From: a virus
Length of the DNA stretch: 64,000 nt
Reading direction: 5' to 3' (one strand)
Virus record (IMG/VR): IMGVR_UViG_3300027746_000697
Coordinates: 52,632-116,631 of that record
The notes below the pieces were generated by a model. That model was not told the DNA's origin. It did not search any database and saw nothing but the letters and a program-made list of their open reading frames with translations. The stretch's first letter is position 1, and the number at the start of each line of letters is the position of its first letter. Positions 1 through 64,000 of this stretch are shown here, in pieces. Made by a program: the position numbers and the translations under genes.

Positions 1-1
1 A

Positions 2-382
2 GAAGCTGAAATCCAGCGCATGGTACGTGAAGCGGAAGACAACGCAGAGTCTGATAAGAAAATACGTGAGTTAATTGATGCACGTAACAGTGCAGAATCA
101 ACTACACACGGCATCAAGAAAGACTTTGAAGAATTCAAAGATCAGTTGACTGAGGAAGAAAAGACTGCATACGAAACTGCATTCAAAACTGTCGAAACAG
201 CAGTTTTAGGTGAAGACGTAGAAGCCATTACTACATCAGTTACTGCATTTTTTGAAGCGGCCGGTCCTGTAATTGCTAAAAAGCAAGCCGCAGAACAGGC
301 CAAAACTGCACCACAAACTCAAGGTGGTGAACAAACTGTGGATGCGGCCTTTACAGAGGTTGACCCCGCAGACAAAAAGTAA
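2..382 (+). CDS. dnaK: DnaK (Hsp70) chaperone, C-terminal fragment
   Basis: The open frame enters from the left edge (EAEIQRMVREAEDNAES is read from base 2), so only about the last 126 residues are present. They match the helical lid and tail of DnaK: the segment after the substrate-binding domain, the helical bundle, a Gln/Ala-rich linker and the acidic C-terminus VDAAFTEVDPADKK, close to the VDAEFEEV tail of bacterial DnaK that binds DnaJ and client proteins. A full DnaK is about 640 residues, so the ATPase domain must lie to the left. It is followed by hsp20 and clpS, making a proteostasis cluster. A sigma70-type promoter sits across its stop codon. Family call is confident; whether the gene is intact cannot be seen. 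Confidence 0.88.
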   Translation, partial: EAEIQRMVREAEDNAESDKKIRELIDARNSAESTTHGIKKDFEEFKDQLTEEEKTAYETAFKTVETAVLGEDVEAITTSVTAFFEAAGPVIAKKQAAEQAKTAPQTQGGEQTVDAAFTEVDPADKK

Positions 383-388
383 TATAAT
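360..388 (+). promoter_or_regulatory. sigma70-type promoter for the hsp20-clpS-bilin operon
   Basis: TTGACC, 17-base spacer, TATAAT. It overlaps the last codons of dnaK and would start transcription near base 395, just before a hairpin and the hsp20 gene. Confidence 0.6.
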
Positions 389-395
389 GTAACAT

Positions 396-418
396 GCAGG
401 ACGCCTTAGGGGTCCTGC
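396..418 (+). other. Intercistronic hairpin between dnaK and hsp20
   Basis: GCAGGAC and GGTCCTGC form a strong stem around an 8-base loop. There is no T tract, so it is more likely an mRNA-stabilising or processing hairpin at the 5' end of the hsp20 message than a terminator. Confidence 0.5.
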
Positions 419-448
419 GAGGTTCTTGCTTATTTAAAGGAGAAAATT

Positions 449-871
449 ATGAACCAACTTAGAACTATTGACGCCGCTCACTTGGCTAATCTTAGCAGAG
501 CACTTGTGGGATTTGATCGTTATTTTAACGGACAATTTCCCAACACTAATGGTAACTATCCACCACACAACATTGTAAAGTATGATGAAACACATTACAG
601 TATTGAAGTGGCAGTTGCCGGCTTCACCAAAGAAGAAATCAATGTAACTGTTGATCAAGATCAATTAACTATCATCGGCAAACAACACATAACCGACGAC
701 AGTAAAGAGTACTTGCATCGAGGGTTAGCGGCTAGAGACTTTGAACAGACATTTACTCTTGCTGAGTATATGGAAGTCAAAGGTGCTGAAGTTAAAGATG
801 GTATGCTCAAAATTCAAATAGAGCGTATTATTCCAGAGGCACTCAGACCTCGGCATATTGAAATTAAATAA
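449..871 (+). CDS. ibpA: Small heat-shock protein, IbpA type (Hsp20)
   Basis: A 140-residue ATP-independent holdase of the alpha-crystallin family that keeps unfolded proteins soluble for DnaK. The N-terminal part (LSRALVGFDRYF) and the end (IIPEALRPRHIEIK) follow IbpA/IbpB closely; the crystallin core carries VAVAGFTKEEINVTVD and the conserved A-x-x-x-G-x-L-type segment (GAEVKDGMLKIQIERI). Start chosen at base 449, preceded by AAGGAG. It lies between dnaK and clpS with its own promoter inside the dnaK end. Small heat-shock proteins are known from T4-like cyanophages, so the presence is not unique, but the IbpA-like rather than cyanophage-like sequence suggests acquisition from a proteobacterium (inference). 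Confidence 0.9.
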   Translation: MNQLRTIDAAHLANLSRALVGFDRYFNGQFPNTNGNYPPHNIVKYDETHYSIEVAVAGFTKEEINVTVDQDQLTIIGKQHITDDSKEYLHRGLAARDFEQTFTLAEYMEVKGAEVKDGMLKIQIERIIPEALRPRHIEIK

Positions 872-885
872 TTGTAAATAACAAT

Positions 886-903
886 GGGGGAGGAAACTCC
901 CCC
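886..903 (+). other. GAAA-tetraloop hairpin between hsp20 and clpS
   Basis: GGGGGAG, GAAA, CTCCCCC: a seven-pair stem with a GNRA-type tetraloop, directly after hsp20. It lacks a T tract; a message-stabilising or processing element is the likely role. Confidence 0.5.
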
Positions 904-919
904 AACATCGGAGAACTAA

Positions 920-1222
920 ATGGCAGGCACGGATATTCAACTAGAAGAGAAAATTAAAGTAGTAGTAAGCGAACCTAAAAGATGGAAGGTTATCCTGCTC
1001 AACGATGATTCAACTCCAATGGATTTTGTTGTTTCAGTATTAATTGAAATTTTTAAACATAACCCTGATACTGCTCACGCTGTCATGGCAGAAGTACATG
1101 AAACCGGAAGTGGAATTGCCGGAATTTATAGCTTTGAAATTGCCGAAGCCAAAGCCGTTGAAGCAACCAATCAAGCTCGTACTAGCAACCATCCTTTACA
1201 GATTAAATTGGAAGAAGAATGA
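920..1222 (+). CDS. clpS: ClpS, N-end rule adaptor of ClpAP
   Basis: A 100-residue protein with the ClpS core: KWKVILLNDDSTPMDFVV, where the N-D-D/T-P-M-x-F-V motif forms the pocket for N-degron residues, then the H-x-x-G-x-G-I-A-G-like segment (VHETGSGIAGIYSFEIAEAK) typical of the family. ClpS delivers proteins with destabilising N-terminal residues to ClpA and diverts ClpAP from SsrA-tagged substrates. No ClpA or ClpP is seen here, so it would act on host protease. Start at 920 follows GGAG. Its stop overlaps the heme oxygenase start (ATGA). Its place beside Hsp20, DnaK and a phage tmRNA suggests phage control of host protein turnover. Confidence 0.92.
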   Translation: MAGTDIQLEEKIKVVVSEPKRWKVILLNDDSTPMDFVVSVLIEIFKHNPDTAHAVMAEVHETGSGIAGIYSFEIAEAKAVEATNQARTSNHPLQIKLEEE

Positions 1223-1764
1223 GTCTGCGAGATATTACCAAAGACCTTCATCACAAGGCAGAGACAACAACATTTGCCAAGATGCTTCTTAGCGGCAAAA
1301 TTGAAAAATCACACTATAGAAACTATCTGTATAATCTATTAGCAATATACGATCCAATTGAATGGTATTGTAAGCGGCAAGGTTTTTTTACAAATTTACA
1401 CGAGTTGCCAAGATTGAAATCAATCCTTGCAGATTTTCTTGAACTGGATGAATGCGAATATTACTATTTAACTCCTGCTACTCTAGAGTATCAGGCATAC
1501 TTGCACAAGCTGGCCAACGATCCAGAGCGTAAACATCTTATTAAAGCACACTTGTATTGCAGACACATGGGCGATTTATTTGGTGGTCAGATTATTAAGA
1601 AACAAGTAGCACATATTTCAAGTGGCAAATTTTATGAATTTGAAAATGCTGACACTATGAAGACTGCTATTCGTTCAATGCTAACAGATGACCTTGGAGA
1701 CGAAGCTCGTGTGGCGTTTGAGTACGCTATCAAAATGATGCGGGATCTCTACCATGGAGAGTAA
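1219..1764 (+). CDS. ho1: Heme oxygenase
   Basis: A 181-residue biliverdin-producing heme oxygenase. The proximal heme-ligand histidine lies in TKDLHHKAETTTFAKM near residue 11, and the distal helix has the diagnostic HMGDLFGGQIIKK near residue 115. The reaction opens heme to biliverdin, CO and iron using reduced ferredoxin. It is shorter than cyanobacterial HO1 (about 240 residues), as is usual for phage forms. It overlaps clpS by four bases and the following bilin reductase by eleven, so all are co-transcribed. The pairing with a bilin reductase repeats the ho-pebS/pcyX arrangement of marine phages. Confidence 0.93.
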   Translation: MSLRDITKDLHHKAETTTFAKMLLSGKIEKSHYRNYLYNLLAIYDPIEWYCKRQGFFTNLHELPRLKSILADFLELDECEYYYLTPATLEYQAYLHKLANDPERKHLIKAHLYCRHMGDLFGGQIIKKQVAHISSGKFYEFENADTMKTAIRSMLTDDLGDEARVAFEYAIKMMRDLYHGE

Positions 1765-2437
1765 TGTCTGGGATACATTGATCAAGATTGAGCAGTATCT
1801 TGAGTCACAATTTTACGCAACTGGTAGCATTATACACGAACCGGGTATGGCTCGCTTCAATCAACCAGGCTGGGTAAACAAAGTATGGGCAAGTAGTCGT
1901 TATCGTCGTGCCCATATCGATGTGGTAGATGCACGTGAAACAAAAGGCTTGTGGATGATGCATTGTTGCATTTTCCCACATACCCACAATCCTGCTCCAA
2001 TTTTTGGCTTTGATGTCATAGCAGGTAAAAACAAAATTACTGGTTGTTTTATCGACTACAGTCCAGCTGGCGATGCAGAACATCCTATGATTGAATACTT
2101 TGGCAAAGAAGTTGGCCGCTACGAGTGGAATAAAAAACGCAAACTGCCTGAGTGGGCAGAGCGCATTTTCAGCGAGCACATGGTGGCCGCCGGCAACGTA
2201 AGCGATGAAACTGAACTTAACCAACTCACAAGTCTGGCACATATCCTAGTAAATCATTACTTAGACTCAGTATCTGAAACTAATAATACAACCAACAATA
2301 CTACAGAATCACAGAATTATTATTGTGAGAATCAAAAGCAAAACCCACATACTCCTAAAGTTATGGTTAGTTTAGGGCTTAGTGAGGAAGATGTACAGGT
2401 TTTTATTCAGGATTGCTTGTTCCCCGAAATACGATAA
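1754..2437 (+). CDS. Ferredoxin-dependent bilin reductase (PcyA/PcyX-like)
   Basis: A 227-residue protein of the FDBR family, which reduces biliverdin to phycobilins. The middle of the protein carries the family signature IFPHTHNPAPIFGFDVIAG followed by KNKITGCFIDYSPAG, matching the F-P-x-x-x-x-x-P-I-x-G-x-D segment and the following beta strand of PcyA, PebS and PcyX. It directly follows and overlaps heme oxygenase, which supplies biliverdin. An Asn/Thr-rich linker (SETNNTTNNTTESQN) near residue 175 is unusual. The sub-family (which double bonds are reduced) cannot be told by eye; an oceanic-phage PcyX-type enzyme is my best guess. No phycobiliprotein or ferredoxin gene is in the window. Confidence 0.82.
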   Translation: MESNVWDTLIKIEQYLESQFYATGSIIHEPGMARFNQPGWVNKVWASSRYRRAHIDVVDARETKGLWMMHCCIFPHTHNPAPIFGFDVIAGKNKITGCFIDYSPAGDAEHPMIEYFGKEVGRYEWNKKRKLPEWAERIFSEHMVAAGNVSDETELNQLTSLAHILVNHYLDSVSETNNTTNNTTESQNYYCENQKQNPHTPKVMVSLGLSEEDVQVFIQDCLFPEIR

Positions 2438-2440
2438 ATA
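2433..2440 (+). promoter_or_regulatory. T4-type late promoter motif (GATAAATA)
   Basis: GATAAATA, 7 bases before the ATG at 2448. The predicted transcript start would fall about two bases before the ATG, giving an almost leaderless message. It also overlaps the stop codon region of the bilin reductase gene. Confidence 0.6.
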
Positions 2441-2447
2441 TTTTACT

Positions 2448-4064
2448 ATGAATATTCTCGATATAATCACCGAAACAGCCATGTCTGCTGGCGAACTTCA
2501 AAAACATAACTATCTCAGTAATTTTGCCCAATTAATAAAATTAGGAACCCCTATAAAAATTGTAGCAAGCAAGCAAGATAAATTTGGAGAAACTGTTATA
2601 ATCTCTAAAACTACAGCAATGCAAGCAATAAAAGACATCCTTATGGGCCGCGCAACAAGTTTACCGCTGAGTCGAGAAAGCATAAAAATTGTAAATGCAT
2701 TACCTTCTAATGCTACAGCTAAATCTAAAATACTGCTAGTACCTATTACTGCTATAGAAAAGTCTATGCAAATTAAAGGAAAAACTAGCGATTTTAACAT
2801 AGGCGGAATTGGAGAAATATGTTTAGGAGTTGCGGCAACTGCTAGATTTTTAAAATTAGCAGAATTAATTGATGTGATGGATTTTATAAATTTTGCTAAT
2901 GAGTTAAAAGTAACTCCATTTGTTGGAAAAACTGGAAAAATTGGAAACTCATTAAAATTAACATATTCCGGACCACTATATCATACTAACGGTAAAACAG
3001 ATAAATTATTTTGTGTAATTGTTGCGCCAGGCCGCGACGTTAAAACATTCCTGCAAATAATGAAAAATCCTGAGTCTGCGCCACAAGCAGTTCAATCAGT
3101 TATATCATCATCTGTGGTATACGCTAACGATGCTAAAAAAATATCTGTAGGTATTAAAAGAACTTCTGAAGATCCTAATATTAATAATATTGAAATTGTA
3201 GCAGACGGACAAAGCGATAATAAAGGAACAAAAGCAGATTTAGTAATGAATATCGACCAGTCTCGAATTACACTTATTAGTGCTAAAACAGGCCCAAGTC
3301 AACTTGGGCAAGCATCGGGCAAAGAATTTTCTAAACAAGTTGACTTCTTTCAAACTGTTTTCGGAGTTGACATAAGCGGATTAAAGAAAACTTGGATTCC
3401 AGACGGCAAAGCCGACAATACTCCTACACTTACTATTGCTTGGCAAAAACATGCAATTCCTAAAGTATTACGATTAACAGGCGGCGACAGTGTTCAAAAA
3501 GAAGCAAGTTTAGTACAATCGATAGCTAAAGGATTAATAAGATATGCTAACGACCAAACAGACACGGGTGAAGTAGAGACCGTAGATATTGTCAAATTAA
3601 TCACAGATGTTGGACAGCCTGGTTATACTTTAATGAGAATTGACTCAAGGTTGGAATCAGCATTATCAAAAGTTGACTTACACGGAAGCCATACAGAACG
3701 CGGTGTTGCTGTATCTGGTAATGTTAATGGAAAAATGATTAGTTTATTTAGGGCTTGGAGTTATTACAGTCCGGCAGGAAAAACTACCAGAACTGCCATT
3801 GCTGGAGGCCCGTTGTTAGATACGTTAGCTGTATTGACTCCTGAGCAATATAGACAAGAAACTCCAACTCTAGTAGTTAGACCATCAAAAGAAAAAACTG
3901 CGGTTAAAACTGTACCAGTTAAAAAAACTGCGGTTAAAACTGTACCAGTTAACAATGTTCCTGTTGACACAACTACAGATAACTCCGTTGTAGTGGAACC
4001 ATCATCTACACAAGACATCGATGACCCAATGCAAGCAGAATCTATAATACGTCTAAAGTTTTAA
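2448..4064 (+). CDS. Unknown 538-residue phage protein
   Basis: I do not recognise the family. Start taken at 2448 (MNILDIITETAMSAG), not at an upstream in-frame ATG at 2382, because the late promoter motif lies at 2433. The protein is rich in Ile, Lys, Ser and Thr, looks soluble and has no signal peptide. The C-terminal region has two direct repeats of KTAVKTVPV (residues about 480-500), encoded by a perfect tandem DNA repeat, then a Thr/Val/Ser-rich low-complexity tail. Late-type expression and size would fit a virion or injected protein, but that is inference. Confidence 0.75.
   Translation: MNILDIITETAMSAGELQKHNYLSNFAQLIKLGTPIKIVASKQDKFGETVIISKTTAMQAIKDILMGRATSLPLSRESIKIVNALPSNATAKSKILLVPITAIEKSMQIKGKTSDFNIGGIGEICLGVAATARFLKLAELIDVMDFINFANELKVTPFVGKTGKIGNSLKLTYSGPLYHTNGKTDKLFCVIVAPGRDVKTFLQIMKNPESAPQAVQSVISSSVVYANDAKKISVGIKRTSEDPNINNIEIVADGQSDNKGTKADLVMNIDQSRITLISAKTGPSQLGQASGKEFSKQVDFFQTVFGVDISGLKKTWIPDGKADNTPTLTIAWQKHAIPKVLRLTGGDSVQKEASLVQSIAKGLIRYANDQTDTGEVETVDIVKLITDVGQPGYTLMRIDSRLESALSKVDLHGSHTERGVAVSGNVNGKMISLFRAWSYYSPAGKTTRTAIAGGPLLDTLAVLTPEQYRQETPTLVVRPSKEKTAVKTVPVKKTAVKTVPVNNVPVDTTTDNSVVVEPSSTQDIDDPMQAESIIRLKF
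3889..3951 (+). repeat. Tandem 30-base repeat inside the 3' part of the 538-residue gene
   Basis: The unit AAAACTGCGGTTAAAACTGT followed by ACCAGTTAAA occurs twice head to tail and encodes KTAVKTVPVK. A comparable KKAPV repeat exists in the reverse-strand gene at 8814-9533. Confidence 0.75.
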
Positions 4065-4095
4065 TCTTGCAGTAACAATAAAAGTAGTAGTTATC

Positions 4096-4103
4096 GATAA
4101 ATA
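4096..4103 (+). promoter_or_regulatory. T4-type late promoter motif (GATAAATA)
   Basis: GATAAATA 30 bases before the start of the Ala-rich protein gene, with a normal leader that contains a GGGAG ribosome-binding site. Confidence 0.55.
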
Positions 4104-4133
4104 CTGGTATAATAACTTAACCGGGAGCTAATT

Positions 4134-5303
4134 ATGACTATCGTGGATCAAATCAATATTAGAAATCAAGCAACCACAGAAGGTACTGTGGGTGCTGATG
4201 GCACATACAGTGCTGAGACAAGTCAAACTACCACTGCTGACGCAGGGTACGATGACACAAGTGTACATGCAGAATACGAAAACAGCGTCAAAGCAGAAGT
4301 TGCAGTTGGCGCAACAGCCGGTGACGAAACAGCCGGCGGCAGTGTAGAAGTAAGTGCCAGTGCAGAAATTACACAAAGCGCACACATTGAAGCAGGCCTA
4401 GACGGCAACAATGCATATGTTGATGTTGGAGCCAAAGACATGGCAGAAGCACATGTAACTGTGGATGCAGAAGCACATGCTGGTCCAGTCAGTGCAGAAG
4501 TTAGTGGCGATGCTTATGCTAAATCAGGCGTAAGTGCTGAAGCCAGTGCCCGTGCAGGTGACGGAGGTGTTCAAGCACAAGGCGAAGTATTTGCAGGTAA
4601 TGCAGTGGGTGTTGATGCCAGTGCTACTGGAGGAGTTAGTGGTGTATCAGGAACGGTTGGCAGTGGAGTCAGTATTGGTGAACAAGTTGGTGTAGGCGGC
4701 GGCGGCCAAGCTACATTTGCAGATGGCACAGCAACCGTTGGAATCAGCGGAGAAGTTGCAGTGTTGGTGGGTGTTGAAGTTGACTTGTCTGTTAGTGTAG
4801 ACACTAATCAAGTTGCAGATGATTCTGTTGCACTTGCGGCCGCAACAGAAGAACAATACCGAAGAATTGCACAAGAAGCTCAACGTCAATTTGATGAAGT
4901 GGCTCGTAATGCACAAATTGCTGCCGAAGAAGCACATCGTCAAGCAGAAGCCGCGGCCGTGGAAGCTCAACGTGTGGCTGACGAAGTGGCTCAAGCTCAA
5001 CGTGTGGCTGAACAACAAGCCGCAGAAGCTCAACGTGTAGCACAAGAGCAAGCTGAAATTGCTCGTCGCCAAGCAGAACAAGCTGCCGCAGAAGCTCAAC
5101 GTGTAGCACAAGAGCAAGCCGCCGCCGCGCAACGCTTTGCAGAACAACAAGCCGCTGACGCCAAACGAGTTGCAGATGCTGCCGCTGCCGAAAGCAAACG
5201 AATTGCAGATGCTGCCGCAGATGAAGCTCGTAGACAAGCAGATGCTGCCAAACGAGCATTAGAAAATGCTGGCAAAAAGATGGATCCAAGACGCTGGTTC
5301 TAA
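4134..5303 (+). CDS. Alanine-rich repeat and coiled-coil protein
   Basis: A 389-residue protein in two halves. Residues 1 to about 235 are Ala/Gly/Val/Ser-rich with alternating small residues (SAEVSGDAYAKSGVSAEASA) that suggest a beta-repeat fold. Residues about 240-375 are repeats of the type AQRVAxEQA with spaced Gln and Arg, a long Ala-rich helix or coiled coil, ending in KKMDPRRWF. The start at 4134 has a GGGAG site and a late promoter. The repeat DNA is highly similar within itself (about 4960-5240). The composition recalls membrane-perturbing or fibrous phage proteins, but I cannot assign a role. A terminator follows. Confidence 0.75.
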   Translation: MTIVDQINIRNQATTEGTVGADGTYSAETSQTTTADAGYDDTSVHAEYENSVKAEVAVGATAGDETAGGSVEVSASAEITQSAHIEAGLDGNNAYVDVGAKDMAEAHVTVDAEAHAGPVSAEVSGDAYAKSGVSAEASARAGDGGVQAQGEVFAGNAVGVDASATGGVSGVSGTVGSGVSIGEQVGVGGGGQATFADGTATVGISGEVAVLVGVEVDLSVSVDTNQVADDSVALAAATEEQYRRIAQEAQRQFDEVARNAQIAAEEAHRQAEAAAVEAQRVADEVAQAQRVAEQQAAEAQRVAQEQAEIARRQAEQAAAEAQRVAQEQAAAAQRFAEQQAADAKRVADAAAAESKRIADAAADEARRQADAAKRALENAGKKMDPRRWF

Positions 5304-5320
5304 ATTATATAACTGTATAG

Positions 5321-5346
5321 AAAATAGGACCTTTGGGTCCTATTTT
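5321..5346 (+). terminator. Rho-independent terminator
   Basis: AAAATAGGACC, TTTG, GGTCCTATTTT just after the Ala-rich gene. The A/T flanks let it work in both directions. Confidence 0.85.
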
Positions 5347-5432
5347 CACGACTAAGTGTTGAAAAATTAACACTGTTGAAAAATCAACATGTTGTAATAA
5401 TAACAGCAGAGTTTAATATTTGTAATTTCATG

Positions 5433-5440
5433 AATAAATA
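5433..5440 (+). promoter_or_regulatory. T4-type late promoter motif (AATAAATA)
   Basis: AATAAATA 29 bases before the start codon at 5470, followed by TAGGAACGAG as a plausible ribosome-binding site. Confidence 0.5.
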
Positions 5441-5469
5441 ATTTTAATAACAAATAGGAACGAGATAAC

Positions 5470-5901
5470 ATGCTGGACGGAGTCAAACAAGCTACGACTG
5501 CACTTAAAACAGCACAAAGTGCAGGCAAAGAATTAGGAGCAGTTGTATCAAGCCAACAGGCTGATATGGAAGCTACCGTTCAGCGCGAGCATGAATCCCG
5601 TATAAAATCTAAACTAGCAGAGCAACATCGAAAATCAACTCTTGAGTATAGAGCTCTTGAAAAATTTGAGATTAAGATGAAGTACGAGCGAGATGTGGCT
5701 AGACTAAAGGCTGAAACTATTCAAAAATACGGCAAGGATGCGTGGATCAAAGTAGAAGCTGAAAAAGCTGTTATAGAAAAAGAATATAAAGCTGAATTAT
5801 CTGCAATGGATCGAGACCGACAAAAACAAATTGATGTGTTGTGCTGGTGTTTTGTAGCTGGCACATTAGTTACTTACTTTTTTAAACTATACAAAATATG
5901 A
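5470..5901 (+). CDS. Coiled-coil protein with C-terminal membrane segment
   Basis: 143 residues, family not recognised. The first 115 are charged and helical (many Glu, Lys, Arg and Ala), then a hydrophobic stretch CWCFVAGTLVTYFFKLYKI forms a likely C-terminal membrane anchor. The architecture (helical cytoplasmic part, C-terminal anchor) resembles the reverse-strand gene at 7455-8237. Preceded by a late promoter motif, and overlaps the following 26-residue membrane peptide gene by ATGA. Confidence 0.7.
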   Translation: MLDGVKQATTALKTAQSAGKELGAVVSSQQADMEATVQREHESRIKSKLAEQHRKSTLEYRALEKFEIKMKYERDVARLKAETIQKYGKDAWIKVEAEKAVIEKEYKAELSAMDRDRQKQIDVLCWCFVAGTLVTYFFKLYKI

Positions 5902-5978
5902 GATTACCACAAATTGTTCTGATATTAACATTATTAGTCACTGCGTTCTTGATATGGATGGAATGGCAATTAAAGTAA
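5898..5978 (+). CDS. 26-residue single-span membrane peptide
   Basis: ATG at 5898 overlaps the preceding stop codon (ATGA). The peptide MRLPQIVLILTLLVTAFLIW plus MEWQLK is one hydrophobic span with a basic start. It ends one base before the stop of the convergent desaturase gene. Coding is inferred from the coupling and the hydrophobic character; role unknown. Confidence 0.5.
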   Translation: MRLPQIVLILTLLVTAFLIWMEWQLK

Positions 5979-6680
5979 TTAACGTAGACGTGCCAGACCC
6001 ACTAATCTAAACAGGCCCAACCACATCCAACCTATATCAAATTCAAACCAGCGGCGACTGAGACGAGGATTTGCGGGTTCCAAATGATGATTATTGTGCA
6101 GACATTCACCGCCAATAAGAATGCCCCAAGGCATAATATTTTTACTTTTATCCTTAGTTTCGCCATTTCTATATCCTATCCAATGTCCAACACCGTTGAT
6201 AACACCTGCGGCCCAGAACGGAATCCATATCATTTGCACACCCCATATAACTAGGCCCCACGGTCCAAAGAACAGGCAGTCTATGACCAGCATTAGAAGA
6301 ATACCAAGGCGGCTATGGGGTGTGTAAATGACCCGTTCAATCCAATCCTCAGGTGTGCCTACACCATATTGTTGAATCATTTCTTTGTCTTTACTTGCTG
6401 AGTGATATAAAACTGCTCCCTTAAACAACACACGCCAAATACCGTATATGTGCGGAGTATGAGGGTCGCCTTCTTGATCACTAAATCTATGATGTTTTCT
6501 ATGGATAGCTACCCACTGCTTGGTAACCATTCCGGTTGTGAGCCACAGCCAGAATCGCATAAAATGCTCCAATACAGGGTGGAAAATAATTCCTTTGTGA
6601 GCTTGTCCTCTGTGTAAATACAGAGTAACGCATATTATAGTAATATGCGTCATAGCCAAAGTTGCTATAAGTTCTATCAT
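5979..6680 (-). CDS. Fatty acid desaturase (acyl-CoA delta-9 type)
   Basis: 233 residues with the three histidine boxes of membrane di-iron desaturases: HRGQAH near residue 24, HRKHH near 60 and HNNHH near 196, plus hydrophobic membrane spans between them. The family introduces a double bond into acyl chains, mostly the delta-9 position of stearoyl- or palmitoyl-CoA/lipid. It is shorter than bacterial DesA-type enzymes (about 300 residues). The late motif ATAAATA stands four bases before its ATG. A second, divergent desaturase is at 13149. Phage-driven membrane lipid changes at low temperature are one possible role (inference). Confidence 0.9.
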   Translation of the reverse strand: MIELIATLAMTHITIICVTLYLHRGQAHKGIIFHPVLEHFMRFWLWLTTGMVTKQWVAIHRKHHRFSDQEGDPHTPHIYGIWRVLFKGAVLYHSASKDKEMIQQYGVGTPEDWIERVIYTPHSRLGILLMLVIDCLFFGPWGLVIWGVQMIWIPFWAAGVINGVGHWIGYRNGETKDKSKNIMPWGILIGGECLHNNHHLEPANPRLSRRWFEFDIGWMWLGLFRLVGLARLR

Positions 6681-6684
6681 GCAA

Positions 6685-6691
6685 TATTTAT
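6685..6691 (-). promoter_or_regulatory. T4-type late promoter (ATAAATA) four bases before the desaturase ATG
   Basis: On the minus strand ATAAATA-TTGC-ATG. With T4-like geometry the transcript would begin at or next to the start codon, and there is no ribosome-binding site. Confidence 0.6.
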
Positions 6692-6707
6692 CCTACTAAA
6701 GACCACT

Positions 6708-7343
6708 ATGAAAACCATAGCTTTGTTTGTACATGATCCAAAATGCTCTGTACAAAGTGCAAACGGCATTATGCGGGCACTGAGTCCACATTACAGATTT
6801 AAACTATTTGGGAAAAATCCCCTAGAAGATGTGTTCTTTGATGATGTTGATATGATAGCAATTCCTGGAGGAATTGGGGACTCGGAATCTTTTCATTATC
6901 TGCTTAGAAACAGTGGAGACTTGATCCGTCAATTTGTCAGCAAGGGTGGCAAATATCTAGGCATTTGTATGGGTGCATATTGGGCCGGCAGTTGTTATCT
7001 CAATGTGTTAGACAGTGTGGATGCTGTGCAATACATCAAGCAACCTGGAACAGACACACGTCGCCCACATGCCAAAGCCGTTGATGTAACGTGGAATGGT
7101 GTACAGGATAAGATGTTCTTCTATGACGGATGTGCGCTAGTCGGTGATGTTACTAAATTTACAACGGTTGCCACGTATGCCAACGGTGATGCCATGGCCA
7201 TTGTACAGAATAATATTGGGTTAATAGGATGCCATCCTGAGAGTGAACAATTTTGGTACGACGGATACAGTTGGTTAAAAGGAAAACATCAAGATCACCA
7301 TCATGCACTATTGCTTGAATTTGTTGATAACTTGATGAAATAA
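6708..7343 (+). CDS. BPL_N / class I glutamine amidotransferase-like protein
   Basis: 211 residues. The N-terminus MKTIALFVHDPKCS and the motifs MIAIPGGIGD and KYLGICMGAYWAG are those of the BPL_N family (class I GATase-like fold), with the nucleophile-elbow cysteine in GICMGA and a late GCHPESEQFWY segment with His and Glu that could complete a triad. BPL_N domains lie beside biotin ligase domains in fungi and occur alone in bacteria and phages; their reaction is not well defined. Start at 6708; the earlier in-frame ATG would extend across the divergent desaturase start. Confidence 0.75.
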   Translation: MKTIALFVHDPKCSVQSANGIMRALSPHYRFKLFGKNPLEDVFFDDVDMIAIPGGIGDSESFHYLLRNSGDLIRQFVSKGGKYLGICMGAYWAGSCYLNVLDSVDAVQYIKQPGTDTRRPHAKAVDVTWNGVQDKMFFYDGCALVGDVTKFTTVATYANGDAMAIVQNNIGLIGCHPESEQFWYDGYSWLKGKHQDHHHALLLEFVDNLMK

Positions 7344-7369
7344 AAATGCTCACTTTCGAAAGTCTAGGA

Positions 7370-7445
7370 TTCCCGGCCCAGCCACTCGCGCCAGCAGCCG
7401 GCGCACACTCCGTTACGAATAACGGGTCCTAAGGTGTGTTCTTTA
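7370..7445. other. Structured intergenic segment
   Basis: Between two convergent genes. CCGTTA-CGAA-TAACGG forms a six-pair hairpin enclosed by CACAC and GTGTG; a GC-rich CGCGCCAGCAGCCGGCGC stretch lies just left. It may be a bidirectional terminator without T tract or a small RNA. No open frame is evident. Confidence 0.35.
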
Positions 7446-7454
7446 ATAAAGTAT

Positions 7455-8237
7455 TTACCTTCCTATATATACTTTAGGCTCTGCTTCGGATTGTCGCTGT
7501 TTTTCAGACTTGGGAAATAGCTCGTTACCGTATTGAGGATATTTTTGCTGTCGATCGTAAGCTACCCACATAAAAACTCCACCCATGACAAATATTATAA
7601 ACACGATTGCAATGCCTATTATGAAATCTTCTCTAATTTGTTTCATTCGTGCCGCACGTCTACGATCTTGTATAGCTTGACGTTGCATCTGACGAGTAAT
7701 AAGAACACTTTGTTCCTTGCCCATCTGTTTCATCATTTCTTCTACTTCAGTGTATAAAGCTCCTAGTTCTTTGGGACTTTGATACACCATCAATTCACGC
7801 AACTCTACTTCCATTTGTTGTAATTGCTTTTTCATCAGGACACGCTGTAAAGCACGTTTGCCTAAACTTGCGTCACCTGTGTACACTTCAGTTTTTGCTC
7901 TGCGCTCTTCTTCTTCAAACACCGCTATGCATTTGTAAAAGTTATCGTAGTATGTGCCAAGGTGATTACCAATTTCTGTATAGATACCAGTGTGCTCGTC
8001 TGCATTGGCTTTTTTGTTTAATGTAATTACCCGATTTTTTTCTTCTATGAAAGCATTTTTCTGTGCCACCGTGGGAGGTTTTTCAGGTGGATGTAATTTT
8101 TGAAACTGTGCATCAAGATCTTTAATCACATCCTTTACATCACCAGCCGCGCCTTTGATGTCTTTGTAAAGTTTACACCCAGCCTTAACAGCGGAGACTG
8201 CTCCGTTGGCCAAAGCAAATAGTGTAATTGGATCCAT
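7455..8237 (-). CDS. Coiled-coil protein with C-terminal membrane span
   Basis: 260 residues, not recognised. The N-terminus MDPITLFALANGAVSAVKAG is a short amphipathic or hydrophobic segment; residues 40-200 are charged and helical; residues about 205-230 (FIIGIAIVFIIFVMGGVFMW) are a clear membrane span with a short basic tail after it. It is the last of five reverse-strand genes (9949 to 7455) that share membrane segments. Late-type structural or lysis-region proteins could look like this, but there is no motif to decide. Confidence 0.7.
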   Translation of the reverse strand: MDPITLFALANGAVSAVKAGCKLYKDIKGAAGDVKDVIKDLDAQFQKLHPPEKPPTVAQKNAFIEEKNRVITLNKKANADEHTGIYTEIGNHLGTYYDNFYKCIAVFEEEERRAKTEVYTGDASLGKRALQRVLMKKQLQQMEVELRELMVYQSPKELGALYTEVEEMMKQMGKEQSVLITRQMQRQAIQDRRRAARMKQIREDFIIGIAIVFIIFVMGGVFMWVAYDRQQKYPQYGNELFPKSEKQRQSEAEPKVYIGR

Positions 8238-8242
8238 ATTAA

Positions 8243-8476
8243 TTAAACGTAAAGGTCTATAGTGCCTACCTTGAATATTTCCATAAGCACATGATTTTCG
8301 TGCGATCTTTTCAAATACACATCATACAAGTAATCTCTAAAATGTATTTTTTCAGTTAGTTGTTTATTATATTCAGTCCAACGCTCTTCATTCTTTCTTG
8401 CATGAACATCGGCCAGTATGCCATCCACATTTGCATAACTTGGCTGCACAATTGGGAACCATGTGACAGCATCCAT
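8243..8476 (-). CDS. Unknown 77-residue protein
   Basis: A soluble, charged small protein (MDAVTWFPIVQPSYANVDGI at its start) between two membrane or secreted proteins. Its start overlaps the stop of the 8476-8817 gene, so translation is coupled. No family recognised. Confidence 0.6.
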   Translation of the reverse strand: MDAVTWFPIVQPSYANVDGILADVHARKNEERWTEYNKQLTEKIHFRDYLYDVYLKRSHENHVLMEIFKVGTIDLYV

Positions 8477-8817
8477 TATGATTTTTCCTTGCGTTCCTTC
8501 TCTTCGGCTCTGGAATAATAATAAAGTATTTTGCCCCGCAATTCAGCTGAATCGGCTGCGCCTGTCCATTCTGCAAGACGATTCCAAATCAACACAAGTT
8601 GTTTACTGTCACACTTGTCTCCATTTTTTGTTAACCATATTGATAGTTGCTGATGTCGTAGGCTAGGATCATGTAATGTGTATGCAATGTTATAAAAATT
8701 AGATACTGAACATGTTTTAGTATCCGTGGCAACAACACCGCCTATGCAATCATCACAGGATTGACCTACACTAGACGCACCCAACAACGATAATAAAAAT
8801 ATTATTCGCCATTTCAT
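8476..8817 (-). CDS. Secreted 113-residue protein with cysteines
   Basis: Begins with a signal peptide (MKWRIIFLLSLLGASSVGQS) followed by SCDDCIGG and further cysteines that could form disulfides in the periplasm. The C-terminal half is charged. Start codon overlaps the stop of the upstream gene (8814-9533). Role unknown; its position with lysis-like membrane proteins is suggestive only. Confidence 0.65.
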   Translation of the reverse strand: MKWRIIFLLSLLGASSVGQSCDDCIGGVVATDTKTCSVSNFYNIAYTLHDPSLRHQQLSIWLTKNGDKCDSKQLVLIWNRLAEWTGAADSAELRGKILYYYSRAEEKERKEKS

Positions 8818-9533
8818 TGCGACATCTCTGATGTGGCTAGATTAATTCTAGTTTTAACCACACTCAGTTCTGTTGGTTCTGTTTTGAATCCAACAGACAC
8901 ATATCCGTCAAAGTCTCCAATCTCTGGAGGAATACCACCACGACAGATAAACGTGGCGCCTTGCTTGACTTCCCATTCTGAAGTCTTGCCAGTAACTTCT
9001 AACTTATCGCATATAACTTCACCGTTGAGCATGCCAATGATTGCGGCATTACGTGCAGGATCTTTGCTGAACAAACTGGAAACTAATCCGTCTAATGTGT
9101 TATCTCTGCCTCTGGGGCCAAACGCCAACATAGTTACTCTGGTGTTGACAACTAGACTGGCTTTGTGTACTACAACTGATACTGCTTCTAGATCTTTTTG
9201 TAGACTCACAGCAACTGGTATGAGATGATTTACTTCTTTGAGGTTGGTGATCTTACTGCTTTGGGTTATGGCATTTAGGATAACTGTTCTGCTGTCCCAA
9301 GCAAAATAACCAAAGAAGAACACACTGGCCAACAGTATAACTTCAAACAGTTTAAATGGGCTATCAACCCATTTGATCAAATCTATTGCTTTGTCCAGCA
9401 TTGATGATGCTGATTTGGTAGTGCTACTAACATCAATCACAATAGGAGAATTAGCGGCCTTCTTAACAGGCGCTTTCTTAACAGGCGCTTTCTTAACAGG
9501 CGCTTTCTTAGCAGGTGTTTTTTTGATGACCAT
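8814..9533 (-). CDS. Membrane protein with Lys/Ala/Pro repeats
   Basis: 239 residues. It starts with a basic repeat (KKAPV three times), like the C-terminal repeat of histone H1-type or anchoring proteins, then a helical linker and a membrane span (LFEVILLASVFFFGYFAW, about residue 65). The part after the span (residues 90-239) is likely extracytoplasmic and beta-rich, with VICDKLEV and ATFICRGGIPPEIGD as features. Family unknown. Overlaps the next gene by ATGA. Confidence 0.65.
   Translation of the reverse strand: MVIKKTPAKKAPVKKAPVKKAPVKKAANSPIVIDVSSTTKSASSMLDKAIDLIKWVDSPFKLFEVILLASVFFFGYFAWDSRTVILNAITQSSKITNLKEVNHLIPVAVSLQKDLEAVSVVVHKASLVVNTRVTMLAFGPRGRDNTLDGLVSSLFSKDPARNAAIIGMLNGEVICDKLEVTGKTSEWEVKQGATFICRGGIPPEIGDFDGYVSVGFKTEPTELSVVKTRINLATSEMSQ
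9463..9520. repeat. Short tandem repeat encoding KKAPV
   Basis: The 18-base unit TTCTTAACAGGCGCTTTC recurs three times plus a variant, coding for the basic N-terminal repeat on the reverse strand. Confidence 0.75.
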
Positions 9534-9571
9534 TGATTCGCTCCCAACTTATACTACTGTTTTGATAATGG

Positions 9572-9949
9572 TTACTTCTTCCCACCATTGTTACTTTGTT
9601 TCTCTTTGAACTTTTCCAACTCTTGCACACGCCATACTAGAGTGTCTAACACTGCTTTGTTGGCACCGCTTCTTGATAGTGCTTCTGTGTTAGCCTGCAT
9701 GAAGTCTTGGCGCAGTTTTTCACGAACCAGTTCAGCACCCATGTTCGGTGCTTGTTTGTTGTCTGATGTCACCACCAACTGCATCTTGCCTTCAAGAATG
9801 GTCAACTGTGTATGAACCGCACTCAGCGCATTCATCAAGTACACCACACAGGCAAACATGATGGGCAATACTGCAAATGTTACCTTTTCAATCAGCGCAC
9901 CTTTGGCTTCGCCAGCACTCATCTTTTCTTTGATTTGTTCCAATTCCAT
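9572..9949 (-). CDS. Small membrane-anchored coiled-coil protein
   Basis: 125 residues. A charged N-terminus is followed by one membrane span (VTFAVLPIMFACVVYLMNAL, about 25-45), then a helical region probably forming a coiled coil and a basic tail KQSNNGGKK. It heads the reverse-strand block. Upstream on the minus strand are AAAGGAGCG as ribosome-binding site and a TAAATA late-type motif near 10030. Role unknown; the topology (one span, periplasmic helix) resembles phage spanins or holin partners but is not diagnostic. Confidence 0.6.
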   Translation of the reverse strand: MELEQIKEKMSAGEAKGALIEKVTFAVLPIMFACVVYLMNALSAVHTQLTILEGKMQLVVTSDNKQAPNMGAELVREKLRQDFMQANTEALSRSGANKAVLDTLVWRVQELEKFKEKQSNNGGKK

Positions 9950-10056
9950 GGTTTTCGCTCCTTTTGGATTGTTTGTTCGCGGATTTGCTACTGAAAAATC
10001 GATTCGCTCCCGACTTGTTCCTTCAATAATATTTAGCTTTTAAAGCACCAATTCTC

Positions 10057-10085
10057 TTGCTATACTAAATACAAGGCACTATAAT
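10057..10085 (+). promoter_or_regulatory. sigma70-type promoter of cspA
   Basis: TTGCTA, 17 bases, TATAAT, 25 bases before the cold-shock gene. The -10 is perfect, the -35 partial. Confidence 0.5.
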
Positions 10086-10110
10086 AGTGTTTTAATAGGA
10101 AAATAAGTAA

Positions 10111-10314
10111 ATGGCAACAGGTAAAGTAAAATGGTTTAATGAAACCAAAGGTTTTGGGTTTATTACTCCAGACAACGGCGGTGAGGATTTATTTGCTCAC
10201 TACTCAGCGATTCAGACATCAGGATTCAAAGTTCTGCAAGAGAATCAATCAGTAAGTTTTGACGTAGTACAGGGTCAAAAAGGCTTGCAAGCCGCAAATA
10301 TTCAACCGCAGTAA
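10111..10314 (+). CDS. cspA: Cold-shock protein (CspA family)
   Basis: 67 residues, the full length of a CspA-type OB-fold protein. It carries RNP1 (KGFGFI) and an RNP2-like DLFAHYS, with [18 protein letters not shown] at the start. It binds single-stranded RNA and DNA and melts structure in messages, which would suit translation of phage RNA. It has its own promoter and the ribosome-binding site AGGA. It is followed by a 21-residue basic peptide gene and the permuted tmRNA. Phage cold-shock proteins are known but not common. Confidence 0.96.
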
Positions 10315-10336
10315 TTAGGATAATACGGAGAGCATC

Positions 10337-10402
10337 ATGGCCCAGAAGAAAAGAACACCAATGGAACGTGCGGCTCGCCGTGCTACCAAAAAGAAACGTT
10401 GA
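10337..10402 (+). CDS. 21-residue strongly basic peptide
   Basis: ATG at 10337 with GGAG eight bases upstream; MAQKKRTPMERAARRATKKK plus R. Twelve of 21 residues are basic or polar charged. It lies between cspA and the tmRNA acceptor piece. Such a peptide could bind nucleic acid, but function is unknown. Confidence 0.45.
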   Translation: MAQKKRTPMERAARRATKKKR

Positions 10403-10419
10403 TTTAAAAATTGTTGTAA

Positions 10420-10474
10420 TCCCTTCAAAACGAAGGCATGTTGGACGAGGGTTCGATTCCCTCCATCTCCACCA
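10420..10474 (+). ncRNA. ssrA: Permuted tmRNA, acceptor piece (3' tRNA half)
   Basis: Contains the T-arm GAGGGTTCGATTCCCTC and ends CATCTCCACCA with an encoded CCA. The strand 10464-10470 pairs over seven positions (one G-U) with GGGGATG at 10589-10595, the 5' end of the coding piece. The segment TTGGACGAGGGTTCGATTCC matches the 3' end of ordinary tmRNAs. In this gene it stands before the coding piece, so the order is circularly permuted, as in the two-piece tmRNAs of alphaproteobacteria, cyanobacteria and some betaproteobacteria. The 5' limit of this piece (near 10420) is estimated. Confidence 0.85.
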
Positions 10475-10486
10475 AAAAGGTTTTTA

Positions 10487-10615
10487 ATGGATCAGTGGGA
10501 CGAGTACTTTCCTCCTTTGAATTTATGGAACTATAGCCTACATTGGCAATGGTTCAATGATCCAATAGAAGAAGAAAATCTTTCTGATGGGGATGACCAG
10601 GTTTCGACAGCGTGA
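10487..10615 (+). CDS. 42-residue acidic, Trp-rich ORF in the tmRNA intervening segment
   Basis: ATG at 10487, 13 bases after the acceptor CCA, with AAAAAGG as ribosome-binding site. The product is rich in Trp, Asp and Glu (MDQWDEYFPPLNLWNYSLHW at the start). It fills the segment that must be cut out between the two tmRNA pieces, and its last nine codons run into the 5' end of the coding piece. Translation and tmRNA processing would therefore compete. Real coding is plausible but unproven. Confidence 0.4.
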   Translation: MDQWDEYFPPLNLWNYSLHWQWFNDPIEEENLSDGDDQVSTA

Positions 10616-10798
10616 GATAGTAGAGACGGCAACACGATAGGCGATGGACGTAATCCAAGCAAAAACCGTAAATGCAAACGCAAATACATTTGAGTATTTC
10701 AAAGTTCCAGCTTCAGTAGCTTTTTCAGCTAATGATGCAGACTTTGCAATGGTAGCCTAAGAAACTACAACTCCGGGGCTGGTTAGCCTTGTAAACCA
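10589..10798 (+). ncRNA. ssrA: Permuted tmRNA, coding piece (5' tRNA half plus tag reading frame)
   Basis: Starts GGGGATGACCAGGTTTCGAC, the standard tmRNA 5' end with the D-loop analogue. A tag frame ends at TAA 10758-10760. The best resume codon by context is GCA at 10674 (preceded by GTAAAT, like ATAGTC in E. coli), giving a 28-residue tag that starts ANANTFEYFK and ends ANDADFAMVA. A shorter tag starting at GCT 10728 (ANDADFAMVA) resembles the ANDENYALAA tag in length and start but lacks the upstream context. The last residues MVA differ from the usual LAA/VAA degron. A terminator follows at 10805. The 3' end is estimated. Confidence 0.88.
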
Positions 10799-10804
10799 AT
10801 AACC

Positions 10805-10832
10805 AAAAAAGGCACTTTCGAGTGCCTTTTTT
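10805..10832 (+). terminator. Rho-independent terminator of the tmRNA
   Basis: AAAAAAGGCACT, TTCG, AGTGCCTTTTTT: a stable stem with UUCG loop and T tract. Confidence 0.9.
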
Positions 10833-10833
10833 C

Positions 10834-10862
10834 TTGACCTCATGCAATATAGAATATATACT
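10834..10862 (+). promoter_or_regulatory. Probable sigma70-type promoter of the outer-membrane protein gene
   Basis: TTGACC, 17 bases, TATACT, about 42 bases before the start codon. Confidence 0.45.
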
Positions 10863-10903
10863 AGTCTTAGTGACTGACGTCATTATATTAAAAGGAATTA
10901 ATT

Positions 10904-11356
10904 ATGAAAAAATTAGCAATCGCATCAATGTTGGCCTTGGCCGCATTTTCAGCAAGTGCTGTAGAAGTTGGCGTTAATGGTAGTTATGATTTTGGCGGTG
11001 CAAATGACCGTCCAGGCGCTGGTATTACCATTGGACAGAAATATAACAAATTTGGAATCACTGCTGGCTTTGATCGTTACACCAAAGGTACTGATCAAAA
11101 CAAGTGGAACCTAATGGGTTCATATGATGTTGCTACTGTGGCTGGTGCTACTGTTGCAGTCAAAGCTGGTGCAATGTATATTGACAACACTGGCAGAGTA
11201 GCAGACGGCTATGCCGCATTGGTTGGTGCTGGCGTAAGCTACCCACTTAGCAAAACTGTTGCCTTAACTGCTGATTATCGTTATCAAGCAGGTCAATCGC
11301 GTGTAAACACATTTGACGGTAGCACTGTTTTATTTGGTGGCAAGTACTCGTTCTAA
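10904..11356 (+). CDS. Small outer-membrane beta-barrel protein
   Basis: 150 residues with a clean signal peptide (MKKLAIASMLALAAFSASAV, cut after SAS-A) and alternating amphipathic strands: VGVNGSYDF, GAGITIGQKY, KFGITAGFDRY and so on, ending in FGGKYSF. The terminal aromatic residue is the usual signal for barrel insertion by the BAM complex. The size fits an eight-stranded barrel. It has its own promoter, good AAGGAAT ribosome site and a terminator, so it is an independent unit. A phage-encoded surface barrel could block other phages or alter the envelope (inference). Confidence 0.8.
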   Translation: MKKLAIASMLALAAFSASAVEVGVNGSYDFGGANDRPGAGITIGQKYNKFGITAGFDRYTKGTDQNKWNLMGSYDVATVAGATVAVKAGAMYIDNTGRVADGYAALVGAGVSYPLSKTVALTADYRYQAGQSRVNTFDGSTVLFGGKYSF

Positions 11357-11371
11357 TTTAAAAATTAGATT

Positions 11372-11397
11372 AAAAAAGGACCTTCGGGTCCTTTTTT
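11372..11397 (+). terminator. Rho-independent terminator
   Basis: AAAAAAGGACC, TTCG, GGTCCTTTTTT directly after the outer-membrane barrel gene. Confidence 0.9.
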
Positions 11398-11448
11398 ATT
11401 ATTAAAAAAATCAATAAGCATTATAGAAATAATTATTGCAAAAATCTA

Positions 11449-11478
11449 TTGACCCACAGGTGTAATAGGCTATATACT
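11449..11478 (+). promoter_or_regulatory. sigma70-type promoter of the rubrerythrin-rubredoxin operon
   Basis: TTGACC, 18 bases, TATACT, 24 bases before the ATG. Confidence 0.5.
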
Positions 11479-11502
11479 AGTACAAACACACAAGGAGACA
11501 CT

Positions 11503-11952
11503 ATGTCAATAACATTGAAAAATTTGGAGTCAGCACTTGCTGGCGAGTCTATGGCTCACATCAAGTATCGTTACTTTGCAAAGATCGCTCGCGAAGAAGG
11601 CTTCGAGGATGTTGCAAAACATTTTGAGCACACAGCAGATCAAGAAATTCTACACGCATGGGGCCATTTGGAACTGCTAGTCGGTAAGCCAACAACCCGC
11701 GAGTGCTTGGAGAAAGCTATCGAAGGTGAAACATATGAGTTTACTACAATGTATCCAGAGTTTGAACGAAATGCCCGTGCCAGCCACAATCATCAAGTTG
11801 AACAAGAAATGCAAGGACAAATTGTCGAAAGCAAAGAACACGCAGAAGCATTTAAAGCTGTGTTGGCCAAGGCAGAAAAACGTTTTTCGGCTTTGAAGCG
11901 AGTTGAAGAGCGTCATGCCAATGCTTACAAACAAGTTTTGGAGACACTATAA
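11503..11952 (+). CDS. Rubrerythrin-like di-iron peroxidase
   Basis: 149 residues of the ferritin-like fold. Two E-x-x-H-type ligand sets are visible: ESMAHIKYRYF with a following EGFEDVAKHFEHTADQEILHAWGH, and the second half pair with EQEMQGQIVESKEHAEAF and ERHANAYKQVLE. It lacks the C-terminal rubredoxin domain of classical rubrerythrin, but a separate rubredoxin follows and overlaps it by two bases. The pair would reduce hydrogen peroxide with electrons passed through rubredoxin. Start at 11503 after AAGGAG; an upstream in-frame ATG falls in the promoter. Confidence 0.85.
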   Translation: MSITLKNLESALAGESMAHIKYRYFAKIAREEGFEDVAKHFEHTADQEILHAWGHLELLVGKPTTRECLEKAIEGETYEFTTMYPEFERNARASHNHQVEQEMQGQIVESKEHAEAFKAVLAKAEKRFSALKRVEERHANAYKQVLETL

Positions 11953-12086
11953 TGGAACACGTATGTATTGTATGTGGACATGTCCACGATGAAGAGATAG
12001 AAGGCCAATGGGAAACATTGCCTAACGAATTCGTCTGTCCAGAATGCGGTGTAGGTAAAGAAGACTACATAGAAGTATTATTCTAA
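11952..12086 (+). CDS. Rubredoxin-like iron protein (44 residues)
   Basis: Begins at the A of the preceding stop codon (TAATG). Two cysteine pairs, CIVCG near residue 5 and CPECGVGKEDY near residue 29, give the [Fe(SCys)4] site; the second carries the C-P-x-C-G-x-x-K rubredoxin signature. The protein corresponds to the detached C-terminal domain of rubrerythrin. Two-base overlap with the di-iron protein supports a functional pair. Confidence 0.88.
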   Translation: MEHVCIVCGHVHDEEIEGQWETLPNEFVCPECGVGKEDYIEVLF

Positions 12087-12102
12087 ATAAAATGTGTTAA
12101 AA

Positions 12103-12123
12103 AGGCCATATTACCAATATGGT
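12103..12123 (+). promoter_or_regulatory. Palindrome upstream of a promoter (possible operator)
   Basis: CCATATT-ACC-AATATGG lies immediately before the -35 box at 12125. It could be an operator or a weak terminator of the rubredoxin operon. Confidence 0.35.
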
Positions 12124-12124
12124 C

Positions 12125-12153
12125 TTGACACAAAGACTAAATAACTATATAAT
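12125..12153 (+). promoter_or_regulatory. Consensus sigma70 promoter
   Basis: TTGACA, 17 bases, TATAAT: a perfect match. The transcript would begin near 12160 and pass a GTTGTA-GAAA-TACAAC hairpin before two further promoters. Confidence 0.8.
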
Positions 12154-12220
12154 AAGAACATGCACAAGCAACTGCCTGTGTAAGGTGTTGTAGAAATACA
12201 ACAAAGAAAGATTTCAAAAG

Positions 12221-12256
12221 TGGTTGACTATGATGCTGAAAGGCATTATAATCAAC
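12221..12256 (+). promoter_or_regulatory. Duplicated promoter, copy 1
   Basis: TTGACT (12224), 17 bases, TATAAT (12247). The 36-base block is repeated without change at 12264. Confidence 0.8.
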
Positions 12257-12263
12257 CACTGAG

Positions 12264-12299
12264 TGGTTGACTATGATGCTGAAAGGCATTATAATCAAC
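12264..12299 (+). promoter_or_regulatory. Duplicated promoter, copy 2
   Basis: TTGACT (12267), 17 bases, TATAAT (12290), identical to copy 1. The transcript would start near 12302, before an ACTAGC-ATTCC-GCTAGT hairpin and a 49-residue ORF. Confidence 0.8.
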
Positions 12300-12353
12300 A
12301 CAAGACACTAGCATTCCGCTAGTAAATTTTAAGAGAGTAAACGAGAACACAAA

Positions 12354-12503
12354 ATGCAATCTTGCAATAGACATCAACAATTTAATACGATGCCCAAACA
12401 GGTAGGCGTTATAGCCTCTTATTGGTTGTCGATTAATGCGGGAAGTCTATCATCATTAGATCGCACACCAGAGATTCGCAGGGTCCGGGAGACCGTAGTG
12501 TAA
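12354..12503 (+). CDS. Putative 49-residue basic peptide behind triple promoters
   Basis: ATG at 12354; the peptide starts MQSCNRHQQFNTMPKQVGVI and ends RRVRETVV, with a net positive charge. It is the only good frame between the tandem promoters and a terminator at 12543. The ribosome site is weak (GAGAG 15 bases upstream, ACGAGA nearer), so the transcript could instead act as a small RNA. No family recognised. Confidence 0.4.
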   Translation: MQSCNRHQQFNTMPKQVGVIASYWLSINAGSLSSLDRTPEIRRVRETVV

Positions 12504-12542
12504 AGTAAAACATACACCGCAAACTTCAAGGACCCTAGGATT

Positions 12543-12565
12543 AAAAACCCTGGGGTTTTTTGTTT
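12543..12565 (+). terminator. Rho-independent terminator
   Basis: AAAAACCC, TG, GGGTTTTTTG then TTTTT; short stem with flanking A and T tracts, closing the transcript from the tandem promoters. Confidence 0.6.
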
Positions 12566-12676
12566 TTAGACGCTGAGATTGCCAAGGCAGTCGTTGAAGC
12601 AAAGTGTGGAGATACCAGTAACGAGGACTGGGCTAGGCACTATAAACATCTAGCAAACGGGCGGCCTGTAGGATGA
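12560..12676 (+). CDS. Possible 38-residue ORF with TTG start
   Basis: A protein-like frame (DAEIAKAVVEAKCGDTSNED, then WARHYKHLANGRPVG) ends at TGA 12674-12676. There is no ATG; TTG at 12560 after GGGG could serve, but it overlaps the terminator. It may be a remnant of a longer gene. Low confidence. Confidence 0.25.
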   Translation: MFLDAEIAKAVVEAKCGDTSNEDWARHYKHLANGRPVG

Positions 12677-12706
12677 AGCACTTCTTCTAGTGTGAAAAAT
12701 TACAGC

Positions 12707-12774
12707 GTATTAAAGCATATTCCAAAACTAGAATGTTTAGGGGATAAGGCCACAAGCCGAGTATGCTTTAATAC
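12707..12774 (+). ncRNA. Stem-closed RNA element (TTAAAGCATA type)
   Basis: GTATTAAAGCATA at 12707-12719 pairs perfectly with TATGCTTTAATAC at 12762-12774, closing a 42-base interior that contains a GGCC/GCC hairpin. A similar stem sequence closes the element at 19515-19628. It lies just before the tRNA array promoter. Identity unknown. Confidence 0.4.
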
Positions 12775-12802
12775 ACACTCTTCACCTCCGCTTTGAACGC
12801 GG

Positions 12803-12831
12803 TTGACATCATAGAGGGAGAGTGTTACAAT
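12803..12831 (+). promoter_or_regulatory. sigma70 promoter of the tRNA array
   Basis: TTGACA, 17 bases, TACAAT. The expected transcript start (about 12838) is two bases before tRNA-Tyr. Confidence 0.8.
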
Positions 12832-12839
12832 TAAAGTAT

Positions 12840-12925
12840 GGAGTAGAAGCATCAATGGTGATGCAGTGGACTGTAAATCCGCCGTCGTAATGGCACGCCT
12901 GGTTCGATCCCAGGATACTCCACCA
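12840..12925 (+). tRNA. tRNA-Tyr(GTA)
   Basis: Long variable arm as usual for bacterial tRNA-Tyr; anticodon loop CTGTAAA; T-arm GGTTCGATCC; CCA encoded. Confidence 0.93.
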
Positions 12926-12931
12926 AGTTTA

Positions 12932-13006
12932 GGTCTGTTCGTATAGAGGTTATTACTGTGGATTGTCTATCCACTTACGGGGGTTCGATTCCCCCACAGA
13001 CCGCCA
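12932..13006 (+). tRNA. tRNA-Asp(GTC)
   Basis: Acceptor GGTCTGT/ACAGACC, anticodon loop TTGTCTA in a GTGGA/TCCAC stem, discriminator G, CCA encoded. Confidence 0.95.
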
Positions 13007-13013
13007 ATTTTAT

Positions 13014-13089
13014 TCCGCAGTAGCTCAGTTGGTAGAGTAGATGACTGTTAATCATTTGGTCCCTGGTTCGAGCCCAGGCTGTGGAGCCA
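13014..13089 (+). tRNA. tRNA-Asn(GTT)
   Basis: Acceptor TCCGCAG/CTGTGGA, anticodon loop CTGTTAA, discriminator G, CCA encoded. Confidence 0.94.
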
Positions 13090-13117
13090 ATAAAGTAATC
13101 AAATATACTAGTTTGTC

Positions 13118-13125
13118 AATAAATA
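13118..13125 (+). promoter_or_regulatory. T4-type late promoter motif (AATAAATA)
   Basis: AATAAATA 23 bases before the second desaturase ATG, with a TAAGGATT ribosome site in the leader. It lets a late gene be expressed from inside the tRNA array. Confidence 0.55.
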
Positions 13126-13148
13126 TTGAAATATTTAAGGATTAGTGT

Positions 13149-13895
13149 ATGCTTGATTACGAATGGATGTTTTATTTTTATTTAATAATATGGTTTATAT
13201 CTTGCAGTGTTTATGCAATTTACATTCACAGAGCACATGCTCATGGATCAATTACTGTAAGTTCAAACTTTAGTTATTTTGCTAGAACGTGGTTATGGTA
13301 CATAGGATTTTGGTATCCTGGTGATTCTGTTCGTTCATTTGTAGCCGGACATAGAAAGCATCATGCTACTTCTGATACCGTTGATGACCCGCATAGTCCA
13401 TTGTATTATAGCAAACAAGAACTGTTCTTTACACAAAAACCGAGTCCAACTAGTCCAGCGTATTATTTAACACCTGATGAAATTGAAAAATGGGCATCGG
13501 ATGTGCCTATATACACGGATTGGTTAGAACACCAATTTGCAAAATATTCTAACTATAGATATCCAGTTGGCGGAATTTTAGTGTTAATAATGTTTGGAGT
13601 TTGGGGACCAGTTGTTGGGTGTTTCCTGTTATTTTTTATACAGATACTCCTTCGGTCACATAATTATCTAAGTCATACAATAGGTTATCGAAATAGACCA
13701 GCAAAAGGTGCTGATCGTTCTCGAAATATATTTCCAATAGGACTGTTGTTTTTTGGAGAAGAACTTGCGGCAAACCATCATGATGATACCACTAAAGCAA
13801 AATTTTCAGAAAAATGGTGGGAATTTGATCTTACATGGGGAATTATCGTGATTTTGAAATTTTTTGGTCTAGTTAAATTAAACTCTACCAAATAA
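13149..13895 (+). CDS. Fatty acid desaturase, second and divergent copy
   Basis: 248 residues. Histidine boxes HRAHAH (about residue 30), GHRKHH (about 72) and a third box NHHDD (about 213) in which the first His of the usual H-N-x-H-H is Ala (ELAANHHDD). Membrane spans flank the boxes. It shares the overall plan with the desaturase at 5979 but only limited sequence, so they are not recent duplicates. The changed third box may alter iron binding or specificity. It sits between tRNA-Asn and tRNA-Ala under a late promoter motif. Confidence 0.87.
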   Translation: MLDYEWMFYFYLIIWFISCSVYAIYIHRAHAHGSITVSSNFSYFARTWLWYIGFWYPGDSVRSFVAGHRKHHATSDTVDDPHSPLYYSKQELFFTQKPSPTSPAYYLTPDEIEKWASDVPIYTDWLEHQFAKYSNYRYPVGGILVLIMFGVWGPVVGCFLLFFIQILLRSHNYLSHTIGYRNRPAKGADRSRNIFPIGLLFFGEELAANHHDDTTKAKFSEKWWEFDLTWGIIVILKFFGLVKLNSTK

Positions 13896-13903
13896 TATAA
13901 TAC

Positions 13904-13979
13904 GGGGGTGTAGCTCATTTGGGAGAGCGCCTGCTTTGCAAGCAGGATGTAGCAAGTTCGATCCTTGTCACCTCCACCA
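13904..13979 (+). tRNA. tRNA-Ala(TGC)
   Basis: Acceptor GGGGGTG/CACCTCC, anticodon loop TTTGCAA in CCTGC/GCAGG, CCA encoded. Confidence 0.95.
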
Positions 13980-13983
13980 ATTT

Positions 13984-14058
13984 TCCTCTTGTAGTTAAAT
14001 GGTATAACAGTCGGCTGATAACCGGCCATTACAAGTTCGATTCTTGTCGAGAGGACCA
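13984..14058 (+). tRNA. tRNA-Ile(GAT)
   Basis: Acceptor TCCTCTT/GAGAGGA, anticodon loop CTGATAA, CCA encoded. Confidence 0.93.
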
Positions 14059-14063
14059 AGTTT

Positions 14064-14130
14064 AGGATAGCAACAGCAAATTTAAAAACTCTTTTATTGA
14101 AAAAAAGCCAAAAATGCTATCCTGTTTTAT
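14064..14130 (+). ncRNA. Y-RNA-like element A
   Basis: AGGATAGC (14064-14071) pairs with GCTATCCT (14116-14123); the 5' strand is followed by AACAGCAAA and the 3' strand by GTTTTAT. The interior is A/T-rich and short (44 bases). One of seven elements in the window with the same plan; see also the Ro60 gene at 26534. It lies between tRNA-Ile and tRNA-Glu and so could be released by tRNA processing. Confidence 0.6.
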
Positions 14131-14132
14131 AC

Positions 14133-14207
14133 ACTGTCGTCGTCTAGTGGCTAGGACGCTACCCTTTCAAGGTGGAGAAGCGAGATCGATACTCGTCGAC
14201 AGTACCA
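14133..14207 (+). tRNA. tRNA-Glu(TTC), first copy
   Basis: Acceptor ACTGTCG/CGACAGT, anticodon loop CTTTCAA in CTACC/GGTGG, CCA encoded. Confidence 0.9.
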
Positions 14208-14213
14208 ATTTTA

Positions 14214-14292
14214 TCTCTGTGTAATGTCAATCTGGTAGACGGCCTGATCTGGAGTCATGAGGATGTACGTTCGAATCGTACCATGGAGACCA
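14214..14292 (+). tRNA. tRNA with irregular anticodon arm, isotype uncertain
   Basis: Acceptor TCTCTGT/ATGGAGA, good T-arm GTACGTTCGAATCGTAC and CCA. The anticodon region CCTGATCTGGAGTCATGAGG folds either with an 8-base loop CTGGAGTC (anticodon GGA, Ser) or with a 7-base loop TCTGGAG (TGG, Pro, but C at position 33). No long variable arm. Could be a degraded or special tRNA. Confidence 0.6.
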
Positions 14293-14297
14293 ATTTT

Positions 14298-14371
14298 GCC
14301 CTTTTAGTATAATGGTATTACACCTGTTTTGTAATCAGGTTACGGCAGTTCGATTCTGTCATAGGGCACCA
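14298..14371 (+). tRNA. tRNA-Thr(TGT), first copy
   Basis: Acceptor GCCCTTT/ATAGGGC with one mismatch; loop TTTGTAA in a CCTG/CAGG stem whose last pair is T-T; CCA encoded. A second, regular tRNA-Thr(TGT) is at 19240. Confidence 0.8.
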
Positions 14372-14376
14372 AGTTT

Positions 14377-14436
14377 AGGATGCGAACAGCAAATTCAAAA
14401 ATTCAACTTTTAATTGAAAAATAAGCATCCTGTTTT
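14377..14436 (+). ncRNA. Y-RNA-like element B
   Basis: AGGATGC (14377-14383) pairs with GCATCCT (14425-14431), then GTTTTAT; GAACAGCAAA follows the 5' strand. Relative to element A two stem positions have changed together, keeping pairing. An inner TTCAA/TTGAA pairing is possible. Confidence 0.6.
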
Positions 14437-14451
14437 ATAAAAGGAAATCTA

Positions 14452-14580
14452 ATGGCACACAAGCAACAAGGTATTCTAACACGCAGTCCCCAATGGTGGA
14501 AACATCTTAAGGATTGGAAACGAGTGTTCTGGAAATCAGAACGCCAAGCACAAAAACGAAATATCAACAAAGGAGAATGA
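14452..14580 (+). CDS. 42-residue basic, Trp-rich protein
   Basis: ATG at 14452 after AAAAGGAAA. The peptide starts MAHKQQGILTRSPQWWKHLK and continues with a Lys/Arg-rich helix, net charge strongly positive. It lies among tRNAs. A six-residue frame (MKRAKR) follows at 14582. Role unknown. Confidence 0.5.
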   Translation: MAHKQQGILTRSPQWWKHLKDWKRVFWKSERQAQKRNINKGE

Positions 14581-14662
14581 CATGAAACGTGCTAAACGTT
14601 AGTGTCATCTTTGACCCCGTATGGTCTTAGATGGCACGTAAAAGAAAATATTTACGATCCAT

Positions 14663-14737
14663 CCACGCTAAACTTTAGTGGCGAAGTACCCGGCTCTTAA
14701 CCGGACTAACTGAGTTCGATTCTCAGAGCGTGGACCA
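14663..14737 (+). tRNA. tRNA-Lys(CTT)
   Basis: Acceptor CCACGCT/AGCGTGG, anticodon loop CTCTTAA in CCGG/CCGG-type stem, CCA encoded. Confidence 0.93.
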
Positions 14738-14740
14738 TAT

Positions 14741-14815
14741 GGGGGTATAATTCAAAGGCTAGAATAGCCGGCTTTTAACCGGTCTATCAGGGTTCGAGTC
14801 CCTGTGCCCCTACCA
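14741..14815 (+). tRNA. tRNA-Lys(TTT)
   Basis: Acceptor GGGGGTA/TGCCCCT, loop CTTTTAA in a CCGG/CCGG stem, CCA encoded. Confidence 0.93.
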
Positions 14816-14916
14816 TATAAAAACACATTACGGCGTAGGTCCAGAGATAACTTCATACTCGGCCGTAGCAGGATACAGAAGCAGACCTAAACCTGTTGTA
14901 TAGTGTGGTTCTATAT

Positions 14917-14991
14917 GGTAACGTAGCATAACGGTCGTGCACCTCCTTCATACGGAGCAAGGTGTGAGTTCAAATCTCACCGTTACCACCA
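14917..14991 (+). tRNA. tRNA-Met(CAT), elongator type (or Ile2)
   Basis: Acceptor GGTAACG/CGTTACC fully paired, so not an initiator. Loop TTCATAC in a CTCC/GGAG stem. An Ile2 tRNA with lysidine at C34 cannot be excluded from sequence alone. Confidence 0.85.
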
Positions 14992-14999
14992 AACACAAA

Positions 15000-15007
15000 A
15001 ATAAATA
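15000..15007 (+). promoter_or_regulatory. T4-type late promoter motif (AATAAATA)
   Basis: AATAAATA 22 bases before the ATG at 15030, with AGAGGAT as ribosome-binding site. Confidence 0.5.
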
Positions 15008-15029
15008 TTCCACAACAGAGGATATGTGT

Positions 15030-15641
15030 ATGGGTGTACATGGATATTTTTCAACACCAATTTATGATAGTATGCTTGTGGGCGATGAATTAATTGCTGT
15101 ACAAGCGGAGTTGGATCAAGTGGTTGCAGATTTGAAAGCAAAAGATTCATTTCAACATAATGAGTCTTGGTTACCAAACACACATAAATTATCCGACACA
15201 ACTTTTGCGCAGAATTTATTATTAGATTACAACACTAAACATTTTGTAGATGCTTTGAAATTTCATGTTTTTGAATATGTAAAAATTTTAGATGTGCCTA
15301 AAAATAAAGTTGAGCAATTCAGCATTAGACAGTCTTGGATGACCAACACCGGAAAACACGAGTTTGCACATACACACAATCATGGAAGTGTTGATATTGC
15401 AGGCGTGTATTACTACAAAACAAGTGGTAAAGATGGTAATATAAATTTCATGACTCCAGTTTCACAGTTTTCAACATATCTATTAGAACATCTCCCAAAC
15501 AACATATCTTACGAGCCTAAAGTTGGCAAGTTCATTTTGTTTCCAGGTTGGATAGATCACGGCGTTCCTGCAAATTACACAGATGATGAACGCATTAGTA
15601 TTTCGTTTAATATAAATTTTAAACGTCCAGAATTTTCATAA
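15030..15641 (+). CDS. 2OG-Fe(II) oxygenase-like protein
   Basis: 203 residues. C-terminal double-stranded beta-helix signs: HTHNHGSVDIAGVYYY with the H-x-(D/H)-like iron ligands, then FILFPGWIDHGVPANYTDDERISISFNINF with the distal His and the Arg that would hold 2-oxoglutarate. This matches the 2OG-FeII_Oxy_5 (TIGR02466-like) family common in T4-like marine phages. A related protein is at 60513. Start 15030 chosen over ATG 15024 because the AGAGGAT site is better spaced. Substrate unknown. Confidence 0.8.
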   Translation: MGVHGYFSTPIYDSMLVGDELIAVQAELDQVVADLKAKDSFQHNESWLPNTHKLSDTTFAQNLLLDYNTKHFVDALKFHVFEYVKILDVPKNKVEQFSIRQSWMTNTGKHEFAHTHNHGSVDIAGVYYYKTSGKDGNINFMTPVSQFSTYLLEHLPNNISYEPKVGKFILFPGWIDHGVPANYTDDERISISFNINFKRPEFS

Positions 15642-15643
15642 GA

Positions 15644-15888
15644 TGTTAGTAAAAGACTCAAGGTGTTCGGAAGTTTCGAAAGAGAAGATATAAAAGGTCG
15701 GAAGCCTTTAATATTTGGCAGTTATAAATTGCACTTCAGCCGGGCGGTGGATCAGGGCATACAGTCTGGGAGATCCTCAAAGGCAAATGACGCTCCATGT
15801 TTGCTAGACAAGTAGAGCGCGACTGTATGCCGCGGGTAGCCAAGTTTTCCTTGACAGGGACCAAAACTCTCAGAGTCTTTTACTAACA
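15644..15888 (+). ncRNA. Large structured RNA of unknown class (about 245 bases)
   Basis: A perfect 15-16 base-pair closing helix: GTTAGTAAAAGACTC (15645-15659) with GAGTCTTTTACTAAC (15873-15887). Inside, GGCATACAGTC (15756-15766) pairs perfectly with GACTGTATGCC (15821-15831), closing a further domain. No open frame. It lies between a gene stop and tRNA-Gly. It lacks the conserved sequences of RNase P RNA, 6S RNA or group I introns that I know. Confidence 0.65.
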
Positions 15889-15895
15889 CTTTTAT

Positions 15896-15970
15896 GCAGG
15901 ATTAATTCAGTGGTAGAATGTCTCGTTGCCAACGAGAATGTCAGGAGTTCGACCCTCCTATCCTGCTCCA
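15896..15970 (+). tRNA. tRNA-Gly(GCC)
   Basis: Acceptor GCAGGAT/ATCCTGC, anticodon loop TTGCCAA in CTCG/CGAG stem, CCA encoded. Confidence 0.95.
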
Positions 15971-15978
15971 TAATATGG

Positions 15979-16021
15979 CTCCCAGACTTGTTCACATAGT
16001 GTCCTCTGGGAGTTTTCTTTT
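15979..16021 (+). terminator. Rho-independent terminator after tRNA-Gly
   Basis: CTCCCAGA and TCTGGGAG form the stem, followed by TTTTCTTTTT. Confidence 0.75.
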
Positions 16022-16022
16022 T

Positions 16023-16090
16023 AGGATAGCAACAGCAAACATTAAAAATCTTTTCTTGAAAAAAAGCCAAAAAATGCTATCCTGTTTTAT
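16023..16090 (+). ncRNA. Y-RNA-like element C
   Basis: AGGATAGC (16023-16030) with GCTATCCT (16076-16083), AACAGCAAA after the 5' strand, GTTTTAT after the 3' strand. Nearly identical to element A. It begins right behind a terminator T tract, so read-through or an unseen promoter is needed. Confidence 0.6.
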
Positions 16091-16093
16091 TGT

Positions 16094-16169
16094 TGGGGTG
16101 TCGCCTAGTGGCCTAAGGCAACGGTCTTTGAAATCGTCATCATGAGTTCGAATCTCATCTCCCCTGCCA
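16094..16169 (+). tRNA. tRNA-Gln(TTG)
   Basis: Anticodon loop CTTTGAA in ACGGT/ATCGT; T-arm ATGAGTTCGAATCTCAT; discriminator G, CCA encoded. Acceptor has four G-C pairs with weaker ends. Confidence 0.88.
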
Positions 16170-16175
16170 AATTAT

Positions 16176-16251
16176 ATCCCTGTGGTGAAATAGGAAATCA
16201 TCAAACCCTGCGAAGGTTTAGTCTCAGGTTCAACTCCTGATGGGGATGCCA
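16176..16251 (+). tRNA. tRNA-Arg(GCG)
   Basis: Acceptor ATCCCTG/TGGGGAT, anticodon loop CTGCGAA in AAACC/GGTTT, discriminator G, CCA encoded. Confidence 0.85.
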
Positions 16252-16257
16252 ATCTAT

Positions 16258-16333
16258 GGTGTCTTTAGTGTAGTGGCCTGCACCCTGCTCTGTGAAAGCG
16301 GTAGTACCGGATCGATACCGGTAAGGCACCCCA
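16258..16333 (+). tRNA. tRNA-His(GTG)
   Basis: Acceptor GGTGTCT/AGGCACC, loop CTGTGAA, discriminator C as expected for His, CCA encoded. The base before the 5' end is T, so the extra G-1 is not encoded. Confidence 0.9.
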
Positions 16334-16342
16334 ATTTTTAAT

Positions 16343-16434
16343 GCCAGCGAGACTTGACAGTCAGAGAGGTTTTATAAACCTTTTAGCGCCAGATTAGCGT
16401 TCTTGAGAGGGTTTGATTCCCTCCGCTGGTACCA
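16343..16434 (+). tRNA. Class II-like tRNA with irregular D and anticodon arms
   Basis: Acceptor GCCAGCG/CGCTGGT, T-arm GAGGGTTTGATTCCCTC and CCA are good. The D-arm is reduced to GACT-TGAC-AGTC, the variable arm is long, and the anticodon loop TTTATAA (in GAGGT/ACCTT) reads TAT. That would be Ile(AUA), yet the long variable arm suits Leu/Ser/Tyr. Isotype open. Confidence 0.6.
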
Positions 16435-16436
16435 AT

Positions 16437-16510
16437 GCTCTTATAGTTAAATGGAAGAACGCCTCTTTGGTATGGAGGTAATGAAAGTTCGATTCTTTCT
16501 GAGAGCACCA
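16437..16510 (+). tRNA. tRNA-Thr(GGT)
   Basis: Acceptor GCTCTTA/TGAGAGC, loop TTGGTAT in CCTCT/GGAGG, CCA encoded. Confidence 0.9.
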
Positions 16511-16515
16511 AACAT

Positions 16516-16591
16516 GCTACTTTAGCTGATGTGGTCATAGCGGCGGTCTGAAGAACCGTTGAAAGAGGTTCGATTCCTCTAGGTAGCACCA
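16516..16591 (+). tRNA. tRNA-Phe(GAA)
   Basis: Acceptor GCTACTT/AGGTAGC, loop CTGAAGA in CGGT/ACCG stem, CCA encoded. Confidence 0.92.
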
Positions 16592-16597
16592 CTCAAT

Positions 16598-16674
16598 GCC
16601 CCAGTGGCGCAATTGGTAGACGCGGCTCTCTCAAAAGGAGTGTGTTCCCCGTTCGAGTCGGGGCTGGGGTACCA
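16598..16674 (+). tRNA. tRNA-Leu(CAA)
   Basis: Acceptor GCCCCAG/CTGGGGT, loop CTCAAAA. The variable loop is only about five bases, unusual for Leu, so charging identity is less certain. Confidence 0.78.
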
Positions 16675-16692
16675 TATTATTAGGAGATTGAT

Positions 16693-16899
16693 ATGAAAGC
16701 AGTTACATTTAAAAATCGTATGAACAATGAACAATTTCTATGTGATGACGTTCGAACTGTTCAGCATATTGATGGAGTAGAATATTTACTTGTGCATAAG
16801 TTAGCACAAGATAGAAAATTTCTAATGCGTAAAGATGCATTAGAGAAAGTTAATACCGCTGTCGTTCAACGGAGAGGACAACACTCTTCTAAAGTGTGA
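16693..16899 (+). CDS. Unknown 68-residue protein whose 3' end overlaps a tRNA
   Basis: Strong AGGAG site before ATG 16693. Residues 1-54 (MKAVTFKNRMNNEQFLCDDV at the start) look like a compact protein of a beta-strand-then-helix type seen in small phage proteins. The last 15 codons are read from the 5' half of tRNA-Arg(TCT) and the stop TGA lies inside that tRNA. Family not recognised. Confidence 0.65.
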   Translation: MKAVTFKNRMNNEQFLCDDVRTVQHIDGVEYLLVHKLAQDRKFLMRKDALEKVNTAVVQRRGQHSSKV

Positions 16900-16929
16900 A
16901 TGAGGGTTCGACTCCTTCCAGCGGTGCCA
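16855..16929 (+). tRNA. tRNA-Arg(TCT)
   Basis: Acceptor ACCGCTG/CAGCGGT, loop CTTCTAA in ACACT/AGTGT, discriminator G, CCA encoded. Overlaps the 3' end of the preceding CDS by 45 bases. Confidence 0.92.
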
Positions 16930-16936
16930 AGAATTA

Positions 16937-17011
16937 CGGCCATTGGTGAAATGGATATCATCTCTGTCTTCGAAACAGAGGGTGTGGGTTCGATTCCTGC
17001 ATGGCCGGCCA
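16937..17011 (+). tRNA. tRNA-Arg(TCG)
   Basis: Acceptor CGGCCAT/ATGGCCG, loop CTTCGAA in TCTGT/ACAGA, CCA encoded. Confidence 0.92.
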
Positions 17012-17019
17012 TTTAACGG

Positions 17020-17048
17020 TTGACAACTATAGTAATTGGCAATACAAT
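17020..17048 (+). promoter_or_regulatory. sigma70 promoter
   Basis: TTGACA, 17 bases, TACAAT, 30 bases before the gene at 17079. Confidence 0.7.
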
Positions 17049-17078
17049 TAAGTCATGTTTAACCAATGAAAGAAAAAC

Positions 17079-17633
17079 ATGAATCATTTACGTACTAGAT
17101 ATAAAGCTGATTGGTACGATAAAAAGATCGAACAGAATAAGGTAATTCAGGACGATCTTATTAGTATTATTAACAAGTATAAGGAACCTAATTTTCCTTG
17201 GTCAGAAGATATGCTGAGATATCTCGAGAATGAAAACTTACTCGAAATTGCCATACCTACAGTTAACAAAGGTATTAGTGTAGTGTTAGGGGAAGGTATG
17301 GATTTTGATAATCATGGGGATGCTAAACTATCAATCGCAAGATTTCATTCAGGCGGTTCTAGTTACGCATCTGGCATTAAATGTAAGTATAAGGAATTTA
17401 TATTAGCATACGTATATGAACCTATACAAAAGAAATCGTATTATTTTGCCTTTCCAAAAAAGTATAACGAACATACTATTCCGTTTGATAAAAACACAGG
17501 TGCACCAAAGCGTAATAATTATATGTGGGACTACGAATGTTCCACGTTTGAAGAAATGGCAAACTACAATATAGGATTAGGACTAGTTGAACAAATACCT
17601 AAAAATACATTTGACAATTTCTTTTTTGCATAG
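17079..17633 (+). CDS. Unknown 184-residue protein
   Basis: A soluble protein, family not recognised. The N-terminal third is a charged helix (KADWYDKKIEQNKVIQDD); the middle has Gly/His-rich loops (EGMDFDNHGDAKLSIARFHS) and the C-terminal third is aromatic-rich. It has its own sigma70 promoter, unlike the late oxygenase genes around it, which suggests early or middle expression. A promoter for tRNA-Glu lies across its last codons. Confidence 0.65.
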   Translation: MNHLRTRYKADWYDKKIEQNKVIQDDLISIINKYKEPNFPWSEDMLRYLENENLLEIAIPTVNKGISVVLGEGMDFDNHGDAKLSIARFHSGGSSYASGIKCKYKEFILAYVYEPIQKKSYYFAFPKKYNEHTIPFDKNTGAPKRNNYMWDYECSTFEEMANYNIGLGLVEQIPKNTFDNFFFA

Positions 17634-17639
17634 TATAAT
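17611..17639 (+). promoter_or_regulatory. sigma70 promoter for the second tRNA block
   Basis: TTGACA, 17 bases, TATAAT, overlapping the end of the preceding gene and about 50 bases before tRNA-Glu. Confidence 0.75.
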
Positions 17640-17690
17640 AGTCATATACTAAGCAATTAGTGTTGTTCTTTAAAAATTTAAATCAAATAT

Positions 17691-17765
17691 GGAGCCATCG
17701 TCTATCGGTTAGGACATCTGGTTTTCATCCAGGCAAGCGGGGTTCGATTCCCCGTGGCTCTTCCA
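17691..17765 (+). tRNA. tRNA-Glu(TTC), second copy
   Basis: Acceptor GGAGCCA/TGGCTCT, loop TTTTCAT in TCTGG/CCAGG, CCA encoded. Clearly different in sequence from the first copy. Confidence 0.9.
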
Positions 17766-17770
17766 TATAC

Positions 17771-17882
17771 GTGCTCTTTGAGTAGCTACAGTGGAACACC
17801 GAGAAACTTGCCAATGTCGACCAAAGCAAGGACCGGCCATGAAGAGAAGGGCTACCGTGGATTCAAGCGCCGCAGAGAGCAC
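17771..17882 (+). ncRNA. Structured RNA between tRNA-Glu and tRNA-Leu, part 1
   Basis: GTGCTCT (17771-17777) pairs with AGAGCAC (17876-17882); inside, GTAGC (17782) can pair with GCTAC (17851). About 112 bases without a convincing reading frame. Confidence 0.4.
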
Positions 17883-17897
17883 CTATATGGAATATAT

Positions 17898-17963
17898 AAA
17901 AGCACACTAAGCAACACCCAACTGACTGGGATAGTAAGATGGCATTGCCCTTAGTGTGTTTTT
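17898..17963 (+). ncRNA. Structured RNA between tRNA-Glu and tRNA-Leu, part 2
   Basis: CACACTAAG (17903-17911) pairs perfectly with CTTAGTGTG (17950-17958), flanked by AAAA and TTTTT, around a 38-base interior with a CCCAACTGACTGGG hairpin. The A and T flanks also give it the look of a terminator. Confidence 0.4.
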
Positions 17964-17967
17964 ATAT

Positions 17968-18044
17968 GCCCCGGTGGTGAAATTGGTAAACACAGCGGTC
18001 TTAGAAGCCGTAAGCTGAGAGTTCGAGTCTCTCCCAGGGCACCA
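17968..18044 (+). tRNA. tRNA-Leu(TAG)
   Basis: Acceptor GCCCCGG/CCAGGGC with one mismatch, loop CTTAGAA in GCGGT/GCCGT, short variable loop, CCA encoded. Confidence 0.82.
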
Positions 18045-18049
18045 AATTA

Positions 18050-18139
18050 GGAAGCGTGGCAGAGTCCGGCTTATTGCAACAGTCTTGAAAACTGTCGGCT
18101 CGAAAGGGTCCGTGAGTTCAAATCTCACCGCTTCCGCCA
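18050..18139 (+). tRNA. tRNA-Ser(TGA)
   Basis: Acceptor GGAAGCG/CGCTTCC, loop CTTGAAA in ACAGT/ACTGT, long variable arm, discriminator G, CCA encoded. Confidence 0.95.
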
Positions 18140-18140
18140 T

Positions 18141-18148
18141 AATAAATA
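18141..18148 (+). promoter_or_regulatory. T4-type late promoter (AATAAATA) four bases before an ATG
   Basis: AATAAATA-GTGT-ATG. The motif starts two bases after the tRNA-Ser CCA end; the message would be leaderless. Confidence 0.6.
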
Positions 18149-18152
18149 GTGT

Positions 18153-18704
18153 ATGAAAAATACGTTCCATCATAGATTAAATATCCCAGTTAAATTTACA
18201 CCAGTGTTTTTAGAAGATGCTCCTGTAATTTCTAATTACGATACAAATTTAATTAATAAAGAATTTTTAAATTGGATAGAATCTCTAAATTTAGAAATTA
18301 GCGGTTCGGAGTTATTCCATTTAAAACCAAATAATGATAAGAATCCAGATAGTTTACCAATTCATCTAGATACTGGTGGATTTGATAATCATATTAAATT
18401 AAATTTTGTATACTGTAACACGACATCTAAAATGAATTGGTTTACTTGCAACGATATAAGTAAATTACAAGTTTTAAAAACGCCCACTGATACAGAATAT
18501 ACTTTAGCAAACGCAGAAGATTGCGAGTTAGTGTACTCAGCACAAATAGGACAACCAAGTTTAGTTAATGCTGGCATGTTACATAGTGTATCGCCTGTAG
18601 AGTCTGAAAGGTATTGTTTTTCGTTTACTTTAATAAAAGACGGCAATATAATTACTTGGGAACAAGCAGAAGAAATTTTTAAAGAATATGTATCCTTAGT
18701 GTAA
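18153..18704 (+). CDS. Cupin-like/2OG oxygenase-like protein whose stop lies in tRNA-Trp
   Basis: 183 residues. Signs of a double-stranded beta-helix: IHLDTGGFDNHIKLNFVY with possible H-x-D ligands near residue 70, and PSLVNAGMLHSVSPVESERYCFSFTL near 130-155 with the distal His and an Arg. It resembles the distant Asp/Asn-hydroxylase-like proteins of the 35-40 kb region. No ribosome site; ATG is four bases after a late promoter. The TAA stop lies inside the 5' end of tRNA-Trp. Substrate unknown. Confidence 0.68.
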   Translation: MKNTFHHRLNIPVKFTPVFLEDAPVISNYDTNLINKEFLNWIESLNLEISGSELFHLKPNNDKNPDSLPIHLDTGGFDNHIKLNFVYCNTTSKMNWFTCNDISKLQVLKTPTDTEYTLANAEDCELVYSAQIGQPSLVNAGMLHSVSPVESERYCFSFTLIKDGNIITWEQAEEIFKEYVSLV

Positions 18705-18763
18705 TGGCAGCATTACAGTCTCCAAAACTGTCGGTCGGGGTTCGAGTCCCTGAGGGTACGCCA
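18690..18763 (+). tRNA. tRNA-Trp(CCA)
   Basis: Acceptor GTATCCT/AGGGTAC, loop CTCCAAA in ACAGT/ACTGT, discriminator G, CCA encoded. Its first 15 bases also code for the end of the preceding protein. Confidence 0.93.
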
Positions 18764-18769
18764 AATATT

Positions 18770-18854
18770 GCGACTGTGGTGAAATAGGTAGACACAAGAG
18801 ACTTAAAATCTCTCGCTTTCGGGCGTGCCGGTTCGATTCCGGCCAGTCGCACCA
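18770..18854 (+). tRNA. tRNA-Leu(TAA)
   Basis: Acceptor GCGACTG/CAGTCGC, loop CTTAAAA in AGAGA/TCTCT, long variable arm, CCA encoded. Confidence 0.95.
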
Positions 18855-18880
18855 AGATATAGTAATAAGTAAAAGAACAA

Positions 18881-18970
18881 GGAATGGTCCCATAATGGTA
18901 TTGGAGCGGATTGCTAATCCGTCGAGTGGTGAAAGCCGCTTTCTGAGTTCGAGTCTCAGTCATTCCGCCA
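18881..18970 (+). tRNA. tRNA-Ser(GCT)
   Basis: Acceptor GGAATGG/TCATTCC, loop TTGCTAA in GCGGA/TCCGT, long variable arm, discriminator G, CCA encoded. Confidence 0.94.
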
Positions 18971-18990
18971 AGTTATATAAAAAGGAAAAT

Positions 18991-19221
18991 ATGTTAAAAC
19001 CAAATAAGACATTCAAATTAAGTAAGACAACCAAACGTATGCTGTGTAGTATTACTAACACAGAACAACGTAATCAGTACAAGCGAATGATGATCGATGC
19101 AGAACTTTGTGCGGCCATTGTTCCAAAGAGTATTAAATCGGATCGTGGTGCTCCACGTGGCAATGGTCCGACTGGATATCAAACTAACGATACTGGAACT
19201 GCCAGTACCAGCACCGCTTGA
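18991..19221 (+). CDS. Unknown 76-residue basic protein
   Basis: ATG 18991 after AAAAAGG; MLKPNKTFKLSKTTKRMLCS at the start. The first 50 residues are basic and helical, the C-terminus is Gly/Thr/Ser-rich low complexity (GYQTNDTGTASTSTA). An in-frame upstream ATG lies within tRNA-Ser and is rejected. A nucleic-acid or ribosome-binding role would suit its charge, but that is a guess. Confidence 0.6.
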   Translation: MLKPNKTFKLSKTTKRMLCSITNTEQRNQYKRMMIDAELCAAIVPKSIKSDRGAPRGNGPTGYQTNDTGTASTSTA

Positions 19222-19239
19222 AATAAGTAATACAGTTTT

Positions 19240-19315
19240 GCCGCTTTAGCTCATTTGGTAGAGCAGCCGCCTTGTAAGCGGCAGGTGGTCAGTTCGAATC
19301 CGACAAGCGGCACCA
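19240..19315 (+). tRNA. tRNA-Thr(TGT), second copy
   Basis: Acceptor GCCGCTT/AAGCGGC, loop CTTGTAA in GCCGC/GCGGC, CCA encoded; regular in all arms. Confidence 0.95.
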
Positions 19316-19514
19316 ACCCCCGGCTACACTTCTACGTTAAGGAAGTGCGTGATTGCAAATACGATAATTGCACGGTGCATTGGATCTACCGCAAGGCTCT
19401 CTTTAAGGGCGACTTGAGAAATCACAAAGGCAGGGACGTTTCCCGTCTAAATAGAAAAGAACGTGGACAGAGTAACCGCTCAGTCTAGGGCTCATGTGGT
19501 GTGAGTAGCTAGAC
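19316..19514 (+). other. Non-coding stretch with hairpins
   Basis: About 200 bases between tRNA-Thr and the next stem-closed RNA. CACTTC-TACGTTAAG-GAAGTG is a clear hairpin near 19328. A frame reading toward 19488 lacks a start codon. Probably the 5' part of a larger structured RNA that continues to 19700. Confidence 0.3.
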
Positions 19515-19628
19515 ACTTTATTAAAGCATACTTGAATCCCACATAGTGAACAGATCAGGTTTGGCATCCCGGGCAGTTGAACAATAGTTTGACAACGCCA
19601 AATACGCCATAGTATGTTTTAATAAAGT
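19515..19628 (+). ncRNA. Stem-closed RNA element (18-pair helix)
   Basis: ACTTTATTAAAGCATACT (19515-19532) pairs with AGTATGTTTTAATAAAGT (19611-19628), 18 pairs with one G-U. The interior has a GTTTGGC/GCCAAAT pairing around GTTGAACAATAGTTTGACAAC. The TTAAAGCATA stem sequence is shared with the element at 12707. Confidence 0.5.
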
Positions 19629-19700
19629 ACATTTAACTGGTCTATAAGATCAGTAGTAAGGACAGGGCACCAGCAGTAGCGAAAGCCATAAATGTGCTTT
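19624..19700 (+). ncRNA. Alternative stem overlapping the 18-pair helix
   Basis: AAAGTACATTTA (19624-19635) pairs with TAAATGTGCTTT (19689-19700), 12 pairs with one G-U. Five bases are shared with the 3' strand of the preceding helix, so the two stems compete or trade pairs. Confidence 0.45.
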
Positions 19701-19709
19701 ACTCAACAT

Positions 19710-19783
19710 GCGGGATTAGTTTAATGGTAAAACAGCAGATTTCCAATCTTCGGTCGGGGGTTCGATTCCCCCATCCCGCTCCA
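19710..19783 (+). tRNA. tRNA-Gly(TCC)
   Basis: Acceptor GCGGGAT/ATCCCGC, loop TTTCCAA in GCAGA/TCTTC, CCA encoded. Confidence 0.93.
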
Positions 19784-19797
19784 AACTAAGGAATAGT

Positions 19798-20391
19798 ATG
19801 AAGGTATATCACGAAGATTATCTTTACGGATTTGACTTAGAATCTATCAACAATGATAAACTAGTTGAATTTTGTCTTGAAGTCGAGCAATTTTTATTAC
19901 AACAGTTACCTCCAGTTGATCCTGGTTGGTACGGAAGTGTATCAAGTGCTCACAACATGTCATACAATCTTCTTACATTTCCAAACAAAGAATTAAACAA
20001 GTTATATCATTCTATAAAAGAAAACGTAATCCCGTTATTAGATGCGGATACTACTTATGTGATAAAAAGCTGGTTAAATGTTTATCGTGCAGGACAAAAA
20101 ATTGATTGGCACGGCCACTGGGCTGAAGAAAGCAAAGTATGGCATGGATTTTATTGTGCCCAAGTTGGGGACAGTGCAACCTATTATAAGATTCCAGAAG
20201 TTAAAGAAGTCATAACTGTTACTAGTAATGAAGGTTTATTAGTAATTGGCAAGAGTGCAGGAGATAAACATCGTAGCTCTGATTGGCATGATAATGCAAT
20301 GCCCAGAATCACACTAGCATTTGATATTATTCCTATAGAGTCTATCGATAATAAACTATCTGTAAATCATTATTTGCCGTTTAAATTATGA
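19798..20391 (+). CDS. Putative 2OG-Fe(II) oxygenase
   Basis: 197 residues. The middle contains YRAGQKIDWHGHWAEESKVW, an H-x-H/D-like ligand region near residue 103, followed by GFYCAQVGD strand and a late SDWHDNAMPRITLAFDIIP with His and Arg placed as in 2OG oxygenases. ATG 19798 follows TAAGGAAT. It overlaps the next membrane protein gene by ATGA. Substrate unknown. Confidence 0.7.
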   Translation: MKVYHEDYLYGFDLESINNDKLVEFCLEVEQFLLQQLPPVDPGWYGSVSSAHNMSYNLLTFPNKELNKLYHSIKENVIPLLDADTTYVIKSWLNVYRAGQKIDWHGHWAEESKVWHGFYCAQVGDSATYYKIPEVKEVITVTSNEGLLVIGKSAGDKHRSSDWHDNAMPRITLAFDIIPIESIDNKLSVNHYLPFKL

Positions 20392-20636
20392 TCGATTATA
20401 TAACAACATTTTTTGCAATTTTTTTACTCGATATTGTTTACACATACTACTTAAGATGTGTACAATACAATCAAGTATTAAAAGCCAGTGGATGGAGTGT
20501 AGCCTGTTATGTACTAGGTAGTATAGCAGTTATAAATTATACCACTAACCATTGGCTAATTATTCCTGCAATGGCAGGTGCCTTTTGCGGTACGTTTGTT
20601 GGAATGAAAATTAAAAAGAAACAATTCGGAGTGTAG
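20388..20636 (+). CDS. 82-residue membrane protein whose stop lies in tRNA-Pro
   Basis: Hydrophobic throughout with two to three spans (ITTFFAIFLLDIVYTYYL, WSVACYVLGSIAVI, WLIIPAMAGAFCGTFVGM) and a basic KIKKKQFGV end. Start overlaps the upstream stop (ATGA). The final codons and the TAG stop are formed by the first ten bases of tRNA-Pro. Similar short three-span proteins occur in marine phages; function unknown. Confidence 0.7.
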   Translation: MIDYITTFFAIFLLDIVYTYYLRCVQYNQVLKASGWSVACYVLGSIAVINYTTNHWLIIPAMAGAFCGTFVGMKIKKKQFGV

Positions 20637-20703
20637 CACAGCCTGGTAGTGCGCCTGGTTTGGGACCAGGAGGTCCAAGGTTCGAATCCTTGTACTCCGA
20701 CCA
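20627..20703 (+). tRNA. tRNA-Pro(TGG)
   Basis: Acceptor CGGAGTG/TACTCCG, loop TTTGGGA in CCTGG/CCAGG, CCA encoded. Confidence 0.95.
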
Positions 20704-20710
20704 TAGTTAT

Positions 20711-20786
20711 CGCGGGGAGGGTCCGGTCACCAGCGTGGTCTCATAAGCCATTGCCATCCTTGGTTCAAATCCAAGCCCCGCAACCA
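20711..20786 (+). tRNA. Initiator tRNA-fMet(CAT)
   Basis: Starts CGCGGGG and ends CCCCGCAACCA, so position 1 is C and position 72 is A: the unpaired C1xA72 that marks bacterial initiator tRNA, needed for formylation and IF2 use. Loop CTCATAA as in E. coli fMet. The anticodon stem GTGGT/GCCAT lacks the usual three consecutive G-C pairs, which is odd for an initiator. CCA encoded. The phage also carries IF-1 (56248). Confidence 0.88.
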
Positions 20787-20791
20787 ATTAA

Positions 20792-20866
20792 CTCGCTATA
20801 GTACAATGGATAGTATAGGGGTTTCCTAAACCTTTGATCCAAGTTCGATTCTTGGTGGCGGGACCA
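20792..20866 (+). tRNA. tRNA-Arg(CCT)
   Basis: Acceptor CTCGCTA/TGGCGGG with G-U pairs, loop TTCCTAA in GGGGT/ACCTT, CCA encoded. Confidence 0.87.
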
Positions 20867-20867
20867 A

Positions 20868-21449
20868 TTATAATAAATTGTTAATTTTGTTGAATACAAG
20901 CACATTGTCAATTGGATCTAGATGATTTAAAGACCCTTGCTTGTTTTTAAATAGATGAGAAAATTTAAGCATATTGGGAAACTCGTATAACCCTTCCCAA
21001 TCGATAACAGACACATGTATTACTTTATCATTCACCGGTGCTAGCGTATGCATCACCTTTTCGCAAAGTAAATGATGAATATATTTTGCATGTTCAAAGT
21101 CAAAATACTTTTCAAAATACTCAATCATAGGTTTTAAACTGCTATCCGCAAGAGAGTGTTTTTTGATATCAGTATAGATTAAATCGCAATTTTTATGTAA
21201 CGGATCGCTATAATGTATAGGATGATGTTCTATATGTATTCTATACGGGCTAGTATGTGCTACTACAATCTTGTCAAAAGATAATAAGTCTACTGATTCT
21301 AATTGTTTTAACACTTTATATTCGCCACAGCCAGCTTGTGCTAAATTAGTAACATTGTGTATTTTAGACAACATATTAGGCCAACCTTCTCCTTGATATT
21401 TTACAGTCCAGTCAGCCGCAAAACTATCACCACAAATTAACAAGTTCAT
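20868..21449 (-). CDS. SGNH/GDSL-like hydrolase-fold protein
   Basis: 193 residues. Begins MNLLICGDSFAADW, the block I G-D-S motif with the nucleophile Ser near residue 9, then GCGEYKVLKQL (block II Gly) and IVVAHTSPYR (block III region, though Asn is not seen). The end HLDPIDN may supply the D-x-x-H-like acid/base in reverse form. SGNH enzymes cleave or transfer acyl groups on glycans and lipids. Overlaps the next SGNH gene by four bases; the two are related. Confidence 0.7.
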   Translation of the reverse strand: MNLLICGDSFAADWTVKYQGEGWPNMLSKIHNVTNLAQAGCGEYKVLKQLESVDLLSFDKIVVAHTSPYRIHIEHHPIHYSDPLHKNCDLIYTDIKKHSLADSSLKPMIEYFEKYFDFEHAKYIHHLLCEKVMHTLAPVNDKVIHVSVIDWEGLYEFPNMLKFSHLFKNKQGSLNHLDPIDNVLVFNKINNLL

Positions 21450-22117
21450 ACTATATCCAAGTTAACAACGCCGGTGGCATCATTAGCAATAAATTTATTA
21501 ATAGATTCATATATTGCATTGTGAACAGATTCACTGCCTATATGATTTGGCCTTGGATCATCGATTAACATTTGTTTCAATTCGTTGCCTTTAAGATTCA
21601 TTTCTTTTATTTCTCGTTTTGAAAAATAAACTAGTCCAGGTCTAATTTCGTTTTCGAAGGTAGTAGCAAACGTATGTTTTTTATAATTAAGATGGAAATC
21701 TTGTTCCCAAGGCCATGTAAAAGTTGATGACTGATTGCTAGGAGAACTCCAAAGCACTATCAACTTAGATTGTGAACATAGTTCTTTAAATCGTTTTAAC
21801 GTGTATAGATAGTGTTCAAATGCCAACTCATTATTATAAAAATATTCAAAATAATCGGCTAATAATTTTTCTTGTTTTTCTAAAGGCAGATTTCGAATAG
21901 ATCCGGTATAAGGAAACATATAATCGTTCCATACTACTATCACAATGTCTTTACTGGTTAATTTTTCATGTACTGCCAATAACGCTAACAACATGTCAGA
22001 GTTGGATGTATTAGATTTGGCAAGATTTGTCACTTGATAGTTTTGATTAAGTTGGGTCACCCAACTAATTGGGTTGTTCTCATTAACTGCATAGCTTCCG
22101 CCAAATATATAAATCAT
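21446..22117 (-). CDS. SGNH-like hydrolase-fold protein
   Basis: 223 residues. MIYIFGGSYAVNENNPISWV (block I with Ser in G-G-S-Y), SNTSNSDMLLALLAV (block II), IVIVVWNDYMFP (block III with N-D) and DPRPNHIGSESVH near residue 190 (block V D-x-x-x-H). The pattern matches the phage SGNH proteins found beside fibre and glycan genes. The late motif ATAAATA stands four bases before the ATG. A third SGNH-like protein is at 33224. Confidence 0.72.
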   Translation of the reverse strand: MIYIFGGSYAVNENNPISWVTQLNQNYQVTNLAKSNTSNSDMLLALLAVHEKLTSKDIVIVVWNDYMFPYTGSIRNLPLEKQEKLLADYFEYFYNNELAFEHYLYTLKRFKELCSQSKLIVLWSSPSNQSSTFTWPWEQDFHLNYKKHTFATTFENEIRPGLVYFSKREIKEMNLKGNELKQMLIDDPRPNHIGSESVHNAIYESINKFIANDATGVVNLDIV

Positions 22118-22121
22118 GAAA

Positions 22122-22128
22122 TATTTAT
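22122..22128 (-). promoter_or_regulatory. T4-type late promoter (ATAAATA) four bases before an ATG
   Basis: Minus strand: CATAAATA-TTTC-ATG. Leaderless message expected for the SGNH gene pair. Confidence 0.6.
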
Positions 22129-22159
22129 GGCAGGCTTATTTTAAAGGATAAGTATTTGA

Positions 22160-24058
22160 ATGAAAACTATACAACTTTTATCGCTCACCGGCTGGAACGA
22201 TTTTATCCCAGTTCTTTGGCCAAGTGCAAAAACATTTTATGAATTGTATGGTAAATATCCTGAAAATTATAACTGGATATTGCCTACAACCGAAATTCAT
22301 AGAGATATAGAAGAAAATCAACGTGAATTGTCATTGAATCCTCCAGATGTGCTAGGCGTAAGTTTGTATGTATGGAATTATGACAGAACCATGTCATTAT
22401 TAAAATGGGCAAAAGAACAATGGCCAAATTGTCTAATTATTACGGGCGGCCCACACCAATACTTTAAACATCACCCCGACTGGTTTCGAAAAAATTGGTT
22501 TATTGATGCAAGTTTGCCCAGCGAAGTATACGGAGAGATTGCCATCACTGACATATTAAACAATTTGAAGGATGATAATACCATCAGCTGGAATACCGTT
22601 GAACAAATGGTTTATCCTAGTAAGGATCGTTCAATGATGTTGAAGAGTCCAAAAGCATCTTACAAACGAGATTTTAAATGGAATTATTCTGCTTTTGAAG
22701 CACAGCAAGAACATATACAACAGTATATTGATTACTACTATGCAAATTCAGAAAATCCAGCGTTGCATAGTAAACTTGAAACAACTAGAGGTTGCCCGTA
22801 TGAATGTACGTTTTGTGATTGGGGCGGCGGCATTGGCACCAAAGTAATTCTGAAAGACTTAGATTGTGTCAAAAAAGATTTAGACGTATTGTTAAGTTAT
22901 GATATTAGCAGTGTGTATGTATGCGATGCTAATTTTGGAATCAACGGAGAACGAGATGTTGGCATAGTTCAATACATTGCAGATAAGAAAAACGCTTCTC
23001 TGAAAGATCGATTTCCAAATGTACAATATGGCGGATATGCTAAAACTAACAAACACTTTCATTTTTTAAAAAGAATCTTTACTATTGAGGCTATTAATAA
23101 AATGTCGTATGTGTACAAGATGTCCCAACAGTCATTTAACACTAACATATTAGCTAATATCAAACGTACAGATTTACGGGTGAACGAACATTTTGAATTA
23201 GCGGATTATCTTCGAACAGAATTTGGTTACGAAGCCACTATTGAAATTATTATAGGACTACCGGGTACTACATTAGATACTTGGTATAACGAATTTAACA
23301 TACCATACGAAAAACAAATACTAGTTCGAGCATATGAATGGTACTTGTTACCCGAAGCCGAAAGTTTTGAAAAAGAGTACAGAGATAAATGGGGTATTAA
23401 AACAGCTCTCAAACGTGCGGATCAGCTTATTGATGGCATTCCCAGTGAGATTGTTGTTGAAGGTGGTACATTTTCAAGAAATGATTACAAAGAATTTACA
23501 ACTGCGTATGCACTATATATTTTCTTTAATCAGAGTGGAGTCTATAAGAAATCTATCAAAGAGTTATTGAAAATAAAAAATATAAAATTTGGAGATTTCT
23601 TAAGACAATTTTATAATGAATGTTATCCGTTGTTAAAATTGGCCAGTTTAGAATCATTCACACATTTTGAAAAACATCTAGACGAAGTGGTTTCGGACGA
23701 GATAAACGAAACATTTCATAATTTAACATGGTTAAACAACCACGGCCCGCAGGTACATAGATTCATTTATTTTATTATAGAATATTTCAAGCACTATGAA
23801 ATGCTTGGTCCTATTGTTGAAAAATGGTTTATTGAAAATGGTGTAAACCCATCGTTAGTGCAAGGTGAAGCCGAGACAATATATAGCGCAAAGCGATTAA
23901 ATACCACTAGAGGGTTTATTAAAAAAATATCTTTTGATTTTTATAAAGACGAAAGAGAATTTTATGAGGATGTTATGCGGTCAAGCCAATATACTTATGG
24001 AAATTTGTTAGTAGCCGAAAAACGTGTCCTGAGTGCTAATATAACTTGGGGATTTTAA
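22160..24058 (+). CDS. B12-binding-type radical SAM protein
   Basis: 632 residues. The N-terminal part has a cobalamin-binding-like Rossmann domain (PPDVLGVSLYVWNYDRTMSL, then LIITGGPHQYF) but lacks an obvious D-x-H-x-x-G, so B12 may not be bound. The radical SAM core begins near residue 205 with TRGCPYECTFCDWGG, the C-x3-C-x2-C cluster motif, followed by VYVCDANFGI and EIIIGLPGTTLDTW. A 200-residue helical C-terminal part follows. Such proteins do methyl transfer or ring chemistry on unknown substrates. ATG 22160 follows AAAGGATAAG. It is followed by a hydroxylase-like and a methyltransferase gene. Confidence 0.88.
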   Translation: MKTIQLLSLTGWNDFIPVLWPSAKTFYELYGKYPENYNWILPTTEIHRDIEENQRELSLNPPDVLGVSLYVWNYDRTMSLLKWAKEQWPNCLIITGGPHQYFKHHPDWFRKNWFIDASLPSEVYGEIAITDILNNLKDDNTISWNTVEQMVYPSKDRSMMLKSPKASYKRDFKWNYSAFEAQQEHIQQYIDYYYANSENPALHSKLETTRGCPYECTFCDWGGGIGTKVILKDLDCVKKDLDVLLSYDISSVYVCDANFGINGERDVGIVQYIADKKNASLKDRFPNVQYGGYAKTNKHFHFLKRIFTIEAINKMSYVYKMSQQSFNTNILANIKRTDLRVNEHFELADYLRTEFGYEATIEIIIGLPGTTLDTWYNEFNIPYEKQILVRAYEWYLLPEAESFEKEYRDKWGIKTALKRADQLIDGIPSEIVVEGGTFSRNDYKEFTTAYALYIFFNQSGVYKKSIKELLKIKNIKFGDFLRQFYNECYPLLKLASLESFTHFEKHLDEVVSDEINETFHNLTWLNNHGPQVHRFIYFIIEYFKHYEMLGPIVEKWFIENGVNPSLVQGEAETIYSAKRLNTTRGFIKKISFDFYKDEREFYEDVMRSSQYTYGNLLVAEKRVLSANITWGF

Positions 24059-24061
24059 ATT

Positions 24062-24706
24062 ATGAAAAATGCTGTTGAATGTTTAAACTTCAAAGTTGAT
24101 TTGAATCAACTACGTTCTTACTACAACGAACTTAAAGCATCGTATCAAGAATACAATTGGTCTTATATGGATAATCCTGAAGATATCCGGGACGACATTT
24201 ATAATTTTAATAATCAATATAACAAAAAACGCAATGCATTTGGGTGGGCTATCACTGTGCCTGAAATACTGAGCGATAATAAAAAAGTTGTACCGTGGAC
24301 TAATATACATAAAGATTTTGTATATGGTGCTGAACATTTGGCAACTGAAAAACAAACACCTATGGTTTTTGGTATAGTTAAAAAAATACTAGAAATATTT
24401 CCGTATGCAAAACAAGTTAGTTTAACTGTGTTTGTACCGGGTGCGCATATTGTTCCACACAAAGACGAAGATTACTTAATTAGAGTACATATTCCAATTT
24501 ACACAAGCAAGGATGCCAAGTGGTTAACATGGAACGGTTACCAACCTCTTGACAAGGTTGGGCAAGCCTATCTGTGCGACACTAGAGATATTCATAGTGT
24601 ATACAACGATGGCGATTCTGATAGAGTTCACTTGTTATTTGCCATAGAATCACAGTATGAAGAACATATTAAAAGCATAACTGGTATACTAAAGACAGAT
24701 GAATGA
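24062..24706 (+). CDS. Aspartyl/asparaginyl beta-hydroxylase-like protein
   Basis: 214 residues. Key segment near residues 135-205: FVPGAHIVPHKDEDYLIRVHIPI with the H-x-D ligand pair and Arg, then CDTRDIHSVYNDGDSDRVHLLFAIE with the distal His and the Arg-Val-His that closes the cupin fold. This 'PHxD ... RVHIPI ... H ... N-G-x-x-x-R-V-H-L' pattern recurs in at least six proteins between 35 and 47 kb. The N-terminal part is family-specific. Overlaps the methyltransferase gene. Confidence 0.82.
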   Translation: MKNAVECLNFKVDLNQLRSYYNELKASYQEYNWSYMDNPEDIRDDIYNFNNQYNKKRNAFGWAITVPEILSDNKKVVPWTNIHKDFVYGAEHLATEKQTPMVFGIVKKILEIFPYAKQVSLTVFVPGAHIVPHKDEDYLIRVHIPIYTSKDAKWLTWNGYQPLDKVGQAYLCDTRDIHSVYNDGDSDRVHLLFAIESQYEEHIKSITGILKTDE

Positions 24707-25379
24707 AATTAAAGAATTTTATTCTCGACTACAATTTCCAGGTACTTATACTATTGTAGATTTAGAATTTTATGACAGCATAGTATGTAATGACTATCTA
24801 AAAATATTTGATGATGCAGTATCCGGAGCAAGTTCAGTTTTAGATATTGGGTGTGGAAGTGGTTTCATTATTAATTTTCTAGCACGAAGATATCCCAACA
24901 TATCATTTGATGCTGTTGATTTTAGTGACAGTATTGATATTGCCAAACGGTTTAGTAAAGATCATGGCATCTATAATATTAATTATTATAAAGAAGATTT
25001 TTTAACTTGGAATACTGATAAAACTTACGATTTAATTTTGTCTAACGGTGTACTGCATCATATTCCAGAATATAAACAGGCCATAAGTAAAATACATACT
25101 TTAGCAACTGATAAAGTTGTGATTGGTATTTACAACAAGTACGGAAAAGTATTAAAACGTATTGCAAAAGTACAATACGTATCAAATATATTATACATAG
25201 ATCAAGAGCAGTGTCCGTTTGAAATGGCATTTACTGATAAAGAATTTAAAAGTTTATTTGATATATTTGATATCCACACAGCGTATCCAAGTTTCCAAAA
25301 TAAATTAATCGATTTTATAAACTTGTTTAATGCCAAAAACGGCGGACTAACCATTTATTCCATGAGCTTGCCAAAGTAA
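24699..25379 (+). CDS. Class I SAM-dependent methyltransferase
   Basis: 226 residues with the SAM-binding motif I VLDIGCGSGFIINFLARRYP (about residue 45), motif II with the acidic residue in FDAVDFSDS, and DLILSNGVLHHIPEYKQAIS as motif IV/V, all standard for small-molecule methyltransferases. Start overlaps the preceding stop by eight bases. With the radical SAM and hydroxylase genes before it, it may modify the same product. Confidence 0.88.
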   Translation: MNEIKEFYSRLQFPGTYTIVDLEFYDSIVCNDYLKIFDDAVSGASSVLDIGCGSGFIINFLARRYPNISFDAVDFSDSIDIAKRFSKDHGIYNINYYKEDFLTWNTDKTYDLILSNGVLHHIPEYKQAISKIHTLATDKVVIGIYNKYGKVLKRIAKVQYVSNILYIDQEQCPFEMAFTDKEFKSLFDIFDIHTAYPSFQNKLIDFINLFNAKNGGLTIYSMSLPK

Positions 25380-25408
25380 TTGACATTACGACAACTTGCC
25401 TATATAAT
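25380..25408 (+). promoter_or_regulatory. Consensus sigma70 promoter of rpoZ and tRNA-Val/Cys
   Basis: TTGACA, 17 bases, TATAAT immediately after the methyltransferase stop codon. Confidence 0.8.
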
Positions 25409-25428
25409 ACAACTTTAACGGAGCATAT

Positions 25429-25689
25429 ATGAAACAACGCATATTCAATCAAGTACGTAAACCGCTTGACCTTAGTCGCGGCCCTGGAATTGATACAGAA
25501 ATTTGTACCGTTCAAGCTGGCGGAAATAGATTCAATCTGGTGCTGATTGCCAGCGAACGTGCAAGAGAAATCCGCCGTCAAAATAAAGAAAGTGACAAGC
25601 GTGAACATGTTCACAGCATTGTGACAGCACTGGAAGAAATTCAACGTGGTGAAATCGAACCCCGTAAGTATCTCAACAAAGTGAGATAA
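25429..25689 (+). CDS. rpoZ: RNA polymerase omega subunit
   Basis: 86 residues. The segment AGGNRFNLVLIASERAREIRRQ aligns with the G-N-R-F-D-L-V-L-V-A-A-x-R-A-R-Q of bacterial omega, the part that clamps the beta-prime C-terminus, and the later EHVHSIVTALEEIQRGEI matches the second helix (T-V-I-A-L-R-E-I). Full length for omega. A good GGAG site and its own sigma70 promoter imply early expression. Phage omega could replace host omega in RNA polymerase or, with a T4-like gp55 system, tune promoter choice (inference). Confidence 0.88.
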   Translation: MKQRIFNQVRKPLDLSRGPGIDTEICTVQAGGNRFNLVLIASERAREIRRQNKESDKREHVHSIVTALEEIQRGEIEPRKYLNKVR

Positions 25690-25696
25690 TAACTTT

Positions 25697-25771
25697 GCCT
25701 GGTTAGCTCAGGGGTAGAGCAACGCCTTTACACGGCGAAGGTCCGCGGTTCGAAACCGTGACCAGGTACCA
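25697..25771 (+). tRNA. tRNA-Val(TAC)
   Basis: Acceptor GCCTGGT/ACCAGGT, loop TTTACAC in CGCC/GGCG stem, CCA encoded. Confidence 0.93.
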
Positions 25772-25777
25772 AATAAT

Positions 25778-25854
25778 GTGGGTGTGCCGCTGAATGGTTA
25801 GGCCCCGGATTGCAAATCCGTATTATGCAGGTTCGAGTCCTGTCACCCACTCCA
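25778..25854 (+). tRNA. tRNA-Cys(GCA)
   Basis: Acceptor GTGGGTG/CACCCAC, loop TTGCAAA in CCGGA/TCCGT, discriminator T, CCA encoded. Confidence 0.94.
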
Positions 25855-25858
25855 AATT

Positions 25859-25990
25859 AGGATACTAACAGCATATTTTACATTCCAAACTTTGAGTTGT
25901 AGGTTCGAATCCTACCTTCCAATCAAGCCTAAACAGCAGTTGGTTGTAGATCAATGGTAGATCAAAAGTCGTAAAAAATGTATCCTGTTT
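25859..25990 (+). ncRNA. Y-RNA-like element D with permuted tRNA-like module
   Basis: Closing stem AGGATAC (25859-25865) with GTATCCT (25980-25986), TAACAGCA after the 5' strand, GTTTAA after the 3' strand. Inside, in order: a canonical T-arm GTAGGTTCGAATCCTAC (25899-25915), CCAAT (25919-25923) pairing with GTTGG (25939-25943) as a closed acceptor-like stem, and a D-arm GATC-AATGGTA-GATC (25949-25963) with the G-G pair in its loop. This T-acceptor-D order is what bacterial YrlA-type Y RNAs show as tRNA mimic. It has no CCA and is not a tRNA. Confidence 0.75.
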
Positions 25991-26002
25991 AACCAAAATA
26001 TA

Positions 26003-26031
26003 GTGACAAGAGACAGTAGAGATACTATAAT
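26003..26031 (+). promoter_or_regulatory. sigma70-type promoter before element E
   Basis: GTGACA, 17 bases, TATAAT; transcript start near 26038, 28 bases before the closing stem of element E. Confidence 0.6.
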
Positions 26032-26065
26032 AGTCGTATAGCAAGTAACACTGCTAAGAAGTTTT

Positions 26066-26220
26066 AGGATCGGTTCAGCAACATCAATTAAACTGATGGT
26101 CGGCTTAATCGGCAGGTACTGGTGGAGGGGCTTGTCCCCATTGAAACTGGTGCTGAGCCGCGTCGACGAGGTGAGTTAGTTTTCTCACTTGAAACAAAAA
26201 GGCAAAAACGATCCTGTTAG
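26066..26220 (+). ncRNA. Y-RNA-like element E
   Basis: AGGATCG (26066-26072) with CGATCCT (26209-26215), GTTCAGCAA after the 5' strand, GTTAG after the 3' strand. Interior hairpins: CATCA-ATTAAAC-TGATG, GGGG-CTTGT-CCCC and GTGAG-TTAGTTTT-CTCAC. Its own promoter stands at 26003. About 150 bases. Confidence 0.65.
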
Positions 26221-26223
26221 TTT

Positions 26224-26458
26224 TGGATGACTACAGCAATTTAAACTACTAACGTAACTGCTATAGAAGGTGGTCGAAGGACACAGTAGAAATACTGTTC
26301 TAGAAATAGACGCTCAAGAAATAGATAGACTGGCAAAGCACCAGATATGATTCGCATACAGAAAAACATGCGATAGGCAACATGAATGTTGCTAGGGTCT
26401 GGGTGCCGTAATTGGCCAGACCAGAATACTAAACAAATTGGCACGATCATCCTGTTAA
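26224..26458 (+). ncRNA. Y-RNA-like element F
   Basis: GGATGA (26225-26230) with TCATCC (26447-26452), CTACAGCAA after the 5' strand, TGTTAAAG after the 3' strand. At about 230 bases it is the largest member. Interior pairings include GCAACAT-GAAT-GTTGC and a GGTCTGG/CCAGACC helix. It follows element E with only a few bases between, so both may share one transcript. Confidence 0.6.
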
Positions 26459-26464
26459 AGTTTT

Positions 26465-26525
26465 AGAATGTTAACAGCAACTTTAAATTTCACTATAATC
26501 GAAAATAAAATACATTCTGTAAAGG
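26465..26525 (+). ncRNA. Y-RNA-like element G in the Ro60 leader
   Basis: AGAATGT (26465-26471) with ACATTCT (26512-26518), TAACAGCAA after the 5' strand, GTAAAGG after the 3' strand; the AAAGG is the Ro60 ribosome-binding site. The closing stem would thus sit right before the start codon. The element also holds TTAACA, 17 bases, TATAAT (26471-26499), a possible promoter; transcripts from it would carry only the 3' half. Confidence 0.55.
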
Positions 26526-26533
26526 TAATCAAA

Positions 26534-34102: not shown

Positions 34103-34746
34103 GTAACTTAATTTTATTCACTTCGGGTAGCACTACTGATCCAAAGGAAATATCTCATCCTTGGGAATTTATTAACAGTTGTGCAGAGCAATCAGTAGAC
34201 GAAATTAAACTAACGTCAACTGACATTGTACTAGATGTGTTTCCTGGAAATACAATAGCACATTATACTGTTACAGCATTACCTGCAAGAATAGCAGGAG
34301 CAACTCTAATTTCCGCTAATTTCAATCCTTACTCATATATCGAACTGTTTAACAAATATAGACCTACGTATATTAGTTTAATTCCAAAACACTGGGATTT
34401 ACTTTCTAAAACCAAGGGCTGGGATAATTTTGATATGAACTGTGTTAGATATATGGTAACTGGTAGCGGAACATGTTCACAAACTATGATTGATTCATTC
34501 CTAAGCAGAGGCGTACAGCTAGTTGCCAATTGGTATGGCATGACTGAAATGCCTCCGCCGGTATTCATAGGCTACAACTCCGAAACCTTTGACTTCGATA
34601 CTGCAAAGAATTATAACGTTGAGTTTGATAACGGTGAATGTATTATTAACGGTTGGCGCACAGGCGATATATTTGATGTGAATGAAAAAAAGTTTATATC
34701 ACGAAAAGATACAGCAAATGGAAAAACTTGGAAATCTAACATTTAG
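34099..34746 (+). CDS. Miniature adenylate-forming (ANL superfamily) enzyme
   Basis: 215 residues, less than half the normal 450-600. The protein begins directly at the ATP-binding motif A3 (ILFTSGSTTDPKEISH), then has RYMVTGSGTCSQTM (A4 region), NWYGMTEMPPPVF (A5, Y-G-x-T-E), GWRTGDIFDV (A7, T-G-D) and FISRKDTANGKTWKSN (A8, R-x-x-D and a Lys). All N-terminal substrate-pocket sequence before A3 is missing and the C-terminal lid is cut to a few residues. It might form acyl-adenylates for the following GNAT. The frame is intact, so it is not a random fragment. Confidence 0.82.
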   Translation: MSNLILFTSGSTTDPKEISHPWEFINSCAEQSVDEIKLTSTDIVLDVFPGNTIAHYTVTALPARIAGATLISANFNPYSYIELFNKYRPTYISLIPKHWDLLSKTKGWDNFDMNCVRYMVTGSGTCSQTMIDSFLSRGVQLVANWYGMTEMPPPVFIGYNSETFDFDTAKNYNVEFDNGECIINGWRTGDIFDVNEKKFISRKDTANGKTWKSNI

Positions 34747-35296
34747 ACCTTTAGTTGATTCCGATCGTTTAGCATTGGCAACTTTTTGTGTAGAGTGCGA
34801 AAAACTTGGATACGAAAACAATAAATCGTTTGAGTCAATTAAACTTGATAAAATGAAAATGCCTTACGGACAATTCTTTGTTGGGTTGGATCAAGATAAA
34901 ATTGTTACGTTTGCTGGAGTGCATCATCTGCCAGAGCTAGGTAATAATGCATGGAGATGTTTATTTCGTGGAGCACAACTTCCGGGGTATACTCCAACAT
35001 GGAGTATTAACATTTTTAAAAGTTGGATACATTTATCTCACTTACTGTATTATCAAATTAAGCTAGTTCAACAATTAGATCCAACTGCTGAATTTTACAT
35101 TAGCACAAATGTAGACAACAAAAAAGCGGGAGTAAGTTCCCGCTTGGATAAAACTATAATGCCTAGACTAGTTAAGCAAGGTATGTTTACCTTACATAAC
35201 AAAGACATTATACTATATAATACTCTTCAAAATGTTTGGAAATTAAACACAGAAACGTATCTCAGTGAACGCAATCTTTATATTGAAAATTCATGA
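34718..35296 (+). CDS. GNAT-like acyltransferase
   Basis: 192 residues from ATG 34718 (an ATG at 34682 is possible but overlaps the adenylase by 65 bases). LTFRPLVDSDRLALATFCVE is the usual first strand and helix of a GNAT, FFVGLDQDKIVTFAGVHHLP the second pair of strands, and AEFYISTNVDNKKAGVSSRL follows the central helix. The pyrophosphate loop is weak, so this is a moderate call. Coupled to the mini-adenylase, suggesting acyl transfer to an amine. Ends convergent with the hydroxylase block. Confidence 0.6.
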   Translation: MEKLGNLTFRPLVDSDRLALATFCVECEKLGYENNKSFESIKLDKMKMPYGQFFVGLDQDKIVTFAGVHHLPELGNNAWRCLFRGAQLPGYTPTWSINIFKSWIHLSHLLYYQIKLVQQLDPTAEFYISTNVDNKKAGVSSRLDKTIMPRLVKQGMFTLHNKDIILYNTLQNVWKLNTETYLSERNLYIENS

Positions 35297-35916
35297 GTTT
35301 CTAAATAACTAGTAAATTCTTCAGGAACTCTAAAAATCAAATGAACACGGTCCGTATCGCCACCATTTATTGTTGCATGTGGAATAGATACGTTTGTTAA
35401 GTACGCGAATCCTGGCTCCATCAGGAACTTTTCATCTTCGTACTCAAAGAAACTTTGAGAATTTGACTTAACAGGAAAATGTATTTTTACATAGTCGCCA
35501 GTATCTACATGGAATCCCAATCTTGTCTCTGGAGGATGCACTACCATCAATGCCTGAGTAGCTTGTATATTTGCAAAGTAATCAACAATTTTCTTCCCAA
35601 ACCCAAATAGCAACTCAGTTGGCACATCGTAATTTCCGCTCATCTGCTCACGGGCCATTTCATCCGTCACACCTTCTTTATACGCCGGGCATGGTTTAGT
35701 AGGATCTTTCAAATCGCTTTGTATGGCCCAATTATAAAATCCGTCCACGTGATGAATACTTTTATCAATAGGATTAGTATCTGGCGTATAAACATCGGCA
35801 ACTGCCCACTTCATGTGCTGGTACTTTTCTTCTAAAGTGTTATAATAATCGAGTAGTTCTTGGAAATCAAATTTAAGATTATCCATTCTTTTTATTTTAA
35901 AATCAAATTGATACAT
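35278..35916 (-). CDS. Asp/Asn beta-hydroxylase-like protein
   Basis: 212 residues. MVVHPPETRLGFHVDTGDYV then KIHFPV gives the H-x-D iron ligands and the conserved K/R-I-H strand; PHATINGGDTDRVHLIFRVP supplies distal His and 2OG-binding Arg. First of a run of paralogues (35278, 36342, 36916, 37563) sharing this pattern and an N-terminal Y-W-rich helix; they are only moderately similar, so the duplication is old. The last codons overlap the GNAT gene end on the other strand. Confidence 0.82.
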   Translation of the reverse strand: MYQFDFKIKRMDNLKFDFQELLDYYNTLEEKYQHMKWAVADVYTPDTNPIDKSIHHVDGFYNWAIQSDLKDPTKPCPAYKEGVTDEMAREQMSGNYDVPTELLFGFGKKIVDYFANIQATQALMVVHPPETRLGFHVDTGDYVKIHFPVKSNSQSFFEYEDEKFLMEPGFAYLTNVSIPHATINGGDTDRVHLIFRVPEEFTSYLETHEFSI

Positions 35917-36367
35917 GGGTAGTATTCCTTAATAAATTGTATACGTGTTGGTTATATTTATAATCATGGAATTTGCTATGATTATTAGTGTTCCTGTATT
36001 CTTCTATAAATGCCGCTATAGCCGGCGATCGTGATTGACCTTTTGCACAGTATACGTGAACCGTGCTATTATCTTCTATATTGTCTATAAACGATTTCAT
36101 AGTAGCGGCTTGTTCTTTAGTACAAGCAATAGCATTATAGGGTATAGGAACATATTCGTGTATCCATTTTCTTCTATCTTTTTCAACATCGTCAAACACC
36201 AAATTTAATACATTACCATGTGGCTGTTTAAAATATGGTATAGCATGAATCCAGCCCGTAGCATGAATACAAATAAAATATTCGTTAGGAAACTCATCTA
36301 CATTTTGATCTGTAAATGTAGTAACTTCTTCAAAACCATATCTAGAATAAACTTGAATTGTTAACAA
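35903..36367 (-). CDS. Tyrosine phosphatase-like protein
   Basis: 154 residues. P-loop VHVYCAKGQSRSPAIAAFI near residue 112 gives C-x5-R-S. The N-terminal 100 residues hold the small alpha/beta core. It sits between two hydroxylase-like genes and overlaps both, so it belongs to the same operon. Not close to the phosphatase at 29084. Confidence 0.8.
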   Translation of the reverse strand: MLTIQVYSRYGFEEVTTFTDQNVDEFPNEYFICIHATGWIHAIPYFKQPHGNVLNLVFDDVEKDRRKWIHEYVPIPYNAIACTKEQAATMKSFIDNIEDNSTVHVYCAKGQSRSPAIAAFIEEYRNTNNHSKFHDYKYNQHVYNLLRNTTHVSI

Positions 36368-36959
36368 TTTCTTTCACCTTGTCTATTGGAACTTTGAAGA
36401 ATAAATGTACTCGCGTAGTATTACCTTCGTTACTTGTACTATGAGGGACTGAAGTATTTACAAGATACATTTTTCCTGCTTTCATAGCAAACTTCTCATT
36501 GTTAAAAATAAAATAACTAGAGTCATTAGCAATTAAAGGAATATGTATTTTAAAATAATTATCGCTATCAATGTGTGTTCGGATTTTTGTTCCTGGAGGA
36601 TGCGCCGCAATACTAATTTGTCTAGCGTAAGGAAACACATCAAGTATCCATTCAGCAAATCCAAAAACTAATTGAGTATTACGATAAACTTCGCCGCCTT
36701 GTTTGTGTATATTATAAGGGGGACACGGTATAGATAAATCTTCTAGATTACTTTGTACTCCCCACCCGTATACACCTTTAATATTATCTTGCAAATCAGC
36801 ATCGTTTACACTAGACAAGTTTTCGTCTGCGGTCCATTTCAAGTGCGAGTACTTATACTCTACAGTATCTAAATACTCTAAAGCCCAATCCATATTAACA
36901 GGATTATTAAGTTGTTTAACTAAAAAGTCGTTGTACATCTTCTGTCCATACCTTTCCAT
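36342..36959 (-). CDS. Asp/Asn beta-hydroxylase-like protein
   Basis: 205 residues. ISIAAHPPGTKIRTHIDSDNYF then KIHIPL (H-x-D, K-I-H) and NTSVPHSTSNEGNTTRVHLFFKVP (distal His, R-V-H). Closest in plan to the neighbours at 35278 and 36916. Overlaps the phosphatase gene and the upstream hydroxylase gene, indicating one reverse-strand operon. Confidence 0.82.
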   Translation of the reverse strand: MERYGQKMYNDFLVKQLNNPVNMDWALEYLDTVEYKYSHLKWTADENLSSVNDADLQDNIKGVYGWGVQSNLEDLSIPCPPYNIHKQGGEVYRNTQLVFGFAEWILDVFPYARQISIAAHPPGTKIRTHIDSDNYFKIHIPLIANDSSYFIFNNEKFAMKAGKMYLVNTSVPHSTSNEGNTTRVHLFFKVPIDKVKEIVNNSSLF

Positions 36960-37566
36960 ACAAATGAACTCTATTGCCTGTGCCTTTATTTTCTATGCTA
37001 TGAGGCAACGTTGTATTAACAATATAAACCCAACCCGGCTCCATAAACATCTCTTGTCCGTCAATAATCCAATTACTAGAATTATCAACATATATAGGAA
37101 TATGTATACGTATTTTATCAGGACTATCCTGATGTGTAATTAATTTAGTTCCAGGTGTGTGATCAGTTACTACCCATTTTTTACTGCGCAGTGGTAAGTT
37201 ACTAACAATGTCGTATGCATATCCATTAAAACACTTACGTGGATTAAGCATGTCGTCATCGTTATGATCTCTATATTCAATTTTTGCTTGCCCTTGCTCA
37301 AACGGCAATGGCCCGTCTACATCGCTACCCCAACACAGCGTATAGTATCCAGCATCATCCGGAATAATATGTCCGGTCTCTCCAGTCATATCTACAATAG
37401 GTTCCTGCCATACGTGTTGATGCTCGCCCATTATAAACTTCCAACTGCCGTAATTATTTTCAAGTTCTGTATACCAAGATCTAAGTTTATCAATATCTAT
37501 TTTAAACCAAGGCTTTATTTTGAATCCAAGGTCGACAGATTCATGTTTTTCTATGTAACGTTTCAT
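36916..37566 (-). CDS. Asp/Asn beta-hydroxylase-like protein
   Basis: 216 residues. VTDHTPGTKLITHQDSPDKIRIHIPI (H-x-D, R-I-H) and IVNTTLPHSIENKGTGNRVH with the distal His and R-V-H. Starts MKRYIEKHESVDLGFKIKPW; start overlaps the stop of the upstream hydroxylase gene (37563). The pair of motifs is complete, so activity is likely; substrate unknown. Confidence 0.82.
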   Translation of the reverse strand: MKRYIEKHESVDLGFKIKPWFKIDIDKLRSWYTELENNYGSWKFIMGEHQHVWQEPIVDMTGETGHIIPDDAGYYTLCWGSDVDGPLPFEQGQAKIEYRDHNDDDMLNPRKCFNGYAYDIVSNLPLRSKKWVVTDHTPGTKLITHQDSPDKIRIHIPIYVDNSSNWIIDGQEMFMEPGWVYIVNTTLPHSIENKGTGNRVHLYGKVWTEDVQRLFS

Positions 37567-38288
37567 TCATTAGTCATATTGATTACATCTAAAATATGCC
37601 AATCAGCTATACGTGTAATAATATGGGCTCGCCTAAATTCCGAGTCATTGCTCGTGCCGTGCCAATCACCTGTATTAAGGATATAAATTTTACCTAATTT
37701 AAAATGATATGAAGTAGCAGTCTCTCTATTTTCCCCAAATGTAAAACAAGCATTTTCATTTGTTTCAATTGGTATATGCAATTTTAAAACTTTACTGTCA
37801 ATGTGCTGTTTAATATACATACCAGGATAGTGCAAGGTTATAATCGCCTGACGAAACGCATCTCGGCCAAGTGTTTCAACTATCTCTTTAAAATATCCGT
37901 ATTCGAATTTTTCCATTATTTTAGCATCGTGGAAAAATGTATCTTTATTAACTTCAGGGAACAGCTCTAAATTTGCTTGGGTCGGCGGAGGAAGTGGCTC
38001 ATCTCTATCCACAGGCCATGCTAGTGTTAGTCCTTCAATTGGACCGCAGTAATATCCACAGTAACCTTTCTCTACTAGCTCTTTACTTTTTTCCAAATCC
38101 AGTTTATGAGTGTTATCATTAAACCCAAAAAATAAATGTGGGAATTTAGACTGTACATCAGTCCACCATTCAGTTAACTTAACTGGATCTAAATCATAGT
38201 TGAGTTCTATAAGATCCCAGTCATTTGTATTGTATAGCAAATCAAGTGTTATGTCTTTTGGATCATAATTTTTAATAAATCTTTCCAT
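37563..38288 (-). CDS. Asp/Asn beta-hydroxylase-like protein
   Basis: 241 residues from ATG 38288 (MERFIKNYDPKDITLDLLYN); a longer start at 38327 is rejected because the late motif AATAAATA at 38309-38316 and GGGGATATAAG as ribosome site point to 38288. TLHYPGMYIKQHIDSKVLKLHIPI and ILNTGDWHGTSNDSEFRRAHII carry H-x-D, K-L-H, distal His and Arg. Its N-terminus resembles the protein at 32491. Confidence 0.82.
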   Translation of the reverse strand: MERFIKNYDPKDITLDLLYNTNDWDLIELNYDLDPVKLTEWWTDVQSKFPHLFFGFNDNTHKLDLEKSKELVEKGYCGYYCGPIEGLTLAWPVDRDEPLPPPTQANLELFPEVNKDTFFHDAKIMEKFEYGYFKEIVETLGRDAFRQAIITLHYPGMYIKQHIDSKVLKLHIPIETNENACFTFGENRETATSYHFKLGKIYILNTGDWHGTSNDSEFRRAHIITRIADWHILDVINMTNE

Positions 38289-38289
38289 C

Positions 38290-39786
38290 TTATATCCCCA
38301 TGTTAACATATTTATTGGTACTTGCATACCGGGGATGTGTTAAATTTAGATTGTTTTCAACTCTGTATTTCAAATCTTGTGCAAGATAATCTTGCCCGTA
38401 CAATACAAGATCTTTAGGAATTAATGTTTCAAATTTTAGATATTTCTGTTCAACAATTTCAGGCTCTACATTCCAATGCAACATCATGCTGGCCCATATG
38501 TTAGTAGTCCATAGTACTTTGACTCCGGACTGTTTGTTAATTTCTTCAAATAATTTTTCAGGATCGTTAACAAGATCTATGACAAAGTAATTGTGCTTTA
38601 ATATTCGATACCTATCCCATAGTTCTTTAAACTCTTCTGCACTGCCAAATTCTTTTTTGATTTCACTAAGCCAAAAATCTTTGTAGTTGCCCCGATACGT
38701 ACTTGAGAAATTATATTCTAAATCATGTTCTAACAACCACTCGTCAAAGTTTAATCCATCCCAAGTTTCTAATAAATGTTTTTTAAAATTTAAACTAGAT
38801 TCGCACCAATCATAATAATTTACAATAGTATTTTCGTGGAATTTATTATTGCGTAGTAATGCAATAGTTTTAAACCCTGCTGCCGCTGAGAAAATACTAT
38901 CGACAGCCGCCGGTGCCCTTACTCCTTCACCACTAAGACGTTCTGTGTTATATGCGTATACGCGATTCTTTTCAATAAATTCCTGATAGGCTAGTTTACG
39001 TATCCATGCTCTCTGAGTATAATTTTCTATTTTGTCTACAGACTCTTCGTCTTGTAGATTTTTCCATACAGTTTCTAATAAGTCTGGGTTATCGTAAGGA
39101 TACAAGAATGCCTTACACTCACGCATTTCAAAATCAAAATTATCAATTTGTATGTTATTTGTCAATGCTAATGCAATCCAATTAGCACCTTCCTCAACTA
39201 CTGTTGGCCTTACAGTTCCTTCGGAAGATTTAATCCACGCTGGCGTATAGTCAGAACTCATAGTTTGCTCGCTAAGACTATACTGAGGGTACTCGGGTTT
39301 TCTATCCCAAAAGTAACCTTGTTCCAGATATTCAGGACTGCCCAGGCGTTTCCAAGTTTTGATGTTAACCACTAACAACTGGCGATGCAATCCTGGATAC
39401 CTATCTTCTCTGGCCATAATATGACCCATGACAAAAAATTCAGGATTGTTTTTAAAATAATCTACAGCTTTAGTAATAAACTTATACAGTTTTGGAAACA
39501 TCATGCCTTGTGCGACAATGATACAAATGTCATCACCTGCTGTGTCGCTGTCGTCTAATATTTTTTTAACACTATCATTAAAACCTCTGTACTTGCACAA
39601 ATTAATTTGTAGGCTCTGATTAAGCATCCAATAAGTCATATCGAATGTTCTTTTGCGTACAAACTCATTGGGGATATCTCGGCTGAGATCTAACATGCCT
39701 ATTCCAACTTTGGGGATACTACCTGGAGAAACCGCAAAGTATCGTTCTCCAGTAGAAACAGAATTCCAATCTCGTATTTGTGTCAT
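38290..39786 (-). CDS. Unknown 498-residue protein of the hydroxylase operon
   Basis: No family recognised with confidence. Residues 1-230 show an alternating alpha/beta pattern (DDICIIVAQGMMFPKLYKFI; FFVMGHIMAREDRYPGLHRQ) that resembles a glycosyltransferase-like fold. Residues 250-498 contain acidic helices, AAAGFKTIALLRNNKFHENT and many Trp/Tyr residues. It overlaps the upstream hydroxylase gene by ATGA. A large partner protein in each of several phage hydroxylase loci may bind the substrate; this is a guess. Confidence 0.65.
   Translation of the reverse strand: MTQIRDWNSVSTGERYFAVSPGSIPKVGIGMLDLSRDIPNEFVRKRTFDMTYWMLNQSLQINLCKYRGFNDSVKKILDDSDTAGDDICIIVAQGMMFPKLYKFITKAVDYFKNNPEFFVMGHIMAREDRYPGLHRQLLVVNIKTWKRLGSPEYLEQGYFWDRKPEYPQYSLSEQTMSSDYTPAWIKSSEGTVRPTVVEEGANWIALALTNNIQIDNFDFEMRECKAFLYPYDNPDLLETVWKNLQDEESVDKIENYTQRAWIRKLAYQEFIEKNRVYAYNTERLSGEGVRAPAAVDSIFSAAAGFKTIALLRNNKFHENTIVNYYDWCESSLNFKKHLLETWDGLNFDEWLLEHDLEYNFSSTYRGNYKDFWLSEIKKEFGSAEEFKELWDRYRILKHNYFVIDLVNDPEKLFEEINKQSGVKVLWTTNIWASMMLHWNVEPEIVEQKYLKFETLIPKDLVLYGQDYLAQDLKYRVENNLNLTHPRYASTNKYVNMGI
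38309..38316 (-). promoter_or_regulatory. T4-type late promoter motif (AATAAATA) inside the 498-residue gene
   Basis: On the minus strand AATAAATA, 20 bases before ATG 38288 with a GGGGATA ribosome site. It would give separate late expression of the four downstream genes. Confidence 0.5.
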
Positions 39787-40499
39787 TGTCTATTAGTATA
39801 ATAACTACTTCTTAATACGTAAAAGAAATCTCTTATACGTCTACCTAATTCATAATGAATAATCATATGTATTCGTGGCTTATCGCTGTTGTTGACTACT
39901 GCATGAACATTACTAATATCCATTAGGAATGCACTACCGTTATCATCAAACGGTACACGACCAAAATCTTTCATAACCATTTCACATCCGTCTGGCATGT
40001 TAAGACTAATGTTACATACGCTTAGTCTTTTTTGATCATTGGGTCTATCTTGATGCGGCAATATATATCCGCCAGGCTCTAATAACATGAATCTCACACG
40101 ATTTAAATATTCAGCCGGCCAAACATCTGTCAAGAATTTTTTAGTTACAGGACATTGATCTGCCACCCAAGTCCATTCTAGTTGTTTTAGCGTGTCTTCT
40201 CTACGATCTCCGTATTGCCCTAAACTTTGTGTATCTTCATTAAGTCCGTGCAATGTAAGGCTTCCCCAACCATTGCCATAGTCTTCTCTATGTGGGTGAA
40301 ACTTATCTAGCAAGGCTTCTGCTTCGGCATGCATTTCTTTCCATGGCTGGTTATCTAATGCACTGAGTCTAAACCAAGGCCACCCAGATTCCATTATGAT
40401 CCATTTTGGATCAAACATATCATGGTATTGTATGTTGTAATTGCCAGAATTTTCTTGCCAAAATTCTTCTAGTTGTTTAGTATGTGGTTTCATGATCAT
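39783..40499 (-). CDS. Aspartyl/asparaginyl beta-hydroxylase (PF05118-like)
   Basis: 238 residues. LLEPGGYILPHQDRPNDQKRLSVCNISL and DISNVHAVVNNSDKPRIHMIIHYE are the standard PF05118 signature: H-x-D, R, distal His, R-I-H-M. GWGSLTLHGL in the middle is also typical. It is closer to the canonical family than the neighbours and resembles the protein at 45826. Start 40499 or 40493; it lies divergently from the radical SAM gene at 40532. Confidence 0.87.
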   Translation of the reverse strand: MIMKPHTKQLEEFWQENSGNYNIQYHDMFDPKWIIMESGWPWFRLSALDNQPWKEMHAEAEALLDKFHPHREDYGNGWGSLTLHGLNEDTQSLGQYGDRREDTLKQLEWTWVADQCPVTKKFLTDVWPAEYLNRVRFMLLEPGGYILPHQDRPNDQKRLSVCNISLNMPDGCEMVMKDFGRVPFDDNGSAFLMDISNVHAVVNNSDKPRIHMIIHYELGRRIRDFFYVLRSSYYTNRQ

Positions 40500-40519
40500 A
40501 TAGTTTGCTACACTACTTA

Positions 40520-40527
40520 TGTAAATA
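40520..40527 (+). promoter_or_regulatory. T4-type late promoter (TGTAAATA) four bases before an ATG
   Basis: TGTAAATA-TCTC-ATG. One base departs from the TATAAATA consensus; no ribosome site in between. Confidence 0.5.
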
Positions 40528-40531
40528 TCTC

Positions 40532-41530
40532 ATGCTCTGTAAATTATTAGAAAATCAAATATGTATAAGATCCGACGGCCAGTTCAGACTTTGCTGTATT
40601 AGTACAGAAGAGTCAAATGTTGAATCAATTACTACACATACCATTGAAGATTGGGTTTCTAGTAAAACTGTTACAAATGCTCGCAACCAGTTTGCAAATA
40701 ATGAATGGCCTGATGCTTGTGTTAAATGTCGATTGCAAGAAGCGTCTGGGCAATACAGCAAACGATTAACAGCAATGGAGTATGGTCCAGGAATAACGCA
40801 TTTGGATATTCGTTTTGGCAATAGTTGTAATTTAAGTTGCAGTATGTGCTGGCCAGCTTCTTCTTCGTCATTGGTATACGAGCATCAAAAGTTGTTAGAT
40901 AACAATATTGAATCGCCGTGGGGTACTGGTCAGTTTACCGTTTTGAATTGGTATGAAGACAAGTATGCAGAATTATTTGCAAACATACCTACATTAAAAG
41001 AAGTATACTTAACAGGTGGCGAACCTATGATGGTAAAAGGACTAATACATTTTATTCGACTACTTAATAGTGATGTCATTTTACGATTCAATACTAATGG
41101 AACTATATTAAATCCAGAATTACTTAATGAGATAAAACGATTTAAAGAAGTTAACATGAGTTTTTCTGTTGACGGAGTTGGAGTTGTAAACAATTATATT
41201 CGTTGGGGCAGTGATTGGAATACTATCTGCAACAATATAAAAACATGCCAGGATGCAGGGTTTGATGTGAGCATATCTCCAACTGTACAGATTCTGAATG
41301 AAATATATATGGTTCAATTACACAATTGGGCTATGCATCAAAGTATTCCAGTTTTTAAAAATAAACTGATAAACCCTGCGCATTTTAATACCGACAATGC
41401 AATATGGCATGGCGGCAGTCAAGAGATGCAAGAAACATTTAAAAAATATATAAGAATTTTAGACTCTTCACGTGGGTGTAATATAAAAGATTACTTACCG
41501 GAGATTGCACAATCATATGGAATTAATTAA
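40532..41530 (+). CDS. Radical SAM protein (SPASM/Twitch type)
   Basis: 332 residues from ATG 40532. N-terminal CIRSDGQFRLCC is a cysteine pair like an auxiliary cluster region. The radical SAM core begins HLDIRFGNSCNLSCSMCWPA near residue 93 (C-x3-C-x2-C), followed by EVYLTGGEPMMVKGL (G-G-E motif for SAM) and MSFSVDGVGVVNNYIRWG. Same architecture as the proteins at 47923, 52704 (aux Cys first, then core). Such enzymes often modify peptides. Followed by an overlapping kinase-like gene. Confidence 0.9.
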   Translation: MLCKLLENQICIRSDGQFRLCCISTEESNVESITTHTIEDWVSSKTVTNARNQFANNEWPDACVKCRLQEASGQYSKRLTAMEYGPGITHLDIRFGNSCNLSCSMCWPASSSSLVYEHQKLLDNNIESPWGTGQFTVLNWYEDKYAELFANIPTLKEVYLTGGEPMMVKGLIHFIRLLNSDVILRFNTNGTILNPELLNEIKRFKEVNMSFSVDGVGVVNNYIRWGSDWNTICNNIKTCQDAGFDVSISPTVQILNEIYMVQLHNWAMHQSIPVFKNKLINPAHFNTDNAIWHGGSQEMQETFKKYIRILDSSRGCNIKDYLPEIAQSYGIN

Positions 41531-41975
41531 AGAAAATAAAGAAAAACATCGATCTACTTATTTTTGTGGAGACCGTTATCGTAAAGTATGGACCAATACT
41601 ACCTCTAAGTGGATTAGAGATCATGTGCAATTGCTCAAAGAACATATACCCGGTTATGTGTTAGATTTTGGAGAGAATTGGATTGAATATAGTGTTATCC
41701 CAGGAACCCCTGTAAATACTATTCCACATACAGATGATTTCATATTACGAATACATGAATTTTGTTTAGAAAACATCCAACAAACAAAACCATATGTTCA
41801 TGGCGATTGGGTACTAAGTAATATGCTAATACACGACAATGTTATTCGATTATGCGACTGGGATAATTTTGGCATATACTCCGAAGAAGAGATAACGCAA
41901 AAATTATACTCAGACTTGTTATCAGCATTTGGTGAAAGATATTTAAAGGTTATACATGACTCCGCAAGCGTTTAG
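41517..41975 (+). CDS. Truncated aminoglycoside/choline kinase-like protein
   Basis: 152 residues. YVHGDWVLSNMLIHDNVIRL then CDWDNFG is the catalytic loop H-G-D-x4-N with the metal-binding D-W-D, typical of the APH/choline kinase fold. The N-lobe is cut down to about 85 residues (normal enzymes are over 250), with a DFGENWIEYSVIPGTP strand pair. It lies within the radical SAM locus and overlaps both neighbours. Activity not assured. Confidence 0.72.
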   Translation: MELIKENKEKHRSTYFCGDRYRKVWTNTTSKWIRDHVQLLKEHIPGYVLDFGENWIEYSVIPGTPVNTIPHTDDFILRIHEFCLENIQQTKPYVHGDWVLSNMLIHDNVIRLCDWDNFGIYSEEEITQKLYSDLLSAFGERYLKVIHDSASV

Positions 41976-43179
41976 TTATCCAACTATTGGTCCTAACAAC
42001 ATGATATACGTGCCTCCTTATGGGCTTACAGAAAGCATTGATTACATGTTAAAGATAAATCCAATTACGTTTGAAGTCACAAAAATACCATTGCAAGTTA
42101 ATGATAGTACAGAAAAATGGCAGTATGGGGTTGTTGTTGGGGACAAAATTATATTTCTTCCATACAACGAACAAAACATTCTAATTGTTAACTGTGTTGA
42201 CGATTCGATAGAGTATGTTAATTTTTCATTAGAAGGTCGTGGAAAATATATCAAGGCACATGTACACAACAATAAAGTAATTGCACTTCCTTACGGAGAA
42301 TATGAACCATTCAATTATATTTGTTCTTTTGATGTTGATACAAAATCGTTACTGTTGAAGAACATAGTATGTGACGTTGATGACGAAAAGAAATGGCACA
42401 CTAGTCAATATTTAAATGGCAAGATATATGCTGTGCCAAGGGGTGAAAGATGGCTGGGCAATTATTTTCCTTATATGATAGAACTAGACTGTGATACATT
42501 AAGATATAAATTAACCAACTTATCTAGCCTATGGGAAGATTATGACCAAGAAGAGTACACAAATAAAAAATATACAACACTTGCTAAAGTAGGTGATAAA
42601 TTGTATGCTCCACCGTACAGTGAAAATCCTAATTTTGATATCATGTTAAAATTTGATAAACAATGGACTCATGAGCGTACCGGGTTAAAAGGAACTTCTC
42701 GAAAGTACTATACCCATAGTGTAACTAGTAATGGTAAAATTTATTGCCCGCCTGCCGGGCATGAAGAAGACTGGAGTGATATGCTAGTTATTGATGCAAC
42801 TACTGATACCTGGAAAACTATCCCGCTTAACGTAGGCAAAGAAAGTAAAAAATACTTTACAGGTTGGGAAAACAGTAAAGGCAAACTATACTATATCCCA
42901 CGTGGCGGCTGCGTGTGTATGCCAACTGAATCGTGGAAAGAGCTTGGCGACTTGGCCGAGGTATTAGTTGTTGATTCCAAAGACGATTCATTTTATACTG
43001 TAGACATTAGTGAATATTTTAAAGACAACACAACTATTGAAAAGTTCAACTCATCTGTTATAGTCGATGATAAAATATTTGCATTTCCTTACGGACAAAG
43101 CGAAACTTTTCATACGGTGTTAGTCTTCGATACAATTAGCGAAACTGTAATTAAAGAGATTAACTTAAATGAAGTATAA
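41956..43179 (+). CDS. Beta-propeller protein with PYG/PRG repeats
   Basis: 407 residues made of about eight repeats. Each contains a strand of the type K-I-Y-A-P-P-Y-G: MIYVPPYG, KIIFLPYN, KVIALPYG, KIYAVPRG, KLYAPPYS, KIYCPPAG, KLYYIPRG, KIFAFPYG. The spacing of 45-60 residues fits blades of a kelch-like propeller. It would be a binding scaffold rather than an enzyme. The next gene is a paralogue, overlapping by eleven bases. Confidence 0.75.
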   Translation: MTPQAFSYPTIGPNNMIYVPPYGLTESIDYMLKINPITFEVTKIPLQVNDSTEKWQYGVVVGDKIIFLPYNEQNILIVNCVDDSIEYVNFSLEGRGKYIKAHVHNNKVIALPYGEYEPFNYICSFDVDTKSLLLKNIVCDVDDEKKWHTSQYLNGKIYAVPRGERWLGNYFPYMIELDCDTLRYKLTNLSSLWEDYDQEEYTNKKYTTLAKVGDKLYAPPYSENPNFDIMLKFDKQWTHERTGLKGTSRKYYTHSVTSNGKIYCPPAGHEEDWSDMLVIDATTDTWKTIPLNVGKESKKYFTGWENSKGKLYYIPRGGCVCMPTESWKELGDLAEVLVVDSKDDSFYTVDISEYFKDNTTIEKFNSSVIVDDKIFAFPYGQSETFHTVLVFDTISETVIKEINLNEV

Positions 43180-44293
43180 AGCGTTCGAAGACTTTTACAA
43201 AGAAGAACCAATTAAACATTTGGTCTTACACAATCACAACAACGTGTTAGTTAGTCCTCCGTTTGCTACAGAACAATGTAAAGACTATAGTAAAGTAATG
43301 TGTAAAGACGGGGACAAGACTTGGTTTATAGAATTAGACTTGCCTCCAGCTACTAGTAAATTTAATGCCATCTCAAGTATAGGCGATAGTGTTTGGTTTA
43401 TTCCCTATGGTATATGGGATGATTTCAATGTAGTTGTACAATTAAAAGATTTTAAACCAATATACCATTATATCGACAAGCCGGGCAAAGGACAATTCTA
43501 TAGTTCAGCAACTGACGGCAAAACAGCATTTAGTTTTCCTTTAGGTTACGAAGAAACTAGCTATGGTATACATATCAAAGATGATGTCGTACATACTGTA
43601 GAATTTGATAGACAAGAACACACTAAAACTCACATGGGCACTGTACATGCCAATGGCAGATACTGGAGTGCGCCACGCGGCGATACTGCTGGTTATATTA
43701 ACATGACTAGTTTTGATGGTGTTAACATAGAGACATTTCCAATCAATGTTAAAAATCCTAGCGTAACTAGAAAGTATTCGGACATAATTGTAAATGGTAA
43801 TACACTTTACATTTTACCATTTGGGGAGACTTGTGGGGTATCGGAGTTAATAGAATTTGATACGGTTACAAACACATATAAACTTCATGAGTTAGACATT
43901 CCTGATTTTGCTAAGAAATATAATGCTGGGGTGCTAGTAGAAGATACAATCATAGCTTTGCCTTATGGAGATGAACATGCAGACGACAGTCAATGGGGAT
44001 TAACTTACAACATTGTTACTGGCAAGTATTCTACCTTTGACATAGGATTATCATTTGGTGGCAAGTATAGATTTAGGTCGGGTGTTGCATACGGTGGCAA
44101 TGCTATGTTTTTACCTACCGGAACTCCCAGCTGTCCTATTTTAACTATTAACAAGCATGGAAAAATATTAGCAAGGGATATGCTTGCTGATCATTTACTA
44201 GGAAGACCTATTATACATAAGAACAGCGTAGTGACTATAGGTCACAATTTTAATGACAAAGAAAGTTATATAGTAACTTTGGATTCTTTTTGA
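43169..44293 (+). CDS. Beta-propeller protein, paralogue of the preceding one
   Basis: 374 residues with about seven repeats: VLVSPPFA, VWFIPYGI, AFSFPLGY, RYWSAPRG, LYILPFGE, IIALPYGD and AMFLPTGT. The order and spacing follow the 41956 protein but similarity is moderate. Its 3' end overlaps the 3' end of the convergent radical SAM gene by 28 bases. The two propellers could be surface-exposed receptor binders or scaffolds for the modification enzymes. Confidence 0.75.
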   Translation: MKYKAFEDFYKEEPIKHLVLHNHNNVLVSPPFATEQCKDYSKVMCKDGDKTWFIELDLPPATSKFNAISSIGDSVWFIPYGIWDDFNVVVQLKDFKPIYHYIDKPGKGQFYSSATDGKTAFSFPLGYEETSYGIHIKDDVVHTVEFDRQEHTKTHMGTVHANGRYWSAPRGDTAGYINMTSFDGVNIETFPINVKNPSVTRKYSDIIVNGNTLYILPFGETCGVSELIEFDTVTNTYKLHELDIPDFAKKYNAGVLVEDTIIALPYGDEHADDSQWGLTYNIVTGKYSTFDIGLSFGGKYRFRSGVAYGGNAMFLPTGTPSCPILTINKHGKILARDMLADHLLGRPIIHKNSVVTIGHNFNDKESYIVTLDSF

Positions 44294-45180
44294 AGATAAA
44301 TATCGCTAAGACAACTACATTTGTTAGCAGGGCACGTTATAGGATCAGTTGGTAAGGTATAATTTTCCAAGTTGCCTAACTTGCCGCCTTGCTTACACTC
44401 AGATCTATATATGTCGCCCCACATGTCAATACTAAGCATATCTAAGCCTGCCCAGCAATTCCAACCTTTGTAATTGTTTAAACCTTTTACAATAATATCG
44501 TTTCCTGTGACAGGCAAGTTATCAAGCAATAGAGATCCCCTGTGTATTTTTGAATCATCTATTTTTCTAAAATACGGCCAAGATTTAATAATAGCTTTTT
44601 GTTCGTCAGTGTAGTCACTTACATTGTTAGTTACAAATTCGCCGCTAGTTTTGTCTAAAACTACTTTAGGCCAAATAGCCAACTTGTTAGTTCCGTTGTA
44701 CAATTGCTGGCCTATTTGAACTATACGATCAAATTTGTCTTGCACCATCATTAAATTAACAACAACTACACATTCCACTGCGTTGGCAATATTGATGATA
44801 TGATCAATATCGGCATATTCGTCGTGGAAACTAATCATGATACCATCTGCAAATTTGCTAATTTCTTTATAGTATTCAACTGTTTGACTTCCATTAGTTA
44901 AGAAAGTAAATTGATGACCTTTGGATTTAACTAGTTTAGCCAAGTCTAAAAAATGTTTCCAATATGTAGGTTCGCCGCCACTAATTCTATAACAAATATT
45001 TTTACCAAGGATATCAAATTTGGTTACAAATTGTTCAACTACCTCCCAGTTAGGTTGGCCAGTACTACCGTCATTGAGGTAGTCAGGACAATAGCTACAA
45101 CGATAATTGCATTTATTTGATAAGGTCCATGCAACTAGGAACCAATTCTTTTTACTAGGATCAGCGTAAGTTAGCTTCAT
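44266..45180 (-). CDS. Radical SAM protein
   Basis: 304 residues. Core WTLSNKCNYRCSYCPDYLND near residue 20 (C-x3-C-x2-C), CYRISGGEPTYW (G-G-E-P), GIMISFHDEYADIDHI. The C-terminus has a cysteine set NCWAGLDMLSIDMWGDIYRS, ECKQGG, CPANKCSCLS, which fits an auxiliary iron-sulfur cluster. Shares this plan with 50197 and 53987 (W-x-L-T-S-T/N-x-C-N-Y start, C-terminal Cys set). Overlaps the upstream hydroxylase-like gene by four bases. Confidence 0.9.
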   Translation of the reverse strand: MKLTYADPSKKNWFLVAWTLSNKCNYRCSYCPDYLNDGSTGQPNWEVVEQFVTKFDILGKNICYRISGGEPTYWKHFLDLAKLVKSKGHQFTFLTNGSQTVEYYKEISKFADGIMISFHDEYADIDHIINIANAVECVVVVNLMMVQDKFDRIVQIGQQLYNGTNKLAIWPKVVLDKTSGEFVTNNVSDYTDEQKAIIKSWPYFRKIDDSKIHRGSLLLDNLPVTGNDIIVKGLNNYKGWNCWAGLDMLSIDMWGDIYRSECKQGGKLGNLENYTLPTDPITCPANKCSCLSDIYLQKESKVTI

Positions 45181-45833
45181 TGTGACATTGAATGTTTAAT
45201 GATTAAATCGTGTGTTCTACGATTTAACTTCACTGTTAAGATTAAGTTGTATAAGTTATCTGAAAAGCTAAAGACACTATGATTTAATTGAAAATTAACA
45301 AAATACAAATGAGCACGTTCAGGCTTAAATATTTGATCGTGTAATATTTGTACGTAATTAAAATCAGAACAGCTACCAAACACACACGACAATCGAAAGT
45401 ACTGTGGCGCAACTCCTGCAAAATCTCTATGGGGAGGAAAATACCCTCCTTGATTTACCTTCAATATATGTACTCGACCAATGTCAGGATAAAATACATC
45501 AACTAAGTCTTTGATTTCTGGAACTGAATAATATACATCTGTGGGAGTTGTAAAATTTTCTTCTTTCATTTCCACATTGTGGTATTTTTGCATATATCCA
45601 AAACTATTAAGATGGTAGTTATCCATAACATCGCCAGTATGGCTAGTTACGGGTAATCCCCAGCGATTGTTATGCACGTCTTTCTTTTCATTATACGGAC
45701 ACCAGTTTTTAGAAAACTTTGCAAGCCCGGTTAACGTTGCAGTTTCGGGTAGTCTTAGATTTAATTTGGAATAACTTCCTAAGTTTGTTAAACTGTTCCA
45801 CAGCATTGCTCTTTCGAATTCTTCGTTAGTCAT
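45177..45833 (-). CDS. Asp/Asn beta-hydroxylase-like protein
   Basis: 218 residues. VHILKVNQGGYFPPHRDFAG (H-x-D) followed by FRLSCVFG, and HLYFVNFQLNHSVFSFSDNLYNLILTV with the distal His; the Arg of the last strand is replaced in the visible motif. The N-terminal half is family-specific. Overlaps genes on both sides. Confidence 0.75.
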   Translation of the reverse strand: MTNEEFERAMLWNSLTNLGSYSKLNLRLPETATLTGLAKFSKNWCPYNEKKDVHNNRWGLPVTSHTGDVMDNYHLNSFGYMQKYHNVEMKEENFTTPTDVYYSVPEIKDLVDVFYPDIGRVHILKVNQGGYFPPHRDFAGVAPQYFRLSCVFGSCSDFNYVQILHDQIFKPERAHLYFVNFQLNHSVFSFSDNLYNLILTVKLNRRTHDLIIKHSMSQ

Positions 45834-46578
45834 ACATCATCCCGTGCGTCATCGAGTAACTTTTACAGGCTAATTTCATTGCTTCTTTATTCCATGTTTT
45901 TCCTAAGGGAGATGCAATAATATGAATACGTGGAACATTGCTAAGATTTCTAACTCCGTGATATCTTGCAACATCTATAATTCTAACATCTCCAGGAACC
46001 CAAGGTACCAATCCTCCGTCTTCCAAACCAAATTCAACTCCGCTTGGGTTAATCATAGCAATGTTAATGCCGCCACCTAACATCTGTCCTTCCCAATCTC
46101 TGTGTGGATTAATATAACCGCCAGCATCTAAAACCATTATTCTAATTCTACTATAACTTGTAAAAGGTATATTGTCTTTAATCCATTGCACAGTCTTTGG
46201 AAAAATGTGGCAAGAATCTGTCCATGTTTCAACGGCATCATTAGAAACTATGCCTTCTTCTTTATAGTAACCGGAGTAATCAGACATTAAAGAAGAATAG
46301 CCATGCAACGTTACGGTGCGCCATCCTTTGCTATCTCCGGCTCTGTGAGGAATTGCAAGTTTGCTTGCTTTGTGTTGCAGTTCTTCTACAACTTCATCTA
46401 TTGATACATTAACATCTAAGCGTAAACAAGCACATTTACTACTTTCTCGTATCCAGTTAAAATAATTTGTTAAAATAGAATCGTCAGTTTGCCAGCCAAT
46501 GAATTCTTTAGGAGCAACTAGCGCATCCTTATTAAATGGGCGAACTCGTTCGTTGTCAAAAAACTGATCTATATCCAT
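45826..46578 (-). CDS. Aspartyl/asparaginyl beta-hydroxylase (PF05118-like)
   Basis: 250 residues. IRIMVLDAGGYINPHRDWEG (H-x-D), IAMINPSGVEF, and DVARYHGVRNLSNVPRIHII (distal His, R-I-H) are the classic signature; GWRTVTLHGYSS matches GWGSLTLHGL of the 39783 protein. These two are the most canonical hydroxylases of the window. Overlaps the upstream unknown gene by ten bases. Confidence 0.87.
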   Translation of the reverse strand: MDIDQFFDNERVRPFNKDALVAPKEFIGWQTDDSILTNYFNWIRESSKCACLRLDVNVSIDEVVEELQHKASKLAIPHRAGDSKGWRTVTLHGYSSLMSDYSGYYKEEGIVSNDAVETWTDSCHIFPKTVQWIKDNIPFTSYSRIRIMVLDAGGYINPHRDWEGQMLGGGINIAMINPSGVEFGLEDGGLVPWVPGDVRIIDVARYHGVRNLSNVPRIHIIASPLGKTWNKEAMKLACKSYSMTHGMMYD

Positions 46579-47321
46579 GGCAAGGCTTCAAATCTTTTAT
46601 CTAATTTTTTATTTTGGATATCTTTGGCTCGCACACAGTCAAAAAATTCGCCGTCGGCGGAATCCATTTCGACATACCAGTCAATTTTATCATTTGCAAG
46701 TATTTCAATAAATTGATTTTGCATTTGTAATCGTAACTTTACATCATAAATTAATGCGCTTACGCTATATAAGAAACAATTACTTACAACAAAAAATCCC
46801 TTAGTTCCATTACACGTTGATAAAAACTTTTTAAGTTCATCGGAATTAAAAATATCAAGTTGACTATAAGAAGATACTTCTTTATAAATCCCCATGGATT
46901 TGTGGATAGCTGTTGGACTTATATCGATAACATAATGATTATTACCCAGTAAACCAATGTCTATTGGATTTTTATCTACTTTATCGCCAGCGGCTAGTGA
47001 TATTAGACAATCAAAAGTTTTAAAATGTTCGCTAGGTATACGAATTCTATCTTCTGTATTATTTGTAAAGTATACATTAAAATTAAAAATGTCGTTTACA
47101 ACGTGGGTGTCTTTAACAGTATATGTTAATTCACTAGTAGGAAACAATGAACCAACTTCTGCTTGCTCTAAATGAGGCTCGGCACCGTTGGCACAATAAA
47201 ATACTTCGTACCCTTTGTTTAATAGGAATGCTGTATTGTATTCAGTAATAGATTTTGCCATTTCATTAAGGCTTCGATTGTGGTAATCTTTGTGTAACCA
47301 AAAAAATTCTTTTTGACTCAT
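46569..47321 (-). CDS. Unknown 250-residue protein
   Basis: First gene of the reverse operon behind the late motif at 47349. YHNRSLNEMAKSITEYNTAF at the start, then an alpha/beta arrangement with HYVIDISPTAIHKSMGIYKE, LDIFNSDELKKFLSTC and GFFVVSNCFLYSVSALIY in the places of methyltransferase motifs, but without the glycine-rich SAM loop. Might be a degenerate methyltransferase. Not recognised with confidence. Confidence 0.6.
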   Translation of the reverse strand: MSQKEFFWLHKDYHNRSLNEMAKSITEYNTAFLLNKGYEVFYCANGAEPHLEQAEVGSLFPTSELTYTVKDTHVVNDIFNFNVYFTNNTEDRIRIPSEHFKTFDCLISLAAGDKVDKNPIDIGLLGNNHYVIDISPTAIHKSMGIYKEVSSYSQLDIFNSDELKKFLSTCNGTKGFFVVSNCFLYSVSALIYDVKLRLQMQNQFIEILANDKIDWYVEMDSADGEFFDCVRAKDIQNKKLDKRFEALPWI

Positions 47322-47329
47322 ATCATCCC

Positions 47330-47337
47330 TATAAATA
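47330..47337 (+). promoter_or_regulatory. T4-type late promoter (TATAAATA), rightward
   Basis: A perfect consensus, 29 bases before ATG 47367. Confidence 0.75.
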
Positions 47338-47348
47338 GTCGGTGAACA

Positions 47349-47356
47349 TATTTATA
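47349..47356 (-). promoter_or_regulatory. T4-type late promoter (TATAAATA), leftward
   Basis: A perfect consensus on the minus strand, 27 bases before ATG 47321, facing the rightward copy at 47330. The two transcripts would start within a few bases of each other and overlap. Confidence 0.75.
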
Positions 47357-47366
47357 GGTACCGTTA

Positions 47367-47954
47367 ATGAATTATAATATTTCTGACAAAGTAATACCAG
47401 ATATTATCAACCCATCGGAGTTTGATAAACAACAAGTATTTGGTGATAATACTAGTAGCGGCCACGTAATTATACGTACATCAAAAAACGAACAATTACT
47501 TTATTTAGATTATGCAGGAATTGGCGGAGCACCGTTGTACATAGGATTAACTAAATCAAGAGGGGACCAGATTAACAAGTTACCAATTGGTGCAGACGAT
47601 ATGATAGGTGGCTTACAGGTATACGCACGAACTACGCCTGGTAATAGTTTAGGCTACTGCCAGGAAGAAACACCACTGGCGGGTGGTTTGCATTTTAAAG
47701 TGTCCAGTGATTATTGTGGAACCGGGTCAGTACCAACAGAATTTTTGTTAGCATTAACCAACACTGATGGCATGTCAATCAAATTAAAAGTTGATGCAGA
47801 AGGCAACTTACAAACAGCCGGTAATATTACATCTGGGAATTTAACTATAACTGATCAAGAAGTTATCGGCATGCATCTGCCAACCAAATTTGTAAAAGCA
47901 ATACTCGCTGGTGTTGAGTATGCTATAGCACTGCACCCAATTCTGGAAAAATAG
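47367..47954 (+). CDS. Fibre-associated virion-like protein
   Basis: 195 residues, beta-rich (GHVIIRTSKNEQLLYLDYAG, GLHFKVSSDYCGTGSVP). The segment AEGNLQTAGNITSGNLTI resembles the N-I-T repeats of the fibre at 31191. It looks like a short tail-fibre or fibre-tip protein. A consensus late promoter precedes it; no clear ribosome site (GTACCGTTA before ATG). Confidence 0.6.
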   Translation: MNYNISDKVIPDIINPSEFDKQQVFGDNTSSGHVIIRTSKNEQLLYLDYAGIGGAPLYIGLTKSRGDQINKLPIGADDMIGGLQVYARTTPGNSLGYCQEETPLAGGLHFKVSSDYCGTGSVPTEFLLALTNTDGMSIKLKVDAEGNLQTAGNITSGNLTITDQEVIGMHLPTKFVKAILAGVEYAIALHPILEK

Positions 47955-49227
47955 TTCTAAAATCAATTCCACGCTGTTGATCGCACTGTTCTAAATATTC
48001 AATAGTTATTGGTAACTTGCTTGACCAATCTTCTGCCATCATGTACTGCACTAACCCAAGCCATCGTTGTTGCCCATATGGATTGTTTATAAATTCAGGA
48101 TCAGACATTCTACGAGAACAAAAATACTCTATTCTTTTTTGCACAGTCTTTTTCAATGCTGGTGGCAATACTCTTATATTTAAATAACTAGGAAGATAAA
48201 CCAAATGGGTTCCAATTAATCCTGCGCCATAAGGAGGCAAATTAATTTTCTTAAAATTCATGCTTTCTTTCCAATGCACTAGTTCAGTTATGTTCAATAT
48301 ATTTAATAGCTGAACTGCACAGGCAATGTTTACTGTGATGTTGTTAGGAGTATCGTCCAATCGTATTATGTTAGCAACAACATCATTCCATTTACTAGGG
48401 TAACGAATATAGTCGTTACGTGCTTCGATAGAATCAACACTAAAATTAAACTTAACTTCTTTAAAGTGTTTCCACAACTCAAACAATTTTTCAGGCAGTT
48501 CTAATCCATTAGAATTATAACGCACAACACATAATTTTGCGGCACCAGTTTCTACCATAAACTCTAAAATCTTATAGTGTTCGGGTATTAACAACGGTTC
48601 TCCTCCTGCAAAATACAGCTCCCTGATGTTATATGCGTTTGAACGCATATCTTTTAAAAACGTGCCTTTTTGATACCATGTGTAATCAAAGTCTACATTC
48701 CAACTTTGATCTTGTTTTAATTCCTGTATTTTATATTTTGGATATTGTACTTTCCAATCCTTAATCCAACTACTGCTATCGTGTGGACTGCACATGATAC
48801 ATTTTAATTGGCAAAGATTTCCTAATCGTAAATCAAAGTAAGGAATAGAAACTGGTAACGATCCGTCTCCAGCTGTTTGATCTACGATTGATTTTAAATC
48901 TAAACGCTCTGACCATACTTGAGTTTCCCAATTGCGTTTGCTTTTAATACCTTGTGCTTCTTCTTTAAAACACTTTTCACAACTAGTTGGAATTTTATTA
49001 GACAACATGGCTAATCGTATATTTTTCATATACTGGCTATTCCATATTTCACCAATAGTGTGTGTTTTAAGATTGAGATTTTCAGTACCTTCTTTAACTA
49101 GCCCGGCATCCTTAATATCTATAATGCCAGCTCCGCTAGCATTTGCTGTACAGCAAACACGCACATCGCCATTGGGACGAGTGGCAAGATGTATAAATGG
49201 TAACGGGCATAGTGTAGAAGAGGTCAT
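47923..49227 (-). CDS. Radical SAM protein (Twitch/SPASM type)
   Basis: 434 residues. N-terminal auxiliary region CPLPFIHLATRPNGDVRVCC and CEKCFKEE; the core FDLRLGNLCQLKCIMCSPHD near residue 133 (C-x3-C-x2-C); ELYFAGGEPLLIPEHY (G-G-E-P); KFNFSVDSIEARNDYIRYPS. This layout is that of 'twitch domain-containing radical SAM' proteins, common in viral and bacterial peptide-modifying loci. Start overlaps the upstream radical SAM stop. Confidence 0.9.
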   Translation of the reverse strand: MTSSTLCPLPFIHLATRPNGDVRVCCTANASGAGIIDIKDAGLVKEGTENLNLKTHTIGEIWNSQYMKNIRLAMLSNKIPTSCEKCFKEEAQGIKSKRNWETQVWSERLDLKSIVDQTAGDGSLPVSIPYFDLRLGNLCQLKCIMCSPHDSSSWIKDWKVQYPKYKIQELKQDQSWNVDFDYTWYQKGTFLKDMRSNAYNIRELYFAGGEPLLIPEHYKILEFMVETGAAKLCVVRYNSNGLELPEKLFELWKHFKEVKFNFSVDSIEARNDYIRYPSKWNDVVANIIRLDDTPNNITVNIACAVQLLNILNITELVHWKESMNFKKINLPPYGAGLIGTHLVYLPSYLNIRVLPPALKKTVQKRIEYFCSRRMSDPEFINNPYGQQRWLGLVQYMMAEDWSSKLPITIEYLEQCDQQRGIDFRTIFPELGAVL

Positions 49228-50210
49228 GTTATAAACTGTGCTCCCTGTTTGTCAAAGGACCCGCATTGTTTAGAACATTCTTTAAGCCCTGATGAATTCC
49301 AACATTTTTCAATTTTGTTAAAGTATCCTGACTGGAAAATTTCAGCAAGTGTTTGTGTTTTTAAATTTGGCATGTCAAATATCTTGTCCATATAATCGTT
49401 TCTAGATGTAGACATGGGTGGCATCCATTCCATGTCTAGCCAACAACATGGCGACACCACTCCTGTCGCACTGATGTATAATTGAGAATCTCGTTTAGCT
49501 TTACAAGTAATTGTTGGCAACTCTTCTTTCTGCGCAGTCTTAACCATCTCTACCATAGCTTCGCTTCTGTTGGTAGGATATAATATATGGGTAGTTCTTC
49601 CAAGCTCATCTAGAACATTAAATTTGCCGTCTTTGAATCGGCTAGTATGTTTTGTAAAGAAATCTTTGAAACCTAGTTCAACACTTAGTTGTTTACATTC
49701 TTCAACTTGATGCATGTTGTGTTCAAATACTAACATATCCCATCTAGCATCGCCTCCTGCGGCTATAAATGCTTTAGCATTTGTTATAATAACATGCCAG
49801 TCTGTAGATATTCTGTACAAGTGATGTGTGTCTGCTAATCCGTCAATGCCAAATATAACTCTCACATTTTGCTTTGCAATATCTTCCCACCATTTTAATG
49901 ATCTAGCACTTCCGTTAGTGTGCATTTGTAACGACATGGTTGGATTATTCAATCTTAGATATTTAAAAACTTCCAATGTATCTTTTGCAACTACAGGATC
50001 TCCTAAGTTGCCACACATGGTAAGATGATTTAACTGCTTGATAAAATCAATATCAAACCAAGAAGTAAATTGTTCTAACGTAATTTCATCCAGTGTAATA
50101 AATGGATCCAATACGCCGCCTGCGATTCGTCTAGGACACATAGGGCATTTAGCTTGACATTTGCTAGTAATCTCAAGGTGTATATTTTTAATATCATTAT
50201 AATTGTACAT
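49224..50210 (-). CDS. Radical SAM/SPASM protein
   Basis: 328 residues. Core HLEITSKCQAKCPMCPRRIAGG near residue 11 (C-x3-C-x2-C), LTMCGNLGDPVVAKD where the usual G-G-E-P is G-N-L-G-D-P, and VIFGIDGLADTHHLYR. The C-terminal SPASM-like set CKAKRDSQLYISATGVVSPC, CWLD then LKECSKQC fits a second cluster. Overlaps both neighbours, so it is translated with the other two radical SAM genes. Confidence 0.9.
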   Translation of the reverse strand: MYNYNDIKNIHLEITSKCQAKCPMCPRRIAGGVLDPFITLDEITLEQFTSWFDIDFIKQLNHLTMCGNLGDPVVAKDTLEVFKYLRLNNPTMSLQMHTNGSARSLKWWEDIAKQNVRVIFGIDGLADTHHLYRISTDWHVIITNAKAFIAAGGDARWDMLVFEHNMHQVEECKQLSVELGFKDFFTKHTSRFKDGKFNVLDELGRTTHILYPTNRSEAMVEMVKTAQKEELPTITCKAKRDSQLYISATGVVSPCCWLDMEWMPPMSTSRNDYMDKIFDMPNLKTQTLAEIFQSGYFNKIEKCWNSSGLKECSKQCGSFDKQGAQFIT

Positions 50211-51213
50211 TGTTATTCCTCTTTGTCACCCGTATATCTGATGTACAATCACACCATATCTTCTTACATTTAATAGGAGCAACTAACTCGGGTTTGAATT
50301 TAGAAATAAAATCAGGATCGTTTATATTTAAACTTGTATTAAAAATCTGTTCGCCGCAGTTACCTTCTACTTCACCTGCATAATTAATTCCAAGCCTGTC
50401 AAGGCCTACATTGCAATCCCAACCATAAAATTTATTCCACCCGTTTTCCATTAGTCGAAAAGAATCATAAGGTTCTTCAGTGCCATTTGAAAATATTACT
50501 TTTGCTTCTTTTTTATCAGTCTCGTCTATCTTACCAGCATTTTTCATGCGCATTACATATTCATCAGACGGGCGTTTTTTAACAGTATCTCTCATAAAAT
50601 CAAAATGTTCATTTTGATAATTTGTCATTACTTCTCCAGTTAACGGATCTGTGAGCAACACAGTTTTAACAAGCCACGGAGTTGGATGATTGACTAATTG
50701 ATTTAACATACCCATACTAACGTCCCACGCTAGTGGATCCATTAATACTCGGCCTGCACAGAACGCATCTGTTTCTTTGTATATCAAATCTAATAATTCT
50801 ATAATATGAGCAACATCACATTGTTCTCGGTGTACACTAATCTGTATATCGTCAAAATATTTGGCATACTCTTTCCACCAACGTATAGTCCGTGAACCGT
50901 TAGTATTAAGTGTAACACGGCAATCAGTAGATTCGTGTATGCGTTTAACAAACTCTCCTAATTCGGGCCACAAAGTCGGCTCGCCGCCCGATAAGGACAA
51001 TCGTATATTTGTTTTATTAAAATGAATTTTATAAGTTGATATTAGATGTTCTATATTCTTACAAATTAATTCTAAATTTGGAGGAAATCTATGTTTCCCG
51101 TCGTGAGAACCAGGCCAACAATAATTACATTCATAATTACAAGTGGAAGTTAACGACCATGTGATATACAAATAGTCGTTATGATTAAAATTAACAATAG
51201 CAATTGGTTTCAT
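50197..51213 (-). CDS. Radical SAM protein
   Basis: 338 residues. Core YITWSLTSTCNYECNYCWPG near residue 18, LSLSGGEPTLWPEL, DIQISVHREQCDVAHI; C-terminal Cys set GWDCNVGLDRLGINYAGEVE, NCGEQ, CKKIWCDCTSDI. Closely similar in plan to 44266 and 53987, forming a sub-family of three. In the same operon as 49224 and 47923. Confidence 0.9.
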   Translation of the reverse strand: MKPIAIVNFNHNDYLYITWSLTSTCNYECNYCWPGSHDGKHRFPPNLELICKNIEHLISTYKIHFNKTNIRLSLSGGEPTLWPELGEFVKRIHESTDCRVTLNTNGSRTIRWWKEYAKYFDDIQISVHREQCDVAHIIELLDLIYKETDAFCAGRVLMDPLAWDVSMGMLNQLVNHPTPWLVKTVLLTDPLTGEVMTNYQNEHFDFMRDTVKKRPSDEYVMRMKNAGKIDETDKKEAKVIFSNGTEEPYDSFRLMENGWNKFYGWDCNVGLDRLGINYAGEVEGNCGEQIFNTSLNINDPDFISKFKPELVAPIKCKKIWCDCTSDIRVTKRNNNVQL

Positions 51214-52100
51214 ATTATCCTAGATTTTTTTAATAACGACGGCACATCATTGATTATAAGTAAGTTTATACCTATAATGGTTTTATAATTGCATAACATC
51301 CTAACCCAGTCAGATCTTTCTGGAACGTAGAAGCTATTCCAAGATTGCGGCATCACCATCTTACCTAGTAACAAATATCCAATAGCCATATCGGGTGTTA
51401 TAGATTTTCCCGGACATGTATCAGTAAACCATTGTATAAATTTGTTTAATCGGTAAAACGGAGATGGGCTCGGTGGACGGAATACAAGATACCCACCTGC
51501 TTCTAAATGCGTTTCTGCTTGTAACTGGCCATCAGTTAAACTATTAGGATCGTTATCAGATTGTAATTCTAACCAATGTTTTCCTTTATGGGTATAGTTC
51601 ATGCATAAGTCTCCAAATTCCCTGTCAGCTTTAAAAAATAAAAAATCTTCACTTGTTAACGGAATTAGGTTCCTAGGTTCAAATCTAAAATATGCATTAA
51701 CACGGGGCTCACTATTAATTTGAATCTTATATTGTTCATACGAATGTATGCTGTCGTTAATGATTTTCCACAACTCGCAATTAACAGGAACCGTTGCTCT
51801 ATGTAACAAATTTAAATCTGAGTCTGATGTAATTACAGGAATATTGATTTCGTATTTTTTGTTTATTTTATCAACTGTATTGTTTATAGTTTTTAATAGT
51901 ACAACTTCATCGTCCTTGGATACATTGAAACTGGTATCGCTTATAAATAAATTTTTATTATTAATAGCATCGGTTAACAACTTGTAAAACTTATTGGCTG
52001 CTGGCCAATCGTACATTGCATAAAACAAACTAATATTTTCAGAGCCATTAGAAAATACAATTTCAATTCCTGGCCGGTTGTTGTAAATGTCATACTCCAT
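51210..52100 (-). CDS. Unknown 296-residue protein of the radical SAM operon
   Basis: Start set at ATG 52100, which overlaps the upstream stop (TAATG); a longer start at 52160 is less likely. Opens MEYDIYNNRPGIEIVFSNGS. Mixed alpha/beta with FRFEPRNLIPLTSEDFLFFK and an Asp/Asn-rich AETHLEAGGYLVFRPPSPSP region that faintly recalls an oxygenase H-x-(E) strand, but no full motif is seen. Located between a methyltransferase-like and a radical SAM gene. Confidence 0.6.
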   Translation of the reverse strand: MEYDIYNNRPGIEIVFSNGSENISLFYAMYDWPAANKFYKLLTDAINNKNLFISDTSFNVSKDDEVVLLKTINNTVDKINKKYEINIPVITSDSDLNLLHRATVPVNCELWKIINDSIHSYEQYKIQINSEPRVNAYFRFEPRNLIPLTSEDFLFFKADREFGDLCMNYTHKGKHWLELQSDNDPNSLTDGQLQAETHLEAGGYLVFRPPSPSPFYRLNKFIQWFTDTCPGKSITPDMAIGYLLLGKMVMPQSWNSFYVPERSDWVRMLCNYKTIIGINLLIINDVPSLLKKSRII

Positions 52101-52714
52101 TATACTTTTCCTATAATCATCCATCGTTTGTATAATGGTAATTCTAGTTCGCCAGCCCATAGTACATTGATATCACATTGTTTCTTAAACTCTTCTAAAC
52201 TGCTAGCTGTACGAACATGCTCTGGAATATTATAATTATTACTTTGTAATACAAGTAACGAGTTGTGAGGAACTCCAGACTTCCATAAGTCATATTGATC
52301 TTGCGTAATATGTTCGCAACTGGTATTGATTATGATATTTGCATCGCTTCTTATAGCACACATATCCAAAGTAACTGCTTTAAACTGCCCTTGCATTTCT
52401 TCTTGCTTATTCATCATAGTAGCAATTGGTTCGCATACTGGATCTATATCAATGCTACGAATGTTGGCAACAGGAATTCTACTTTGAAATAACATACTGG
52501 CCAGCACTCCAACCCACCCGCCATGAATATCAATGGAAAACGGCTTGGGCATTGTACAATCAACTTTTGGATGTACTGCTAGTTCCAATGCATCTATCAA
52601 CCATTCTTTGCTTTTAAGTTGTCCACTCCAAAACGCATCCATGGTCCGCATAGGATCAGGGCTTTGTCGGATAGCTTGCATCCAATAGTGTAAGTGTTCT
52701 GTATCAATTTTCAT
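52100..52714 (-). CDS. SAM methyltransferase-like protein
   Basis: 204 residues. FSIDIHGGWVGVLASMLFQS in the place of motif I, RSIDIDPVCEPIATMM as the acidic motif II, KAVTLDMCAIRSDANIIINT and SCEHI as motifs III and IV. The glycine-rich loop is I-H-G-G-W-V-G instead of G-x-G-x-G. This matches a set of phage methyltransferase-like proteins of unknown substrate. Overlaps the upstream radical SAM gene. Confidence 0.72.
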   Translation of the reverse strand: MKIDTEHLHYWMQAIRQSPDPMRTMDAFWSGQLKSKEWLIDALELAVHPKVDCTMPKPFSIDIHGGWVGVLASMLFQSRIPVANIRSIDIDPVCEPIATMMNKQEEMQGQFKAVTLDMCAIRSDANIIINTSCEHITQDQYDLWKSGVPHNSLLVLQSNNYNIPEHVRTASSLEEFKKQCDINVLWAGELELPLYKRWMIIGKV

Positions 52715-53996
52715 AACAATACTCTAACCAAGATATCATCTCGGGGAAAATTTCTCTAGCATTTAAATTCCGTTGCGTTATTATATTAGTTTCCCAACAA
52801 GCAAACTGTTGTAAATCTGCTGTAGTATGTTTTCCAAAACTATTACCAATGCCTTTTAAAAAGGCAATATAGTGATTCCATTCCGGCGCATCAGTTTCAA
52901 TCCACAAACACACTTCATCTATGTATATATTAAAATCCGGAGTTAGCATCCACGGCGCAAGTTGCCCTGGGGAAACAATACTAGTTCGAATTAGATCTAC
53001 GTCAATGTTATGTTTATCCGATAATCTTTTAATCCATTTTAATAAATCTAAACAACTGGTAATACTCATAGCTGAATGAGTGATACTAAATCTAATTTCA
53101 CTTGCACCTGATTTAGAAAATTCTAAAATTTTATCTACGTTACTGGAAAATCTATCCCAGTTTAAATTAGTTCTTATGTACTCTGCTTTATTTCCGTATC
53201 CTTCTATGCTAATATGAAATTGTATAGATACTACGTCATTCAATTCTTTTATTTTTTCAAACCACTTAGTTAAATATTTTTCAGGAGTGTTACCATTTGT
53301 AAGAATAACCAACTCAGGTTTAACATTAAATTTATTTGGATTAGATTTTATTAACGGAATAAACTTGTCTATAAAATTATAAAATTCTGGTTGTATAAGA
53401 GGTTCCCCTCCTAAAATATAATATTGTAATAGCGTATTGGTACCATCTTCCTCAAGCCATTTCCAAAAAGCATCTTCAAACCCTGCAGGCGCAGTGTTTT
53501 GTTTTTTAGATGTAACATTAAATTTTTTATCTTCAGCTTCCCATTGAGAACTAAATGCACTACTACAATATATACATTTTAAATCACACGTATTATTAAA
53601 TGCAATTTCTATCATAGTTGGCATGGGTGTCAAATTGTTGGTAATTTCAGGAAACCGATCCTTGTGCATTTTATAATACGGTTCGGGCAATCTGCAACTG
53701 CGAACATTTTTAGATTCGCTATTCCAACAATTTTGGCATTCTGGATTTTTTATGTTGTTTAATTTGTCTTGCCTGGTATTGATTTCATATTCGCTGTTAG
53801 TGAATACATCTTTACCATATTTAGAAATATCATCACTGGTAATATACCTATGGGGAACATTGTGACACCCTTTAACAACTCCTTCTCCCAAGTGAACATA
53901 CAGGTAAATCCACTTCATAGCACACATAGCGGCATTATCAAACTCTTTTTCAAGTTTGGGAAATGTTTTTATGTAATCTCTAAAAGTTATTTGCAT
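52704..53996 (-). CDS. Radical SAM protein (Twitch type)
   Basis: 430 residues. N-terminal cysteines (CAMKWIYLYVHLGEGVVKGC; PECQNCWNSE) as auxiliary site; core EIAFNNTCDLKCIYCSSAFS near residue 134; YYILGGEPLIQPEF (G-G-E-P); SIQFHISIEGYGNKAEYIRT. Same architecture as 47923. Start overlaps the stop of 53987. Most likely a peptide- or protein-modifying enzyme. Confidence 0.9.
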   Translation of the reverse strand: MQITFRDYIKTFPKLEKEFDNAAMCAMKWIYLYVHLGEGVVKGCHNVPHRYITSDDISKYGKDVFTNSEYEINTRQDKLNNIKNPECQNCWNSESKNVRSCRLPEPYYKMHKDRFPEITNNLTPMPTMIEIAFNNTCDLKCIYCSSAFSSQWEAEDKKFNVTSKKQNTAPAGFEDAFWKWLEEDGTNTLLQYYILGGEPLIQPEFYNFIDKFIPLIKSNPNKFNVKPELVILTNGNTPEKYLTKWFEKIKELNDVVSIQFHISIEGYGNKAEYIRTNLNWDRFSSNVDKILEFSKSGASEIRFSITHSAMSITSCLDLLKWIKRLSDKHNIDVDLIRTSIVSPGQLAPWMLTPDFNIYIDEVCLWIETDAPEWNHYIAFLKGIGNSFGKHTTADLQQFACWETNIITQRNLNAREIFPEMISWLEYCYEN

Positions 53997-54958
53997 TTTG
54001 GTATCTTTGAATCTGCACTACTAACACAACTAGGTGTAGTACAGCGTTTAGGTTCTGTAAATAAATCAAAGCTGTCTAGCGTACCTAATGGCACATCGTG
54101 ACAACTGTAACTTCTTTTAACCTCATTACCTCTTATTATAACACTTTGATAGCCAGCATTGCAAGACCAGTTGGTGAATTTATTGAAACCAAACGCATTG
54201 AATCTTTCGGCTTGATCAAACAAATATTCGTTATTGTCTGCATCGTATAATGCTATTTGATAAGCGTCTTCTCCGTTTGCACGTTGTGGAAACCCTGTTT
54301 GCATTTTGTATATCATATCCTCAGTGTAGCCCGCTACTACCGCACTCGCTGTAGGATCGCTTTGGGGCTTTAATGTGACATTAATGCCGCGTTTATGGAA
54401 TCGTTCCATGCGAGCATACAACTCGTCAAACTTTTCAGGAACCATTACTTGATTGATTGTAACATGTACAAGTTCGTATTGTAACTGTAAACATTTGTCG
54501 CCAAACTCTTGCTCCTTGGCAAACTCATCGTGAAAGCTGGCTGTAATGCTTCTACGCTGTAATAATGCAGTATTGGCACACCAGGTATTCCACCATTTTG
54601 ATCCGGGACTCAAATTAGTGGTCATATGTATACTTTGATAAGGGCTTTCAGTTTCGTCTAAGTGTTTTATTAATTCTGGAAATTGTTTGTATGCTGTGGG
54701 CTCGCCCCCGCTGAAGCTCCAGTGGAACTGATCAAATCCATTGGCTCGTGCTTGACGCTTGATTTCGTCTACTGTAGATTTATATACTTCAAGTGGTTGG
54801 TGGTCCAACTTGTCACTGCGGGCATATGGCCAACAGTAACTACAATTATAATTGCAAAATCTACCCAAAATCCAACTGGTGGAAAATAATGGTTTGGTTA
54901 ACATTGTGCGTTGTCCAAACCGCACAATATGTTCGAATGGAATATCTGTAAAGTTCAT
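53987..54958 (-). CDS. Radical SAM protein
   Basis: 323 residues. Core SWILGRFCNYNCSYCWPYAR near residue 30, WSFSGGEPTAYKQF, SITASFHDEFAKEQEF; C-terminal cysteines NWSCNAGYQSVIIRG, SYSCHD, RCTTPSCVSS. First gene of the leftward operon that runs to 47923. Upstream is TTAAATA, a weak late-type motif. Belongs with 44266 and 50197 in one sub-family. Confidence 0.9.
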   Translation of the reverse strand: MNFTDIPFEHIVRFGQRTMLTKPLFSTSWILGRFCNYNCSYCWPYARSDKLDHQPLEVYKSTVDEIKRQARANGFDQFHWSFSGGEPTAYKQFPELIKHLDETESPYQSIHMTTNLSPGSKWWNTWCANTALLQRRSITASFHDEFAKEQEFGDKCLQLQYELVHVTINQVMVPEKFDELYARMERFHKRGINVTLKPQSDPTASAVVAGYTEDMIYKMQTGFPQRANGEDAYQIALYDADNNEYLFDQAERFNAFGFNKFTNWSCNAGYQSVIIRGNEVKRSYSCHDVPLGTLDSFDLFTEPKRCTTPSCVSSADSKIPKCK

Positions 54959-55015
54959 TGCGTATATTTAACCGCTATATCGTTAGCCAAAAAATTATAA
55001 GGTCACCAAAAGCAT

Positions 55016-55044
55016 TTGACTTTGATACAGAATGACTATATAAT
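55016..55044 (+). promoter_or_regulatory. sigma70 promoter
   Basis: TTGACT, 17 bases, TATAAT. The predicted start is the first base of the tRNA-like gene at 55051. Confidence 0.8.
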
Positions 55045-55050
55045 TACATT

Positions 55051-55146
55051 GTGGATGTGAGTGGAATATGGTAGACCTCCAGCTTGCTGGGAACAGGGCT
55101 AGGCTATTAGCTGCCTTTGTAGGTTCGAATCCTACCATCCGCACCA
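55051..55146 (+). tRNA. Class II tRNA-like gene, anticodon unclear
   Basis: Acceptor GTGGATG/CATCCGC, Leu-type D-arm GAGTGGAATATGGTAGAC, T-arm GTAGGTTCGAATCCTAC, CCA encoded. The anticodon region CTCCAGCTTGCTGGGA folds into a long stem with a four-base loop rather than a seven-base loop, and a second stem GCTA/TAGC follows. May be an unusual Leu tRNA or a tRNA mimic. Confidence 0.6.
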
Positions 55147-55177
55147 TTTTTAATTACACACACAGAAAGAGGCAAGT

Positions 55178-55516
55178 ATGAAAAAGGCACTGGTAATATT
55201 GTTAATGTTTGCAGGAACAGTTCATGCCACCGAACGGTTCTCAACAGATGCTAATTTTGTTAGTACTAGTACCATCAAGTGGGTACAAGTTAGTAATGTT
55301 TTTGAAGCATGTGACACTGAAAGTAAGAAACGTGGTAATGGTGGGTTCGCCAGACTAGGTGCGGGTCAAAAAATGGACGGCTGTTCTTTTTGGTCAAGAA
55401 CTGATGCATCCAATCCAAACGCAAATATTTGCACTATAATTACTGCAAGAACAACAGATCACGAAACTGTAGGTCACGAAGTACGTCATTGTTTTCAAGG
55501 CAATTTTCATAAATGA
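55178..55516 (+). CDS. Secreted 112-residue protein
   Basis: Signal peptide MKKALVILLMFAGTVHA, cut before TERFSTD. The mature part has four cysteines (ACDTESK, DGCSFW, ICTII, RHCFQG) and a C-terminal TTDHETVGHEVRHCFQGNFH whose HE-x-x-H-like H-E-V-R-H suggests a metal or zincin-like site. No family recognised. Ribosome site AAAGAGG. Overlaps the next gene by ATGA. Confidence 0.7.
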   Translation: MKKALVILLMFAGTVHATERFSTDANFVSTSTIKWVQVSNVFEACDTESKKRGNGGFARLGAGQKMDGCSFWSRTDASNPNANICTIITARTTDHETVGHEVRHCFQGNFHK

Positions 55517-56067
55517 AAAAAGTAAACAGTAGTCCAGAACGGAATACCTTTCAAAAGGAAGGGTATATCAAGCGCCAGGAAGAGCAAGGGTTAGAACCTC
55601 TTGAAGAATATATTGCAATGTTCGAAACCTGGAAGCAACAAGATGAAGCGAATCTTGTTGATACAAAATGGCAAAAGAACAACATGGAGTACGATCTCCG
55701 TTGCAGTAAAGAGTTATGCGATAAAGTTAAAGAAAGTGACAACTATGCACAAAACTTGTATGCCGCAATGTGTAACATGGATTGGCAAAGTAGAGAGTTT
55801 TGGCAGGAAATGAAAGGCGAAACTTGGAGTTGCAGTTGGCGCCATGCTGGTGGTATAATTGCTGACATGCGAGAAGAAGGCGACTACATTGATTGGTATT
55901 GTAGTGGCATTGGTAATGAAGAATACGGAAACGGATTGGACGGTACAGTGCCGGACGTTACTGATGGCCGTGATTATGTGCCAGAAGGTGTAGTAACTGA
56001 AGAAATTGAATTGGACTTAAACCAGTTGGGTTGGCGGCCAGTTCCTTATACTGATGAAAAACTATAA
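55513..56067 (+). CDS. Unknown 184-residue acidic protein
   Basis: Starts MKKVNSSPERNTFQKEGYIK. Largely helical and charged in the first 110 residues; the middle WSCSWRHAGGIIADMREEGD plus YIDWYCSG is a conserved-looking aromatic segment seen in small proteins of T4-like phages. The end is acidic. Role unknown. Coupled to genes on both sides. Confidence 0.65.
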   Translation: MKKVNSSPERNTFQKEGYIKRQEEQGLEPLEEYIAMFETWKQQDEANLVDTKWQKNNMEYDLRCSKELCDKVKESDNYAQNLYAAMCNMDWQSREFWQEMKGETWSCSWRHAGGIIADMREEGDYIDWYCSGIGNEEYGNGLDGTVPDVTDGRDYVPEGVVTEEIELDLNQLGWRPVPYTDEKL

Positions 56068-56080
56068 AGTAAATACTGTT

Positions 56081-56251
56081 ATGGAAAAACTAACATTTTT
56101 AGCAGAAGAGATTTTTGAAGACATCCCTGGAGATCCGGACAATGTCATGATGAAGATCCCTCCAGAGATTCTTGAACGTAATGGATGGAAGGAAGGAGAT
56201 ACTTTGAATATTAAAGTTGAGGACGGCGCCATTGTAATTTCTAAAGTATGA
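56081..56251 (+). CDS. SpoVT/AbrB-type (MazE-like) small protein
   Basis: 56 residues from ATG 56081 (an upstream in-frame ATG at 56054 overlaps the previous gene). [20 protein letters not shown] followed by [13 protein letters not shown] is the swapped-hairpin AbrB/MazE DNA-binding fold. No toxin gene is adjacent, so a transcription regulator is more likely than an antitoxin. Immediately followed by IF-1. Confidence 0.75.
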
Positions 56252-56466
56252 GTAAAGAAGACATTATTGAATTAACTGGAGTAGTTGAGGAAGTATTGCC
56301 TGCAAGCATGTTTAGAGTCAAGGTAGACAACATGCCTCATATTTTACTTTGCTACATGGGTGGCAAGCTGAAACAGCATAAGATTAGGATCATTTTAGGC
56401 GACAAAGTGAAACTTGAAGTTAGCCCATATGACTTAACCAAAGGAAGAATTATATTTAGGTTATAG
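56248..56466 (+). CDS. infA: Translation initiation factor IF-1
   Basis: 72 residues, exactly the family length. [20 protein letters not shown] parallels the E. coli start [20 protein letters not shown], and the end [20 protein letters not shown] matches [20 protein letters not shown]. The S1-like OB fold binds the ribosomal A site during initiation. The middle ([20 protein letters not shown]) is slightly divergent. With the phage initiator tRNA it suggests control of translation initiation. Overlaps the AbrB-like gene by four bases. Confidence 0.93.
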
Positions 56467-56467
56467 T

Positions 56468-57136
56468 ATGAACACAGTGATGGAAACGGTTGGTGCTGTT
56501 TGCAATCAAGTTAGAAGTAAAAGTAAACACGGCTCCAGTTTCCAAAACTTGTTAGTGTTAGTTCGAAGAGAATTTCGTCTTGCAGATTTTAATTTAAAAA
56601 TTAAATCCACCAGAGATAAAACACTGGGCCCAGAAGAATTCTACGTCAATGCATATTATGATGCTGAAGACGACCAAAACAAAGAAACCCCCATAGAAGT
56701 TGTGGTGCATCATAATTTTGATAATACTGTGTTGTGGGATCCATTACACACTACAGATTTTTTGATTCAGATATTTGATGCCACTGTACACGAATTCAAA
56801 CATCAAAGACAAAGCGTCAAACGTAAGTATCGCATCTATTCAGATTACATCAAACAACCCTACAAAGACTATTTAGAAGAAGACGACGAGATTGATGCCT
56901 ATGCATTTAGCATTGCTGTTGAACTGTGTCGTACTTTGGGCAAGTATCGTGCGTTGCGTTATATGCACAAAATGTCAGCACTGGCCAAATTAAAATTCAA
57001 TGGCAAATATGTTAGCCCCTGTTTGGCTTCTTATTTTGGACAGTTTGGAGATTTAACCAATCCAATAATTAGGCGTTTAACCAAAAAAGTATATGTGCGA
57101 TTACAAAAGATTGACACGGATGCGGTTTTCGTGTAG
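56468..57136 (+). CDS. HEXXH metalloprotease-like protein
   Basis: 222 residues. ATVHEFKHQRQSVKRKYRIY near residue 105 carries H-E-F-K-H, a zincin motif; LEEDDEIDAYAFSIAVEL, 30 residues later, could give the third ligand Glu. No signal peptide. Such compact zincins occur in phages without known substrate. A promoter for the next gene lies in its last codons. Confidence 0.72.
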   Translation: MNTVMETVGAVCNQVRSKSKHGSSFQNLLVLVRREFRLADFNLKIKSTRDKTLGPEEFYVNAYYDAEDDQNKETPIEVVVHHNFDNTVLWDPLHTTDFLIQIFDATVHEFKHQRQSVKRKYRIYSDYIKQPYKDYLEEDDEIDAYAFSIAVELCRTLGKYRALRYMHKMSALAKLKFNGKYVSPCLASYFGQFGDLTNPIIRRLTKKVYVRLQKIDTDAVFV

Positions 57137-57139
57137 AAT
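57111..57139 (+). promoter_or_regulatory. sigma70-type promoter
   Basis: TTGACA, 17 bases, TAGAAT across the stop codon of the zincin-like gene; 33 bases before ATG 57173. Confidence 0.65.
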
Positions 57140-57172
57140 ACAAAGTATATTAACTCACACACAGAGAGCGAA

Positions 57173-57862
57173 ATGTCCAAAAAAGAGTTTCCAACCCAAC
57201 AAGTTCTAGAGCTGGCTTGTGCGGCACAACGAGTAAATGGTGCTTACATCAAAGAAACCGAATCTGTTTATGCAGACGGAGTGTACATGTACACCAAAGA
57301 AACCAACAAGATGCTGATGCTTTGCACCTTAGATCCAGCTATTTGGACAGCTGATCCAACAGCCGCTCCAATGCCACTTCGAGTCATGCCTGAGGATACT
57401 GCACAAGCAGAAGAAATCCGCAAGCACTTTCGAAAATTCTTGTTCAGTGCTATCGAAGGCGAAAATGATTTCCAGACCAGCATCAACACTATCCTTAGCG
57501 GAGAAACAGTCAAACAAAACCAATTTGGTTATGTGGCCTGCTTGCCCAGTGTTTATGGAAGAGACGTTGCACAAACCAAAGTCAAACGAGCCGCAAGGTC
57601 AGTTGAAGAAGGATACTTGGCGGACATTGGCAGTAACGTTAAAGACTTAGATGCAGAAATAATTTCATCAGTTAAGTCAAAAAACTTTGAAGGCTGGAAT
57701 ATAGATGCTATAATTAACAATAGGATGGCGTCTTGGCTTAACAAAACTAACCTTAACACGGGAGCATGTGTTGTAGTCAAGGCCAAAGTTAAAGATCATT
57801 CTAAGCATTGGAAGCACGGTAACGACGTAACTAGACTTAATTATGTAAAGGCGGCACAATGA
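57173..57862 (+). CDS. Unknown 229-residue protein
   Basis: Starts MSKKEFPTQQVLELACAAQR. Mixed helical protein with IRKHFRKFLFSAIEGENDFQ in the middle and a basic C-terminal SWLNKTNLNTGACVVVKAKV part. Own promoter and AGAGCG ribosome site. Possibly a phage DNA-metabolism accessory protein, but no motif supports this. Overlaps the next gene by four bases. Confidence 0.65.
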   Translation: MSKKEFPTQQVLELACAAQRVNGAYIKETESVYADGVYMYTKETNKMLMLCTLDPAIWTADPTAAPMPLRVMPEDTAQAEEIRKHFRKFLFSAIEGENDFQTSINTILSGETVKQNQFGYVACLPSVYGRDVAQTKVKRAARSVEEGYLADIGSNVKDLDAEIISSVKSKNFEGWNIDAIINNRMASWLNKTNLNTGACVVVKAKVKDHSKHWKHGNDVTRLNYVKAAQ

Positions 57863-58077
57863 CATATTCTTGGATTTTAATCATAGCAATGTATAGCCCT
57901 GCTGGAGACTTCATGGGGAAGAATACTGTGGGTTTCAATAGTCAAAAAGAATGCGAAGCAGTAAAAGTACAATTGGCTAATTTAGATCATCCTATGAAAG
58001 TAAGTCATAAGGGATTATGTGTAACTCGGGACCACTGGGAAGGTAAAAAGAAAATGCCTGGTGTACATTTGGATTAA
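57859..58077 (+). CDS. Unknown 72-residue, probably exported protein
   Basis: MTYSWILIIAMYSPAGDFMG start with a short hydrophobic stretch, then GFNSQKECEAVKVQL and LCVTRDH with two cysteines that could form a disulfide. Similar small two-cysteine proteins are frequent in T4-like phages. Start overlaps the preceding stop. Confidence 0.6.
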   Translation: MTYSWILIIAMYSPAGDFMGKNTVGFNSQKECEAVKVQLANLDHPMKVSHKGLCVTRDHWEGKKKMPGVHLD

Positions 58078-58079
58078 TT

Positions 58080-58247
58080 ATGAAAATTAAATTTGATAAA
58101 AATACCATGCCAGACGAACTGTACAATTCATTGCTACAACATTTTGTAAATGAAGCAGTTGGACTTGGTGTAGAGGTTGATAAATTTACTCAGTTTAACA
58201 ACTGGGTAGTCGAATGTGAGTGCGACTCCAAAGAAGCAGTTCATTAG
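58080..58247 (+). CDS. Unknown 55-residue protein
   Basis: ATG 58080 is formed two bases after the preceding stop codon. MKIKFDKNTMPDELYNSLLQ then a helix and CECDSKEAVH. Acidic, soluble. No family recognised; coding is supported by tight spacing in the operon. Confidence 0.5.
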   Translation: MKIKFDKNTMPDELYNSLLQHFVNEAVGLGVEVDKFTQFNNWVVECECDSKEAVH

Positions 58248-58255
58248 GAAAATAT

Positions 58256-58870
58256 ATGAAACAAGAACTAGATAAATTGTTGTGCGAAAAGTATCCCAAG
58301 ATGATGATTAACCGTCACAAGCCCATGATGGAAACTTGTATGTGTTGGGGGTTTGAATGTGGAGATGGGTGGTTCAATATCCTTGACCAACTTATGGGCA
58401 ATATTCAACATCACATCGACTGGAAAGAAAAACAGCGCAAGTGGACTATGGAATATAACGAAATGGCCGCACAGGCCAAGGCTGGAAACTTTGAACTGTT
58501 TGAAGAAACTATGAAAGCTCAGCCTGATGACGAGTACAAAGAAAAACGACTAGGAGAAATTGTTGCTGGAGATTTTAGAGAAGTTCCAGAATCGATTCCC
58601 CAAGTGACCTTGGACCAAATCAAAGAAAAATTTGGTACACTGAGATTTTATTACTCGGGTGGTGATGATGTAATTGACGGCATGGTACGTATGGCAGAAA
58701 GCATGACTGAAGTTACCTGTGAAGAATGTGGTAACGTTGGTGAACGTCGAGGTGGTGGATGGGTGCATACATATTGTACACCATGTGAAGAAGCACGTGA
58801 ACTAGCACGGCAAAAGGCAAACGAAGAATACGAATTTAAAAAAATACTCAAAGAAGGAAACGAACAATGA
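58256..58870 (+). CDS. Zinc-ribbon protein of a phage-typical family
   Basis: 204 residues from ATG 58256 (an ATG at 58220 lies in the preceding gene). QVTLDQIKEKFGTLRFYYSG, then a ribbon CEECGNVGERRGGGWVHTYC plus TPCEE, a combination I recognise as recurring in T4-like phages and some prophages; function not known. N-terminal CMCWGFECGDGWFNI is also characteristic. The zinc ribbon may bind nucleic acid. Confidence 0.72.
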   Translation: MKQELDKLLCEKYPKMMINRHKPMMETCMCWGFECGDGWFNILDQLMGNIQHHIDWKEKQRKWTMEYNEMAAQAKAGNFELFEETMKAQPDDEYKEKRLGEIVAGDFREVPESIPQVTLDQIKEKFGTLRFYYSGGDDVIDGMVRMAESMTEVTCEECGNVGERRGGGWVHTYCTPCEEARELARQKANEEYEFKKILKEGNEQ

Positions 58871-59043
58871 TGGAAAAGTTTTTTGAATGGTTTGGTCGGC
58901 ACCGTGAGCCGATTGGTTATACTGTGGGCGGCATCAATCTACTTAATGGCTTTGTTGGCATTATTTCAGGTAATGTGGTCAACGGTATTTGTTGGATACT
59001 GCTGGGTTCAGCTATTATTTTTGATACAAGGATGTTCAAATGA
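58867..59043 (+). CDS. 58-residue membrane protein
   Basis: MMEKFFEWFGRHREPIGYTV, then GGINLLNGFVGIISGNVVNG and a hydrophobic end: one or two membrane spans. ATG overlaps the preceding stop (ATGA at both ends). Role unknown. Confidence 0.55.
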   Translation: MMEKFFEWFGRHREPIGYTVGGINLLNGFVGIISGNVVNGICWILLGSAIIFDTRMFK

Positions 59044-59654
59044 TTACGATGAAAGAATGGATGGAATTGGTTGACTACAAAATCACCGAAGGCGGCGATT
59101 ATGGTTGGGGTTGTTATGGACCAAATAGCTATACACTGGATAGCTGGAACGGTGTTCACGGCAAGGGAGGATACAGTTTTAGTATTGTGTTCAGTACCAA
59201 GAGCCAAAAGGTCTACGAAGTCAGCATGTGTGACTATACCAATGACCGTGCCTACCGAATGATCAATCCTAAAAATGTTGAAAAGCATCGTAAGGAAGCT
59301 GAACATAGAAGTGTACTAGAAAATCAAGCATGGGATGATGTGGACTATGTGGATTTGGATGTGGTAGACGACTTTATCCAAAAGGCACTGGCCATTCGGG
59401 CGGGCGAGTCTTACGATACCCGTGTACAAGTTCCGGTTGACTTTTCGGACGAAGAACTGTTACAATATATGAAAATAGCACACGAGCGTGATATAACCTT
59501 TAACGAACTTGTTGAAGATGCATTGCGTCATGCTATTGGTGAATACGAGGCGGGCCGTCTTACTAAAGATGATGCTCAAAAATTTAAACTAGAAAGAGAA
59601 ACGGCATGGCCGTTTGAGAAAGAAGAAAGCGATGAAGATAAAGCTGGTCAGTGA
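59040..59654 (+). CDS. Unknown 204-residue protein
   Basis: MITMKEWMELVDYKITEGGD start; the N-terminal 75 residues contain GGDYGWGCYGPNSYTLDSWN and a beta segment; residues 135-180 DFSDEELLQYMKIAHERDIT then FNELVEDALRHAI form a ribbon-helix-helix-like C-terminal domain. The latter suggests DNA or protein binding. Overlaps the phosphoesterase gene by 23 bases. Confidence 0.65.
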   Translation: MITMKEWMELVDYKITEGGDYGWGCYGPNSYTLDSWNGVHGKGGYSFSIVFSTKSQKVYEVSMCDYTNDRAYRMINPKNVEKHRKEAEHRSVLENQAWDDVDYVDLDVVDDFIQKALAIRAGESYDTRVQVPVDFSDEELLQYMKIAHERDITFNELVEDALRHAIGEYEAGRLTKDDAQKFKLERETAWPFEKEESDEDKAGQ

Positions 59655-60513
59655 CCTCCACTTAGAGTTCAGTGACGTCAATATTGTTAATGATCAGAAC
59701 TATGATGTTTTGATCCTAGGTGGTGATATTTGTATTGCCCAGGATCTCCACGACCATATGGAACTGCCCAGCTACAATATGTACGGAGTCATTCCGGATC
59801 TGAGTCGTAAGCAAGAGCGTGTTCAACGGTTCCGTGATTTCTTCAAGCGTTGTAGTTTTCAGTTTCCACATGTAATTTACATTATGGGCAATCACGAATT
59901 CTATCACGGTAAGTTTTATGCTGGTATTGATTACATGCGTGACGAGTGTGCCAAGTACCCTAACTTTCATATGTTAGAACAAGATACTGTAATCATTCAA
60001 GACCGTAACAAAGAAACTGGTGAAGTGTCTGATGTGGTATTTGTGGGTGGAACACTTTGGACTGATATGAACCGTCGTGATCCATTGACCATGCATGCCA
60101 TTGAAGGTATGATGAACGACTTCCGTATCATTCGTAACGACAAGCGTAACTATGCGCCAATGAGTGCGTTGGATGTTGCCATCAGACACGACAAGACCCT
60201 GGGCTACATCAAGCATATTGTTCAGGAACACAAGGACAAGAAGTGTGTGGTGGTTGGACATCACAGTCCAAGTTTCCAAAGTGTGAATCCAATGTATGCA
60301 CATGAAACACTAATGAATGGTGGATACCACAGTGACTTGAGTGAATTTATTTTGGATCATCCACAAATTGTGTTGTGGACACACGGGCACACACATCATC
60401 CGTTTGATTATGTAATTGGTGAGACACGTATTGTATGCAACCCACGTGGCTACCAAAACGATGGTTACAGCGAAGACACTGGCTGGAACCCCGACATAGT
60501 ATTGGAAGTGTAA
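59632..60513 (+). CDS. Calcineurin-like metallophosphoesterase
   Basis: 293 residues from ATG 59632 (KIKLVSDLHLEFS). Motifs: VSDLHLE (D-x-H), LILGGDICI (G-D), IMGNHEFYH (G-N-H-E), VVVGHHSPS (G-H-H), TWTHGHTHH-like WTHGHTHHPF (G-H-x-H). Bacterial Ser/Thr-phosphatase-like or nucleotide phosphoesterase family. Different subfamily from 29831. Its TAA overlaps the ATG of the next gene. Confidence 0.92.
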   Translation: MKIKLVSDLHLEFSDVNIVNDQNYDVLILGGDICIAQDLHDHMELPSYNMYGVIPDLSRKQERVQRFRDFFKRCSFQFPHVIYIMGNHEFYHGKFYAGIDYMRDECAKYPNFHMLEQDTVIIQDRNKETGEVSDVVFVGGTLWTDMNRRDPLTMHAIEGMMNDFRIIRNDKRNYAPMSALDVAIRHDKTLGYIKHIVQEHKDKKCVVVGHHSPSFQSVNPMYAHETLMNGGYHSDLSEFILDHPQIVLWTHGHTHHPFDYVIGETRIVCNPRGYQNDGYSEDTGWNPDIVLEV

Positions 60514-61124
60514 TGCTTACAATAACAGAAATGATTCCGTTTAAAGATGCGGTATGGCTTGGAGAGCTCGACGGTGTTGATCTTGGAAAACTACTTGCAT
60601 TAGCCGAGGAGATAAAACAGGATCAACCCGTTGGAGTTTCTGTATCCAATCGGGGTGGATGGCAAAGCAATTCGTTCTGGTCGCACGACGTTGACAAATA
60701 TAAAAACTCAGATGAATTTCAAAATCTACTTAAGGTGTTATCTGGATTGATTCAAAGTGGTGTAGATCACAGTTATAAACCAGATGAACTATTTGAAATT
60801 GAGCCTGGCAACTCCTGGTTCAATTTTAATTTGATAAACAATTATAATGTAATGCACAATCATCCAGGATCGGTTTTTTCATCAGTGGTATATTTGACCG
60901 ATGATAATAGTCCATTAGTATTATCCGATGTGGGCTCTTCAAGAAATACATCAGCAGCCATAACCAAAACTGCCAATATATTCCAAACAGAATTTAAATA
61001 TAAACCAAAAAAAGGCGACTATATTATTTTTCCCAGTTGGTTTTTACACCATGTAGAACCAAACAACAACGACAATTTACGTATTAGCCTTGCAACTAAC
61101 TTCAAAATTCATACGGAGAATTAA
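60513..61124 (+). CDS. 2OG-Fe(II) oxygenase-like protein
   Basis: 203 residues from ATG 60513. NSWFNFNLINNYNVMHNHPG (H-x-H region), SSVVYLTDDN, and YIIFPSWFLHHVEPNNNDNL then RISLATNF with distal His and Arg: the 2OG-FeII_Oxy_5 (TIGR02466-like) pattern also seen at 15030. It is the only member of this group in the early-type right-hand region. Overlaps the phosphoesterase stop by one base. Confidence 0.82.
   Translation: MLTITEMIPFKDAVWLGELDGVDLGKLLALAEEIKQDQPVGVSVSNRGGWQSNSFWSHDVDKYKNSDEFQNLLKVLSGLIQSGVDHSYKPDELFEIEPGNSWFNFNLINNYNVMHNHPGSVFSSVVYLTDDNSPLVLSDVGSSRNTSAAITKTANIFQTEFKYKPKKGDYIIFPSWFLHHVEPNNNDNLRISLATNFKIHTEN

Positions 61125-64000: not shown

Follow-up and report, generated by a model that had tools for sequence, protein, structure and literature searches.

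Pairs of heme oxygenase (HO) and PcyX genes have been published for phages, and sets of hemO, pcyA/X and valaS genes for marine and freshwater phages; iron-supply and phytochrome roles are discussed for them by Wegner 2024 (PMC11480375). That paper states that marine viruses are the only known source of PcyX, gives PCB as the product of the enzyme of the freshwater phage CB_2, which is without the PcyX-specific Asp, and calls the reason for the presence of bilin genes in phages of non-photosynthetic bacteria "still enigmatic". In jumbo phages, ClpS has been described as probably serving the host ClpAP as an adaptor, in that case without a heme oxygenase (PMC7824862).

Here, we analyzed a window of 64,000 bases (bases 52632-116631 of the 116,631-base virus record IMGVR_UViG_3300027746_000697), where genes for an HO and a ferredoxin-dependent bilin reductase (FDBR) follow those for DnaK, an IbpA-like Hsp20 and ClpS (Table 1). 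The preliminary description of this DNA had named the overlapping HO and FDBR genes, and both their names and their coordinates proved correct, with strong Pfam matches and an overlap of 11 bases. The ClpS and HO genes share a 4-base ATGA overlap, and the overlaps of HO and FDBR are arranged for translational coupling to ClpS. For the Hsp20, the closest NCBIfam model was IbpA, with a score of 124.5 bits that lies under the model's cut-off of 212.

Table 1. Coordinates of the annotated features in the window.
Feature	Position	Strand	Match or remark
Phage DnaK, C-terminal end	1..382	+	whole gene L083:15586-17514 = record 51085-53013; PF00012, 848 bits (whole gene)
IbpA-like small heat-shock protein (Hsp20)	449..871	+	PF00011, E=1.8e-18; phrog_432, E=2e-38
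Hairpin TGGGGGAG-GAAA-CTCCCCCA, IbpA/ClpS spacer	885..904	+	perfect stem
ClpS, N-degron adaptor of ClpAP	920..1222	+	PF02617, E=1.1e-28
Heme oxygenase (HO-1 type)	1219..1764	+	PF01126, E=8.8e-23
PcyX-type ferredoxin-dependent bilin reductase (FDBR)	1754..2437	+	PF05996, E=1.9e-18
Permuted betaproteobacterial-type tmRNA	10349..10832	+	RF01850, 120.2 bits, cut-off 84

Two genes of the same record had been overlooked before, namely DnaK and a 5-aminolevulinate synthase (AlaS) located about 30 kb upstream (record 23833-25032; TIGR01821, 563 bits, cut-off 339). The AlaS gene is thus in the same genome as HO and FDBR, yet not adjacent to them, and AlaS was detected in 6 of the 11 records tested. Together with the conserved DnaK-IbpA-ClpS setting, it changes the reading of the locus to one in which the phage would drive both the making and the breakdown of heme. 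The record also encodes class Ia NrdA/NrdB, a virion structural protein, IscU and an IscA-like protein, and contains 32 tRNA genes in addition to the permuted tmRNA. A low-GC island in the window (22160-54958) contains many radical-SAM proteins and Asp/Asn-hydroxylase-type 2OG oxygenases. By the tRNA cluster, the window encodes a PHROG 850 protein (26468-27943), a member of an RNA-binding family (E=2e-139) that we take to resemble Ro60/TROVE.

Relatives are encoded by 414 IMG/VR stretches, and we analyzed the best 80 of these, a sample biased towards close relatives in which loci are counted as contigs and not as independent events. Within these best 80 of 414, the order DnaK-IbpA-ClpS-HO-FDBR was found in 55 and IbpA-ClpS-HO-FDBR in 5 more, so that (DnaK)-IbpA-ClpS-HO-PcyX recurs in 60 of the 80 close relatives. 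A distant set, also of 80 loci, was built around contig L084, which is 48% identical to the window, and its members are about 56-72% identical to L084 with the exception of one identical contig. ClpS preceded HO in 77 of them, with IbpA directly before ClpS in 67 of those 77. The order of stress genes, HO and PcyX is common to considerably more than a hundred other phage contigs. Judging from IMG sample numbers, the close relatives are probably freshwater and the L084 set probably marine. The gene overlaps recur as well: the 4-base ClpS/HO overlap was present at 45 of 58 freshwater-set and 43 of 76 L084-set loci, and an HO/FDBR overlap of 8-14 bases at 53 of 62 freshwater-set loci. The HO-FDBR pair itself is kept across hundreds of homologous loci, far above chance. 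At the 81 loci of the Mosig group, neither IbpA nor ClpS was found within the available stretches, and since these Mosig-type pelagiphages retain HO-PcyX without any chaperones, the pair can do without the chaperone link.

No plasmid homologues were found, and a scan of species genomes returned a single locus, L084. This contig is filed under a Neomarinimicrobiota MAG and carries a permuted alphaproteobacterial-type tmRNA (L084:969-1321); it shares an identical FDBR with viral contig L167 and is for this reason probably phage DNA binned in error. Contigs of 345-364 kb are the longest relatives, and, given their size, the window may cover part of a jumbo phage. Many L084-group relatives have a tryptophan-halogenase-type gene (PF04820, 310 bits) inserted between HO and FDBR (L220:3502-4998, also L205 and L224-L236), homologues of which occur in some Mosig-group loci too. 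Other relatives of the L084 group have a carbon-nitrogen hydrolase (PF00795) at this place (L084:8919-9974, L168:4202-4996); this family was found in 15 loci and not in the record of the window. Downstream of FDBR, many relatives encode CsgG (PF03783, 4.5e-51) together with a protein in which curlin-like repeats were recognized by eye (L041:7632-8570, L075:10762-11586).

Counting the hairpin in the IbpA/ClpS spacer, the 64 kb of the window have 4 perfect stems of this kind, where shuffles give 0-1. Each of the 85 distinct IbpA-ClpS spacers of relatives has a GC-rich hairpin, whose median distance is 8 bases from the preceding IbpA stop and 18 from the following ClpS start. The spacers are highly divergent, and conservation of the hairpin was judged by stem statistics against shuffles: perfect stems of at least 6 bp occurred in 92% of the IbpA-ClpS spacers versus 10% of dinucleotide shuffles, while the DnaK-IbpA spacers used for comparison had such stems in 20% versus 12% of shuffles. 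Furthermore, pairing is maintained by 25 different stem sequences among the 85 spacers. The hairpin of the window is not followed by a T-run, and its effect on the message may be to stabilise or to split it. The preliminary description had placed HO and FDBR in one operon with Hsp20 and ClpS. The strong hairpin qualifies this: it lies between Hsp20 and ClpS, and ClpS-HO-FDBR may for this reason be regulated apart from Hsp20.

The closest solved relative of the HO is Synechocystis HO-1. The protein has the proximal His and the GDxxGGQ helix of the HO-1 type (H11, D119, G122, G123 and Q124), with H11 and D119 invariant in 218 relatives. Among solved structures, the FDBR matched PcyX best (5owg, 226.8 bits; Synechocystis PcyA, 66.3 bits), and its closest isolate was the Pelagibacter phage Mosig (48.7% identity, against 22-31% for cyanophage PcyA). 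A phylogeny of the FDBR against PcyA, PebS and PcyX had been suggested as a check. In an IQ-TREE tree made without alphaproteobacterial and CB_2 PcyA, the FDBR groups with PcyX in a clade that separates from cyanophage PcyA (95/92). The catalytic residues checked, whose loss had been raised as a possible objection, are all there on alignment. H70 and D87 are the equivalents of PcyA His88 and Asp105, and D56 occupies the position of PcyA Glu76 and corresponds to the PcyX-specific Asp (Asp55, provided that numbering in the 5owg alignment begins with the first methionine shown as residue 1). Asp is found at the D56 position in each of the 198 aligned viral relatives (69 from the freshwater set, 77 from the L084 set and 52 from the Mosig set), and Synechocystis PcyA and three cyanophage PcyA have Glu. 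Because the FDBR has the PcyX Asp and sits in the PcyX clade, its predicted product should be phycoerythrobilin (PEB), where the link from D56 to PEB is taken from published PcyX and CB_2 work.

The reductase is also the slowest and most constrained gene of the module. Across the freshwater set, identity was at least 75% for FDBR and went down to 32% for HO. Where dN/dS could be estimated it was 0.03-0.07 for FDBR and up to 0.34 for HO, with dS saturated in many comparisons. The HO-FDBR pair is under strong purifying selection. Given that the reductase is conserved far above the oxygenase and that heme synthesis is promoted by the phage, what is selected would be the bilin, or else the full removal of heme by turning it into a reduced bilin, and selection appears to keep the bilin itself and not iron release alone.

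With regard to the host, the tmRNA of the window exceeded the cut-off of the betaproteobacterial model (Table 1) and scored 41.9 bits with the alphaproteobacterial one (cut-off 50). The tmRNA of the jumbo relatives G001-G003 favours the betaproteobacterial model too, and that of some marine relatives fits the alphaproteobacterial model (145 and 124 bits). This tmRNA type points indirectly to putative betaproteobacterial hosts for the group of the window, bearing in mind that a tmRNA may stem from an earlier host. The proteobacterial features ascribed to the phage before are thereby borne out, and a cyanobacterial host, which had been named as a possible refutation, is unlikely. The tag predicted for the tmRNA, ANANTFEYFKVPASVAFSANDADFAMVA, is unusually long with 28 residues. 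Photo_RC, phycobilisome and phytochrome families were found neither in the partial record nor in ten relatives, and a phycobiliprotein-like globin (BBAG) partner was not found in the phage. The earlier view that the bilin does not serve light harvesting agrees with these results.

We propose that the locus is a phage-carried heme-to-bilin module with a protective role. HO would open heme, with biliverdin IX-alpha, Fe2+ and CO as products, after which the PcyX-type reductase, translated together with HO, would convert biliverdin in a four-electron reduction via 15,16-dihydrobiliverdin to PEB. Its electron donor should be the ferredoxin of the host, because no Fer2 ferredoxin was found in the phage. 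The phage's own AlaS would supply the heme pathway. During infection of a non-photosynthetic proteobacterium, the module would keep free heme low at a time of hemoprotein turnover and high porphyrin flux, forming a reduced, redox-active bilin and giving iron back to the many iron enzymes of the phage as a by-product. We hold the chemistry, as predicted from the two protein sequences, to be very probable, whereas the protective role suggested by the gene neighbourhood is tentative; the explanation as a whole we put at a probability of roughly 0.5. The argument from the chaperone neighbourhood is weakened by Hsp20 being a common core gene of T4-like phages (PMC7674155) and by the hairpin, which may set Hsp20 apart from ClpS-HO-FDBR. 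As a further point against protection, there is no obvious protective effect in first making heme through AlaS and breaking it down afterwards. Ferrochelatase was rejected as a general partner: it is annotated in Mosig and has homologues in 28 loci, yet PF00762 was found in 0 of 15 long records.

Iron release could instead be the purpose of the pair, with the heme of host cytochromes being opened to provide Fe2+ for phage iron enzymes and the reductase merely removing biliverdin, which would ease product inhibition of HO. The NrdA/NrdB, IscU and IscA-like proteins of the record fit such a demand for iron, as do at least 5 radical-SAM and at least 8 Asp/Asn-hydroxylase-type 2OG oxygenase genes over cut-off in the window, two fatty acid desaturases (window 5979-6680 and 13149-13895) and a rubrerythrin-like protein. 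In cyanophage P-RSM6, HO (L331:2486-3184) is placed between nrdA and nrdB, a hint of a connection with iron in a different lineage, and iron supply is already considered by Wegner 2024 (PMC11480375). However, HO alone would be enough for this purpose, yet the reductase is retained and under tighter constraint than HO, and the phage AlaS pushes iron into heme. We consider iron release on its own rather unlikely.

It is improbable, at a clearly lower level, that the coupled ClpS is part of a tetrapyrrole programme, a C5-to-C4 switch ending in a pigment that is functional in non-photosynthetic cells. Here, the phage AlaS would supplant the C5 route of the host, the phage ClpS would pass the host glutamyl-tRNA reductase (GluTR) to ClpAP, sparing Glu-tRNA, and HO-PcyX would drain surplus heme. 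ClpS is indeed coupled to HO and retains its N-degron pocket (positions N34/D35/T38/P39/V43/H66), and the window has two tRNA-Glu genes. The tmRNA suggests a betaproteobacterial host, and the C5 route is used by bacteria other than alphaproteobacteria (PMC11480375). In plants, ClpS1 binds GluTR at its N-terminus, and in bacteria Clp and Lon turn GluTR over (PMC6597238). On the other hand, both the ClpS-GluTR link and the host are putative here, and relatives with an alphaproteobacterial-type tmRNA, whose hosts presumably are without the C5 route, have the same ClpS.

PEB adducts of phytochromes show no photoswitching, and bacteriophytochromes are served by biliverdin alone. The supply of a chromophore for a host phytochrome, one of the roles offered in the preliminary description, is thus disfavoured for a PcyX-type enzyme (PEB rather than PCB), and no phytochrome domain was found in the phage or ten relatives. 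The PcyA of phage CB_2 does load Cph1 (PMC11480375), but the CB_2 enzyme is without the PcyX Asp and the enzyme of the window has it, so that PEB is expected; we regard this role as quite improbable. Finally, a role in the light harvesting of a cyanobacterial host, as with cyanophage pebS/pcyA, was rejected as extremely improbable, for although the enzyme belongs to the same family and PcyX expressed in Synechococcus delivers PEB to phycobilisomes (PMC13197396), the tmRNA is proteobacterial, no psbA/psbD or phycobiliprotein family was found in the partial record, and the FDBR is far from cyanophage PcyA.

The conserved coupling to ClpS and the small heat-shock protein, together with a reductase that is more constrained than the oxygenase, makes the need for bilin, iron or heme removal testable. 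We found no report of ClpS-HO-PcyX coupling or of the IbpA-ClpS hairpin in the literature searched; the HO-PcyX pair is of a known kind, and its (DnaK)-IbpA-ClpS setting seems undescribed. With the HO-PcyX pair of the pelagiphage Mosig EXVC030M (PcyX EBK42635, PDB 5owg), the locus shares adjacent overlapping genes, PcyX-type residues and the FDBR identity given above, but its HO is only about 30% identical, it forms a separate clade, and it has IbpA and ClpS genes, which were not found at any of the 81 Mosig-group loci. As in the hemO-pcyA/X-valaS set of CB_2, an aquatic phage for which a non-cyanobacterial host is likewise inferred, the three genes occur in one phage record, here as a "broken" cassette; in contrast to that set, the enzyme of the window has the PcyX Asp where the CB_2 enzyme makes PCB, and the chaperone-ClpS setting is not seen in the available part of the CB_2 report (PMC11480375). 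Cyanophages carrying ho with pebS or pcyA likewise have a phage-borne heme oxygenase and FDBR, but differ in host, clade and neighbourhood, and photosynthesis genes were not found in the record of the window. The close relatives of the window look freshwater and betaproteobacterial, which would extend the range of PcyX past marine viruses.

Follow-up and report, generated by a model that had tools for sequence, protein, structure and literature searches.

A hypervariable radical SAM and hydroxylase island of T4-like phages bounded by an invariant radical SAM–methyltransferase pair

The window analyzed here is the whole stretch of 64,000 nucleotides taken from the viral record IMGVR_UViG_3300027746_000697. 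Eight radical SAM (rSAM) genes with an intact CxxxCxxC motif (8/8) lie at the places proposed in a first-pass annotation made from the sequence alone, and no other rSAM gene was found anywhere on the 116.6-kb contig. Seven of the eight cleared the Pfam cut-off when the genome was searched; the gene at 22160 fell below it (18.7–22.8 versus 29.5 bits) and was matched over 360 residues by B12-rSAM models. The three proposed architectures were likewise recovered. The cobalamin-binding type is represented by 22160 alone. An N-terminal twitch/SPASM domain characterizes 47923..49227 (minus strand) and the accessory genes 40505..41530 (plus strand, ATG start at 40532) and 52704..53996 (minus strand), which score 398, 222, and 217 bits, respectively, against NF033640 (N_Twi_rSAM; cut-off 170 bits). 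In the third type, all on the minus strand, the rSAM core comes first and is followed by a C-terminal cysteine-rich domain: 53987..54958 (twitch-like; PF04055, 3.8e-13), 49224..50210 (SPASM; PF04055, PF13186), and the accessory genes 44266..45180 (PF04055, 4.1e-12) and 50197..51213 (PF04055, 6.3e-15). Five rSAM genes fall within the seven-gene operon 47923–54958, in which neighboring genes overlap by 4–61 nt. This operon includes a protein at 51210..52160 (minus strand) that is a candidate rSAM partner, given that it weakly resembles (BLASTP 24%, 4e-5) the N-terminal portion of an rSAM fusion of 682 aa encoded by a 356-kb relative.

Ten hydroxylases accompany these genes, in agreement with the ten or more initially proposed. 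Eight exceed 22.6 bits against PF05118 (AspH-type): 24062, 32491..33222 (plus strand, 1e-5), 45826..46578 (minus strand, 2.1e-9), and 35278, 36342, 36916, 37563, and 39783, which form an overlapping minus-strand operon (35278..40499; PF05118 3e-6 to 2.9e-13; overlaps of 4–44 nt) together with a DSP-like phosphatase (35903) and a protein of no assigned family (38290). The remaining two are a remote AspH-type protein at 45177..45833 (minus strand; HMM family and hhalign probability 100) and a sub-threshold 2OG oxygenase at 30414. Another unassigned protein, at 46569..47321 (minus strand), is weakly related to 38290 (hhalign 73.5). The methyltransferases 24699 (by Pfam) and 52100 (by predicted fold), the phosphatase-like proteins 29084, 29831, and 35903, and the P-loop kinase 28352 were upheld. 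The mini-adenylase at 34099..34746 (plus strand) is an AMP-binding protein (PF00501, 5.5e-17) that retains only part of the domain (profile positions 166–330 of 384). Three further calls found nothing above the Pfam or NCBIfam cut-offs: the SGNH proteins, namely 20868 and the putative family member 33224..34102 (plus strand; hhalign 95.6 between the two); the putative GNAT-like protein 34682..35296 (plus strand), which has homologs in 13 loci and no Pfam match; and the small kinase-like protein 41505..41975 (plus strand), with only a weak GntI kinase match. Two kelch-like paralogs, 41956–43179 and 43169–44293 (41956..44293, plus strand), show weak Kelch matches to the first. No glycosyltransferase was recognized in the window's own island.

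Comparison of contigs places this gene set in a hypervariable island of approximately 15–36 kb carried by an abundant, widespread group of uncultured T4-like phages; a Gp23 capsid match (3.5e-82) in G001, the collinear relative of 356 kb, indicates the T4-like backbone. On one side, the island is bounded by a tail-fiber-like protein at 31191..32429 (plus strand; Mtd_N, 2.9e-8), and the P-loop kinase at 28352..28819 (plus strand; AAA_33, 2.5e-18) serves as a conserved outer landmark. The opposite end is bounded by a conserved block at 55178..63389 (plus strand), within which the constant genes delimiting the island cover 55178–62793. Nine contigs carry both the 28352-type kinase and 52100, and in all nine the slot lies between the constant block and the fiber plus kinase genes, with a 52100-to-kinase spacing of approximately 15–36 kb and unchanged relative orientation. 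The fiber keeps its N-terminus in all nine spanning contigs and has a variable tip; its N-terminal 53–140 residues match distant relatives at 44–57%. Of the two fiber-like genes first annotated, this one stands, whereas the short repeat-like protein at 47367..47954 (plus strand), a putative fiber part, has no Pfam or PHROG match. The description of all genes as late-type was not supported: TATAAATA occurs 5 times against 7.4 expected, and T4 late promoters are not enriched.

The locus had originally been drawn from 22160 to 54958. Its limits are better set at 32491–54958, an island of 22.5 kb that contains seven of the eight rSAM genes (binomial P ~7e-5). The plus-strand cassette 22160..25379, comprising the B12-type rSAM 22160 (NF033712, 141 bits; TokK, 4.7e-30), the PF05118 hydroxylase 24062, and the methyltransferase 24699, falls outside the island in this contig; in one relative (L032), a trio of the same types directly adjoins 53987.

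The island's most conserved gene is 53987. Relatives of it are present on at least 597 contigs in a public collection of viruses, yet among 50,697 deposited phage records only one species was matched, at just 21% identity. The same records contain no homolog of 52100, and a nucleotide search with the locus against deposited phages gave no match. The best 80 relatives of 53987 share 83–93% identity. Because relatives were selected for the highest identity to 53987 or 52100, identity medians are biased in favor of these two genes. The median for 53987 is 84%, with third codon positions only 55% identical, which argues for constraint on the protein and not for recent spread. The neighboring gene 52100..52714 (minus strand) has no family match. 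Its predicted model (AlphaFold pLDDT 87) adopts a class I SAM methyltransferase fold, with Z ~16 to NTMT1 and small-molecule methyltransferases. The gene is present in 27/27 long contigs, and a homolog of the fast-evolving 49224 occurs in most loci.

The possibility raised at the outset that the genes would be unlinked and variable in relatives applies to only part of the island. The hydroxylase array, kelch genes, adenylase, and most other genes do vary, while 53987 and 52100 are invariant and remain linked in 80/80 loci. Between 5 and 15 rSAM genes were found in each of the 26 long relatives tested. Islands of related phages bring in further enzymes (tryptophan-halogenase, amidinotransferase, class-III aminotransferase, and TauD) of the sort that typically tailor small molecules, and QueC-like PP-loop proteins also occur in them. 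A multi-enzyme modification island adjoining fiber genes, as first described, is well supported and recurs in relatives.

The four-gene core (53987, 52100, 49224, and 47923 types) was also identified in Bdellovibrionota (Bdellovibrio-type) chromosomes. A 52100-type gene is present in 21 of the 23 genomes having a 53987-type gene; among 240 Bdellovibrionota genomes, it occurs in 15/16 that carry the 53987 type versus 8/224 that do not (Fisher 3e-17). Homologs of 49224 were found in 19/23 loci from the bacterial-genome collection, and those of 47923 are 45–50% identical in Bdellovibrionota loci. Proteins encoded at these loci include GT2 glycosyltransferases along with QueC-like PP-loop, aminotransferase-like, and AspH-like ones. 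The GT2 genes carry little evidential weight, since Bdellovibrionota commonly have them. T4 Gp23 was absent from the three Bdellovibrionota genomes checked, and a motif-based search near the core revealed no fiber-like gene, just two prepilin-like proteins without Pfam support. A spread of 53987 across bacterial phyla was rejected, as the five matches outside Bdellovibrionota form a separate clade. Three of them (G041, G045, and G049) are probably misbinned phage contigs, since T4 Gp23 lies on the same contig. An apparent rSAM–GT fusion, with a CxxxCxxC region joined to GT2 (L181, L189, and L193), was dropped after Pfam found no Radical_SAM domain in L181 and L193, the two scanned.

The first-pass annotation knew of no phage locus of such density, but rSAM-rich phage loci are already known. 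Campylobacter phages CP220/CPt10 carry 11–12 rSAM genes, 5 of them within a swappable module of 10–12 genes (Timms et al. 2010, PMC2853527). As in these phages and CP21, many rSAM genes are bunched here in one region and exchangeable between relatives, and the density of their module, at least five rSAM genes within approximately 10–12 genes, is equaled by the five in the seven-gene operon 47923–54958. In CP21, as here, rSAM genes lie near tail-fiber genes. The amidinotransferase of the CP220/CPt10 module is present in one of our relatives (G002), where Pfam missed it; none was recognized in the window. However, a homologous core was not encountered in these phages: 53987 is just 21% identical to a CP21 rSAM, 52100 has no homolog there, and neither a conserved rSAM–methyltransferase core nor a hydroxylase array has been reported for CP220/CPt10. 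The host recognition clusters of pelagimyophages and cyanomyophages are similarly hypervariable islands with fiber genes, many seemingly unrelated genes, and rSAM cassettes, and AspH is reported as a core protein of that group (PMC7029224). The likeness rests on the T4-like backbone and the variable fiber-bearing island between conserved flanks (9/9 contigs). By contrast, rSAM density is higher here, the 53987–52100 edge is constant, and the freshwater genomes in that study are without rSAM (PMC7029224).

We read the locus as a hypervariable island of the host-recognition type, belonging to a T4-like phage and carrying an invariant rSAM–methyltransferase pair at one edge. A phage-specific virion protein is an improbable substrate for the core, since Bdellovibrionota chromosomes also carry the core, next to glycosyltransferases and without a fiber-like gene in the vicinity. 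We tentatively favor a cell-surface glycoconjugate or related small molecule as the substrate, ahead of virion-fiber modification. The comparison shows 53987/52100 and the fast-evolving 49224- and 47923-type rSAMs at one edge of a fixed slot and the anchored variable-tip fiber at the other, with swappable tailoring enzymes filling the space between. The core may join one conserved radical C–H modification with methylation, and the variable enzymes may diversify its product. The substrate would most likely be no virion protein; the infected cell's glycans, lipid-linked glycans, or related small molecules are the favored candidates. A plausible benefit would be an altered infected-cell surface, through receptor masking or competitor exclusion, with the neighboring fiber gene keeping recognition matched. 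Counting against this reading, the window's island lacks a recognized glycosyltransferase of its own, peptides or proteins are the most frequent targets of SPASM/twitch rSAMs, and the targets of the core genes could differ between phage and bacterium. It is possible, though somewhat less likely, that 53987, 52100, 49224, and 47923 constitute an undescribed self-contained biosynthetic system common to widespread T4-like phages and Bdellovibrionota, installing one conserved modification that swappable neighbors diversify. A strictly conserved pair in a hypervariable island and in predatory-type bacterial chromosomes suggests one specific chemistry, perhaps at the phage–host or predator–prey interface.

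Modification of the phage's own fibers, baseplate, or other virion proteins, as initially suggested, is rather unlikely but the best of the alternatives. Some SPASM/twitch rSAMs and AspH-type hydroxylases are established protein modifiers, an anchored variable-tip fiber bounds the slot in 9/9 contigs, long fiber-like proteins stand ahead of further rSAM genes in the 356-kb relative, and CP21 places rSAM genes close to tail-fiber genes. Bdellovibrio has phage-like surface fibers (PMC10769870), so a fiber substrate common to phage and bacterium is conceivable. This explanation is weakened by the Bdellovibrionota core pair without fiber-like neighbors and by 53987 itself, which remains approximately 84% identical while fiber tips differ, an odd pattern for an enzyme needing to fit the tip.

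It appears improbable that the island yields a diffusible product, whether a small molecule or a modified peptide (antibiotic, signal, or siderophore-like), that acts against competitors or steers the host. The islands combine halogenase, amidinotransferase, and aminotransferases with truncated adenylase, TokK/KedN5-kind B12-rSAM, methyltransferases, and oxygenases, a blend that would fit such a product, but no NRPS, PKS, or exporter was recognized among the window genes searched. A RiPP operon was rejected for 47923–54958, as the 4–61-nt overlaps between adjacent genes leave no room for a precursor peptide. Even less credence is given to the view that these are auxiliary metabolic genes acquired independently, which accumulated at a recombination hot spot and do not work together. 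Contents differ strongly from contig to contig, and in Campylobacter phages the module was considered exchangeable and probably dispensable (PMC2853527); nevertheless, the 80/80 linkage of 53987 with 52100, their bacterial co-occurrence, and strong protein-level constraint speak against a chance pile-up. Production of a modified nucleobase for DNA or tRNA (7-deazaguanine type) by part of the locus is very improbable: despite the QueC-like proteins in related islands and sub-threshold QueE-like scores, TGT/DpdA is absent from 14 contigs, including the 356-kb one, and no rSAM exceeds the QueE cut-off, so deazaguanine modification was rejected.

Individual enzymes were also compared with characterized families. 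In fold, the 53987 model comes closest to MoaA and EpeE, rSAMs with auxiliary clusters, at TM-scores of just 0.40–0.49 that imply no orthology. Three window proteins belong to the NF033640 twitch-domain family by score. A viperin-like defense role was rejected, the best NF038283 score (59 bits, for 50197) being far under the cut-off of 180. Among the cobalamin-dependent rSAM C-methyltransferases TokK, CysS, and KedN5, 22160 lies outside the KedN5 subfamily (141 bits for NF033712 versus a family cut-off of 700) and matches both TokK (residues 58–445) and KedN5. IscU/IscA-like Fe–S proteins, spotted by eye, are also encoded on the contig.

Between kinase 28352 and the edge formed by the methyltransferase 52100 and the radical SAM (rSAM) protein 53987 (genes and proteins are named by window coordinate), an island of variable enzymes occupies a fixed slot, its two boundaries lying 15–36 kb apart in the nine contigs that include both. 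The first-pass annotation had treated the rSAM and hydroxylase genes as one modification system, whose members should stay linked across related phages. Such linkage holds for 52100 with 53987, the former being present in 80/80 loci fetched by 53987 alone and in 27/27 long contigs, but it does not extend to the array as a whole, as the number of PF05118 (AspH-type) hydroxylases ranges from 0 to 8 among long relatives and other contents also vary. At least 597 viral contigs encode relatives of 53987, the best 80 of these being 83–93% identical, and relatives of 52100 were found on 194 viral contigs. Median amino-acid identity is 84% for 53987, with a third-position identity of only 55%, and 79% for 52100, compared with only 41% and 47% for rSAM proteins 49224 and 47923, respectively, although this contrast is biased towards 53987 and 52100 because relatives were picked by their best match to one of these two. 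Since third positions are near-saturated, the alignments nevertheless indicate strong selection on the 53987 protein, the biased sampling notwithstanding.

The same core occurs in cellular genomes. One scan of genome contigs yielded 23 loci, mostly from Bdellovibrionota, with 53987 homologues of 46–60% identity; beside these lie 49224-type genes in 19/23 loci, 47923-type genes in 19/23 and 52100-type genes in 10/23, and a 52100-type gene is present somewhere in 21/23 of the genomes concerned. Across 240 Bdellovibrionota genomes, a 53987-type gene was detected in 16, and a 52100-type gene was present in 15 of these versus 8 of the 224 others (Fisher's exact test, 3e-17). Phage and cellular sequences each form one clade in the tree (support 100/100; midpoint root). 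The Bdellovibrionota loci also contain GT2 glycosyltransferases, aminotransferase-like, QueC-like and AspH-like proteins, an uncharacterised protein family common to these loci and the phages, and apparent housekeeping genes; no fibre-like genes were present among the neighbours of the core there. Three of the five hits outside Bdellovibrionota (L187, L191 and L195, on G041, G045 and G049), although filed under bacterial metagenome-assembled genomes, are probably misbinned phage contigs with the rSAM core, because T4 Gp23 is encoded on the same contigs.

The core would carry out a two-part modification, radical and methyl, whose product the accessory enzymes would then diversify. A glycoconjugate of the cell surface, or a small molecule related to one, is tentatively preferred as the substrate, because bacteria keep the core without phage fibres nearby. 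Modification of virion proteins, the target that this retention argues against, is a somewhat less likely reading. The model of 52100 is a class I methyltransferase near both protein N-terminal and small-molecule methyltransferases, and its fold therefore leaves the choice between a protein and a small-molecule substrate undecided. In the seven-gene operon, neighbouring genes overlap by 4–61 nt and thus leave no room there for a precursor peptide gene. That the pathway releases a diffusible product seems unlikely, that the genes are a functionless pile-up is improbable, and nucleobase chemistry deserves very little weight.

The enzyme inventory underlying the first-pass annotation largely withstood profile searches. 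All eight rSAM genes are real, with CxxxCxxC intact in each, and no further rSAM gene was detected in the whole 116,631-base IMG/VR virus contig, of which the window makes up positions 52632–116631. Pfam and NCBIfam bear out three architectures: a B12-type protein (22160), three proteins with an N-terminal twitch (40505, 47923 and 52704), and four in which the rSAM core comes first and is followed by a C-terminal cysteine-rich domain (44266, 49224, 50197 and 53987). The reported hydroxylase array was likewise recovered as eight PF05118 proteins over the cut-off, a remote ninth member of the family (45177) and a weak match to a 2OG oxygenase (30414). Above-cut-off support was absent in the libraries searched for the SGNH and GNAT proteins, the second fibre (47367) and the kinase-like protein 41505, and the designation of the genes as late-type found no promoter support.

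In all nine spanning contigs, a fibre (31191 in the window) adjoins the kinase, with a conserved N-terminus and a differing tip. Each of 26/26 long relatives carries 5–15 rSAM genes per contig. Islands of relatives contain halogenase, class-III aminotransferase, TauD, QueC-like and B12-rSAM genes, and an amidinotransferase was also found in a relative. No halogenase, class-III aminotransferase, TauD, QueC-like protein or amidinotransferase was recognised in the window's own island, and its B12-type rSAM gene (22160) sits outside the island, unlike those of the relatives. Campylobacter phages, similarly rSAM-rich, have 11–12 rSAM genes, a swappable module and an amidinotransferase (Timms et al. 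2010, PMC2853527), and a host recognition cluster described in 2020 (PMC7029224) has rSAM cassettes, as does this island. Given these precedents, the locus varies an already described kind. The part of which we found no published report is the invariant rSAM–methyltransferase core common to phages and Bdellovibrionota.

The source phage is T4-like, as a 356-kb relative (G001), collinear with the window over 22–55 kb and mostly 83–95% identical in the genes compared, encodes T4 Gp23, along with a terminase, portal, sheath and DNA polymerase that by eye are of T4 type; the contigs compared are fragments. The window encodes 32 tRNAs and a candidate tmRNA (10382–20866, 25697 and 55051), including a tRNA-Pro gene at the island edge, and a 72-aa protein resembling translation initiation factor IF-1 (56248–56466) that is kept in relatives. 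A DUF2828/DUF7788 protein (26468–27943; PF25043, 1.8e-47), possibly TROVE/vWA-like, adjoins the island in G001 as well.

Several further genes were recognised by eye. Loci L002 and L003 (contig positions 23833–25032 and 53850–55068) carry 5-aminolevulinate synthase, heme oxygenase and bilin-reductase genes, a set that has been reported in aquatic phages (PMC11480375). L003 also has IscU-like and IscA-like iron-sulfur scaffold genes (contig 45228–45909), with similar genes near 35–36 kb of relative G024, which would be of use to a phage carrying many rSAM enzymes. On L001 (contig 981–2730), a GT4-type glycosyltransferase gene overlaps an LpxH-like metallophosphatase gene, similar to PlcP/Agt lipid-remodelling pairs.
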